39,685 bases of DNA, from the NCBI GenBank assembly GCA_020073005.1, contig JAIQFX010000063.1, forward strand, positions 1-39,685, given 5' to 3'. This stretch comes from Terriglobia bacterium (lineage in GTDB: Bacteria; Acidobacteriota; Vicinamibacteria; Vicinamibacterales; CAVVIG01). Shown here in pieces: positions 1 to 39,685 of the stretch. A program made the position numbers and the translations under genes. The notes under the pieces were generated by a model that was not told where the DNA came from, did no database searches, and saw nothing but the letters and a program-made list of their open reading frames with translations. Position 1 is the first letter of the stretch; each line of letters begins with the position of its first letter.

Positions 1-2
1 GG

Positions 3-386
3 ATGCTGATCGTCGGCATGGCGGCGTGGACGGCGCGCTACGCGTTCTTCGCGTACGGCGACAACAGCGCGCTCGTCTGGATGCTCTACGGCGGCATCCT
101 GCTCCACGGCGTCTGCTACGACTTCTTCTTCGTGACCGGGCAGATTTACGTGGACACGAAGGCGCCCGCCGATCTGCGCGCCGCCGCGCAGGGCTTCATC
201 GCGTTCGTCACGCTCGGCGTGGGGATGTTCATCGGCTCGTGGGCGTCAGGCCGCGTCGTCGACGCCTACGTCGCGGGATCGACGCACGACTGGCATTCGA
301 TCTGGCTCGTGCCGTCCGCGGGCGCCGCCGCCGTGCTGTTCCTGTTCGCGCTGTTCTTCCGAACCGATACAAGAACAGCTTCGTAA
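3..386 (+). CDS. MFS transporter, NupG/XapB-like nucleoside/sugar permease (3' end only)
   Basis: This is the C-terminal part of an inner-membrane major facilitator. The frame is open at the window edge, so the true start lies upstream. About four hydrophobic segments are visible, roughly residues 1-19, 25-50, 62-88 and 97-120. The stretch GVCYDFFFVTGQIYVD followed by RAAAQGFIAFVTLGVGMFIG resembles the C-terminal half of the nucleoside:H+ symporter (NupG/XapB) branch that often sits beside sugar-catabolism genes in Acidobacteriota, Planctomycetota and Bacteroidota. It converges on the Gfo/Idh gene with only 24 bp between the two stop codons. The substrate cannot be told from this fragment; a sugar or glycoside is plausible from the neighbours. 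The family call is fairly secure, the substrate is inference. Confidence 0.75.
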   Translation: MLIVGMAAWTARYAFFAYGDNSALVWMLYGGILLHGVCYDFFFVTGQIYVDTKAPADLRAAAQGFIAFVTLGVGMFIGSWASGRVVDAYVAGSTHDWHSIWLVPSAGAAAVLFLFALFFRTDTRTAS

Positions 387-410
387 TCTGAATCTTGAAA
401 TCTGCAATCT
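387..410. repeat. Short remnant of a degenerate tandem repeat at a convergent junction
   Basis: The 24 bases between the MFS stop and the Gfo/Idh stop are AT-rich compared with the flanks and contain the loosely repeated words AATCTTG, AATCTGC and AATCTC. They look like one arm of the periodic repeats seen elsewhere in the window, but no complementary arm is present. Weak evidence, noted for position. Confidence 0.35.
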
Positions 411-1962
411 CTACAACGCAGCAGTCCCTGTCCTCGGCGTGCGCGAGAGGAACTGATTCGCCTCGGCCACGTTGGTGACGCGCATGTTCGCGGCGTCGTA
501 CTCGATCTTCCTGCCGGTGCGCAGCGCGACGACTCCGAGCAGCATCACTTCCGTCAGCTGAGCGGCGTACTCGAACGGGGACGACGCCTGCGTCTTGCCC
601 TTCGCCGCATCCACCCAGTTCATCTCGTGGCTCTCGTTCGGGATTCGCACGAGCTTCTTCGCCGGCGCGCCGAGAGTGCGGGAGCAGCCGCGGCTTGTAA
701 CCGTACGTGTCGTGGAGCAGCTTGCCCTTGCTGCCGACGAGCAGCGCGCCGCCGCCTTTGTTGAGTTCTTCCGATCCCATTTCGATCGGCTTCGGCGGAA
801 GCAGCCCGCCGTCGTACCAGGTCAGCTTCACGGCCGGCTTGTTCCCGCGCGCGGGGAACTCGTACATCGTCATCGTCGCGTGCGGGAAGCACACGCCGTT
901 GAACGGCGTCGAGACGGTTTCAATCGTCGCCGGGAATCCGAGATCGAGCGCCCACATCGCGTGATCGATCAGGTGCGCGCCCATGTCGCCGATCGCGCCG
1001 ACGCCCCAGTCCACCCAGCCGCGCCAGTTGAACGGGTGATAGACCGGGTGATACTCGACGCCCGGCGCGACGCCGAGGAAGAGATCCCAGTTCAGCGTGC
1101 CGGGCTTCGGATAATTGCCGGCCATCGCCGTCGCGAGCCGCGCTTCGACGCCGGGACCGTTCCACGCGAATCCATTCGCCGGCGGCGTCCGCACCTCCGG
1201 CCGTGGCAGGCCCTGCGGCCAGTAGCCGAGCGGGCGATTCGTCCAGATGTGGACTTCGCGCACGTCGCCGATCGCGCCGGCCATGACGTACTCGACTGCA
1301 GTGCGTCCCTCGTCCGACGAATGACCCTGATTGCCCATCTGCGTCGCGAGTTTCGTTTCCTTCGCACGACGCGAGAGCTGACGCGCTTCGGCGACCGACC
1401 AGCAGAGCGGCTTCTGGACGTAGACGTGCTTGCCGAGATCCATTGCCGCGAGCGCGATCGTCGCGTGCATGTGATCCGGCGTGGCGACGATGACCGCGTC
1501 GATGTCCTTCTGCTTGTCGAGCATCTCGCGATAGTCGGTGTAGCGCTTCGCGCGCGGCAGATGCTCGTTCTTCAAGCGCGTCATGCGCGCGACGTCCGCC
1601 TGCATCCGCTGGCGCTCGACGGGCGTGAGCGGCGGAATCGGCCGGCCCTGCGCGTTGAGCCGCGGCGTGTTGGCGGGCCAGTCGAGCCGCTCCTGCTGGT
1701 TCTTGATGTTCGACGCGAGCGAGTCGAATCCCTTGTTCGCGTAGTCCCAGTCCACGTCGCACAACGCGACGACGTTCTCGCTCGCCATGTTGATCAGGTT
1801 GCTGCGGCCCTGGCCGCCGACGCCGACGGCGGCGACGTTGAGCAGATCGCTCGGCGCCGTCATGCCGCGCCCGAGGACGTGCCGCGGCACGATCGCGATG
1901 CCCGCGCCGGTGATCGCCGCGTCGGTGATGAACTTGCGTCGAGTGACTTCGCGTTTGGACAT
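411..1962 (-). pseudogene. Gfo/Idh/MocA family oxidoreductase, Tat-exported, interrupted by a one-base frameshift
   Basis: This is an NAD(P)-dependent sugar dehydrogenase-like protein. I place the start at the ATG at 1962 because GGAG lies six bases upstream; a GTG at 1974 is in frame. The N-terminus carries a Tat motif (RRKFI, then a hydrophobic stretch). A Rossmann motif (VGVGGQGRSN) follows, then VQKPL near residue 183, where the family usually has EKP. The frame is good down to about position 684 and then runs into low-complexity Arg-rich translation. The expected C-terminus (SHEMNWVDAAKGKTQASSPF through VTNVAEANQFLSR) is intact in another frame, ending at 411. Removing one base within 677-683 restores a protein of about 520 residues. 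It lies downstream of the DUF1080 gene in the same orientation. It could be a real mutation or a sequencing/assembly error; the intact tail suggests the change is recent or artificial. Confidence 0.85.
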
Positions 1963-1976
1963 GTTGATCTCCACGC

Positions 1977-2056
1977 TTAACCGCAGAGGGCGCTGAGAAC
2001 GCAGAGAAGAATGGGTACTCGCCTCTCTCTGCGGACCCCGCGTGCTTCGCGGTTAA
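1977..2056. repeat. Hairpin built of CGCAGAG-type tandem units
   Basis: The left arm (1977-2010) repeats CGCAGAGGG, CGCTGAGAA and CGCAGAGAA at about 9-nt period. The right arm (2022-2056) is the C/T-rich complement. The outer ends pair perfectly as TTAACCGC (1977-1984) with GCGGTTAA (2049-2056). It lies between the DUF1080 stop and the Gfo/Idh start, both on the minus strand, so it may attenuate transcription into the Gfo/Idh gene. Confidence 0.75.
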
Positions 2057-2062
2057 ACGTCG

Positions 2063-2761
2063 TTACTGCAGTTCCCGGATACGGATGTTGCGAAACGCCA
2101 GCGAGCCCGCGTGATCGCCCTGCATCGCGATGTGCCCGCGTTTCGCTCGCCCGTAATTCGGCCAGTCCCTGAACTTGCTGGCTGTCACTTTCGCTTCCCA
2201 GTCGGGGCTGCCCAGCTCGTACTCGAGCAGCTTGACGCCGTTGAGCCAGTGCTCGACGTGCGCGCCGCGCACGACGATGCGCGCCGTGTTCCAGTCGCCG
2301 ACGGGCTTCAGATGTCCGGCGGGCGAGGGATAGACGGCGTACGCGGCGCCCGCGCACGTGAGGCGCGTCTTGTTGTCGGCGCCGTGGATGTCGTCGAGCA
2401 GCTGGTACTCGGGCGCGCTCCAGTAGATGTGCTCGTACTCCTCGGTGCCGCGATAGAAGATCCCGCTGTTGCCCGCGTCGCCGATCTTCCAGTCCATCTC
2501 GAGCTCGAAATCGCCGAACTCGTCCTTCGACACGATGTCCGCGACCGAGCCGCTCTTGGTCAGTGTTCCGTTCTCGACATGCCAGCCAGCCGGCACAGGG
2601 GCGCCCTTATAGCCGCGCCACTGATCCAACGACGTCCCGTCGAACAGGGAACGCCATGTGGTCATTGCGGATTGAGGAGTGCGGATTGCGGAGTCAAGAG
2701 ACGATTGGGCGATTGTGGCCACGCCGATCGCGCCGATGACGAAGAGGCCGCGGAGCTTCAT
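2063..2761 (-). CDS. DUF1080 family protein (3-keto-glycoside hydrolase family), secreted
   Basis: This is a 232-residue protein of the PF06439/DUF1080 group, a concanavalin-like beta-sandwich. Some members cleave 3-keto-glycosides made by sugar 3-dehydrogenases. Visible family marks are the opening SLFDGTSLDQWRGY, then DFELEMDWKI, NSGIFYRG, PEYQLLDD and the closing FRNIRIRELQ. The signal peptide covers about residues 1-19. The start ATG overlaps the stop of the upstream propeller gene (ATGA), so the two are probably translationally coupled. Directly after the signal peptide, residues of the SAIRTPQSAMTT stretch are encoded by a 14-nt tandem repeat, so the repeat has entered the coding sequence. 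With GMC oxidoreductase upstream, a role in 3-keto-sugar breakdown is likely but inferred. Confidence 0.9.
   Translation of the reverse strand: MKLRGLFVIGAIGVATIAQSSLDSAIRTPQSAMTTWRSLFDGTSLDQWRGYKGAPVPAGWHVENGTLTKSGSVADIVSKDEFGDFELEMDWKIGDAGNSGIFYRGTEEYEHIYWSAPEYQLLDDIHGADNKTRLTCAGAAYAVYPSPAGHLKPVGDWNTARIVVRGAHVEHWLNGVKLLEYELGSPDWEAKVTASKFRDWPNYGRAKRGHIAMQGDHAGSLAFRNIRIRELQ
2664..2694. repeat. Tandem 14-mer repeat inside the DUF1080 coding region
   Basis: GCGGATTGAGGAGT (2667-2680) is followed directly by GCGGATTGCGGAGT (2681-2694), with one mismatch. The pair lies in frame just after the signal-peptide codons of the DUF1080 gene. Its words match, in inverted orientation, the spacer at 6007-6042. 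Confidence 0.8.
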
Positions 2762-5379
2762 AGAGGCAGATTATGCAGCTTCCAGAGGGGAGCGGCGTTG
2801 AATGATCCACCACCCTTCGATGGGTGTGGTGAAGCTGCGCCGACGACTACTGTGACCTCATTGGACGGGCCGCTCGTGCCGCACGCGTTTCTCGAGCGGA
2901 CGCGGACGTAGTACGTCCCGGGACCGGCGACGGTGGTCAGCGATGTCGCTGGACTGCCTGTGTCGCTGACGATGGATGCCGCGCCTGGCGACGTGCCCGC
3001 TTCGATGACGTAGCTGGTGGCTGACGCGCCACCGGAATTCCACGTGAGCGTCACGGCTCCGCCACTGCCTGCCGTCGCTCTGAGCCCGGACGGCGAGGGT
3101 GGCGCTTGGCAGCCCACGCTGATGCTCACTTCATTAGATGGTGCACTCGTCCCTGCGGTGTTGTTCGCGCGCACGCGCACGAAGTACGTGCCGGCAGCGA
3201 CACCCGACGCGGAGAACGTCGTTGCCGGGCTGCCTGTCGACACCCTTGCGAGATCTGACAGGTCGGACGACGACCCAGCCTCGATGACATACGTGCTGGG
3301 CGCACTTCCGCTCGGCGGCGCATTCCACGTCAGGGTCACCGAATTGCCGCTCGCGGCTGCCGACAAACCAGCCGGCGGACTGGGAGCCCGAAGGGCTGGA
3401 ATCAACAGACTGCTTTTCGCGGCGCGTAGCACCCCGCCGCCAAACGTCGCCGCGTAAAGATAGTCGCCATCCCAGGCGACGTCCGAGACGTACGTGGGAA
3501 CTGAGTCAGCGGTGATGTCCTGCCAGTGCTCGCCAATGTCGGTCGATACGTACGCTCCGGTTGTCGTCGCCAGGGCGAGCCCCGACTCCGGGCTGAAGCG
3601 GACTGCCAGTATGTCCACGCCGCAGCAGAGTAAGCGGGCGTCTCTGACCGGCAGGCCCGCGTTCACGAGACGAAAACTCGAACCGGTGTTCGTGCTCTTG
3701 AGGACCCCGCCGCCTCGTGCTGGCCCCTGAGAAAGCCCGACGAGAACGACGTGGGAGTCTCGCGGGTCCAGTGCGATCGTCGTCGGATACCCGGCAGCTC
3801 CCGCAAGACTCAGCCGAGTCCAGGTCGCTCCACCGTCCAAGGTCTGGAACAGGCCCGACGTCGTCCCGACATAGATCGTGCGCCCGTCGACCGCGATGGC
3901 GGTGGCCTGCGTCAGTGCCCAGTTCGTCGGTGTCATCGTGACGCCGCTATCCACGCTCATGAAGACGCCGCTCTGCGACGCGGCGTAGACCCTCGATGGC
4001 GTCACCGGGTCGACGGCGACGATGTTGACGCCACCTGGCTGTACGTAGCTCGAAACGCCCAGTCCAGTGGCGGTGGTGAAGCGGAACGTATGGCATCCGT
4101 CCATCGAGTACTGATAGCCCAGGGTCGTATACGCATAGCAGGAGGCGGGATTCGCGGCGTTGATCAGCACCGTTCCATCCTCGCCGGCCGGCCCCGTGGA
4201 CTGCTGTTGCCAAGATGTTCCCGCGTCGAAGCTCACGATGCCGCCGAAGTCCTGCACCGCCGTTAGAACTGTCGATCCACGAACCGCAACGGCTGTCAGG
4301 ATCGACGAAGACGCGGTGCCGCTGAGACTGACCCACGTGCTACCGCGGTTAAGGGTTTCATAGAGTCCCTGATCTGTACCGATGAACGCAGCGGAATCGT
4401 CCGGAGCCAGGAAGATCTTGCGAATATCGAAGGCGGCGTTCGCGATGGCCGTCCACGTCTGTCCCGTGTTGCTCGTGCTGAACATCGAACCGTTGCCCGC
4501 CAGGTAAAGCAGGTGCGACGCCGGGCTCATCGCCACGGCTTGTGGACCTGTCGGTGCGGTCACGGCCGCCCACGTAAGTCCTCCGTTGGAGGTGCCAAAC
4601 AGCGCTCCTGGGCAGCATCCGACGACGGCATAAGCGATCGTCGGACTGGAGGGATCGATCGCGACTGACGGAACTTCATGACCGCTGTTCAGTACCGTCT
4701 GCCAGGCGGCATTCGGTGCCGATTGCATCAACACTGCGCCGCTCTTCAGCCCCGCGATCGTCACGCCACCGCCGGTCGCCAGTGCGCGCACGGGACTGGC
4801 CGTTGATTGAATCAGCTTCCACGTCGTCCCTGAGTCGTTTGACTGCGCGATCCCTGCGGCCGTCGCTGCCAGTATCGTCCCATCGGCGGTCGACACCAGC
4901 TCCGAAGTTGATCCGAACCCCGCAGTCCGTCCCCATGTCTGTCCGCCGTCGACGCTCTTGAAGATTCCGGCGTTTTCGGTGCCGGCCATCACCATGTTTG
5001 GGTTGGTCTGGTCAACCCAGAGCACGTTGACGACGCTGTCGAATAATCCATTGTTAATGGAGGCCCAACCGGCCCCGCCATCCGTGGTCTTGAACGCACC
5101 GGCTCCGGTCAATGGGCCCTCTCCTCCAGACCCCAAGCCGCCGGCGGCGTAAATGACACTTCGATTGCTGAAATGGATCGCGAGCGCCTGAAGCTTGCCG
5201 GACGCGAGCGTGCCGAGATTGCCGTTGATTCGGGAGGGGCCGATCGTCGTCCACAACGGGCTTGGGCCAACATCGCTCCCGTGGGACCGTGGAGCGTGAC
5301 CCGGATCGCGAGGTTGAGCGACCGATGCGAAGTTGACTGCGAGGATGGCGACTCCGGCGATTCGGTAACCGTAGTGCAT
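2758..5379 (-). CDS. Secreted Asp-box (BNR/sortilin-like) beta-propeller with two C-terminal Fn3 domains
   Basis: This is an 873-residue exported protein. I prefer the ATG at 5379, which has GAGGG five bases upstream, over an in-frame TTG at 5391. A signal peptide covers roughly the first 22 residues. Ten or more Asp-box repeats follow, for example SVDGGQTWG, SNDSGTTWK, TSNGGLTWA, TSNTGQTWT, TLDGGATWT and STDIGEHWQ, the pattern of sortilin/VPS10 and YCF48-like propellers. Two fibronectin type III modules (about residues 664-754 and 755-847) each end in PSNEV, followed by a short polar tail. No catalytic residues of a sialidase are evident, so binding or scaffolding is the safer guess. It sits between the gluconate-dehydrogenase-like subunit and DUF1080, an unusual place, and overlaps the DUF1080 start by four bases. 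Third-position GC looks lower than in its neighbours, so it may be a later insertion. Confidence 0.8.
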   Translation of the reverse strand: MHYGYRIAGVAILAVNFASVAQPRDPGHAPRSHGSDVGPSPLWTTIGPSRINGNLGTLASGKLQALAIHFSNRSVIYAAGGLGSGGEGPLTGAGAFKTTDGGAGWASINNGLFDSVVNVLWVDQTNPNMVMAGTENAGIFKSVDGGQTWGRTAGFGSTSELVSTADGTILAATAAGIAQSNDSGTTWKLIQSTASPVRALATGGGVTIAGLKSGAVLMQSAPNAAWQTVLNSGHEVPSVAIDPSSPTIAYAVVGCCPGALFGTSNGGLTWAAVTAPTGPQAVAMSPASHLLYLAGNGSMFSTSNTGQTWTAIANAAFDIRKIFLAPDDSAAFIGTDQGLYETLNRGSTWVSLSGTASSSILTAVAVRGSTVLTAVQDFGGIVSFDAGTSWQQQSTGPAGEDGTVLINAANPASCYAYTTLGYQYSMDGCHTFRFTTATGLGVSSYVQPGGVNIVAVDPVTPSRVYAASQSGVFMSVDSGVTMTPTNWALTQATAIAVDGRTIYVGTTSGLFQTLDGGATWTRLSLAGAAGYPTTIALDPRDSHVVLVGLSQGPARGGGVLKSTNTGSSFRLVNAGLPVRDARLLCCGVDILAVRFSPESGLALATTTGAYVSTDIGEHWQDITADSVPTYVSDVAWDGDYLYAATFGGGVLRAAKSSLLIPALRAPSPPAGLSAAASGNSVTLTWNAPPSGSAPSTYVIEAGSSSDLSDLARVSTGSPATTFSASGVAAGTYFVRVRANNTAGTSAPSNEVSISVGCQAPPSPSGLRATAGSGGAVTLTWNSGGASATSYVIEAGTSPGAASIVSDTGSPATSLTTVAGPGTYYVRVRSRNACGTSGPSNEVTVVVGAASPHPSKGGGSFNAAPLWKLHNLPL

Positions 5380-5400
5380 CGCGACCCTCAACTCTCGTTC

Positions 5401-6006
5401 CTAGTCGGCAACGCCCAGCTTTCGCACCGCCTCGTCCGGGCAGCCATTCCATTCCGCGACGAACGTGTTCCCCTGATACTGCAGATCTTTGATCCCCATT
5501 TTCGTCGTCCAAAATCCGCTTGCCGTCAGATCGCGGAAGCTGGTGAAAAACGCGACCGCCTGCCGCAGCGACTTCGGCGCGGTGTTGGGGAACGCGATCG
5601 CGTCGAGGATCTGGCGCCGCTCTGCGTCCATGCACGCGACGAACCGCGTGCCGAAGCGCTGCTCGCACAGTCGATCGATCAGCGCAAGGCCGCCGCGCAT
5701 CGCCGTCTGCCGGCGCGGATCGTCGATCATCATGAAGTCCATGAAGCGCGGGACGCCGGCGTCCGTCGCGCTGCCGGACCGCTCGTCGCGCGGGATGATC
5801 AGATCGACCAGCACGGTGACCGTCGCGTATTCGTGCGCCGTGAAGAACTTCGGCTTGAACGCCGCGGGTTTCGCGCCCGTCGCTGCCGTCGCTTGCCGCG
5901 CGCGTGTGCCCGCCTGCTCGGCCTCCGCCGGCGTCCACACCATCACTGCCGCGGCAGGCGCTGAACTGAAGAGCTTCAGGGCCGTTCTTCGTGTGATGTT
6001 CTTCAT
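5401..6006 (-). CDS. Gluconate 2-dehydrogenase subunit 3 family protein, Tat signal
   Basis: This 201-residue protein matches the PF13618 small subunit that accompanies membrane-bound or periplasmic GMC-type sugar dehydrogenases. The N-terminus has a Tat signal (TRRTALKLF, then an alanine-rich hydrophobic run). The core shows the family pattern: FTAHEYATVTVLVDLIIPRD, then DAGVPRFMDFMM, then a helical region and FFTSFRDLTASGFWTTKMG. In characterised dehydrogenases the subunit helps export and stabilise the flavoprotein partner. The GMC oxidoreductase gene is immediately upstream with a 36-nt spacer, so the two very likely form one enzyme exported through Tat on this subunit's signal. The GMC protein itself has no evident signal peptide, which fits. 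Confidence 0.9.
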   Translation of the reverse strand: MKNITRRTALKLFSSAPAAAVMVWTPAEAEQAGTRARQATAATGAKPAAFKPKFFTAHEYATVTVLVDLIIPRDERSGSATDAGVPRFMDFMMIDDPRRQTAMRGGLALIDRLCEQRFGTRFVACMDAERRQILDAIAFPNTAPKSLRQAVAFFTSFRDLTASGFWTTKMGIKDLQYQGNTFVAEWNGCPDEAVRKLGVAD

Positions 6007-6042
6007 TTTGGAATCCGCACTCCGCGTTCCTCGATGCGCAAT
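6007..6042. repeat. Repeat-derived spacer between the GMC and subunit 3 genes
   Basis: The whole 36-nt intergenic spacer is made of degenerate GCGGAGT/GCGGATT words read on the minus strand. They are the same words as the tandem 14-mer inside DUF1080 (2667-2694) but inverted in the window. The spacer starts at the GMC stop codon and runs to the subunit 3 ATG, so it also supplies whatever ribosome-binding context that gene has; no clear GGAGG is present. Confidence 0.55.
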
Positions 6043-7734
6043 TCAGACCGCGAGCTGCTTTCTTTGCTCCGCGACGTACTCACTCGTCCTCATCGCGAGC
6101 GCCAGGATCGTCCACGTCACGTTCTTGTCCGCGTTGGTCACGAACGGCCCGCCGTCCGCGATGAACAGATTCTTCACGTCGTGCGCCTGGCAGTACTTGT
6201 TGACCACCGACGTCGACGGATCGTCACCCATCCTCGTCGTCCCCACTTCGTGAATGATGCGGCCGCCGTTCGCGAGGCCGTAGCCTTGTTCGCGCGACGG
6301 CGCCGTCCCGAGCGGCGTGCCGCCCATCTCGCCGATGATCTGCCTGAACGTGTCCTGCATGTGCTTCGCTTGATTGATCTCGTGATCGGAGAACTTGAAA
6401 TGGAAGCGCAGGACCGGAATGCCGAACCGATCGACGACGCGCGGGTCGATCTCGCAGAAGCTGTCGTCGTTCGGAATCATCTCGCCGCGGCCCGAGAAGC
6501 TGACCGTCGATCCGTAGTACCGGCGATAGTCGTCCTTCAGTGGCTTGCCGTAGCCGCCGACGCCGTTGATCCGCTCGATGCCGCCGAGGACGCCGAACGA
6601 GGGCGCGTGACGCCCGCCGCCGAGCTCGATGTGGTAGCCGCGCGGGAAGTCGAGCGCCTTGTTGTCGAGCCACCACGGCACGTAGAGGTGCATGCCGCCG
6701 ATGCCGTCTTCATTGTGCGGCACGCCGTCGGCCAGCGCGGGAACATAGCCCGACACCGAGAGGCCCGTGGAGTCGGTGAGGTACTTGCCGACGACGCCGC
6801 TCGAGTTCGCGAGACCTTCGGACGCGCGCGAGTTCGAGTTGAGCAGCAGCCGCGCCGTTTCGCACGCGCTCGCGGCCAGCACGACGATGCGCGCGCGGAC
6901 TTCGTAGTCGCGCCGATCCTTCGTGTCCACGTACGACACGCCGGCCGCGAGCCCGCCGTCGTCCGTGACGACTTCGCGCGCCATCGCGTTCGTGATGATG
7001 CGCAGGCGTCCGGTCGCGAGCGCCGGCGGCAGCAGCACCGACGGCGACGAGAAATTCGAATGCGTCGCGCAGCCGCGGCCGCACTGGCCGCAGTAGTGGC
7101 ACGCGGGCCGTCCGTTCAGCGGGCGCGTGAGGATCGACATGCGCGACGGAATGCACGTGATCTTCAGGCGATCGCACGCGCGCTTGATCAGCAGCTCGTA
7201 GCAGCGCGGCTTCGGCGGCGGCTGGAAGATTCCGTCCGGCTCGTTCGGCAGGCCTTCGTGCGTGCCGAAGATGCCGACGAGCTCGTCGAGCGTGTCGTAG
7301 TACGGCTTGAGATCGTCGTAGCCGATCGGCCAGTCGTCGCCGAGGCCGTCGAGGCTGCGATGCTTGAAGTCGTCCGGACCGAAGCGCAGCGAGATGCGGC
7401 CCCAGTGATTCGTCCGCCCGCCGAGCATGCGCGCGCGGAACCAGTCGAACGTCGTGCCCGGCGCGTTGGTGTACGGCTCGCCGTCGAGATCCCAGCCGCC
7501 GATCGCGCCGTCGAACTCGCCGAAGGGTTTCGAGAGCGTCGCGGCGCCGCGGCGCGGCGAGTCGTACGCCCACGCCGACATCTTCGAGTCCTTCGCGGCA
7601 TCCCACATGCCGCCCGCCTCGAGCATGACGACGTCCGCGCCCGCCTGGCAGAGGACGTTGGCGGCCATGCCGCCGCCCGCGCCCGATCCGACGATGCACA
7701 CGTCGTACACCTTCGGCTGACGGATGATCTGCAC
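6043..7734 (-). CDS. GMC family FAD-dependent sugar/alcohol oxidoreductase
   Basis: This 563-residue flavoprotein is of the GMC type found with subunit 3 partners (glucoside 3-dehydrogenase or gluconate/sorbitol dehydrogenase-like). The FAD dinucleotide motif GSGAGG is at residues 16-21, followed by VVMLEAGG. A cysteine cluster (CHYCGQCGRGC, about residues 209-219) resembles those of the flavoprotein subunits that bind an iron-sulfur cluster. The C-terminal domain has HEVGTTRMG (about 496-504) and then NLFIADGGPFVTNADKNVTW. It is the first gene of the minus-strand cluster. With the DUF1080 and Gfo/Idh genes downstream, oxidation of glycosides at C3 is a reasonable hypothesis; the exact substrate is not readable from the sequence. 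Confidence 0.9.
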   Translation of the reverse strand: MQIIRQPKVYDVCIVGSGAGGGMAANVLCQAGADVVMLEAGGMWDAAKDSKMSAWAYDSPRRGAATLSKPFGEFDGAIGGWDLDGEPYTNAPGTTFDWFRARMLGGRTNHWGRISLRFGPDDFKHRSLDGLGDDWPIGYDDLKPYYDTLDELVGIFGTHEGLPNEPDGIFQPPPKPRCYELLIKRACDRLKITCIPSRMSILTRPLNGRPACHYCGQCGRGCATHSNFSSPSVLLPPALATGRLRIITNAMAREVVTDDGGLAAGVSYVDTKDRRDYEVRARIVVLAASACETARLLLNSNSRASEGLANSSGVVGKYLTDSTGLSVSGYVPALADGVPHNEDGIGGMHLYVPWWLDNKALDFPRGYHIELGGGRHAPSFGVLGGIERINGVGGYGKPLKDDYRRYYGSTVSFSGRGEMIPNDDSFCEIDPRVVDRFGIPVLRFHFKFSDHEINQAKHMQDTFRQIIGEMGGTPLGTAPSREQGYGLANGGRIIHEVGTTRMGDDPSTSVVNKYCQAHDVKNLFIADGGPFVTNADKNVTWTILALAMRTSEYVAEQRKQLAV

Positions 7735-7781
7735 GGGCGCCAGCCTACCAGATTGCTGCGAGAATCGCGCGGGTTGTGCCT

Positions 7782-8704
7782 ATGAAACGCACGATTGTTC
7801 CCCTCGCGATCGCGGCGGCAGTTCTCGGCCTCGACGCGCCCGCGATCTCGGCGCTCGTCGTCAATCGCGACGCGGTCATCTTCGAAGACGCGGCGGGGAA
7901 GCGCGACGTCGCGGCGAACAGTCCGCTCGCGCCCGACGCGATCTTCCGCATCGCGTCGATGACCAAGCCGATCACGTCGCTCGCGGCGATGGCGTCCGCG
8001 TCATGACGAAGTTCAACGCGGACGCGACGTACGAATCGCGCCCCGCGAGCCGCCCAATCACGATCCGGCATCTGCTGACGCACACGTCTGGCATTGGGCA
8101 GACACTCGACGCGTGTCTGAAGCAGCGCATCTTCGATCCGCTCGGGATGCGCGACACGTTCGTCGTCGTGCCGCCGGACAAGGCCGGGCGCGTCGTGACG
8201 GTGCACGCGAAAGTGAACGGCGGGCTGGTCGAGCGGCCCAACCCGGCCGCGCCTCGCTCCGCGATCCGCGGCGACGGCGGACTCTTCTCCGATGCGCGCG
8301 ATTACGGATTCTTCATGCAGATGTGGCTCAACGGCGGCCGCCTCGGCGACGCGCGCCCGGCGAAGGAATCGACGATCAGGGAGATGATTTCCAATCAGAT
8401 CGGCCGGCTCGTCGTCGAGACGCAAGCGGCGTCAGGGGGAGTGGTCTCGAGGCCGTTTCCGATCGGCGCCGGCAAAGACAAGTTCGGATTCGGCTTTCAG
8501 TTCGAGACCAATCCTGCAGCAGACCGAGGATTCCGGAGCCCGGGGAGCTACAGCTGGGGCGGCATCAACAACACGCACTTCTGGATCGACCCGCAGAAGC
8601 AGCTTGCGGCCGTTGTACTCATGCAAGTCCTGCCGTATTACGACGACCGTTGCCTCGACGTCCTGCGCGGATTCGAGCGGCTGGTCTACCAGCAGTTCCG
8701 TTAG
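7782..8704 (+). pseudogene. Decayed class-C beta-lactamase/esterase-family serine hydrolase
   Basis: The first frame (7782-8006) has a hydrophobic start and the catalytic SxxK motif as SMTK (residues 59-62 from 7782), then stops early. The rest of the protein continues in another frame from about 7991 (GVRVMTKF) to the stop at 8704. It includes HLLTHTSGIG, IFDPLGMRDTF, GDGGLFSDARDYGFFMQM and the C-terminal WGGINNTHFWIDP typical of the family. Two deletions are implied. One at about 7989 removes the usual stretch between AAM and VRVMTKF and shifts the frame. The second, in frame, joins HTSGIG directly to CLKQRIFDPLGM, removing the segment that normally carries the catalytic Tyr of YxN. Even with the frame repaired, the enzyme would lack that tyrosine, so this looks like true decay. 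It is divergent from the GMC gene with a 47-bp gap. Confidence 0.85.
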
Positions 8705-8728
8705 GTATTAATAAGGTTGATCTCGAGG

Positions 8729-8769
8729 GTGACAAGACGTGACAATCCGTGACCATAAAGTGCCACTTT
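8729..8769. promoter_or_regulatory. Three 10-bp direct repeats and a palindrome upstream of the DUF1592 operon
   Basis: GTGACAAGAC (8729), GTGACAATCC (8739) and GTGACCATAA (8749) repeat GTGAC with exactly ten-base spacing, about one helical turn. They run straight into the palindrome AAAGTG-C-CACTTT (8757-8769). A TATACT hexamer, a plausible -10 box, follows at 8786-8791. No good -35 box is present at 16-18 bases, which fits an activator-dependent promoter. The regulator is unknown. The repeats are seen directly; the operator role is inferred. Confidence 0.5.
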
Positions 8770-8785
8770 TGGCGGTACCCGGCCC

Positions 8786-8791
8786 TATACT
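8786..8791 (+). promoter_or_regulatory. Candidate -10 box (TATACT) for the DUF1592 operon
   Basis: TATACT lies about 90 bases before the DUF1592 start codon and 17 bases after the end of the AAAGTG-C-CACTTT palindrome. The corresponding -35 position reads CCACTT, a poor match to TTGACA. Confidence 0.35.
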
Positions 8792-8882
8792 GAGCGGTGC
8801 TACGCCAACGCTGACACAGGTTTAGCCGATAAACGCGCGTGCGGGAAATGCGAAGGCTGACGGCAGAAGAAGGACCAAAGGG

Positions 8883-11447
8883 ATGAGAAAGCTCGCCACG
8901 ATTTTTGCGGCTGCGGCGCTCGTCAGCGTCGCGCTGATCGCTCAGGGACAGCAGGCCGCGCCGGCGCAGAAATCCGCGCCCGCGCAGACGCCCGCGCGCG
9001 CCGCGACGGCCGCGCCGAAAATGGCCGCGTCGCATCCGGCGGCGGCCGGCCTTCCCGTCGACGCGCAGAACAAACTCGTCGCGCAGTACTGCGTGACGTG
9101 CCACAACGATCGCGGCAAGGAGCGCGCCGGCAGTCTGTCGCTGGCGGGCTTCGACGCGTCGAAAGTCGTCCAGAGCGCCGACGTCGCGGAGAAGATGATC
9201 CGCAAGCTGCGCTCGGGCATGATGCCGCCGCCCGCCGCGCGCCGCCCCGACGCGGACACGATCAAGGCCTTCTACACGACGCTCGAAAACAAAATCGATT
9301 CGGCGGCCGCGCTGAATCCCAATCCCGGCTGGCGTCCATTCCAGCGGCTGAATCGCGCGGAGTACGCCGCGGGCGTGCGCGATCTCCTCGGCATCGACGT
9401 CGACGTCAACGCCTTCCTGCCGCCCGACACGATCAGCGGCGGCTTCGACAACGTCGCCGACGTGCAGAATTTCTCGCCCGCGCTGATGGAAGGCTACCTG
9501 CGCGCCGCGAGCCAGATCAGCCGCCTGGCGGTCGGCGATCGCAACGCGACGCCGACGTCGGTCACCTACAAGATCGGCCGCAACCTGTCGCAGATGCGCC
9601 ACGTCGACGGCGCGCCGATGGGCACGCGCGGCGGCATCTCCGTCGTCCACACGTTCCCGGCCGACGGCGACTACGTCGTCAAGATGGCGATGCACAACGA
9701 GCCGCTCGGCGGGATCTACGGGCGCTACTCGATGCTGACGATGAACATCACCGAGCAGGTCGAGGTGTCGATCAACGGCGAGCGCGTGGCGCTGCTCGAC
9801 GTCAGCCCGTCGATGAGCGAGACCGACTTCGGACAGAACAAAGGTCAGAACGGCCTCGAGCTGAGAACGCCGCCGATCCACATCACCGCCGGCCCGCATC
9901 GCCTGTCCGCCGCGTTCATCCAGAAGATCGACGGCCCGGTCGACGATCTCGTGATGCCGCTCGAGAACACGCTGGCCGACGTCAACATCAGCTACGGCGT
10001 GACGGCGCTGCCGCACATGCGCGACGTCACGGTCCTCGGCCCGACCAACGTCACGGGCGTGTCGGACTCGGTGAGCCGCCGGCGGATCTTCACGTGCCGG
10101 CCGGTGTCGGCGAACGACGAAGAAACCTGCGCGACGCAGATCGTGAAGAACCTCACGGCGCGCGCGTATCGCGGCGAGGCGACGCCCGACGACATCCAGG
10201 ACGCGATGGAGTTCTACCAGAAGGGCCGCAAGGGCGGCGACGGCCGGGGGGCAGGGGCCCCCGGAGGGGATTTTGAAAGCGGCGTCCGTCTGTCGCTGCA
10301 GTCGATTCTGGTCAGCCCGCGGTTCTTGTTCCGGCTCGAAGAAGGTCCGTCGGCGGCGTCTGCTGCGGCGAAAGCGGCGAGCTATCGCATCAACGATCAG
10401 GATCTCGCGTCGCGCCTGTCGTTCTTCCTGTGGGGCACGGGGCCCGACGCGGATCTGCTGAAGGCGGCCACCGGCGGTCTGCTGCGGACGCAGGCGGGAC
10501 TCGAGAAACAGGTCCACCGGATGATCGCGGATCCGCGGTCCGAGGCGCTGTCGACGCGGTTCGCGGGACAGTGGCTGCGGCTGCAGGATCTCGATCAGAT
10601 TCATCCGGACTACCTGCTGTTCCCGCAGTACGACGACTCGCTGGCGCACGCGATGCGCCGCGAGACGGAGCTCTTCTTCGACAGCATCGTCCGCGAGGAT
10701 CGCAGCGCGCTCGATCTCCTGACGGCGGACTACAGCTTCGTCAACGAGCGGCTCGCCGCGCACTACGGCATCCCGAACGTGACGGGCAACGAGTTCCGGC
10801 GCGTGCAACTGCCGGAGGCGCGCCGCGGCCTGCTGGGCCAGGGGAGCATCCTGACGTTAACGAGTGTCGCGGACCGCACGTCGCCGGTGCTCCGCGGCAA
10901 GTGGGTGATGGAAGTGCTGATCGGCACGCCGCCGCCCGCGCCGCCGCCGAACGTGCCGGCGCTCGACGACTCGGTCAAGGCGACCGAAGGCGGTACGCTG
11001 CTCTCGACGCGCCAGCGCATGGAAGAGCACCGCAAGAACCCGACGTGCGCGTCGTGCCACCGCGTGATCGATCCGCTGGGCCTCGCGCTCGACAACTTCG
11101 ACGTCACCGGCGCGTGGCGGATCAAAGACAACGAGGTCCCGGTCGACACGGCGGGCGATCTCTACGACGGCACCAAGATCAACGGGCCCGACGGCCTGCG
11201 CGCGGCGCTGCTGCGGCACCAGGACATGGTGCTGCGCACGCTGACCGAGAATCTGTTGACCTACGCGCTCGGCCGCCGCGTCGAGTACGCGGACATGCCG
11301 ACCGTGCGCGCGATCGTCAACAGCGCGGCGAAGAACAACAACAAGATGTCGTCGTTCATCCTGGGCGTCGTCGACAGCCCGGCGTTCCGGATGAGCAAGC
11401 CCGAGACTCCCAACAAGACGCTGACCACCGACGCCAACTCACGGTAG
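8883..11447 (+). CDS. DUF1592/DUF1588/DUF1585 di-heme cytochrome-like protein
   Basis: This is an 854-residue exported protein of the Planctomycete/Acidobacteria cytochrome group, with the usual domain order DUF1587-DUF1595-DUF1592-DUF1588-DUF1585. A Sec signal covers about residues 1-22, followed by an Ala/Pro/Gln-rich linker. Two heme-c motifs are visible: CVTCH at 70-74 and CASCH at 722-726. FQRLNRAEYAAGVRDLLGID opens DUF1587. FTCRPVSANDEETCATQIV marks DUF1595, and the R-L-S-F-F-L-W motif near residue 517 opens DUF1592. A short Gly-rich insert (about 450-462) interrupts the middle. Its biochemical role is not established; proteins of this group nearly always pair with a DUF1552 protein, as here. 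The gene ends 11 bases before the DUF1552 start. Confidence 0.93.
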   Translation: MRKLATIFAAAALVSVALIAQGQQAAPAQKSAPAQTPARAATAAPKMAASHPAAAGLPVDAQNKLVAQYCVTCHNDRGKERAGSLSLAGFDASKVVQSADVAEKMIRKLRSGMMPPPAARRPDADTIKAFYTTLENKIDSAAALNPNPGWRPFQRLNRAEYAAGVRDLLGIDVDVNAFLPPDTISGGFDNVADVQNFSPALMEGYLRAASQISRLAVGDRNATPTSVTYKIGRNLSQMRHVDGAPMGTRGGISVVHTFPADGDYVVKMAMHNEPLGGIYGRYSMLTMNITEQVEVSINGERVALLDVSPSMSETDFGQNKGQNGLELRTPPIHITAGPHRLSAAFIQKIDGPVDDLVMPLENTLADVNISYGVTALPHMRDVTVLGPTNVTGVSDSVSRRRIFTCRPVSANDEETCATQIVKNLTARAYRGEATPDDIQDAMEFYQKGRKGGDGRGAGAPGGDFESGVRLSLQSILVSPRFLFRLEEGPSAASAAAKAASYRINDQDLASRLSFFLWGTGPDADLLKAATGGLLRTQAGLEKQVHRMIADPRSEALSTRFAGQWLRLQDLDQIHPDYLLFPQYDDSLAHAMRRETELFFDSIVREDRSALDLLTADYSFVNERLAAHYGIPNVTGNEFRRVQLPEARRGLLGQGSILTLTSVADRTSPVLRGKWVMEVLIGTPPPAPPPNVPALDDSVKATEGGTLLSTRQRMEEHRKNPTCASCHRVIDPLGLALDNFDVTGAWRIKDNEVPVDTAGDLYDGTKINGPDGLRAALLRHQDMVLRTLTENLLTYALGRRVEYADMPTVRAIVNSAAKNNNKMSSFILGVVDSPAFRMSKPETPNKTLTTDANSR

Positions 11448-11458
11448 GAGAGACGCGA

Positions 11459-12868
11459 ATGTTGATCACGAACAAACACCTGTCACGCCGCACGGTCCTG
11501 AAGGGCGTCGGCGCGACGATGGCGCTTCCGCTGCTCGAGGCGATGGTGCCCGCGCGGCGCGTGCTGGGCGCGGCGGCGGACAAGAAGATCCGCCTCGCGG
11601 CCGTCGAGATGGTGCACGGATCGGCCGGCAGCACGGCGTTCGGCATCAAGAAGAACCTCTGGGCGCCGGCCCAGGTGGGACGCGACTTCGACCTGAGCTC
11701 GACGAGCCTCCGGTCGCTCGAGCCGTTCCGCAACGACATCACGATCGTCAGCAACACCGACGTGCGGAACGCCGAGGCGTTCACGGCGCCGGAAATCGGC
11801 GGCGACCACTTCCGGTCGAGCGCGGTGTTCCTCACGCAGACGCATCCCAAGCAGACGCAGGGGTCGGACGTGCGCGCCGGGACGTCGCTCGATCAGATCT
11901 TCGCGCAGAAGTTCGGGCAGGACACGCCGATCCCGTCGATGCAGCTCTGCATCGAGAACGTGGATCAGGCCGGCGGCTGCTCCTACGGCTACTCGTGCAC
12001 GTACACCGATTCGATCAGCTGGGCGTCGCCGACGAACCCGCTGCCGATGGTGCGCGACCCGCGCGTGGTGTTCGATCAGTTGTTCGGCGTCGGCGCGACG
12101 CCGGGCGAGCGGCGCCAGCGCCGCGCCGAAGACCGCAGCATCCTCGACTGGCTGAGCTCGTCTGTCGATCGGCTGAAGAAGGATCTCGGCGCCGCCGACC
12201 GCGCGCGGCTGAACAACTACCTCGACGAAGTGCGCGAGATCGAGCGCCGCATCCAGAAGGTCGAGGCGTACAACAGCAGCGGCGAGCCGCGTGAGCTGCC
12301 GGAGGCGCCGATCGGCGTGCCGGACTCGTTCGGCGAGCACACGAAGCTGATGTTCGACCTGCAGGCGCTGGCGTTCGCGTCGGACATCACGCGCGTCTTC
12401 GCGTTCAAGCTCGGGCGCGACGCGTCGAACCGCACGTATCCGGAGAGCGGCTTCAACGGCGCGTTCCACTCGTCCTCGCATCACGGCGAGCGCGAAGACC
12501 GCATCATGGACTTCGCGAAGATCAACGCGTACCACGTCAGCATGATTCCGTACTTCATGGAGAAGCTGAAAGCCACGCCGGACGGCGACGGCACGCTGCT
12601 CGACCACACGCTCATCCTCTACGGATCGCCGATGGGCGACTCGAACATCCATAACCACAAGCGCGTGCCGATGTTCCTTGCGGGCCACGCGGGTGGCGCG
12701 CTGAAGGGCGGGCTGCACCTGCGCGCCGCCGACGGCACGCCGATGGCCAACGTGATGCTCGGCGTTCTGCACAAGCTCGGCATCGACGATCTGCCGAGCT
12801 TCGGCGACAGCACGAGCGAGTTCGATCTCAACGGCGCGTCGCCGACGACGACGGTCGCGCAGGAGTAG
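11459..12868 (+). CDS. DUF1552 protein, Tat-exported
   Basis: This is a 469-residue protein of the DUF1552 family, related to the DUF1501/sulfatase-like alkaline phosphatase fold. The ATG at 11459 is preceded by GGAGAG. The Tat signal reads SRRTVLKGVGATMALPLLEA, so the protein folds in the cytoplasm before export. Recognisable stretches are GGDHFRSSAVFLTQTHPKQT, AGTSLDQIFAQKFG, SCTYTDSISW and FHSSSHHGERE. The tail LILYGSPMGDSNIHNHKRVP contains several His and Asp residues that could bind metal. It is encoded between the di-heme protein and the ankyrin protein with short gaps, so the three are probably one transcript and may form one periplasmic system of unknown function. Confidence 0.93.
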   Translation: MLITNKHLSRRTVLKGVGATMALPLLEAMVPARRVLGAAADKKIRLAAVEMVHGSAGSTAFGIKKNLWAPAQVGRDFDLSSTSLRSLEPFRNDITIVSNTDVRNAEAFTAPEIGGDHFRSSAVFLTQTHPKQTQGSDVRAGTSLDQIFAQKFGQDTPIPSMQLCIENVDQAGGCSYGYSCTYTDSISWASPTNPLPMVRDPRVVFDQLFGVGATPGERRQRRAEDRSILDWLSSSVDRLKKDLGAADRARLNNYLDEVREIERRIQKVEAYNSSGEPRELPEAPIGVPDSFGEHTKLMFDLQALAFASDITRVFAFKLGRDASNRTYPESGFNGAFHSSSHHGEREDRIMDFAKINAYHVSMIPYFMEKLKATPDGDGTLLDHTLILYGSPMGDSNIHNHKRVPMFLAGHAGGALKGGLHLRAADGTPMANVMLGVLHKLGIDDLPSFGDSTSEFDLNGASPTTTVAQE

Positions 12869-12871
12869 TCA

Positions 12872-14677
12872 ATGCGAAGCAAGGTGATCTGGGGCATGCG
12901 GGCGGGAATGCTCGGCGCGCTGTCGCTGACGGCGCTGCTGTACGCGGCCGGGCCGGAGATGACGTCGTCGCTGCCGGACGCCGCGATGGCCGGCGACAAG
13001 GACGCCGTCAAGGCGCTGCTGAAGCAGGCCGCCGACGTCAACGCCGCGCAGGGCGACGGCATGACCGCGCTGCACTGGGCGGCGATGAAGAACGACGCCG
13101 ACCTCGCGCAGATCCTGCTCTACGCCGGCGCCAACGTGAAGGCGACGACGCGCATCGGATCGTACACGCCGCTCATCCTCGCGGCGCAGCACGGCAGCGC
13201 CGCCGTCATCGAGCCGCTCGTCAAGAACGGCGCGGACGTGAACGCGAAGACGTCCAACGGCACGACGCCGCTGATGTTCGCGGCCGCCTCGGGCGACGTC
13301 GCGGCGGTGAAGACATTGCTCGACCACGGCGCCGACGTGAAGGCGAAGGAATCCACGCGCGGGCTGAACGCCGCGATGTTCGCCGCGGCCTCGAATCGCG
13401 CCGCCGTCATCGCCGAGCTGGCCCGTCACGGCGCCGACTTCAAGGCGACGACGAACATCGTCGACCTGAACACGATCGATCGCTCGTCGTTCGCCGGCAT
13501 TCTGTTCGGCAACCCGGCGCCGCCGCCCGGACCGGGTGGCGCGGCGGCTGGTGGACGAGGTGGCCGTGGCGTTCCCGGAGCGCCGGCGGACGCGGCGGCG
13601 CAGACGGCCGCCGGCGGGCAGCCTGGCCGCAATTTCCCGGGCGGCGGGCGCGGTGCGGGCAAGGCCGGCATCGATCGTAATTACCAGCTCAACGAGCTCG
13701 TCTACACGCAGGGCGGCATGACGGCGCTGCTGCTCGCGTCGCGGCAGGGCTACGCCGAGACCGCGCAGGCGCTGCTCGACGCGGGCGCCGACATCAATCA
13801 GGTGAGCGCGGGCGACAAGACGAGCCCGCTGCTGATCGCGACGCTCAACGGCCACTTCGATCTCGCGAAGTCCCTGCTGGATCGCGGCGCGGATCCGATG
13901 CTCGCGTCGGAGAACGGCGCGACGCCGCTCTACGCCGCGCTCAACTGCGAGTGGGCGCCGAAGTCGCTCTACCCGCAGCCGCGCGCGTACCTGAACCAGA
14001 AGGTCACGTACCTCGATTTGATGAAGGCGCTGCTCGACAAGGGCGCCGATCCGAACGTCCGCCTCACCAAGAAGATCTGGTATTCGGGCTACAGCTTTGA
14101 TCTGTCTGGCGTGGACGAGATCGGCGCGACGCCGTTCTGGCGCGCGGCGTACGCGTCGGACGTCAACGGCATGAAGCTGCTCGTGGCGTACGGGGCCGAC
14201 CCGAAGGTGCCGACGATGAAGGGCGCCGGGCGCCCGCGCATCGGCCAGGACGAACAGCGCGAGGTGCGCGAGGTGTCCCCGCTACCGCCGGTCCCGACCG
14301 GCGGGCCCGGCGTGCCGCCGCTCGTGGCCGCAGCCGGCGCCGGGTACGGCGAGGGCTTCGCGGCGAACTCCCATCGCTACGCGCCCGCCGGCATGTTGGC
14401 GGCCGTGAAGTATCTCGTCGAGGAACTGCACGCCGACGTCAACGCGTCGGACCACGAGGGCAACACGGCCCTGCACAACGCCGCCGCGCGCGGCGACGTC
14501 GAGATGATTCAGTACCTCGTGTCGAAGGGCGCCGACGTGAAAGCCGTCAGCCGTGAGGGACGCACCGTCGCCGACATGGCGAACGGCCCGGTACAGCGCA
14601 TCCAGCCGTGGCCGGAAGCGCTCGCGTTGTTGGAAAAACTTGGGTCGAGGAACAATCATAAGTGCGTCTCTTGCTGA
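12872..14677 (+). CDS. Exported ankyrin-repeat protein
   Basis: This 601-residue protein starts three bases after the DUF1552 stop, with GGAG just upstream inside that gene's last codons. An N-terminal hydrophobic segment (about residues 10-26) looks like a signal peptide. Ankyrin repeats follow in two blocks, about residues 30-200 and 280-400, with further repeats at about 410-435 and 505-570. Examples are GMTALHWAAMKNDADLAQIL, LLDHGADVKAKES, LLDAGADINQ and GNTALHNAAARGDVEMIQYL. The blocks are separated by a Gly/Pro/Arg-rich low-complexity linker (about 214-266). It is likely a protein-binding partner of the di-heme/DUF1552 proteins, as the same gene order is common in Acidobacteriota. No enzyme domain is seen. 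The tail residues HKCVSC look accidental, formed where the gene runs into the downstream repeat. Confidence 0.92.
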   Translation: MRSKVIWGMRAGMLGALSLTALLYAAGPEMTSSLPDAAMAGDKDAVKALLKQAADVNAAQGDGMTALHWAAMKNDADLAQILLYAGANVKATTRIGSYTPLILAAQHGSAAVIEPLVKNGADVNAKTSNGTTPLMFAAASGDVAAVKTLLDHGADVKAKESTRGLNAAMFAAASNRAAVIAELARHGADFKATTNIVDLNTIDRSSFAGILFGNPAPPPGPGGAAAGGRGGRGVPGAPADAAAQTAAGGQPGRNFPGGGRGAGKAGIDRNYQLNELVYTQGGMTALLLASRQGYAETAQALLDAGADINQVSAGDKTSPLLIATLNGHFDLAKSLLDRGADPMLASENGATPLYAALNCEWAPKSLYPQPRAYLNQKVTYLDLMKALLDKGADPNVRLTKKIWYSGYSFDLSGVDEIGATPFWRAAYASDVNGMKLLVAYGADPKVPTMKGAGRPRIGQDEQREVREVSPLPPVPTGGPGVPPLVAAAGAGYGEGFAANSHRYAPAGMLAAVKYLVEELHADVNASDHEGNTALHNAAARGDVEMIQYLVSKGADVKAVSREGRTVADMANGPVQRIQPWPEALALLEKLGSRNNHKCVSC

Positions 14678-14681
14678 TCGA

Positions 14682-14795
14682 GATTTGAGGAATCGAGGAT
14701 TTGGGGATTTGAGGATTTGAAGAGTTGATGAGTCGCAGGATTCTTCACTTCCTCAAATCCTCAAGTCCTCACATCCTCAACTTCATCCTCGTCCT
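14682..14795. repeat. Hairpin built of GATTTGAG tandem units
   Basis: The left arm (14682-14735) repeats GATTTGAG-like 8-mers (GATTTGAG, GAATCGAG, GATTTGGG, GATTTGAG, GATTTGAA). The right arm (14743-14795) is the complementary CTCAAATC series. The element begins five bases after the ankyrin stop. Its right arm is translated as the signal-peptide region of the next gene. Its position in a same-strand gap and its size would suit a terminator or attenuator. Confidence 0.8.
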
Positions 14796-16101
14796 CGCCC
14801 TCGGCGTCAGCGCCCTCAGCCAGCGGCAAGGTTTCTCCGGCTCCTTCAACCATCCCGCAATCCGCTATCTCGACACGCCCCTGCATGACGCGGCCACCGA
14901 ACTGAATCAGCGGCTCCAGGACGGCCGCGTCCAGCTGACGTTCGAACCGGGAAGCGGCTACCTGCCGTCCGTTCTCAAGGCGCTGAACATCGACGTCGAC
15001 TCGCAGGTCCTCGTCTATTCGGAAACGAGCGCCGACGCGCCGCGCATCTCGCGGCGGAATCCGCGGTCGATCTTCTTCAACGACACGACGGCCGTCGGCT
15101 GGGTCCGCGGCGGCGACGTCGAGATGGCCGCGCACGATCCGCGGCAGGGCGTCGTCTTCTACGTGCTGAAGCAGGTGAAGGCCGGGAAGCCGCGGCTCGA
15201 GCGCAGCCAGCAGTGCCTGCGCTGCCACATCTCGTGGGACACGTTCGGCGTGCCCGGCATGACGATGCTGAGCACCGGCCCGCCCGATCCGTCCGGCTAC
15301 GCGACCGGAGGGGCGATCGACGATCGCACGCCGTTCGCCGAGCGGTGGGGCGGGTGGTACGTGACGGGCAAGCCCGGCGCGATGCGTCACATGGGCAACG
15401 TCCCCGTCGAACTGCCGATGGCGCGCCGGCCGTCGCGGCCGCCGATCCTCGATTCGCTCGACGGCCAATTCGATCGCGCCGGCTATCTCTCCCCGCACAG
15501 CGACATCGTCGCGCTCATGGTGTTCGAGCATCAGACGCGCGTGATGAATCTGATCACGTACCTCGGGTGGGAGGCGCGGGTTGGACACGACGTCCGCGCC
15601 GTCGCGCGCGATCTCGCCGACGCGCTGTTGTTCACGGACGAAGCGCCGATCTCCGGGAAGATCGAGGGATCGTCCGGCTTCGCGGCACGATTCGCGGCGC
15701 TCGGCCCGCGCGATCATCTGGGCCGATCGCTCCGGGAGTTCGATCTCGAGCACCGGCTGATGCGGTATCCCTGCAGCTACATGATCTACACGCCCGCGTT
15801 CGACGCGCTGCCCGCGGCGGCGAAAGACGAGGTCTACGCGCGGCTGTGGGAGACGCTGTCTGGACCGGAGGGCCGCGCTGTCGTGGAGATCCTGAAGGAG
15901 ACGAAGCGAGACTTGCCTTCCTACTTCCTCACATCCCCAAATCCTCAACTCCTCAAATCTGTCTCAGTGATCCTCGAGCCGGTGTTTTTCCGCCTCGATG
16001 TCGATCGCGATGTTGTCGCGCTTCGCGACGGCGGCTTCCTTCTTCCGCTTCTTGTCGGCGGCGGCCTGCGTCTTCTCGGCGGAGCTGACGGCGAAGCCTG
16101 A
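14728..16101 (+). CDS. Unrecognised exported protein with one heme-c motif (CxxCH)
   Basis: This protein has about 457 residues from the ATG at 14728, with only a weak purine-rich ribosome site; a TTG at 14725 is in frame. A hydrophobic N-terminus (about residues 12-30) acts as a signal peptide and is encoded by the right arm of the preceding hairpin. One heme-c motif, CLRCH, is at 163-167, followed by WDTFGVPGMTMLSTGPPD and a WGGWYVTG motif. His and Met residues nearby could be axial ligands. The family appears next to DUF1592-type genes in related genomes as I recall, but I cannot name a domain. From about residue 395 the sequence (FLTSPNPQLLKS) is encoded by a second repeat half-copy, and the frame then runs 138 bases antisense over the zinc-ribbon gene. 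The native C-terminus was probably near residue 395. Confidence 0.75.
   Translation: MSRRILHFLKSSSPHILNFILVLALGVSALSQRQGFSGSFNHPAIRYLDTPLHDAATELNQRLQDGRVQLTFEPGSGYLPSVLKALNIDVDSQVLVYSETSADAPRISRRNPRSIFFNDTTAVGWVRGGDVEMAAHDPRQGVVFYVLKQVKAGKPRLERSQQCLRCHISWDTFGVPGMTMLSTGPPDPSGYATGGAIDDRTPFAERWGGWYVTGKPGAMRHMGNVPVELPMARRPSRPPILDSLDGQFDRAGYLSPHSDIVALMVFEHQTRVMNLITYLGWEARVGHDVRAVARDLADALLFTDEAPISGKIEGSSGFAARFAALGPRDHLGRSLREFDLEHRLMRYPCSYMIYTPAFDALPAAAKDEVYARLWETLSGPEGRAVVEILKETKRDLPSYFLTSPNPQLLKSVSVILEPVFFRLDVDRDVVALRDGGFLLPLLVGGGLRLLGGADGEA
15915..15962. repeat. Half copy of the GATTTGAG-type repeat (C/T-rich arm only)
   Basis: TCCTCA and AATCCTCA words repeat here as in the right arm at 14743-14795, but no complementary arm is present. 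It lies at the junction of the CxxCH gene and the convergent zinc-ribbon gene. It lacks stop codons in the CxxCH gene's frame, which explains that gene's read-through. Confidence 0.7.
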
Positions 16102-16224
16102 CAGGAGTTTCTTCAGGTCGCGGCCGTGACAGGACGGGCATTCAGGCGCGACCGTGTCGGCCGGACGCACGAGCGCTTCGAACTCGTGTCCGCACGACCG
16201 GCACTGGAAATCGTAAAGGGGCAT
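15964..16224 (-). CDS. FmdB-type small zinc-ribbon protein
   Basis: This 86-residue protein starts MPLYDFQCRSCGHEFE. Four cysteines in two CxxC pairs (C8/C11 and C29/C32) form a zinc ribbon of the FmdB/regulatory-protein family. The rest is a Lys/Arg/Ala-rich, probably helical tail typical of the family. The function of these proteins is poorly defined; some members were named as regulators of formamidase genes. The gene is monocistronic on the minus strand, divergent from the DUF4159 gene. Its 3' half is overlapped in antisense by the extended frame of the CxxCH gene. A GGAG lies ten bases before the ATG. Confidence 0.9.
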   Translation of the reverse strand: MPLYDFQCRSCGHEFEALVRPADTVAPECPSCHGRDLKKLLSGFAVSSAEKTQAAADKKRKKEAAVAKRDNIAIDIEAEKHRLEDH

Positions 16225-16299
16225 TCGGCGCTTTTCTCCCGAACGTGCTCAGGATACTCTGAGTCCCTCTGGAATCAACATCCGGGTAGAAGCGCACGC

Positions 16300-17148
16300 A
16301 TGAGCCTTCGCCGACGCACCGTCGTGACGACCGCCGCGCTCGTCGTCTGCCTGACGGCGGCGCTCGTCGCGCAGCGCCGCGGGTTCGGCGGCGGCTTTCG
16401 CGGATTCGGCGGCGGGCCCCGCGGTCCGTTTCACCAGTACCCGAACATCCCCTACGACGGCCGGTTCACGTTCGTCCGCGTGAAGTACCAGCACGCGCCC
16501 GGCGGCAACTGGTACAGCGGCTGGCCGGCGTGGAGCCACGGCTACCCGCTCGCCGAGTCCAACCTCATGAAGATCATGAACGAAGTGAGCTTCCTGAGCC
16601 CGCACACCGACGAGATCAACACGCTCGACATCGACGACCCCGGGATCACGAAGTACCCCATCGCGTACATCATCGAAGTCGACTGGTGGATGATGACCGA
16701 TCACGAGGCGGCGGCGCTGCGCGACTACATGCAGAAGGGCGGCTTCGTCATCATCGACGACTTCAAGCCGCAGCGCTTCCGCGGCGGGTTCGGCGCCGGA
16801 CCTGGCGGCTACGGCTACGGCACCGGCTGGGAAGTGTTCGAGGCCAACATGAAGCGCGTGATGCCGACGGCGAAGTTCGTCGACCTCGACCTCGACCATC
16901 CAATCTTCCACTCGTTCTTCGAGATCAAGTCGCTGGAGATTCCGCAGGCCTACGTCGCCGGCGAAGCGATCTTCCGCGGCCTCTACGAGGACAACGATCC
17001 GAAAAAACGCCTGCAGATGATCGTCAACTACAACACGGACGTGTCGCAGTTCTGGGAGTGGTCAGGGCTCGGACTGCGCCCGATCGACGACACGAACGAA
17101 GCCTACAAGTTGGGTGTGAACTACCTGATGTATGGCATGACTCACTGA
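16300..17148 (+). CDS. DUF4159 domain protein, exported
   Basis: This 282-residue protein has an N-terminal signal (about residues 1-24) and then a Gly/Phe/Arg-rich stretch (26-44: RRGFGGGFRGFGGGPRG). The DUF4159 core follows: FTFVRVKYQ, NLMKIMNEVSFL, IEVDWWMMTDHEAAALRDYM and KGGFVIIDDF, a GATase-like fold related to ThuA-type proteins. A second Gly-rich loop (about 161-175) interrupts the core. DLDHPIFHSFFEIKSLEIPQ and LQMIVNYNTDVSQFWEWS are typical C-terminal motifs. DUF4159 proteins usually sit with MoxR/DUF58/BatA-type genes, but none is present here, so its partner is unknown. I chose the ATG at 16300 because the upstream in-frame codons overlap the divergent zinc-ribbon gene. Confidence 0.88.
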   Translation: MSLRRRTVVTTAALVVCLTAALVAQRRGFGGGFRGFGGGPRGPFHQYPNIPYDGRFTFVRVKYQHAPGGNWYSGWPAWSHGYPLAESNLMKIMNEVSFLSPHTDEINTLDIDDPGITKYPIAYIIEVDWWMMTDHEAAALRDYMQKGGFVIIDDFKPQRFRGGFGAGPGGYGYGTGWEVFEANMKRVMPTAKFVDLDLDHPIFHSFFEIKSLEIPQAYVAGEAIFRGLYEDNDPKKRLQMIVNYNTDVSQFWEWSGLGLRPIDDTNEAYKLGVNYLMYGMTH

Positions 17149-17152
17149 GGGC

Positions 17153-17233
17153 GAATTGGGGAATTGAGTAGTTGGGTAATTGAGTAATCGTCTTCGATTA
17201 CCCAACTACCCAATCACCCAACTACCCAATTGA
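17153..17233. terminator. Hairpin of AATTGGGT/AATTGAGT units (copy A1) at a convergent junction
   Basis: The left arm is 17153-17190 and the right arm 17195-17233. The apex is perfect: GTAATCG, loop TCTT, CGATTAC. The arms repeat an 8-nt unit (GAATTGGG, GAATTGAG, TAGTTGGG, TAATTGAG). It fills the 89-bp gap between the DUF4159 stop and the quinoprotein stop, so it could end transcription from both sides. No U-run is present. Confidence 0.7.
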
Positions 17234-17237
17234 CCGC

Positions 17238-19457
17238 TTAGGGCAGAGCGTACGCGATGTATTCCCCCGTGTAGTTCCCGCCGCTGACCGCGACGACGAT
17301 GTACTGCTTGCCGTTGACCGAGTAGGTCATTGGCGATCCGCTCTGCGCGGCCGGCATGTACACCGCGCCGACTTCCTTGCCGGTCTGCTTGTCGTACGCG
17401 CGCAGCATTGCTCCCCGGGCGCCGCCCGGCCGTCCCGGCACAGTCGTCACCTGCGGATCGCCGACGACTACGAGCGTCTTCGTCACCATCAGACCCACAC
17501 TGCCGCTCTGTCCGGTCTTCTCCGGATAGGTGATGCCGAGGCGCTCGAGCGCCGCGCGGACGTTGTCCGGCGTGTCGCCGTGCGGGACTCTGAACTTGAT
17601 CGTCCCGGTGTTGAGGTCGATCGCGGTCAGCACGCCGTACGGCGGCTTCGCGATCGGCAAGCCCTCGAGGCCCTGCGTCAACCCGCCGCGTCCACCGCCG
17701 CCGCCGAATCCGGCGGGCGGCGCTGCTGGCGGCTCGCCACCCGGAGCCCCCGCCGCCGCGGCGCCGCCTGGTGCTCCTGCCGCTCCGGCGGGCAAGCCGC
17801 GTCCGGCGCCGCGACCGCCGGGACCGCCGCGACCGGCGCCGCGTCCGCGCTCACCCGACGGTGGCGGCTCGGCTTCCCAAATTGGAATGCGGTTCTTCGC
17901 CTGCGCCTCCGGGTTCACGATGCTCAGGTACGCCTCGCTGATATTCGTCGTCGTGACCGACGAGTTGTTCGCCTGGCCGTAGAACGTCGCCGTCTCCGGA
18001 TCGAACGACGCGCCAGGCCAGTTGATCCCGCCGACCGTGTTGCCGACGTTGATCGCGCCCTGCCATTTGCCGTTCTGCATCGTGCCCGGGATGAACGGCG
18101 TCGGCTCCCAGCGGTACTTCTTCAGGTTCTCGAGCGCCTGCGCGTGCAGCGCGGGCGTGAAGTCGATCACGTCGCTCTCGGCGAGGAACGCGCGCGAATA
18201 TGACGGCGGCTTGCTCGGAATCGGCTGCGTCGGCGACGTCTTTTCGCCGGGCACGTCGGTCTGCGGGACCGGCGTCTCCGGCATCGGCCAGATCGGCTGA
18301 CCGGTGATGCGATCGAACACGTACAGATAGGCCTGCTTGGTCGGCTGCGCGACGAGCTTGCGCGGACGGCCGTCGATCACGGCGTCGATCAGCAGCGGCG
18401 CCGACGAGATGTCGTGATCCCAGATCGGATGATGGACGAGCTGGAAGTGCCACTTGCGCACGCCGGTCTTGAGATCGACCGCGACGAGCGTCTCGCCGAA
18501 CAGGTTATTGCCCGGCCGGTTGCCGCCGTAGGTGTCGATGGTCGGCGACTCGACCGGGAGGTACACGAGACCCGCCTCCGGATCGACGGTGATCTGCGTC
18601 CACACGCCGTTGTTGCCGGTCCACGACCAGGATTCCTTTTCCCACGTGTCGTTGCCGAACTCGCCGGGCGTCGGAATCGTGTTGAAGCGCCAGATCTGTT
18701 TGCCGGTGCGCGCGTCGAACGCGCGGACGAGACCCTTGGCGTTCGTGCTGTAGCGGTAGCCGAGGCCTTCCGCCATCGACGAGCCGACGATGATCACGTC
18801 GCCGACCACGGCCGGCGTGGAGTGCAATCCGATCTCGCCGCGATCGAAATCGATCTGCTGGCCCTTGCCGATGATGACGCCTTCCTTCAGGTCGAGGATG
18901 CCGTCCTTGCCGAACGTCTTGACCGGCTGTCCGGTCTTCGCGTTCAGCTCGACGAGGCGATAGCCAATCGTGACGGCGACCACGCGGTCGTCGCCCTTGC
19001 CGTCGGTCCAGTAGGAGAGGCCGCGACCCGAGAGCTGGCGCGGCGCGACGGCGGCGCGCAGGCCCTCGTCCATGTTCCAGACCCACTTCAGCTCGCCGGT
19101 CCGGCCGTCGAGCGCGACGATCGATCGCCGCGAGCCGCCGGTCGTGTAGAGCATCCCGCCGATCATGATCGGCGTGCCTTCGAGCTTGTTCTCCGGGCGC
19201 GGCCCGAGGTTGTCGGTCTTGAACCGCCAGGCGACCTCGAGCGTGTTGAAGTTGCTCGCGTCGATCTGGTCGAGCGGCGAGTACTTGCTGCCGCGCAAAT
19301 CGGCGGTGTACATCGGCCACTCGCCGTTCTTCGTGCTCGGCATGCCGGACGCCGTCTGACCGGAGAGGATCGCCAGACGCGGCGCGAGGCGGGGCAGCGA
19401 GACAAACGTCCCGACGATCAGAATCACCAGACTGGGGAGGAACAGGGCGCGTTTCAT
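17238..19457 (-). CDS. PQQ-type quinoprotein dehydrogenase, soluble periplasmic
   Basis: This 739-residue protein begins at the ATG at 19457, with GGAG nine bases upstream. An N-terminal hydrophobic signal is followed by NGEWPMYTADLRGSKYSPLD, the usual opening of the eight-bladed quinoprotein propeller. Blade motifs such as GRTGELKWVWNM, DARTGKQIWRFN and DLKTGVRKWHFQLVHHPIWD support the glucose/membrane quinoprotein glucose dehydrogenase-like branch. IDLNTGTIKFRVPHGD and GNYTGEYIAYALP close it. There are no membrane helices like those of Gcd. A Gly/Ala/Pro-rich linker (about 530-595) interrupts the propeller and is not part of the family core. It follows the amidase gene by 65 bases on the same strand. 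PQQ dependence is inferred from family; no pqq genes lie in the window. Confidence 0.9.
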   Translation of the reverse strand: MKRALFLPSLVILIVGTFVSLPRLAPRLAILSGQTASGMPSTKNGEWPMYTADLRGSKYSPLDQIDASNFNTLEVAWRFKTDNLGPRPENKLEGTPIMIGGMLYTTGGSRRSIVALDGRTGELKWVWNMDEGLRAAVAPRQLSGRGLSYWTDGKGDDRVVAVTIGYRLVELNAKTGQPVKTFGKDGILDLKEGVIIGKGQQIDFDRGEIGLHSTPAVVGDVIIVGSSMAEGLGYRYSTNAKGLVRAFDARTGKQIWRFNTIPTPGEFGNDTWEKESWSWTGNNGVWTQITVDPEAGLVYLPVESPTIDTYGGNRPGNNLFGETLVAVDLKTGVRKWHFQLVHHPIWDHDISSAPLLIDAVIDGRPRKLVAQPTKQAYLYVFDRITGQPIWPMPETPVPQTDVPGEKTSPTQPIPSKPPSYSRAFLAESDVIDFTPALHAQALENLKKYRWEPTPFIPGTMQNGKWQGAINVGNTVGGINWPGASFDPETATFYGQANNSSVTTTNISEAYLSIVNPEAQAKNRIPIWEAEPPPSGERGRGAGRGGPGGRGAGRGLPAGAAGAPGGAAAAGAPGGEPPAAPPAGFGGGGGRGGLTQGLEGLPIAKPPYGVLTAIDLNTGTIKFRVPHGDTPDNVRAALERLGITYPEKTGQSGSVGLMVTKTLVVVGDPQVTTVPGRPGGARGAMLRAYDKQTGKEVGAVYMPAAQSGSPMTYSVNGKQYIVVAVSGGNYTGEYIAYALP

Positions 19458-19522
19458 GATGTTCTCCTGCGCTCGAGAAACGAAGGCGACGGCGTGAAGT
19501 CCGCGGCGATTATAGCGATCTT

Positions 19523-21319
19523 TCAGAGCGGCGGCGCGACGCGTTTCCTCGTCGCCTGCTCGAACGCGTAGGCAATCTCGATGAGCTTCGGCTCGCTGCA
19601 CTGCGCGCCGGTGAAGCCGACGCCGAACGGCGCGGGCTTCGCGTTGAAGCCCGCCGGCAGCGGCGGCCGCGGCGCGTTCGGGATCAGGCCGAACGGGACG
19701 ACGATGATCGGGTAGCCGGCGCGCGCGGCGAGCCCCGCGCCGCCGCCGCCCGGTGTGAGGATGGCGTCTAATCTTGAACCGCTCGATTGACTCGCGGGTC
19801 CCTTGAGCACACCGTCGATGCCGTCCGCCCGGCTCATCAGGCTGTCCTTCTTCATATCGGCGTCGTTGCGCGCGCGGTCGCGCTCGAGATCCATTTCGTC
19901 CGAGATATCCAGGCGCGACTGCCCGAACTTGATTGCGCCGGCCTTGACGTGCGCGAGGTTCCACTCGCGCAGTTCGGTCAGCGTCTTGACCGGCGCGGAC
20001 GGCCCGAGTGTCTTCAGCCACACATTGAAATCGCGCTTCATCCCGTACTTGAAGTTGACCGAGCAGTGGTCGTCCTTGCCCTTCGCCTGATCGGCACCCG
20101 CGCAGAAATCCCACGCGGCGAAGTTGTCCTTCGGATCTTTCGCCGCGAGGCTCGGGACGTCGGCCGGATCGACGACGATCGCGCCCTGCTGCTTCAGGAC
20201 GGCAATCGCGTCGGCCATCACGTTGGCTTGCTCGGCGTTGAGACCACCGCGTCCCGCAGTGATGCCGGTCGTCGGGTTGATGCCGTCGGGAGTGCCGGGC
20301 CGATCGCCTGTCAGCGTGATGCGGTCGTAGTAGTACGCGCGCGGGATGCCGATGCGGGCACCTTTCAATCCACCCGCGTTTAAGAATTTGGTGTAGTCGC
20401 GTCCCGGCGGCGGCACGCACGTCGCCGTGGCCGGATCGTGCGGATCGGGCGCCGGACTCTCGAGCGCGCCGAGCAGAATCGCCGCGTCCGTCACGGTGCG
20501 CGTCATCGGTCCGGCGGTGTCGTGATCCGCCGTGATCGGAATCATGCCGTAGCGGCTGATGCGGCCGATCGTCGGACGGATGCCGACGAGCATGTTCGCG
20601 TTCGACGGGCTGATCACCGAGCCGCCGGTATCGGTGCCGACGTTGGCCGCCCACAGATTCGCCGCCGTGCCGATGCCTGAACTCGATCCGCCGGTCTGCA
20701 GCACGGGGCGGCCGTCGAACGTCGCCTCGCGCGGATCGCGACGCGGATCGTACGGGTTGAAGCCGAAGCCGCCGACGGCGTTGTAGTTCCCCGGCATCGG
20801 GTCCGGGTCGCCGGCGACCCAGTTGGCGAGCTCGGTGAGTCCGGTCTTGGCGATGATGATCGCGCCGGCGTCGCGCAGATTCTTCGTCAGCGTGGCTTCG
20901 TACGGCGGCGTGTAGCCCGCGAACGCGAGCGCGCCGCCCGTCGTCGGCAGGTTGGTCGTGTGAATGTTGTCCTTGAGCGCGATCGGAATGCCGTGCAGCG
21001 GCCCGCGCAGCTTACCCTGCGCGCGTTCACGATCCAGCTGCGCCGCGTCCTCGAGCGCGCGCGGGTTGACGATGAGCGCGGCGTGCACGCGGTTCTCGTA
21101 GAGACCGATGCGCGTGAGGTAGCGCGTGACCAGCTCGCGCGACGTCAGGCGTCCGGCCGCCATCGCGTCCCGCATCTGCGGAATCGTGGCCTCGATCACC
21201 TCGAACGCCGGCGGGCGGGCCGCGGCCGCGCGGCGCCTCGCGGCCGGCCGGTGTTGCCCGCTCAGCGAGAGCGTGGCGACCAGGACGCCCGCAACCATCA
21301 GAATCACTGTCGTTTTCAT
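19523..21319 (-). CDS. Amidase signature (AS) family hydrolase, exported
   Basis: This protein has about 598 residues from the ATG at 21319, which has GAGGAA upstream; a start five codons earlier is in frame. A signal peptide covers about residues 1-22. The AS-family catalytic set is present. The lysine lies in PIALKDN. The serine-rich signature reads QTGGSSSGIGTAANLWAANV and continues GTDTGGSVISPSN, giving the cis-Ser and the nucleophile. PTIGRISRYGMIPITADHDT then matches the amidase substrate-channel region. Members hydrolyse amides, from peptide amides to indoleacetamide. Export and the long N-terminus recall the periplasmic peptide amidase group. It is the first gene of an amidase-quinoprotein pair and is divergent from the copper/heme gene at 21523. 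Confidence 0.92.
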   Translation of the reverse strand: MKTTVILMVAGVLVATLSLSGQHRPAARRRAAAARPPAFEVIEATIPQMRDAMAAGRLTSRELVTRYLTRIGLYENRVHAALIVNPRALEDAAQLDRERAQGKLRGPLHGIPIALKDNIHTTNLPTTGGALAFAGYTPPYEATLTKNLRDAGAIIIAKTGLTELANWVAGDPDPMPGNYNAVGGFGFNPYDPRRDPREATFDGRPVLQTGGSSSGIGTAANLWAANVGTDTGGSVISPSNANMLVGIRPTIGRISRYGMIPITADHDTAGPMTRTVTDAAILLGALESPAPDPHDPATATCVPPPGRDYTKFLNAGGLKGARIGIPRAYYYDRITLTGDRPGTPDGINPTTGITAGRGGLNAEQANVMADAIAVLKQQGAIVVDPADVPSLAAKDPKDNFAAWDFCAGADQAKGKDDHCSVNFKYGMKRDFNVWLKTLGPSAPVKTLTELREWNLAHVKAGAIKFGQSRLDISDEMDLERDRARNDADMKKDSLMSRADGIDGVLKGPASQSSGSRLDAILTPGGGGAGLAARAGYPIIVVPFGLIPNAPRPPLPAGFNAKPAPFGVGFTGAQCSEPKLIEIAYAFEQATRKRVAPPL

Positions 21320-21468
21320 GGATTCCTCACTCACGCCCGAATCGCCCGGATTCTACACACAGCGTCGGGTTTGGCGGTTGTCGTCGGCGCGCGCGGCGCT
21401 CTGGTGCCGGTGACGTCCGGAGACGATAAAGACGACAAAGATATGGTCGATCCGCTTCCGCATTCAGG

Positions 21469-21474
21469 TAAAAT
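21469..21474 (+). promoter_or_regulatory. Candidate -10 box (TAAAAT) for the cytochrome/copper monooxygenase gene
   Basis: TAAAAT stands out in an otherwise GC-rich 203-bp divergent gap (21320-21522) and lies 49 bases before the GTG start. No convincing -35 box is present at the usual distance. The rest of the gap shows nothing else I can interpret. Confidence 0.35.
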
Positions 21475-21522
21475 GTGCCGAAATTGGGACGGAGCTCTGT
21501 GAAACAAACGCAGGAGGGGCTC

Positions 21523-22902
21523 GTGATTGAACGTATGTTCAAAACAATGTTCGTAGCGGTCGCCGTCATGGCGATTGCGGTGCCGTCCTTTGCCGCCGAC
21601 ACGGCCAAGCCCGTCACCTTCTCCAAGGACGTCGCGCCGATCTTCCAGGCGAAGTGCCAGGAGTGCCACCAGCCGAATTCGATCGCGCCGATGTCGCTGA
21701 TCACGTTCCAGGACGCGCGGCCGTGGGCCCGCTCGATCAAGGAGCGCGTCTCCACACGCCAGATGCCGCCGTGGCACATCGACCGCAGCGTCGGCGTGCA
21801 GCACTTCAAGAACGACATGTCGCTCAGCGACGACCAGGTGGACACGATTGTCCGCTGGGTCGACGCCGGCGCGCCGCAGGGCGATCCGAAGGATCTGCCG
21901 CCGGCGAAGCCGCTCGTGACCGACAACGAGTGGAAGGGCAAGCGCGACGGGTTCGGCGCGCCGGACCTCGTCGTCAAGTCGTCCGAGTACACGATGCCGG
22001 CCGAGCACCAGGACGTCTGGTACCGCCCGATGAGCGACATCCCGCTCACCGAACCGCGCTGGGTGAAGATGGTCGAGATTCGTCCGACCAACCTCAAGGC
22101 GCGCAAGATCATTCATCACTCGATCGCGTATCTCGTGCTGAACAACGATCCCGAGGCCGTCAACACCGGCACGGCGAACGGACCGGATCGCTTCGGCGGC
22201 GCGGACGACCTCGTCAATCGTCGTCCGCAGCTGATGGAATGGGCGATCGGCAAGGGCTACGATCTGTTCCGTCCGGGCACCGGCAAACTGCTCGTGCCGG
22301 GCGAGAAGATCGCGTGGGACCAGCACATTCACGCCGTGGGCGAGGAAGTCACGGGCGGCTCTGAAATCGGCATCTGGCTCTACAAGAAGGGCGAGGAGCC
22401 GAAGAAGCGCAGCTACCTGATCGGCTTCACCGGCATCGACCGCACGAAGATGCTCGACATCCCGCCGAACTCGATGGCGATGACCGAAGGCTTCACGGTC
22501 CTGAAGGAGAACACGCTCATCGAGAACTTCCAGCCGCATTTCCATCTCCGCGGCAAGGCGATGCAGGTCGAGGCGATTCTGCCCGACGGCGGCCGCCAAA
22601 TCCTGAGCTACGTGGGCAACTTCAACTTCAACTGGATGACGAACTACATCTACGACGACGACTACGCGCCGCTGCTCCCGAAGGGCACGGTCATCCACGT
22701 GTCGGCGTGGTACGACAACACCAAGGCCAACAAGAACAATCCGGATCCGGACCAGTGGGTGGGCTACGGCGACCGCACGGTCGACGAGATGGCGCACGCC
22801 TGGATGAACGTCACCTACTTCACCGACGCCGAGTACAAGGCACTGCAGGCCGAGCGCAAGGCGAAGCTGGCGAAGCAGACCGACGACGAGAAACAGCAGT
22901 GA
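21523..22902 (+). CDS. Cytochrome c fused to a PHM-like copper type II monooxygenase domain
   Basis: This 459-residue protein starts at the GTG at 21523, five bases after GGAGG; an ATG at 21535 is the alternative. The signal peptide ends near residue 25. The N-terminal heme-c site is CQECH (45-49), followed by MPPWH, a likely axial-ligand region. The C-terminal part resembles the two-domain copper fold of peptidylglycine alpha-hydroxylating monooxygenase (PHM) and dopamine beta-monooxygenase. It has HH at 198-199 (CuH pair), HIH at 268-270, HFHLRGK at 339-345 (matching the HxHxxGK of CuM) and a TVDEMAH motif placing M423 as the CuM methionine. Such a protein could hydroxylate a substrate in the periplasm with electrons entering through the heme rather than ascorbate; that is inference. 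The next gene overlaps its stop. Confidence 0.85.
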   Translation: MIERMFKTMFVAVAVMAIAVPSFAADTAKPVTFSKDVAPIFQAKCQECHQPNSIAPMSLITFQDARPWARSIKERVSTRQMPPWHIDRSVGVQHFKNDMSLSDDQVDTIVRWVDAGAPQGDPKDLPPAKPLVTDNEWKGKRDGFGAPDLVVKSSEYTMPAEHQDVWYRPMSDIPLTEPRWVKMVEIRPTNLKARKIIHHSIAYLVLNNDPEAVNTGTANGPDRFGGADDLVNRRPQLMEWAIGKGYDLFRPGTGKLLVPGEKIAWDQHIHAVGEEVTGGSEIGIWLYKKGEEPKKRSYLIGFTGIDRTKMLDIPPNSMAMTEGFTVLKENTLIENFQPHFHLRGKAMQVEAILPDGGRQILSYVGNFNFNWMTNYIYDDDYAPLLPKGTVIHVSAWYDNTKANKNNPDPDQWVGYGDRTVDEMAHAWMNVTYFTDAEYKALQAERKAKLAKQTDDEKQQ

Positions 22903-23756
22903 AAAGACTCGTGATGTTGTGTGCCGCCGGCGCTCTCGCCGGCGGCGTTTTTTTGTCCGCTCAGATGATTCCTGAGCCGCGGCGAGGATTCGGCGCCAGC
23001 GTGACCGGCGCCTACGAGGGCTGGTACTACAACGAGGACGGCAGCCGCAGCTTCCTCGTCGGGTACTACAACCGCAATTCCCAGCAGGAACTCGACATCC
23101 CCATCGGACCGAACAACCGCATCGAGCCCGGCGGTCCCGACATGGGGCAGCCGACGCACTTCCTGCCCGGCCGGCAGTGGGGCATGTTCATGGTGCCCGC
23201 GCCGAAAGACTTCAAGCCGACCGACAGCTACACGTGGACGATCGTCGCCAACGGTCAGACGACGTCCATTCCGCTCCGGCTGCATGCCGACTACGTCATG
23301 AGCCCGTTCTCGGAGATTGCCGTCGGCAACACGCCGCCGGTGCTGCGCTTCGAGCAGGGCGGCAAGGGCGTGCAGGGGCCGCTGGCCACGCCGGCGACCG
23401 CGGTGTCGCGCACGGCGTCGGTCTCCGCGCCGCTCACGCTGCCGCTCTGGCTGAACGACGACATGAAGTTCACGAGCGGCACGAGCGCGCCGCCGTCAGG
23501 GCAGCGCGCGCCGGTGACTGTGCGTTTGTCGAAGTACCGGGGACCGGGCGCCGTGACGTTCGACAAGGCGCGGCCGGAAGTGGAGAAGCTGCCGACCGGA
23601 CCGTCGCCCTTCAACGGGCGCGCGTCCGTCACCGTGAAGTTCAGCGAGGCGGGCGACTACGTGATCCACGTCACCGCGAACGACTACTCCGGTGACGGCG
23701 GCGGCGGGTTCGGTTGCTGCTGGACGACGGCGATGGTGAAAGTGGCGGTGAAGTAA
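22899..23756 (+). CDS. Unknown exported protein coupled to the cytochrome/copper monooxygenase
   Basis: This 285-residue protein starts with GTG overlapping the upstream stop (GTGA); an ATG at 22914 is possible. A Sec signal covers about residues 1-20 and ends SAQ. The mature part begins with FGASVTGAYEGWYYNEDGSR, then SFLVGYYNRNSQQELDIPIG and PTHFLPGRQWGMFMV, and looks rich in beta strands. The last third (VTVRLSKYRGPGAVTF onward to VTVKFSEAGDYVIHVTANDY) resembles an immunoglobulin-like sandwich. An adjacent cysteine pair occurs in GFGCCWTTAM near the end. I do not recognise a named domain. Coupled translation suggests it is a partner or accessory of the monooxygenase. The same module appears next to similar cytochrome genes in relatives as far as I recall, which I cannot verify here. 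Confidence 0.8.
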   Translation: MKRLVMLCAAGALAGGVFLSAQMIPEPRRGFGASVTGAYEGWYYNEDGSRSFLVGYYNRNSQQELDIPIGPNNRIEPGGPDMGQPTHFLPGRQWGMFMVPAPKDFKPTDSYTWTIVANGQTTSIPLRLHADYVMSPFSEIAVGNTPPVLRFEQGGKGVQGPLATPATAVSRTASVSAPLTLPLWLNDDMKFTSGTSAPPSGQRAPVTVRLSKYRGPGAVTFDKARPEVEKLPTGPSPFNGRASVTVKFSEAGDYVIHVTANDYSGDGGGGFGCCWTTAMVKVAVK

Positions 23757-23759
23757 CGC

Positions 23760-23854
23760 GAATTGGGTAGTTGAGTAATTTGGGAATCGGGTAATCGACT
23801 GTGGAATTGAACAATCGATTACCCAGTTACCCAATCACCCAACTACCCAATTGA
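23760..23854. terminator. Hairpin of AATTGGGT-type units (copy A2) at a convergent junction
   Basis: The left arm is 23760-23798 and the right arm 23815-23854. The ten bases next to the loop pair perfectly: GGGTAATCGA (23789-23798) with TCGATTACCC (23815-23824). The unit and layout are the same as at 17153, with a larger loop. It fills the 104-bp gap between the stop codons of the unknown exported protein and the TonB receptor. Confidence 0.72.
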
Positions 23855-23860
23855 CCCCGT

Positions 23861-26767
23861 CTAGAATCTCACCTCAACCCCTAGTCTCAGGATTCTTGGG
23901 CTCATGTTCTGCGCGATCTGATTGAACGTCGTCGCGAGAATGTTGTTGTTCCTCGCCAGCACCGTGTTCGCGTTGAGCACGTTGAACACGTCGCCGATCA
24001 CCCGCAGCGACAGCGTCTGGATCTTGAACGTGCGCGCCGCGCGCAGGTCCGCGTCCCACACCGCGTCATACCGGAAGTAGTCGACGGCCGGCGTCACCAT
24101 GACATTCAGCGATTCGCCGCCGAGCGCCTGCGAGCGGAAGAGCGGGAACGGATAGCCCTGCCGTCCGAACACGTTGGTGCTCAGTTCGATGCCGTACGGC
24201 GCGACGTACATCCCGTTGGCGTTGAACTGCCATTTCGCGTTGGTGTAGACCGTGCCAGAGCCGCTGCTCGCGCTGCTCGACGGCGCGTACTGGCCGCCGT
24301 CGACGAGCGGTTCGTTCACCGTCGGCGTCGGGTTGCCGTTGGTGTCGTAGCGGCCCGCAACGTCGCTGAAGTGCTCGCGCGCGTTGTTGTAGCCGACCGC
24401 GACGCGGCCCATCCAGCCCTTCGAGAGACGCTTGACCAGCGCCACTTCGACGCCGTGATAGTCGACCGAGTAGCCGGGCACCGTCGTCGTCAGGAAGCCG
24501 CCGCCGCCGGCGACGACCTTCGCGCCGTTCGCCACGTAGGTCGGCACGCTGTACGACACGCCGTCGGGCAGCACGCCGGTGAGCACCGTGCCCGCCGTGT
24601 AGTCGGCGAGCGTCACGCCCACGCGCGGCGTGATGTTCGCCGCGAGGTTGCCGAACAGATCCGTCGTCTTCGTGTAGCTGTAGTTCACCTGCAGCGCGAC
24701 CTGCGGCATCAGTTCGCGATCCACGCCCGTGACGAAGCTCTGCGTGATCGGCGCCGCGAGATTCGGATCGAGCTGGTTGGCCGACGTCACCGCGGTCGGA
24801 TTCGCCGGGTTGAAGCCGCCCGCCTGCGTGAGCCGCGTGGCCGTGTTGATCTCGCTGGCCTGCGCGAAGTGATCGCCGTTGGTGTCCACCCAGCGATAAG
24901 TCGCGGAGCCGGCCACGGAGCTCGGATTGATGTAGCCGACCGTGGTCGGGCTGAGCTGGCCCGCGTAGCGGCTGTAGGCCGCCCGCGCGATCGTGTGCCG
25001 CGACTCGTCGAGCGCGTAGGTCAGGCCGGCGCGCGGCGAGAAGTTGCTCCACGTGAACGGCGAGTCGTAGCCGGCGAACGTGAGGCCGGGCACGAGCGTG
25101 GGGAACGCCGGGTTGGCCGCGATGTCGGCCGGCAGCGCCTTGCCCCACTGGCGGTCGTAGCGCAGGCCGACGCTGATCGTCGCGCGGCCCTTCGCCATCG
25201 TGTCGCCGAGGTGCCAGTCGAAGTAGTTCGCGCGGTTGCCGCCGTTACCCTGACGGAAGACCTGCGCGCGGAAGTCGGTCGGCGAATTCTCGAGCGCGAG
25301 GATGCCGTTGCCCGGCCACTGCGTGAGACTCCAGGCGTCGGTCGTCCGGAAGCCGCCGCCGCCCTCGACGTCGTGCGTGAAGCCGAACGCCGTCGCGAAC
25401 GCGTGCAGGTCGGCGCTGGCCGTCTGCTGCGGCCGCGCGTTGATGCTCTCGCTGAACGATCCGAACGACTGGCCCGTCGTCAGGCTGCGGCCGGCCTGCA
25501 TGTCCATGCCGCCTTCGGGCGTCAGCGCGTTGCCGGTGTTGTAGTACGCGTACTTCGCGGAGAGGAACAGCCGCGGCGTGATCGCGCGATCGTCGGCCAC
25601 TTTCCACAAGCCGTGCAGCGGAAAGTCCGAGTACGCGTTGTCCTGATGGAACGTCGCCGTCGGCGCGTCGAACAGGATGCCCGTCGTCGCCGGGCTGCGG
25701 TTGTCCTTGATCTTCGATCCGTTGAAGAAGAGGAAGCTGACCATGTCCTTCCGGTCGGCCTGCCAGTTCACTTTCACCGACGGATTCTTCAGCGCCGTCT
25801 TGTCGACGAGCGCGCCCGCGCGCCGGACGAGCTGGATGTCCTGCGCCGAGTAGGACGCGTAGAACCACGCGCGGTCGGCGCGAATCGGTCCGCCGAACTC
25901 CGCGCCGTAATCCGAAATCTGCTTGTTGTGGTCCGCGGTCGCCGGCGTGACCGCCGGCGTCATGTTCGCCAGCTCCGCGGGCACGTTCGATCCTTCCATC
26001 GAGTCGTTCGCGAAATAGCCGCGCGCGCTCCCGTGAAACTGGTTCGTGCCGCGACGGGTCACCAGGTTGATCCCCACGCCGCCCGTCTGCTGCTTGATGT
26101 CCTGTCCGGCCGTCGAGACCTGGATCTCCTCGAAGTTGTCGAAGTCGAAATAGGTCGGCGGCGCGCCGGCGGCGGCCATGTCCGTGATGACCACGCCATC
26201 GAGCGTCCAGACGGTGTCCTGCGGCCGCGTGCCCTTCGAGACGACCGTGGGCGCCTGGCCGGTTTCGTTGCCGCCGATGTTCACGCGGTCGAGCAGGACG
26301 CCCGGCACTTCGCGGATGATCGAGAACGGATCGCGCGCGGTCGGGATGTGCGTCAACTCGTCCTTCGCGAACGTCGTCGCCGTGCCGGTGGCGGTGGCGT
26401 CGAGGATCGGCGCGGCCGCCGTGACGGTCACGGACTCGGCGATGCCTGCCACGCGGAGTTCAACCGGCACTTCGACGTTCCGGCCGACGGCGACGATCAG
26501 ATCTCGGTCCACCGTGCGGAAGCCGGAGAGCGAGACGGTCAGGTGATAGGTGCCGGGTTCAAGGTTCAGAAAGCGAAAGGCGCCGTCCAAGCCGGTCGTG
26601 AATCGAAACGTGGCGTCGGAGCCTTGAACGGAGACGTCGGACCCGGGAACGGCCGCACCCTGCTGGTCGCGAACCGAACCCGTAATGCTGCCGCCCTGGG
26701 TCTGCGCGACCGCCGGGCTGGCGAGGATTAGAAGAAGCAGTGCGGAAACGATACCGAATTGTTTCAT
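23861..26767 (-). CDS. TonB-dependent receptor with N-terminal carboxypeptidase-regulatory domain (Oar-like)
   Basis: This 968-residue outer-membrane protein has a signal peptide over residues 1-21 (ends AVAQ). A carboxypeptidase-regulatory-like domain covers about 24-105 (GGSITGSVRDQQGAAVPGSD, then FLNLEPGTYHLTVSLSGFRT). The plug follows (about 115-230: FSIIREVPGVLLDRVNIGGN, TVWTLDGVVITD, FEEIQVSTAGQDIK, GVGINLVTRRGTNQFHGSAR). The rest is a long beta-barrel ending in the terminal phenylalanine of RLGVEVRF. Length and layout match the Oar/TonB receptors that are expanded in Acidobacteriota, often tied to polymer or glycan uptake, though the ligand is unknown. No SusD partner is present. It is divergent from the ADOP permease, and its start region holds an inverted repeat that may be an operator. 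Confidence 0.93.
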   Translation of the reverse strand: MKQFGIVSALLLLILASPAVAQTQGGSITGSVRDQQGAAVPGSDVSVQGSDATFRFTTGLDGAFRFLNLEPGTYHLTVSLSGFRTVDRDLIVAVGRNVEVPVELRVAGIAESVTVTAAAPILDATATGTATTFAKDELTHIPTARDPFSIIREVPGVLLDRVNIGGNETGQAPTVVSKGTRPQDTVWTLDGVVITDMAAAGAPPTYFDFDNFEEIQVSTAGQDIKQQTGGVGINLVTRRGTNQFHGSARGYFANDSMEGSNVPAELANMTPAVTPATADHNKQISDYGAEFGGPIRADRAWFYASYSAQDIQLVRRAGALVDKTALKNPSVKVNWQADRKDMVSFLFFNGSKIKDNRSPATTGILFDAPTATFHQDNAYSDFPLHGLWKVADDRAITPRLFLSAKYAYYNTGNALTPEGGMDMQAGRSLTTGQSFGSFSESINARPQQTASADLHAFATAFGFTHDVEGGGGFRTTDAWSLTQWPGNGILALENSPTDFRAQVFRQGNGGNRANYFDWHLGDTMAKGRATISVGLRYDRQWGKALPADIAANPAFPTLVPGLTFAGYDSPFTWSNFSPRAGLTYALDESRHTIARAAYSRYAGQLSPTTVGYINPSSVAGSATYRWVDTNGDHFAQASEINTATRLTQAGGFNPANPTAVTSANQLDPNLAAPITQSFVTGVDRELMPQVALQVNYSYTKTTDLFGNLAANITPRVGVTLADYTAGTVLTGVLPDGVSYSVPTYVANGAKVVAGGGGFLTTTVPGYSVDYHGVEVALVKRLSKGWMGRVAVGYNNAREHFSDVAGRYDTNGNPTPTVNEPLVDGGQYAPSSSASSGSGTVYTNAKWQFNANGMYVAPYGIELSTNVFGRQGYPFPLFRSQALGGESLNVMVTPAVDYFRYDAVWDADLRAARTFKIQTLSLRVIGDVFNVLNANTVLARNNNILATTFNQIAQNMSPRILRLGVEVRF

Positions 26768-26775
26768 TCCTCATG

Positions 26776-26802
26776 TATGACTCTTTAAGACACTTAAGTC
26801 AA
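26776..26802. promoter_or_regulatory. Imperfect inverted repeat and candidate promoter before the TonB receptor
   Basis: GACTCTTTAA and TTAAGTC face each other around GACAC, forming an imperfect palindrome a few bases upstream of the TonB start. Read on the minus strand, TTGACT followed 17 bases later by CATACA could be a promoter overlapping it. A repressor site is plausible but unproven. Confidence 0.35.
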
Positions 26803-26900
26803 CAAAAGTCTTTATGACGCCATAACAGACCGATCGACTCCGGCATGACTCCTCTCGCCCTAAAACGTTGTGCCGCAATGGGTTCGACCCCACTGATAAC

Positions 26901-26929
26901 TTGACACGGTTCTTCGCAGTATTTAGCCT
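26901..26929 (+). promoter_or_regulatory. Candidate sigma-70-like promoter for the ADOP permease
   Basis: A perfect -35 box TTGACA (26901-26906), a 17-bp spacer and TAGCCT (26924-26929) stand about 28 bases before the permease ATG. A similar TTTACT-N17-TAGGCT pair occurs before the first NHL gene. Confidence 0.5.
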
Positions 26930-26956
26930 CGCCGACATGGATTGGGCCCCGCGCAC

Positions 26957-29584
26957 ATGATTCGGGACCTGCGCCTCGCCGTGCGCATGCTGCTCCACGC
27001 GAAGAGCTGGACGGCAGTGATCGTCGCCTCGCTGGCGCTCGGCATCGGCGCGAACACCGCGCTTTTCGGCGCCGTGAACGGTCTGCTGCTGAAGAAAATC
27101 TCAGTGAAGGATCCGGACACGCTGGTGCGGCTGCGTTGGGCAGGCCGCAACCAGATGTCGAACAACTCCAGTGATTACGGCTACTCGTCACCGGATGCCG
27201 GCCGGAACGTGCGCTCTGCCTTCTCGTATCAGATGTTCCGCACGGCGTTCGCGCCCAGAGCGCAGTCGTTTCCGGGTACCGTGCGCGCGACCTTCTCGTA
27301 CCCGATGTACCAGCAGTTCCTCGCGGACAACCGGACGATGACCGACGTGCTGGCGTGCGCGCCGTTCGGCCGCGTCAACGTCGCCGTGGACGGCCATGCA
27401 GAGATCGCGACGGCGCTCATCGCGTCGGGCAACTACCACGAGGTGCTCGGCGCGACGGCTGCGCTCGGCCGCACGATTCAGCGCGACGACGACCAGCCGG
27501 CTGCGTCCGCCATCGCCGTGGTCAGCCACCAATACTGGCGGACCCGGTTCGGCGGCGACCCCGGGATCATCGGGAGGAGCGTCCGCATTAACAATGTCCC
27601 GGTCACGATCGTCGGCGTGACCGCACCGGGCTTCATCGGCATCCAGCAGGCCATCAGCGATCCGCCGGACGTCACGGTTCCGCTCGCGCTCGATCCGCAG
27701 CTCGCCACGGGGCAGGCGTCGTCGGCCGTCAGCCAGCCACGGCTGAAGCAGCCGACGACCTGGTGGCTGCAGGTTATGGGGCGCCTGAAGCCGGGCGTCA
27801 CGCCGCAGCAGGCGCAGGGCAACCTCGGCGGCGTCTTCCAGCAGACGGCGCGCGCGGGGATGGACGCGTATCTGGCGTCGCTGAGCGAGGCGTCGCGCGC
27901 GCTCTCCATGAACCAGAACCGGACGGTGGTGCCCCAGTTGCTCGCCGACTCCGGGAGCCGCGGCGTCTACGACGTGAACTCGACCGACCTGCGCGCCGTG
28001 ACGATCCTCAGCATCGTCGTCGTGCTCGTGCTGCTGATTGTCTGCGCGAACGTCGCGAACCTGCTGCTGTCGCGCGCCGCGGCGCGCCAGAAAGAGCTGT
28101 CCGTACGCCTCTCGCTCGGCGCGACGCGCGCCCGGCTGATCCGCCAGCTCCTGACGGAGAGTCTGGTGCTCGCGGCGATCGGCGGCGCGTTGGGCGTGCT
28201 CGTGGGCTACTGGGGCCAGCAGCTGCTGCCGGGTGCGCCGGGCCAGACCGCCGGTCTCGACTGGCGTGTGCTCGCGTTCGTCGCGGCCGTGACGACAGCG
28301 ACCGGCGTTGTCTTCGGCATCGCGCCGGCGCTGCGCGCGACCGGCGTCAACGTGAGCGCGGGGCTGAAGGAGAACAGCCGGAGTCTCGCCGGCACGCGCA
28401 GCGTCCTGAGCCGATCGCTGCTCGTCGCGCAGGTCGCCATCTCCCTGGTGCTGTTGATCGGCGCCGGTTTGTTCCTGCGGACGCTGCAGAATCTCCGGCA
28501 GGTGAACGTCGGCTTCGATCCGCGAAATCTGGTGTTGTTCCGCGTGAGCCCGCAGCTGAATCGGTACGACGACACGCGGACCGCGGCGCTGTACGGCGAG
28601 ATGATGGACCGTCTTCAGGCCGTGAGCGGCGTGCGCGCGGTGGGCCTTTCACAGCCGGCAATGCTGTCGGGCGGCGTCAGCACGACCGGCGCGTTCGTGC
28701 AGGGACGCCAGTACACGCCGGGCGATCAGAACGGCACGGAGAACGAGATCTATCGGGTGATGGTGTCGTCGAGCTTCTTCGAGACGCTGAACGTCCCCGT
28801 GCTGCTCGGACGCGGCTTCACGCCGCGCGACGCCACCGGCGCGCCGCCGGTCGTCGTCATCAACGAGACGGCCGCGAAGAAATTCTTCCCCGGGGAATCG
28901 CCGATCGGGCGACGGTTCGGAACGACGCCCGAAGACAGCGGGAAGCTCGAGGTCGTCGGCGTGCTGCGCGATATCCGCTACAACAGCGTGCGCGATCCCG
29001 CACCGCCGACGATGTACGTGCCGTACCTGCAATCACGGCTGGGGGGCGGCGCCGTTGTCGAAGTGCGGACCGCGGGGGATCCGCTCGCCGCGATGGGCGC
29101 GATCCGCGAGGCCGTCCGTCAGGTCGATCCCGATCTGCCGCTGATGGACATGACGACGCAGCTGGAGCAGGTCGAGCGGCGGTTCCTGCAGGAGAAGCTG
29201 TTCGCGCAGGCGTACGCGCTCTTCGGCGCCGTCGCGCTGGCGCTCGCCGCGGTGGGACTGTTCGGCTTGATGTCCTATAGCGTGGCGCGGCGCACGAACG
29301 AGATTGGCATTCGCATGGCGCTCGGCGCGCAGCGCATCGACGTGCTGCGCCTGGTGATGCGCGAGTCCATGATGCTCGTGGCCGCGGGCGTCGCGATCGG
29401 ACTGGGCGTGGCCGTCGCGGCCAGCCGGCTCGTCGGGAGCCTGTTGTTCGGCCTGGCGTCCACCGACGTCGTCACGATGGCCGGCGCGATGATCGTGATG
29501 ATCGCCGTGTCGGCGTTCGCGGGCTACCTGCCCGCGCGGCGGGCTTCACGCGTCGATCCGATCGTCGCGCTGCACTATGAATAG
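26957..29584 (+). CDS. ADOP-type ABC permease (MacB/FtsX duplicated, no ATPase domain)
   Basis: This 875-residue inner-membrane protein belongs to the Acidobacterial duplicated orphan permease group. The N-terminus (MIRDLRLAVRMLLHAKSWTA) and first membrane segment with LALGIGANTALFGAVNGLLL are diagnostic. A MacB periplasmic core domain follows (about 70-300). The first FtsX block has ILSIVVVLVLLIVCANVANL and LSVRLSLGATRARLIRQLLT. A second periplasmic domain comes next, then a second FtsX block ending LPARRASRVDPIVALHYE. No ATPase gene is adjacent, which is normal for this group. I chose the ATG at 26957; an upstream TTG at 26942 is in frame but less likely. Related proteins may export small molecules or act in stress response with an ATPase encoded elsewhere. 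It is divergent from the TonB receptor. Confidence 0.93.
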   Translation: MIRDLRLAVRMLLHAKSWTAVIVASLALGIGANTALFGAVNGLLLKKISVKDPDTLVRLRWAGRNQMSNNSSDYGYSSPDAGRNVRSAFSYQMFRTAFAPRAQSFPGTVRATFSYPMYQQFLADNRTMTDVLACAPFGRVNVAVDGHAEIATALIASGNYHEVLGATAALGRTIQRDDDQPAASAIAVVSHQYWRTRFGGDPGIIGRSVRINNVPVTIVGVTAPGFIGIQQAISDPPDVTVPLALDPQLATGQASSAVSQPRLKQPTTWWLQVMGRLKPGVTPQQAQGNLGGVFQQTARAGMDAYLASLSEASRALSMNQNRTVVPQLLADSGSRGVYDVNSTDLRAVTILSIVVVLVLLIVCANVANLLLSRAAARQKELSVRLSLGATRARLIRQLLTESLVLAAIGGALGVLVGYWGQQLLPGAPGQTAGLDWRVLAFVAAVTTATGVVFGIAPALRATGVNVSAGLKENSRSLAGTRSVLSRSLLVAQVAISLVLLIGAGLFLRTLQNLRQVNVGFDPRNLVLFRVSPQLNRYDDTRTAALYGEMMDRLQAVSGVRAVGLSQPAMLSGGVSTTGAFVQGRQYTPGDQNGTENEIYRVMVSSSFFETLNVPVLLGRGFTPRDATGAPPVVVINETAAKKFFPGESPIGRRFGTTPEDSGKLEVVGVLRDIRYNSVRDPAPPTMYVPYLQSRLGGGAVVEVRTAGDPLAAMGAIREAVRQVDPDLPLMDMTTQLEQVERRFLQEKLFAQAYALFGAVALALAAVGLFGLMSYSVARRTNEIGIRMALGAQRIDVLRLVMRESMMLVAAGVAIGLGVAVAASRLVGSLLFGLASTDVVTMAGAMIVMIAVSAFAGYLPARRASRVDPIVALHYE

Positions 29585-29589
29585 AGATC

Positions 29590-29691
29590 GGATTGGGTAG
29601 GTGAGTAGTTGGGTCATTGAGTAATCGCCTCGCCGTTATAGCGGTCACGGCAATTACCCACCTACCCAATTACTCCATTCCCCAATTCATT
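29590..29691. terminator. Hairpin of AATTGGGT-type units (copy A3) at a convergent junction
   Basis: The left arm 29590-29626 repeats GATTGGGT, AGGTGAGT, AGTTGGGT and CATTGAGT. The right arm 29651-29691 is the complementary CCCAAT/CCCACC series. It lies between the ADOP stop and the DUF4440 stop. The DUF4440 stop codon (29687-29689) falls inside the right arm. Confidence 0.7.
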
Positions 29692-30127
29692 GGCAGGTGC
29701 ATCCTTTATCAAACACGATCTTCCAGGCTCCGCCGTTCTCGCGACGCCAGACTGAATTGAACGTGCCGACGCGCGTCCCGGCCGGATCGCGGACGGGGCC
29801 GCTGCTCAGCGCGAGCGTGCCCGAGTCGAGCACTTCCACGCGATCCGGTTCCCACGAGAACGGCGCCTGCGGGGCGTCGTAGAACCCCTTCCACGCCGCC
29901 GCGACTGCCGCCTTCCCGCGCAACGTCTGGGCATCGCCCATGAAGATCGTGTCGTCGGCCAAAAATGAGACGAACGCCGCATGATTGCGATCGGCCATCG
30001 TCTTCGCGAAGGCGCGCTCGGCCTCGCGCACCTGACCGGCGAGTGCCGTCACGTCCGTCTGTGTCTGCGCATGGCCAACCGCAACGCTGAGTCCGGCCGT
30101 CAGGAGTAGGAGCAATCCACGCTTCAT
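29687..30127 (-). CDS. DUF4440/SnoaL-like (NTF2-fold) exported protein
   Basis: This 146-residue protein has a signal peptide over residues 1-20 (ends GHAQ), followed by an NTF2-like domain of the DUF4440 type. It shows VREAERAFAKTMADRNHAAF, then FLADDTIFMGDAQTLRGKAA, WEPDRVEVLDSGTLALSSGP and FNSVWRRENGGAWKIVFDKG. These domains form small cone-shaped barrels used as ketosteroid isomerase-like enzymes or as binding proteins. No catalytic residues can be assigned with certainty. The tail GCTCQ contains two cysteines near the end. It is divergent from the first NHL gene, sharing an 86-bp regulatory gap. Function unknown beyond the fold. Confidence 0.9.
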   Translation of the reverse strand: MKRGLLLLLTAGLSVAVGHAQTQTDVTALAGQVREAERAFAKTMADRNHAAFVSFLADDTIFMGDAQTLRGKAAVAAAWKGFYDAPQAPFSWEPDRVEVLDSGTLALSSGPVRDPAGTRVGTFNSVWRRENGGAWKIVFDKGCTCQ

Positions 30128-30145
30128 GCGCGCATTGTAATCGTC

Positions 30146-30174
30146 TTTACTTTGCGTAAGGGAGCCGCTAGGCT
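30146..30174 (+). promoter_or_regulatory. Candidate promoter for the first NHL gene
   Basis: TTTACT (30146-30151), 17 bases, then TAGGCT (30169-30174) stand about 40 bases before the start codon. The match to the consensus is partial but resembles the pair before the ADOP permease. Confidence 0.4.
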
Positions 30175-30213
30175 TCGCCTACCTTTCTTTATTACGAGCG
30201 GAGGAGGAAACGC

Positions 30214-31275
30214 ATGATGCGACGTTTCAGCGCCGGCGTCGTCGTGGCTCTATTGCTTTTCGGCGGACGGGCGTTCACGCAGAATGTCTCGGGGCCTGCG
30301 AAGGCGAGGGCGACCACTCCAGAGATCCCGTTCGACTCCGTGCCCAACTTCTTCAAGCTGCCGGCCGGCCTCTACATGGGCGAGGGCGTCGGCGTCGCGA
30401 CCAATTCCAAGGGGCACGTGTTCGTCTACACGCGCAGCGGCGAGACGCGTCTGTTCGAATTCGATCAGACCGGCGCCTTCGTGAAGGAGTTCGGCGCGGG
30501 CAGCTACGGCATGTCCTTCGCCCACTCCGTGCGCGTCGACAAGGACGACAACGTCTGGGCGGCCGACGAGGGCTCGAACGTGATCATGAAGTTCAGCCCC
30601 GACGCGAAGCTGCTGATGGTGCTCGGCAAGCGGCCCGATCCGCTCGAGCAGCTGTCGCTGATGCCGGGCGGCGGCCAGTACTCGGGCGCCAACAAGCCGT
30701 ATTCGTTTCATCGCGAGACCGACATCGGCTGGGATCCGCAGGGCAACATCTTCGTGAGCGACGGCTACGGCGACTCGCGTGTCGTGAAGTACGACAAGAA
30801 CGGCCGCTTCATCAAGTCCGTCGGCACGCGCGGCAACGGCCCGATGCAGTTCAACACGCCGCACTCCCTCGCCGTCGACGCCAAGGGTCTGGTCTATGTG
30901 GCCGACCGCGGTAACTCGCGCATCCACGTGCTCGACAACGACCTCAACGCGAAGGCGATGTACGACAACGTCGGCGCGCCGTGGGCGGTCTGCATCTCGC
31001 AGGGGCCGCATCAATACCTGTACAGCTCCAACTCGTTCCCGACCGGGAACAACTTCGACCAGGCGTCGATGACCGGCGAGGTCTACAAGATGGAACTGGA
31101 CGGCACGGTGCTTGGGCGCTTCGGCAAGGCCGGGCACGCGTTCAAGGAGTTCAGCGCCATCCACATGATGGATTGCCGCAACCCGAACGAAGTCTACGTG
31201 GCCGAGATCACGGAATGGCGCGTGCAGAAAATCCTGCTGCATCCGCCGTCCACCACCACCGCGGCGGCAAGGTAA
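30214..31275 (+). CDS. NHL-repeat six-bladed beta-propeller, exported (copy 1)
   Basis: This 353-residue protein is preceded by a strong GGAGGAGG site. The signal peptide ends near residue 22. NHL-type blades are visible: GVGVATNSKGHVFVYTRSGE, SVRVDKDDNVWAADEGSNVI, DIGWDPQGNIFVSDGYGDSR, SLAVDAKGLVYVADRGNSRI and a closing blade near IHMMDCRNPNEVYVAEITEW. The fold matches the lyase domain of peptidyl-amidating enzymes and many binding propellers. It could bind a ligand or act as a lyase, but I cannot tell which. It forms a tandem pair with the next gene (10-bp gap), sharing the ATNSKGHVFVYTR blade. Confidence 0.92.
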   Translation: MMRRFSAGVVVALLLFGGRAFTQNVSGPAKARATTPEIPFDSVPNFFKLPAGLYMGEGVGVATNSKGHVFVYTRSGETRLFEFDQTGAFVKEFGAGSYGMSFAHSVRVDKDDNVWAADEGSNVIMKFSPDAKLLMVLGKRPDPLEQLSLMPGGGQYSGANKPYSFHRETDIGWDPQGNIFVSDGYGDSRVVKYDKNGRFIKSVGTRGNGPMQFNTPHSLAVDAKGLVYVADRGNSRIHVLDNDLNAKAMYDNVGAPWAVCISQGPHQYLYSSNSFPTGNNFDQASMTGEVYKMELDGTVLGRFGKAGHAFKEFSAIHMMDCRNPNEVYVAEITEWRVQKILLHPPSTTTAAAR

Positions 31276-31285
31276 GGGGGCGTTC

Positions 31286-32413
31286 ATGAAGAACATGAAG
31301 CGTTTCATTCACGTCTTCGCCGGTGCCGCGGCGCTGGCCGCGGGCGTCTCGCTCTTCGCGCAGACGGCGCCTGACATCAACTACGACGCGAACGCCGACG
31401 TCCTGCAGCTGCCCTCGGGTACGTACCTCGGCGAAGTCGCCGGCGTCGCGACCAACTCGAAGGGGCACGTGTTCGTCTACACGCGGACCGGCCACGCGGT
31501 GGCGACGCTCGGCGACGAGCGGACGTTCTATCACCTCGGATCGCGCCTGTTCGAGTTCGATCAGAACGGCAGGTACGTGAAGGAGATCGGCCAGGGCGTC
31601 TACGCGGTCAACTTCGCGCAGCAGGTGCGCGTCGATCCGCAGGACAACATCTGGATCGTCGACGCCGGATCCAACCAGATCGTGAAATTCGACGCTGACG
31701 GCCGATACGTGCTCGTGCTCGGCCGCAAGCCGGAGAACATCAACGTGCGTCCGGGGCCGGGCGTGCCGGCGCGCGGCGGCGTGATTCCGGAAGCCACGGC
31801 CGCGGGCGGCCGAGGCGGCGGCGGAGAAGGCGGCGGACGCGGCGGCGGTCGCGGAGCGCCTGGCGCCGGGATTAACGGCGACGGCTTCAGTTATCCGGCG
31901 GACGTGACGTGGGATCGCGCCGGCAATGTCTACGTCGCCGACGGATTCGGGACCAACAACCGCATCGCGAAGTTCACCAAGGACGGCGACTTCGTCAAGA
32001 CCTGGGGCCAGACCGGATCCGGACAAGGACAGTTCAACAAGATCCGCGGGATTGCCGCCGACGCGGCGGGCAACCTCTACGTGGCCGACTCCGGCAACAA
32101 CCGCATCCAGGTGTTCGACACGGATGGCACGTTCAAGTCGCAGATCGCCAACGTCGGCACGCCGCAGGCCATCTGCGTCTCAGGCGGATCGACCCAGTAC
32201 CTCTACAGCTCCAACTCGAACGATCCCGAGAGCATGGATCACGGCGAGATCTACAAGGTCCGGCTGAACGGCCAGATCGTCGGCAAGTTCGGCAAGGCCG
32301 GCAAGATGCCGAAGGAATTCGGCATGGTCAATTCGATCGACTGCCGGACCGAAACCGACCTCTGGGTCGGCGAGGTCTGGAACTGGCGCGCGCAGAAAGT
32401 CACGCTGAAGTGA
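31286..32413 (+). CDS. NHL-repeat propeller, exported (copy 2)
   Basis: This 375-residue paralog of the preceding gene is preceded by AGGGGG; an ATG three codons later is possible. The signal peptide ends near residue 27. The blades include AGVATNSKGHVFVYTRTG, QVRVDPQDNIWIVDAGSNQI, DVTWDRAGNVYVADGFGTNN, GIAADAAGNLYVADSGNNRI and SIDCRTETDLWVGEVWNW. A Gly/Arg-rich insert (about residues 161-195) replaces the short loop present in copy 1. It is probably in the same transcript as copy 1. It ends at a convergent junction with a hairpin. Confidence 0.92.
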   Translation: MKNMKRFIHVFAGAAALAAGVSLFAQTAPDINYDANADVLQLPSGTYLGEVAGVATNSKGHVFVYTRTGHAVATLGDERTFYHLGSRLFEFDQNGRYVKEIGQGVYAVNFAQQVRVDPQDNIWIVDAGSNQIVKFDADGRYVLVLGRKPENINVRPGPGVPARGGVIPEATAAGGRGGGGEGGGRGGGRGAPGAGINGDGFSYPADVTWDRAGNVYVADGFGTNNRIAKFTKDGDFVKTWGQTGSGQGQFNKIRGIAADAAGNLYVADSGNNRIQVFDTDGTFKSQIANVGTPQAICVSGGSTQYLYSSNSNDPESMDHGEIYKVRLNGQIVGKFGKAGKMPKEFGMVNSIDCRTETDLWVGEVWNWRAQKVTLK

Positions 32414-32414
32414 A

Positions 32415-32491
32415 GGGCAGGTAGGGCGGGTAGGCAGGCGGGGAAGTGCATTTCCCCACCTGCCTTACCTGCCCCACCCGCCTCACCAGCC
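32415..32491. terminator. GC-rich hairpin of GGCAGGTAG units at a convergent junction
   Basis: The left arm (32415-32445) repeats GGCAGGTAG, GGCGGGTAG and GGCAGGCGGGG. The right arm (32452-32491) reads CCCCACCTGCC, TTACCTGCC, CCACCCGCC. It occupies almost the whole gap between the stop codons of NHL copies 2 and 3. The layout is as in the AATTGGGT hairpins but with a different unit. Confidence 0.72.
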
Positions 32492-32492
32492 C

Positions 32493-33470
32493 CTATTCAA
32501 GAATCACTCTATCGAAGCGGTAGCTGAATTCGTTCGCGATGTAGACCGTCTTCTCATCCGGACACGCGATCGCGTGAATCGAATCGAACCAGCCCGGCAG
32601 CCGTCCGAGCTTGCCGAACGTCCCGAGAATCTTCCCGTCGAGTGACATCTTGTAGACCTTGCCCACGCTGCCGATGAAGATCACCTGCGTCGGCCCGGGC
32701 GTGATGCACATCGACCACGTGAGGCCGTCGAGATCCCATTCCGTTTTGAACCTGCCGTCCGTGTCGAACACCTGCACGCGGCTGTTCTGCCGATCGGCGA
32801 CGTACAGATTCTGACTGCGGTCCATCACGATGCTGTGTGGCGTGTTGAACTGACCGGGACGCGTGCCGCGGTCGCCCCAGTACTTCACGAGGTTGCCTTC
32901 CTTCGTGAACTTCGCGACGCGCGAGTTGCCGTAGCCATCCGTGACGTACGTGCTGCCGTCCGGTCCGACGACGGTGTCGGTCGGCTGGTAGAAGGACGCG
33001 GGCGCGGGAATCGCGCGCTCGATCCCGTGCGTCATGTAGACCCACGGCTCGAGCCGGCGGCCGAGCGCCTGCACGATGCGGCCCTTCGCGTTGAACTTCA
33101 CGACGACGTTGTTGCCGGCGTCGACGAGCCACATGCTGTCGTCGGCGTCGAAGCGCACGCTGTGCGCCGCGTGGAAGATCGTCGAGCCGTCGCCGATCGA
33201 CCGGACGAACGATCCGTCAGAATTGAATTCGAGCAGCGGGTGATTGCCGCGGTTCAGCAGGAAGATGTGGCCCTTCGAGTTGAGGGCCACGCCCACCGCT
33301 TCCGACGGCCAGATGTTGTCGGGCAGCTTGAAGAACTCTTCGTCGACGTGGAACGTGAGCTGTGGCGGCGGGGCGGCGGCCATCGACGGGATCCGGCCTC
33401 CGCGGCCCTGGCCCGAGACCGCGACCGTCACCGACGCGAACAACGCCGCCAGCAGTGCGAAACGCTTCAT
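32493..33470 (-). CDS. NHL-repeat propeller, exported (copy 3)
   Basis: This protein has about 325 residues from the ATG at 33470, which has a clear GGAGG seven bases upstream; the longer open frame to 33509 lacks such a site. The signal peptide covers about residues 1-20 (ends SGQ). NHL blades are AVGVALNSKGHIFLLNRGNH, SVRFDADDSMWLVDAGNNVV, TVVGPDGSTYVTDGYGNSRV and SIVMDRSQNLYVADRQNSRV, closing with AIACPDEKTVYIANEFSYRF. It is a more distant paralog of copies 1 and 2 and faces them. It lies 49 bases after the rhodanese gene on the same strand. A small GATGC/GCATC hairpin lies in that gap just before its ribosome site. Confidence 0.92.
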   Translation of the reverse strand: MKRFALLAALFASVTVAVSGQGRGGRIPSMAAAPPPQLTFHVDEEFFKLPDNIWPSEAVGVALNSKGHIFLLNRGNHPLLEFNSDGSFVRSIGDGSTIFHAAHSVRFDADDSMWLVDAGNNVVVKFNAKGRIVQALGRRLEPWVYMTHGIERAIPAPASFYQPTDTVVGPDGSTYVTDGYGNSRVAKFTKEGNLVKYWGDRGTRPGQFNTPHSIVMDRSQNLYVADRQNSRVQVFDTDGRFKTEWDLDGLTWSMCITPGPTQVIFIGSVGKVYKMSLDGKILGTFGKLGRLPGWFDSIHAIACPDEKTVYIANEFSYRFDRVILE

Positions 33471-33519
33471 CGGGCATCCTCCTTGAGACGATGCCGCGAA
33501 GCATCTCACACTCCATGCG

Positions 33520-34368
33520 CTATCGCACGATCGGATCCGTGGAGTCCTGTTGCCAGTCCTGATACGAGCCGAGGTAGACGCGCGCGGGCAAACCGGCGGC
33601 GCGGGCGGCCCAATACATCAGGCTGGCGCGCATTCCCACGGCGCAGTACGTGACGATCTGCTGTTTCGGCTGCACGCCGGCGCTCGTGAAGAGCCCGCGG
33701 ATCTCGTCAATCGACTTGAACTTCAGCGTCTTCTGATCGGCAAACAGATTCTGCCACAGCACGAGCGTTGCGCCGGGAAGATGACCGTCGTCCCACTCGC
33801 GCTTCGAGCGGACGTCGAGGACTCGGATCTCGGACGCCTGCAGGTGCCCGCGGACCCACGAGCGGTCGACGACGATGTCCGGTGCGGGCTTGACGCTGAG
33901 ATGGCCTGACGCGGCTGGCGTCGCCTTCGTGTCGACCGGCCGCTGCTCCGATCGCCAGAGATTGATGTCGCCGTCCAGCCACGACACATCGTCTGCGTGC
34001 CCGACCGACGCCAGCGCCATGTAAACCCAACCCGTCGTCATCGGGCTGTCACCGTAGAGCACGACGTGGACGCCGTCGGCCGCGCCGGCTCTCGCGAGCA
34101 GCGACGCGAGTGTGTCCGGCGTCAGCAGGTGATGGCCCCCTTCGAGCGTCTCCATGTGCTCGACGAAGCGCGCGCCGGGAATGTGTCCGCGGTCGAAAAT
34201 CTTCTCGTCGCCCGTCGAGATCACGTGGACGCGCGGGTCGTCGAGATGCTGCTGCAGCCAGGCGGTGGAGACGATCGGGCCGGGTTCGTTTGGAGTCTGC
34301 GCCGAGACCGGGGATGCCGAACTGACCGAAAGCGCGACGGCCGTTGCGAGAACGAACAGTCGGTACAT
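33520..34368 (-). CDS. Exported sulfurtransferase with two rhodanese domains
   Basis: This 282-residue protein has a signal peptide over residues 1-23. Two rhodanese domains follow, as in thiosulfate/3-mercaptopyruvate sulfurtransferases. The N-terminal domain (about 32-140) has no active-site cysteine (LYGDSPMTTGW instead). The C-terminal domain (about 160-275) carries C242 in the loop CAVGMRA, with IRVLDVRSKREWDDGHLPGA upstream. It would move sulfur from thiosulfate or a similar donor to cyanide or a thiol acceptor in the periplasm. It lies downstream of a bacilliredoxin-like gene, which suggests a thiol/sulfur-stress theme. Its ribosome site could be hidden in a long-range hairpin, noted separately. 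Confidence 0.93.
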   Translation of the reverse strand: MYRLFVLATAVALSVSSASPVSAQTPNEPGPIVSTAWLQQHLDDPRVHVISTGDEKIFDRGHIPGARFVEHMETLEGGHHLLTPDTLASLLARAGAADGVHVVLYGDSPMTTGWVYMALASVGHADDVSWLDGDINLWRSEQRPVDTKATPAASGHLSVKPAPDIVVDRSWVRGHLQASEIRVLDVRSKREWDDGHLPGATLVLWQNLFADQKTLKFKSIDEIRGLFTSAGVQPKQQIVTYCAVGMRASLMYWAARAAGLPARVYLGSYQDWQQDSTDPIVR

Positions 34369-34373
34369 GAAAA

Positions 34374-34422
34374 CTCCTTCCAGCGTGAACGTCTCCTCTT
34401 AGACGAGATGCGCGGGAAGGAG
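34374..34422 (-). promoter_or_regulatory. Possible Shine-Dalgarno-sequestering hairpin before the rhodanese gene
   Basis: On the minus strand, GGAAGGAG (34374-34381) is five bases before the rhodanese ATG, a good ribosome site. CTCCTTCC (34415-34422) upstream is its exact eight-base complement. The 33-nt loop holds an inner hairpin CGTCT/AGACG (34390-34405). Pairing would hide the ribosome site. A chance match or a terminator for the upstream gene remains possible. Confidence 0.45.
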
Positions 34423-34445
34423 GGTCCGAGTCGCGAAATCGTTCT

Positions 34446-34877
34446 TCAGGCGACCGGCGCGCGGCAGAACTTTTCGAACGCGGCCGTCAGCTCGCCCGCG
34501 ATCGCCAGCGCGTCGCGATTCTCGATCGACGTCCGCTCGAGCATGTACACCAGCTTGCCGTCACGCAGGAGCGCGATGGACGGTGACGAGGGGCGGTAGC
34601 CCGCGAAGTAGCCGCGCGCGCGATCGGTGGCCTCGACGTCGAAGCCCGCGAAGACGCTCGCGACGACGTCGGGGCGAGTCGCGTTGCGTAACGCCAGCGC
34701 GACGCCTGGCCGCGCCTTGCCGGCCGCGCAGCCGCAGACCGAATTGACGATGATCATCAGCGTCCCGGATGTGCCGGTGACGGCGGCGTCGACCTCATCC
34801 GGGGTGCGCAGTTCGCGGACGCCGAGGTCGGTCAGCTCGCGGCGCATCGGGGCGACAAAGAAATCAGGATAGGGCAT
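34446..34877 (-). CDS. BrxA/BrxB-family bacilliredoxin-like protein
   Basis: This is a 143-residue cytoplasmic protein; I take the ATG at 34877 because it opens with the family's MPYPDFFVAPMRRELTDLGV. The thioredoxin-like fold carries the CGC motif at residues 48-50 in VNSVCGCAAGKARPGVALAL, the signature of YphP/YqiW (BrxA/BrxB). In Firmicutes these remove bacillithiol from proteins after oxidative stress. Whether this organism makes bacillithiol or another low-molecular-weight thiol is not visible here. PSSPSIALLRDGKLVYMLER is another conserved stretch. It is transcribed ahead of the rhodanese gene and divergent from DoxX. Confidence 0.92.
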   Translation of the reverse strand: MPYPDFFVAPMRRELTDLGVRELRTPDEVDAAVTGTSGTLMIIVNSVCGCAAGKARPGVALALRNATRPDVVASVFAGFDVEATDRARGYFAGYRPSSPSIALLRDGKLVYMLERTSIENRDALAIAGELTAAFEKFCRAPVA

Positions 34878-35014
34878 GCGGCATTGTAGCGGATACCGGC
34901 TGGCCGCCCAATCGCGCGCGCCACGACGCGGCTCGCGCCATGGCCAGGCCACGTCACGCCATCGGACTTTCTCCAGAGGCGCGCGCCCGGCACGATGGCG
35001 GCGGAGGGATGCCG

Positions 35015-35398
35015 ATGCGTGATGTGAAGCGCGTGCTGGTGTGGGCGCTGCAGGTATTCGCGGGCGCGGTGTTCGTGCTCGTCGGCTCGAGGAAGTTCGT
35101 GGATCTCAGATGGGCGCACGACTTCGCCAGGTGGGGATACCCCGCCGGCTTCCAGCTGGTCATCGGCGGCGTCGAAGCCGCCTGCGGGCTCGCGCTGCTG
35201 TTGCCGCCGCTCACGTCGTATGCGGCGCTGGTGCTGATGGCCGTGATGGCCGGCGCCGCGGCGACCCAGTTCCTGCACGCGGGCAATGCCAGCGGCGCGA
35301 TCGTTCTTTTCGTGATCACCGGATTCATCGGTTATCTGAGACGCGCGTCCGCGATGAGGCGCCAGGCGCCGCGCGCTCGTGAGGCCGCAGTGGTATAA
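35015..35398 (+). CDS. DoxX family membrane protein
   Basis: This 127-residue protein has about four hydrophobic segments (roughly 8-24, 40-62, 66-85 and 92-110). LVGSRKFVDLRWAHDFARWG and QLVIGGVEAACGLALLLPP are typical of the DoxX/DoxD-like family. Some members work with thiol or sulfur metabolism and membrane redox, which fits its bacilliredoxin and rhodanese neighbours. I chose the ATG at 35015 because GGAGG is seven bases upstream; an ATG at 35009 would touch that site. Its end overlaps the start of the histidine kinase frame by about 20 bases. Confidence 0.85.
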   Translation: MRDVKRVLVWALQVFAGAVFVLVGSRKFVDLRWAHDFARWGYPAGFQLVIGGVEAACGLALLLPPLTSYAALVLMAVMAGAAATQFLHAGNASGAIVLFVITGFIGYLRRASAMRRQAPRAREAAVV

Positions 35399-36461
35399 CG
35401 GTCGCCCGTTGTCGAAGCGATTCGTCCTCGCGGTGTACACGCTGCTCGGCCTGTTCTTCGCGGGACAGGTCTGGGTGGACTACGCGAACGCGGGCCACAG
35501 GGTGTCGTGGGCCGTCGCGATCACGCTGGGGATGACCGAGTGGTACCTGTGGGCGCTCTTGACCGCGCCCATCGTGTGGCTGGCGCGCCGCTTTCGGCTC
35601 GCGCGCGGTCGCTGGCTGACGTCGCTCGCGGTGCACGTGCCGGCCTGCTTCGTCTGTGCCGTGGCGACGCGGATTGCGGAAGCGCGGGCGGCCTCCTCCC
35701 TCACTGGCCTCATGCGCGTGCCGTACTCGTTCGTGCAGATCCAGTTGTCGTTCCTGACGTACTGGGCGATCGTCGGCGTGACGTACGGGATAGAGCAGTA
35801 TGACGAGGCGCGGGCGAGACAATTGCGCGCGGCGCAGCTCGAGACGGAGTTGGCGCACGCCCAGGTCCAGTCCCTGCGCATGCAGCTCCATCCGCACTTT
35901 CTGTTCAACACGCTGAACGCCATCTCGGCGCTGATGCGCGAAGACGTCGAGGCCGCCGACGTGATGATGGCGCGGCTCGGCGATCTGCTGCGCGTGACGC
36001 TGGCGTCGGCCGAGACGCCGGAGGTCGCGGTGCGCCAGGAGCTGGAGTTCGTGCAGATGTACCTCGACATTCAGCGCGCGCGGGTCGGCGACCGCCTGAC
36101 GACGCGGATTACCGCGGCCAGCGACGTGCGGGACCTGGCGGTGCCGACGCTGCTGCTGCAACCGATCGTGGAGAACGCCGTGCGGCACGGCGCCGGCGCG
36201 CACTCCGGTCCGGCGACGATCGACGTGCGCGCGCGGCGCGAGCGTGACGTGCTCGTCATCGAAGTCGAAGATGACGGTCCCGGACCACCGCCGCAGGTGA
36301 CGTTCGGGCACGGCCTGACCAACACGCGGCTGCGCCTCGCCGCGGCGCACGGATCGCGAGGGACGCTCGAGATCTCGCGCGGCCATGGCGGCGGTGCGAT
36401 CGTCCGCCTGTCGCTGCCGGCGACCGCGGCCGCCGATCACGCCGGATGGGGCGGCGCATGA
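35379..36461 (+). CDS. LytS/YehU-type membrane histidine kinase
   Basis: This protein has about 360 residues if it starts at the GTG at 35379, which overlaps DoxX; a TTG at 35409 is an alternative. Neither has a clear ribosome site, so translation may be coupled to DoxX. Four hydrophobic segments lie in the first 135 residues. The His_kinase domain (PF06580) begins with QSLRMQLHPHFLFNTLNAIS; the phospho-accepting His is near residue 170. The ATPase has N-box LLQPIVENAVRHGAG and a glycine-rich VEDDGPGPPPQVTFGHGLTN. No extracellular sensor domain is visible. Its stop overlaps the ATG of the LytTR response regulator (ATGA), so they form a two-component pair. Confidence 0.92.
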   Translation: MRPQWYNGRPLSKRFVLAVYTLLGLFFAGQVWVDYANAGHRVSWAVAITLGMTEWYLWALLTAPIVWLARRFRLARGRWLTSLAVHVPACFVCAVATRIAEARAASSLTGLMRVPYSFVQIQLSFLTYWAIVGVTYGIEQYDEARARQLRAAQLETELAHAQVQSLRMQLHPHFLFNTLNAISALMREDVEAADVMMARLGDLLRVTLASAETPEVAVRQELEFVQMYLDIQRARVGDRLTTRITAASDVRDLAVPTLLLQPIVENAVRHGAGAHSGPATIDVRARRERDVLVIEVEDDGPGPPPQVTFGHGLTNTRLRLAAAHGSRGTLEISRGHGGGAIVRLSLPATAAADHAGWGGA

Positions 36462-37225
36462 CGTCGGCCGGCGTCCTCACGGTCCTCATCGTGGACGACG
36501 AGCCGCTGGCGCGCCGCCGTCTGCGCAAGTTGCTGGGCGACGAGCCCGGCGTCGAGGTTGTTGGCGAGTGCGGCGACGGTGCGTCTGCGGTCGAGGCGGT
36601 CAGGCGGCTGAAGCCAGACGTGCTGTTGCTGGACGTGCAGATGCCGGGCATGGACGGCTTCGACGCGATCGACGCGATCGGACCCGAGCGGTGTCCGGCC
36701 GTGATCTTCGTGACCGCGTTCGACAAGTACGCGCTGAAGGCGTTCGACGTCCACGCCGCCGACTATCTGCTGAAGCCGTTCGATCGGGCGCGGCTGCGCC
36801 GCGCGATCGGCCGCGCCCGTGCGGCCGCCGTGCACGCCACCGACGTGGGCCGGCGCCTCCTCGCGCTGGTCACCGAGGTCCGCGATCGGCGTCCGCTCGA
36901 GCGCATCGTCGTGAAGGCGGCGGGGCGCGTGCACTTCGTGCGCGCCGGCGAGATCGACTGGATCGAAGCGGCGGGGCACTACGTGCTGCTGCACGCGGGC
37001 GCGGAAGTACACGAGATGCGCGACACGCTGGCGCGCCTGGAGGCGCGGCTCGATGCCGGCCGCTTCGTGCGCGTCCATCGATCGGCGATCGTGAACGTGG
37101 ATCGGATCAAGGAGCTGCTGCCGTCGTTTCACGGCGAATTCGTCGTCGTCCTGCGGGACGGCACCCGCGTGGCGTCGAGCCGCGGCTATTCGGATCGGCT
37201 CCGCGAGATGGTCGAGACCGGCTGA
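36458..37225 (+). CDS. LytTR-family response regulator
   Basis: This 255-residue regulator starts at the ATG overlapping the kinase stop. The receiver domain has the acidic pocket D13/D14, the phospho-acceptor D59 in LLLDVQMPGMDG, T86 and K106 in YLLKPFD, all in the expected places. The C-terminal LytTR DNA-binding domain (about 150-250) has IDWIEAAGHYVLLHAG and RFVRVHRSAIVNVDRIKELL. It pairs with the LytS-type kinase. Targets are unknown; I found no obvious LytTR direct repeats before the next gene. Confidence 0.95.
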   Translation: MTSAGVLTVLIVDDEPLARRRLRKLLGDEPGVEVVGECGDGASAVEAVRRLKPDVLLLDVQMPGMDGFDAIDAIGPERCPAVIFVTAFDKYALKAFDVHAADYLLKPFDRARLRRAIGRARAAAVHATDVGRRLLALVTEVRDRRPLERIVVKAAGRVHFVRAGEIDWIEAAGHYVLLHAGAEVHEMRDTLARLEARLDAGRFVRVHRSAIVNVDRIKELLPSFHGEFVVVLRDGTRVASSRGYSDRLREMVETG

Positions 37226-37287
37226 CGCACGGACGCGATTGACTTGCGCCGCGAAAGGAGGAGAATCGGGCTGCCGATGAGGTCCGC

Positions 37288-38403
37288 ATGAACCGACGAC
37301 TGTTGTTCGCCTCCGCGCTCTGCGTCACCGCTGCGCTCGCGCGTGTTCCGCGCGGGCACGCGCAGCAGCCGCAGCGCTTCCTCTATGCCGGCGTGCCGGG
37401 CGTCGGCAACGCGGCCGACCACGGCGGCGTCGGCATCCTCGTCTTCGACATCGATCACGGCTACACGTTCGTCAAACGCATACCGACGTGGACGTCGCCC
37501 GAGGGCCGGCCGGCGGAAGGCGTGCGCGGGATCGCCGCGAGCGCCGCGGCTGGACGGCTCTACGTCAGCACGAGCCGGCGGCTGGCCGCCTACGATCTCG
37601 CGACGGACAAGGTCGTGTGGGAACAGAACTACGGCGGCAAATGCTGCGATCGCATGGCGATCTCGCCCGACGGCAAGACGCTGTACGCGCCGGCCGCCGG
37701 CGCGCCGAAGTGGTACGTCGTCAACGCCGCCGACGGCACGCTGATCACGTCGATCGACAAGGAAGGCTCGCCGCACAACACGATCATCTCGGACGATGGC
37801 CGGTTCGCGTACCTCGAGAATCAGGGACGCGTGACGCCGTACATCACCGTCGTCGACGCGAAGACGCACGCGGTCGCGAAGCAGATCGGTCCGTTCGACG
37901 ACGTGGCGCGGCCGTTCACGATCAATGGGAAGCAGACGCTGATCTTCGCGAACGTCAACAACCTGCTCGGCTTCGAAGTCGCGGACCTGACGACGGGCAC
38001 GCTGCTGCACCGCGTCGCGGTCGAAGGATTGAAGACCGAGAACTCGCCGGTCCACGGCACGCCGAGCCACGGCATCGCGATGACGGCGGACGAAACCGAA
38101 ATCTGGGTCTCAGACAACACGAATCACTTCTTCCATATCTTCGACGCGACGAAGATGCCGCCGGTCCAGAAGACGCGCGTCCACCTGCGCGACGAGCCCG
38201 GCTGGGTTACGTTCAGCCTCGACGGCCGCACGGCGTTCGCGTCGACGGGCGACATGATCGACGTGCGCACGAAGCAGATCGTGGCGACGCTCGAGGACGA
38301 GCACGGGCAGGACGTCGAGAGCGAGAAGGTCGTCGAGATCGATTTCGTGAACGGCAAGCCGGTCCGCGCGTCGGATCAGTTCGGCAAGGGCGCCAGACGA
38401 TAG
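37288..38403 (+). CDS. YVTN/YncE-type seven-bladed beta-propeller, exported
   Basis: This 371-residue protein starts with an N-terminal signal (ends about residue 25, GHAQ). Short blades follow the YVTN pattern: GIAASAAAGRLYVSTSRRLA, DRMAISPDGKTLYAPAAGAP, NTIISDDGRFAYLENQGRVT, GIAMTADETEIWVSDNTNHF and WVTFSLDGRTAFASTGDM. An adjacent cysteine pair (KCCDRM) lies near residue 113. GAGG precedes the ATG, and a TTGACT sequence at 37239 could be a -35 element without a clear -10. The gene follows the response regulator by 62 bp and could be its target or its co-transcribed partner. Ligand unknown. Confidence 0.9.
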   Translation: MNRRLLFASALCVTAALARVPRGHAQQPQRFLYAGVPGVGNAADHGGVGILVFDIDHGYTFVKRIPTWTSPEGRPAEGVRGIAASAAAGRLYVSTSRRLAAYDLATDKVVWEQNYGGKCCDRMAISPDGKTLYAPAAGAPKWYVVNAADGTLITSIDKEGSPHNTIISDDGRFAYLENQGRVTPYITVVDAKTHAVAKQIGPFDDVARPFTINGKQTLIFANVNNLLGFEVADLTTGTLLHRVAVEGLKTENSPVHGTPSHGIAMTADETEIWVSDNTNHFFHIFDATKMPPVQKTRVHLRDEPGWVTFSLDGRTAFASTGDMIDVRTKQIVATLEDEHGQDVESEKVVEIDFVNGKPVRASDQFGKGARR

Positions 38404-38441
38404 ATTCCAACCAGCCGGCGTCCGCCTCCGTCTAACAGCGC

Positions 38442-39685
38442 ATGCTGAACGACCTGCGCTACACGATCCGCACGCTGGTCAAGGCGCCCGCGTTCTCGCT
38501 CGCGGCCATCGCCGCCCTGACCCTCGGCATCGGCGCCAATACCGCCATTTTCTCCGTCGTGAACGCGGTCCTGCTCAAGCCACTGGCGTTACCGGATCCC
38601 GCCCGCGCGGTGATGTTCATGAACACGTCGCCGCAGGGCTCCGGCCCGGCCTGCTCGCCGGCCAAGTGGGCGCACTACCGGCGGCAGACGCAGGTCGTCC
38701 AGGACGTCTCGGCGTTCTCGACCAACGTCGTGAACTACACCGGCGGCGAGATTCCCGAACAGCTGCGCGCGGGACAGGTGAGCGCGGACTTCTTCCGTCT
38801 CTTCGGCGCGCCCGTCGCCTACGGACGGACGTTCACCGATGAGGAGGATCGGCCGAAGGGTCCGCGAGTGACCGTCCTCAAATACGGGCTCTGGACGCGG
38901 CGCTTCGCCAGCGATCCGAACATCGTCGGGCGCGCGATCGCGCTCGGCGGTGAACCGTACACGGTCGTCGGCGTGCTCGGCTCGAGTTTCGACGTCGAGG
39001 ACTTCGGGCCGAGTCCCGAGGTTTACCTCCCGTTTCAACTTGATCGCGAGTCGACCGACCAGGGCCACTACTTCAGGGCCGCGGGACGGCTGAAGCCCGG
39101 CGTGACGCTGGAGCAGGCCAAGGCGCGGCTCCAGGTGTCGGCGGAGGACTTCCGACAGCGGTTTCCCAACGCCATCGGCCCCAAGGCCGCGTTCAGCGTC
39201 GAGTTGATCCAAAGCGTCCTCGTCCGCAACGTGCGCTCGACGCTGCTCGTGCTGCTCGGCGCGGTCAGCTTCGTCCTGTTGATCGCGTGCGCCAACGTGG
39301 CGAACCTCCTGCTCGTGCGCGCGACCGGGCGCCGGCGCGAGATCGCGATCCGCGCGGCGATCGGCGCGGGCCGGGGCCGCATCATCCGGCAACTGCTGAC
39401 CGAGAGCCTCGTGCTCTCGGGAATCGGCGGCGTGCTCGGGCTCGCGTTCGGCGTGGCCGGCATTCGCGCGCTTCTGTCGATCAACACGGCGGGACTCCCG
39501 CGCGTGGCCGAAGGCGGAGCGCTCGTCGGTGTCGACTGGCGCGTCGTCCTGTTCACGGCTGTTGTCTCGCTCGGCACGGGCGCGCTGTTTGGACTGATTC
39601 CCGCGCTGCAGGCGTCGGGCGCCGATCTGAACGGCGCGTTGAAGGACAGCGCCGGTCGATCGGGTACCGGCTTCCGCCAGAACAA
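38442..39685 (+). CDS. ADOP-type MacB/FtsX permease (5' part, runs off the window)
   Basis: The frame from the ATG at 38442 stays open to the window end (about 414 residues). It starts MLNDLRYTIRTLVKAPAFSL, followed by LTLGIGANTAIFSVVNAVLL, the signature of the acidobacterial orphan permease group. A MacB periplasmic core (about 45-270) includes GQVSADFFRLFGAPVAYGRT and FRAAGRLKPGVTLEQAKARL. The first FtsX block follows with LIACANVANLLLVRATGRRR and IRAAIGAGRGRIIRQLLTES. The second half lies outside. It is a second, distinct ADOP gene besides the one at 26957. No ATPase gene is seen beside it. Confidence 0.92.
   Translation, partial: MLNDLRYTIRTLVKAPAFSLAAIAALTLGIGANTAIFSVVNAVLLKPLALPDPARAVMFMNTSPQGSGPACSPAKWAHYRRQTQVVQDVSAFSTNVVNYTGGEIPEQLRAGQVSADFFRLFGAPVAYGRTFTDEEDRPKGPRVTVLKYGLWTRRFASDPNIVGRAIALGGEPYTVVGVLGSSFDVEDFGPSPEVYLPFQLDRESTDQGHYFRAAGRLKPGVTLEQAKARLQVSAEDFRQRFPNAIGPKAAFSVELIQSVLVRNVRSTLLVLLGAVSFVLLIACANVANLLLVRATGRRREIAIRAAIGAGRGRIIRQLLTESLVLSGIGGVLGLAFGVAGIRALLSINTAGLPRVAEGGALVGVDWRVVLFTAVVSLGTGALFGLIPALQASGADLNGALKDSAGRSGTGFRQN

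Follow-up and report, generated by a model that had tools for sequence, protein, structure and literature searches.

The window, by which we mean the whole stretch of 39,685 nt that was analysed, contains six hairpins and, at other sites, partnerless single arms. All six elements claimed in a sequence-only reading of this DNA are present, and they share one plan: a G-rich arm, a loop and a complementary C-rich arm. The features are listed below; hairpins are given without strand, and scores are inverted-repeat scores unless called array scores.

1978-2055: hairpin, the weakest of the six, between two minus-strand genes; score 12.5; predicted fold -38.9/-35.2 kcal/mol.
1982-2008, plus strand: G-rich left arm of the 1978-2055 hairpin, word CGCAGAGAA (group F4); array score 20.1.
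14682-14780: hairpin, word GATTTGAG; arms 14685-14723 and 14742-14780; score 21.5.
17153-17232: hairpin, word TTGGGTAA; takes up the interval between the convergent stops 17148 and 17238; inverted repeat 17154-17231, score 19.5.
23760-23853: hairpin, word TTGGGTAA; convergent junction; inverted repeat 23761-23852, score 24.5.
29590-29687: hairpin, word TTGGGTAA; between convergent genes; G array 29592-29625, C array 29651-29687; inverted repeat 29592-29670, score 15.0.
32414-32492: hairpin, word GGCAGGTAG; G array 32414-32446, C array 32454-32492; inverted repeat 32416-32482, score 17.0.
385-410, minus strand: partnerless single arm, word ATTTCAG; array score 16.8.
2664-2692, plus strand: partnerless single arm, word ATTGCGG; array score 24.4.
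6012-6042, minus strand: partnerless single arm, word ATTGCGG; array score 17.2.
15926-15959, minus strand: partnerless single arm, word GATTTGAG, C-rich on the plus strand; array score 27.1.

The inverted-repeat score of each hairpin was reached by none of 200 first-order shuffles of its neighbourhood, and both RNA strands of the elements are predicted to fold (-35 to -61 kcal/mol). The hairpins at 17153, 23760, 29590 and 32415 are located at convergent junctions and extend across the inter-stop gap to within 16 nt; for the last of them, the stops are at 32413 and 32493. The right arm of the 14682 hairpin lies inside an ORF read from 14728, and the single arm at 6012-6042 abuts the stop of a minus-strand gene called at 6043-7734. 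At the gene end in genome G002 that is orthologous to the site of the full hairpin at 17153, only one arm is found. Rfam models gave no match to the window at the gathering score. The earlier statement that the unit differs between elements is correct insofar as several words occur, but it has to be narrowed, as the six elements carry four words and three of them share TTGGGTAA.

The hairpin phenomenon is far larger than the window. Our census covered 1.55 Mb of the genome in 81 stretches including the window, with 1201 gene junctions of up to 900 nt (margins included) delimited by a simple codon-usage gene caller rather than an annotation. Eighteen degenerate words of 7-9 nt, which reduce to 15 families once four related words are merged, formed 306 arrays at 217 of the 1201 junctions, whereas shuffled junction sequence yielded none. 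These words were chosen by hand from the hairpins of the first scans, so that words occurring only as single arms were missed and the list is biased toward hairpins. An array was designated G or C according to whichever strand of its word is G-richer. Since 40 of the 80 stretches outside the window came from contigs already known to carry the TTGGGTAA word, the parts of the sample are given separately: arrays were found at 126 of 627 junctions on these contigs, at 84 of 548 (about one in six) in the other 40, which had not been picked by word content, and at 7 of 26 in the window. The inverted-repeat search that had been proposed as a check, run on the 1.55 Mb, bore out the abundance of such structures: 128 inverted repeats scored at least 16, compared with 20 after shuffling. 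Called coding sequence contains 46 of them. The 128 were sorted into 70 unit hairpins, 39 REP-like hairpins and 19 others, and nested cases were seen in which one family sits within the loop of another. The arms are low-complexity arrays, as would be expected of ordinary simple-sequence repeats or of inverted repeats that arise by chance where GC is high. However, this explanation is refuted by the controls: shuffled junctions produce no array, the arms have a GC content of 50% in a genome of 67%, and the order and pairing of the arms are far from random. We regard it as almost certainly wrong.

Two arrays were present at 86 junctions, and at 76 of these both carried the same word, the G-rich arm preceding the C-rich arm, while word frequencies predict word sharing in 6.9%. 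The remainder comprised six mixed-word pairs in G-then-C order, three mixed GG pairs and one mixed CC pair; the C-then-G order did not occur among the 86. In the unpicked stretches alone, 22 of 25 two-array junctions had the same word in G-then-C order. The proposal of one plan realised in many words, with no fixed sequence, is therefore upheld. A single arm only was found at 130 of the 217 array junctions; between tandem genes, such arms had the G-rich strand as the coding strand in 60 cases and the C-rich strand in 34 (p = 0.0095). The G-first order is also weakly visible in the REP-like hairpins of the genome (27 versus 8) and in non-periodic hairpins of other genomes (23 versus 6), and thus may have a general cause.

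The elements are closely tied to gene ends. Unit hairpins lie outside called genes in 63 of 70 cases, at a median distance of 1 nt from a stop codon, and 65 of 79 edges are no more than 12 nt away from one. Their density per kb of intergenic sequence is 4.33 between convergent genes, 2.4-2.5 between tandem genes and 0.63 between divergent genes, a pattern resembling that of REPs. Both the proximity to stops and a density that tracks the number of adjacent 3' ends are what one would expect of hairpins selected as bidirectional transcript ends, through termination, a block to 3'-exonucleases or insulation of convergent genes. Any fold of both strands behind the stop would suffice for this role, so the words would be free to change as long as the hairpin persists, and the strong folds predicted for either strand of all six elements in the window fit it. 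A conventional intrinsic terminator with a T-run was rejected, as at least five T in 8 nt were found at only 7 of 126 ends, and the rarity of T-runs also weighs against the wider transcript-end explanation.

It had been claimed that the arms of each element match each other specifically, which was taken to indicate selection on the hairpin or a mechanism that copies one arm into the other. Our comparisons support neither strong selection on pairing nor continuing copying. When arms were delimited by the words, an element's own arms scored 0.623, and arms from other elements of the same family scored 0.647 (74 pairs, 15 families); the upper-tail p in a permutation test was 0.9992, and own arms scored higher in two families. 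Arms from different families scored 0.18. Hence own arms are no more complementary than foreign ones inside a family, which is what copying of whole elements out of a pool would produce, whereas between families the specificity of the arms holds. With arms delimited by pairing, own arms were higher in 9 of 11 families, with a nominal p below 0.05 in three (A, F4 and B), but this test is given less weight because its delimiting favours own arms. Among ten orthologous hairpins, 34 pairs had changed, with only four double changes at paired positions, three of which keep the pair, a number too small to be decisive. Sense-strand mismatches comprised 43 G.U and 46 A.C, revealing no RNA wobble bias. 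The lack of clear compensation between arms and of an excess of G.U over A.C both speak against selection of transcript-end hairpins.

Fold-back or template-switch replication could write one arm into the other and so maintain complementarity without selection. The word common to both arms at 76 of 86 two-array junctions and the somewhat greater likeness of own arms in the pairing-delimited test agree with this explanation. Against it stand the word-delimited comparison and the array lengths of the two arms, which show no correlation inside families (r = -0.04, 70 pairs). We therefore consider arm copying very unlikely and disfavour it as a continuing process, although it could still found new families. 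SbcD (TIGR00619) gave no match in this genome, as might be the case where palindromes are tolerated, but there was none either in the six other sampled genomes of its order and class, and of 80 genomes sampled from the phylum 71 have no match above the cut-off. As SbcD exceeds the cut-off in just 9 of the 80, it does not discriminate, and its lack was rejected as the cause of palindrome richness.

Orthologous junctions of up to 1000 nt (margins included), based on our own gene calls, revealed differences between congeners. One family replaces another at some of them: the junction L046:8875 has AATTAGG here and GAAAACT in G001, and L059:14126 has GAAGGAA here and a REP pair in G001. Such replacement would be expected if a transcript-end hairpin were required at these sites, and with REPs counted it was found at 13 junctions (odds ratio 2.87, p = 0.03). 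For words alone, however, significance was not reached (5 cases, odds ratio 2.73, p = 0.14), and the count that includes REPs also fell short of it once gaps below 15 nt were dropped (p = 0.06). G001 also has elements between same-strand genes that touch or overlap in this genome, which is a further point against that requirement. Where only G001 has an element, the gap here is at most 5 nt or the genes overlap in 6 of 16 cases with REPs counted and in 4 of 13 for words alone. For 12 pairs of sites that were aligned, several of them not cleanly, no target-site duplication could be made out.

Beyond the genus, the CACGGAGGA word occurs with the same hairpin plan in many phyla. For this comparison, 110 loci of other genomes were fetched; counts of arm order and outer units use all 110, while one cross-phylum step used 80 of them and skipped 8 matches near ends. 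CACGGAGGA hairpins in other genomes were G-first in 29 cases and C-first in 3. Their outer unit, CCACGG...CCGTGG, had a complementary outer end on 37 of 39 C-arms, a figure that is partly built in, as the left end was part of the search pattern and pairing was required. Ten periodic hairpins of other words were found in these loci, six G-first and three C-first, so that polarity beyond CACGGAGGA is not established by this sample. Eight genomes of other phyla (about 274 kb) contained few unit hairpins except the Acidobacteria genome G048, represented by two stretches that were both chosen at matches; the class thus appears to be densely represented in certain genomes and sparsely in the rest. 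In Geomonas, two period-7 hairpins were found whose right arm carries the A/G-rich strand. GTCGTTG and TTGGGTAA are both abundant here and in G121, a distant genome of the same phylum; of the 80 genomes sampled from it, none of the remaining 78 has more than two matches. Among the places listed for G121, nine close plus/minus pairs of GTCGTTG were all plus first, which suggests the G-first plan.

The recurrence of the same 9-nt word across many phyla is hard to explain by selection on shape, and together with the points raised above it leads us to consider selected transcript-end hairpins rather unlikely as the main explanation. The patchy joint occurrence of GTCGTTG and TTGGGTAA is what a trans-acting factor would give. 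It is possible, and we put it forward tentatively, that the elements represent an unrecognised widespread class of palindromes defined by their plan and realised in many words, almost always G-first, located behind stops, and served in some genomes by such a factor.

The elements nevertheless invite comparison with REPs, BIMEs and REPINs, described as palindromes tagged with GTAG or CGTC and having a family consensus, the GTAG type often accompanied by a RAYT gene (PMC3733652). Similarities include short high-copy palindromes located in tandem and convergent gaps and often touching or supplying the stop codon, as stated there. Four Y1_Tnp genes exceed the Pfam cut-off in this genome, which also has REP-like families, and REPs and unit hairpins swap at some orthologous junctions; the unit hairpins could accordingly be degenerated REP or REPIN elements mobilised by RAYT. 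However, all four genes are bordered by REP-type palindromes (R1b, R2 and GGTCCGACC) and none by a unit family, and no mobilising gene for the unit families was found among them. One M-type unit hairpin lies about 1.3 kb from one Y1_Tnp gene. The R2 and R4 repeats of these genomes begin with GTAG, while inspection by eye noticed neither GTAG nor CGTC at the base of those unit hairpins that were listed, which consist of degenerate tandem words. Given the Y1_Tnp borders and the missing tag, a RAYT origin is not supported, and there is little likelihood that it is correct. A MITE would be expected to have defined ends and a target-site duplication; the CACGGAGGA family has a constant outer unit, and the aligned site pairs gave no readable duplication.

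The elements have an established anatomy, polarity, position and family structure, differ between congeners and share one word across phyla. We hold it just probable that they are many families of short palindromic repeats that are dispersed through the genome and behave like REPs or MITEs. The REP-like density over junction types, the nested hairpins and the presence or absence of elements relative to G001 are consistent with dispersed palindromes. On the other hand, transposed elements do not usually consist of tandem units whose number varies, and this reading does not account for the G-first order that unrelated words share. Many junctions have a single arm only, and neither a mobilising gene nor a readable target-site duplication was found. 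If the elements are dispersed palindromes, each family would have its own degenerate 7-9-nt word, repeated in the G-rich left arm and complemented in the C-rich right arm; judging from the arm statistics, the copied unit would be the whole palindrome and not the single arm, and its spread would involve a trans-acting factor. Palindromes would settle or survive directly behind stops, most densely between convergent genes, placing a hairpin just 3' of the coding part on the RNA of either strand, where it may serve as a barrier at transcript ends. Over time they would be lost, reduced to single arms or replaced by other families, with the direction of gain and loss being putative.

If this is true, several phyla include genomes in which a good share of the intergenic DNA consists of repeat families missed by annotation; such families would be invisible to annotation and to RNA libraries because none has a fixed sequence. 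The arm order and the position at stop codons call for a common cause, either the mode of spread or transcript ending.

Degenerate heptamer units are known from the cyanobacterial STRR and from the tRNA-Leu intron, in which the units pair into a stem; these are direct repeats or one intron stem and not a multi-word intergenic class. We found no description of a multi-word hairpin class in the open-licence literature. The TAACTGA repeats of Beggiatoaceae and cyanobacteria are likewise intergenic heptamer arrays near gene ends with a patchy distribution over phyla, but they are direct repeats, with one inverted case reported, and lie mainly before start codons (PMC4679880). The closest case is that of the G-rich GGGNATC heptamers described from Xanthomonas and Nostoc by Rehm et al. 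(2015; PMC4692102). According to that paper, their G-rich strand is the coding strand within 50 bp of stops and the non-coding strand near starts, they are scarce between divergent genes, their sites are mostly conserved in close relatives, and inverted pairs at close spacing, in “convergent orientation,” number 70 and 75 in two Xanthomonas strains. Tandem short G-rich intergenic units with the G strand as sense behind stops are thus common to both systems. The GGGNATC system has a single type of word in each genome, and G-quadruplexes are argued for, whereas here 18 words occur, most without G-tracts: 13 of the 18 lack GGG in any scanned form, short of the four G-tracts of a quadruplex, and TTGGGTAA arrays are often interrupted by GAG units. 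Unlike in that system, same-word pairs occupy 76 of the 217 array junctions, and the family differs at some orthologous junctions. Overall, the elements look like a wider version of the single-word repeats reported in a few bacteria.

The six hairpins that the sequence-only reading had listed in the window are real; none of 200 neighbourhood shuffles attained the observed score for any of them. All six follow a common plan: a G/A-rich array (tandem copies of a short degenerate word), then a loop, then a C/T-rich array of the complement. Their inverted-repeat scores range from 12.5 to 24.5 and their RNA folds, on both strands, from -35 to -61 kcal/mol; four are situated between convergent genes, where they span the stop-to-stop gap to within 16 nt. 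The suggestion that the unit changes between elements holds in part: the words TTGGGTAA, GATTTGAG, GGCAGGTAG and CGCAGAGAA are in use, but TTGGGTAA is common to three hairpins. Four single arrays in the window have no partner.

In the 14682 hairpin, the right arm can be read as the first residues of an ORF from 14728 (window 14728-14790), ahead of an apparent signal peptide, and may be a repeat arm turned coding sequence. A small minus-strand ORF at 15964-16224, which by our reading would encode an FmdB-like zinc ribbon, runs antisense to the final part of the long ORF 14725-16101; because of this overlap, the plus-strand gene may stop sooner, close to the partnerless arm at 15926-15959.

The source genome, from its general character perhaps one of the Acidobacteriota, is a 5.86-Mb draft in 179 contigs, of which the window and 80 further stretches (1.55 Mb) were scanned. 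A gapped inverted-repeat scan returned 128 hairpins with a score of at least 16, against 20 in shuffled sequence; 70 are short-word, 39 REP-like (resembling tagged short palindromic repeats) and 19 other. In 65 of the 70 word hairpins G outnumbers C in the left arm, and in two C outnumbers G; the REP-like hairpins share this tendency (27 to 8), which the others do not show (8 to 8). The median distance from a word-hairpin edge to the neighbouring stop codon is 1 nt (12 nt or less in 65/79), compared with 14 nt to a neighbouring start codon.

Because arms should not be judged by their own pairing, arrays of 18 words were also scanned on both strands of 1201 junctions between neighbouring genes. 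This gave 306 arrays in 217 junctions, half of the stretches being on contigs known beforehand to contain one of the words, and 84/548 junctions had arrays in stretches not picked for a word; shuffled junctions gave none in the same scan. Among 86 two-array junctions, 76 carry a single word, first as a G-rich and then as a C-rich array (22/25 in unpicked stretches), where a random draw of words expects the same word in 6.9%; the remainder comprise six two-word G-then-C, three G+G and one C+C, and the C-then-G order occurs in none of the 86. Four arrays of related words share one junction. Where a tandem junction has just one array, its G-rich strand coincides with the coding strand in 60 cases and with the opposite strand in 34 (p 0.0095). 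Per kb of intergenic DNA there are 4.33 arrays between convergent genes, 2.4-2.5 in tandem junctions and 0.63 in divergent ones, a pattern expected of elements that are bound to 3' ends or are tolerated nowhere else.

It had also been proposed that each element's arms match each other, pointing to selection on the hairpin or to copying of one arm into the other. The match stands at the word level, but below it there is no clear sign of an element-specific match. With arms cut by word (74 pairs, 15 families), the value is 0.623 for own arms, 0.647 for other elements of the same family and 0.18 for different families; the own-arm value was low, not high, in 20,000 within-family permutations, and own exceeded others in 2/15 families. 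Cutting arms by their own pairing, a delimitation biased towards own arms, gave higher own values in 9/11 families (lower in G and D; nominal p <0.05 in A, F4 and B). By this cut the gap is small in the largest families (A, 0.687 vs 0.641; F, 0.724 vs 0.710) and larger in some small ones (F4, 0.669 vs 0.516; M, 0.606 vs 0.455). Ten orthologous hairpins compared with the congener G001 contain 34 changed pairs. Four of these have changed on both sides at paired positions, three with the pair kept; the number is too small for a verdict on compensation. In tandem junctions (39 elements), G.U mismatches (43) do not exceed A.C mismatches (46) on the sense strand, which speaks against selection on an RNA stem, as this should favour G.U. 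We conclude that the arms inside a family are largely interchangeable. Such interchangeability fits a process in which entire palindromes are copied from a pool, and fits neither strong pairing selection nor continuing arm copying.

The congeners G001 and G002 show mostly 81-90% identity across long aligned pieces. Among 119 junctions orthologous with G001 (words and REPs, lenient threshold), 51 are empty in both, 22 hold the same family, 17 hold different families, and 12 and 17 have an element only here or only in G001, respectively. When the threshold is tightened and related words are merged, the counts become 53 empty, 22 same, 13 different, 15 here only and 16 in G001 only. Thus, members of different families can occupy one and the same gene end, depending on the species.

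Gene ends filled differently in congeners
L046:8875: AATTAGG hairpin here; GAAAACT hairpin in G001
L046:9399: TTGGTCAT hairpin here; none in G001; CACAAAG-type hairpin in G002
L059:14126: GAAGGAA hairpin here; REP pair in G001
L043:7362: GGCAGGTAG hairpin here; REP pair, then C-arm of GGCAGGTAG (by eye), in G001

At the 17153 element, the G002 orthologue of window 16300-17148 (L112) keeps one TTGGGTAA arm behind its stop, and beyond this arm lies the end of a different neighbour gene. Under the stricter threshold, the odds ratio for different-family recurrence at one junction is 2.87 (words and REPs; p 0.03, or 0.06 without gaps <15 nt); words alone give five cases (odds ratio 2.73, p 0.14). 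These figures fall short of showing that a hairpin is required at the site, as permissive sites would give the same picture. A selected role at transcript ends, which we rank second and consider rather unlikely, is compatible with whole-palindrome spread. Where an element is present in G001 only, the genes here touch or overlap in 6/16 cases (words alone 4/13), by our gene calls.

Beyond the genus, the listed matches of CCACGGAGGACACGGAGG fall on contigs titled Acidobacteria, Planctomycetota, Chloroflexi, Gemmatimonadetes, Spirochaetota, Treponema, Proteobacteria, Verrucomicrobiota and others. Of the 83 listed matches with 200 nt on either side, 29 have a complementary arm only downstream, one only upstream, one on both sides and 52 on neither; the far end of the listed hairpins carries the complement of a special outer unit in 37/39, a result that the search design in part imposes. 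In thirteen genomes picked from these matches the word has 3 to 316 matches each and its backward control none. Among 80 genomes sampled evenly across the phylum, this one included, GTCGTTG (searched as a 22-mer) and TTGGGTAA each occur in three genomes and CACGGAGGA in 17. The distant genome G121, with 35 GTCGTTG and 14 TTGGGTAA matches, is the sole distant one with >2 of either; its nine close pairs among the places listed are, by our count, all plus then minus. In listed loci of other genomes, 3/32 CACGGAGGA hairpins and 3/10 other periodic hairpins are C-first, and non-periodic hairpins are G-first by 23 to 6. A Kiritimatiellales locus (L183 2114-2250) has a periodic hairpin with the C-rich arm first, and two periodic Geomonas hairpins (L304 9961-10071 and 14944-15049) have the A/G-rich strand in the right arm. 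Hairpins of one word inside the loop of another word's hairpin occur in G011 and in the Acidobacteria genome G048, and a word hairpin of G001 encloses another palindrome.

Nested hairpins (outer arms of one word; in the loop, another word's hairpin or a different palindrome)
L314 12802-12967
L128 1287-1409
L144 about 18100-18420

We consider it marginally probable, and likelier than any rival reading, that these are dispersed-palindrome families, whose whole palindromes would be spread by some factor and would come to rest directly 3' of stop codons, at sites of least harm or of some benefit. Of all the observations, the arm order is explained least well. An element that is palindromic and G-first yields, from either strand, RNA that starts with the G-richer arm, and this may matter to RNA polymerase, to exonucleases or to the element's own copying.

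REP-like families are also present in this genome, and its four Y1_Tnp genes are bordered by REP-like palindromes instead of word hairpins.

Palindromes at the RAYT-like (REP-associated) Y1_Tnp genes
L291: GGTCCGACCCC palindromes
L292: GGGGACGGGAGTC palindromes
L293, L294: CTGAAAGG-type REPs

The word hairpins occupy the same habitat as REPs, but as far as seen they are without a tag, a fixed consensus or a RAYT. In the available text of PMC3733652, REPs supply stop codons and lie in tandem and convergent junctions; position in itself is therefore no novelty. The nearest published description, within the available text of PMC4692102, is that of the GGGNATC heptamer of Xanthomonas and Nostoc, whose G-rich strand is sense behind stops and which is scarce between divergent genes; two Xanthomonas genomes hold 70-75 inverted pairs in convergent orientation. 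The architecture is the same, but with one word and a quadruplex reading. A literature search limited to open-licence papers found no account of the multi-word class, which is weak evidence of absence. The present analysis adds the use of many words in one genome with a common arm order, arms that are interchangeable inside a family, orthologous gene ends occupied by different families, and one hairpin that recurs across many phyla.
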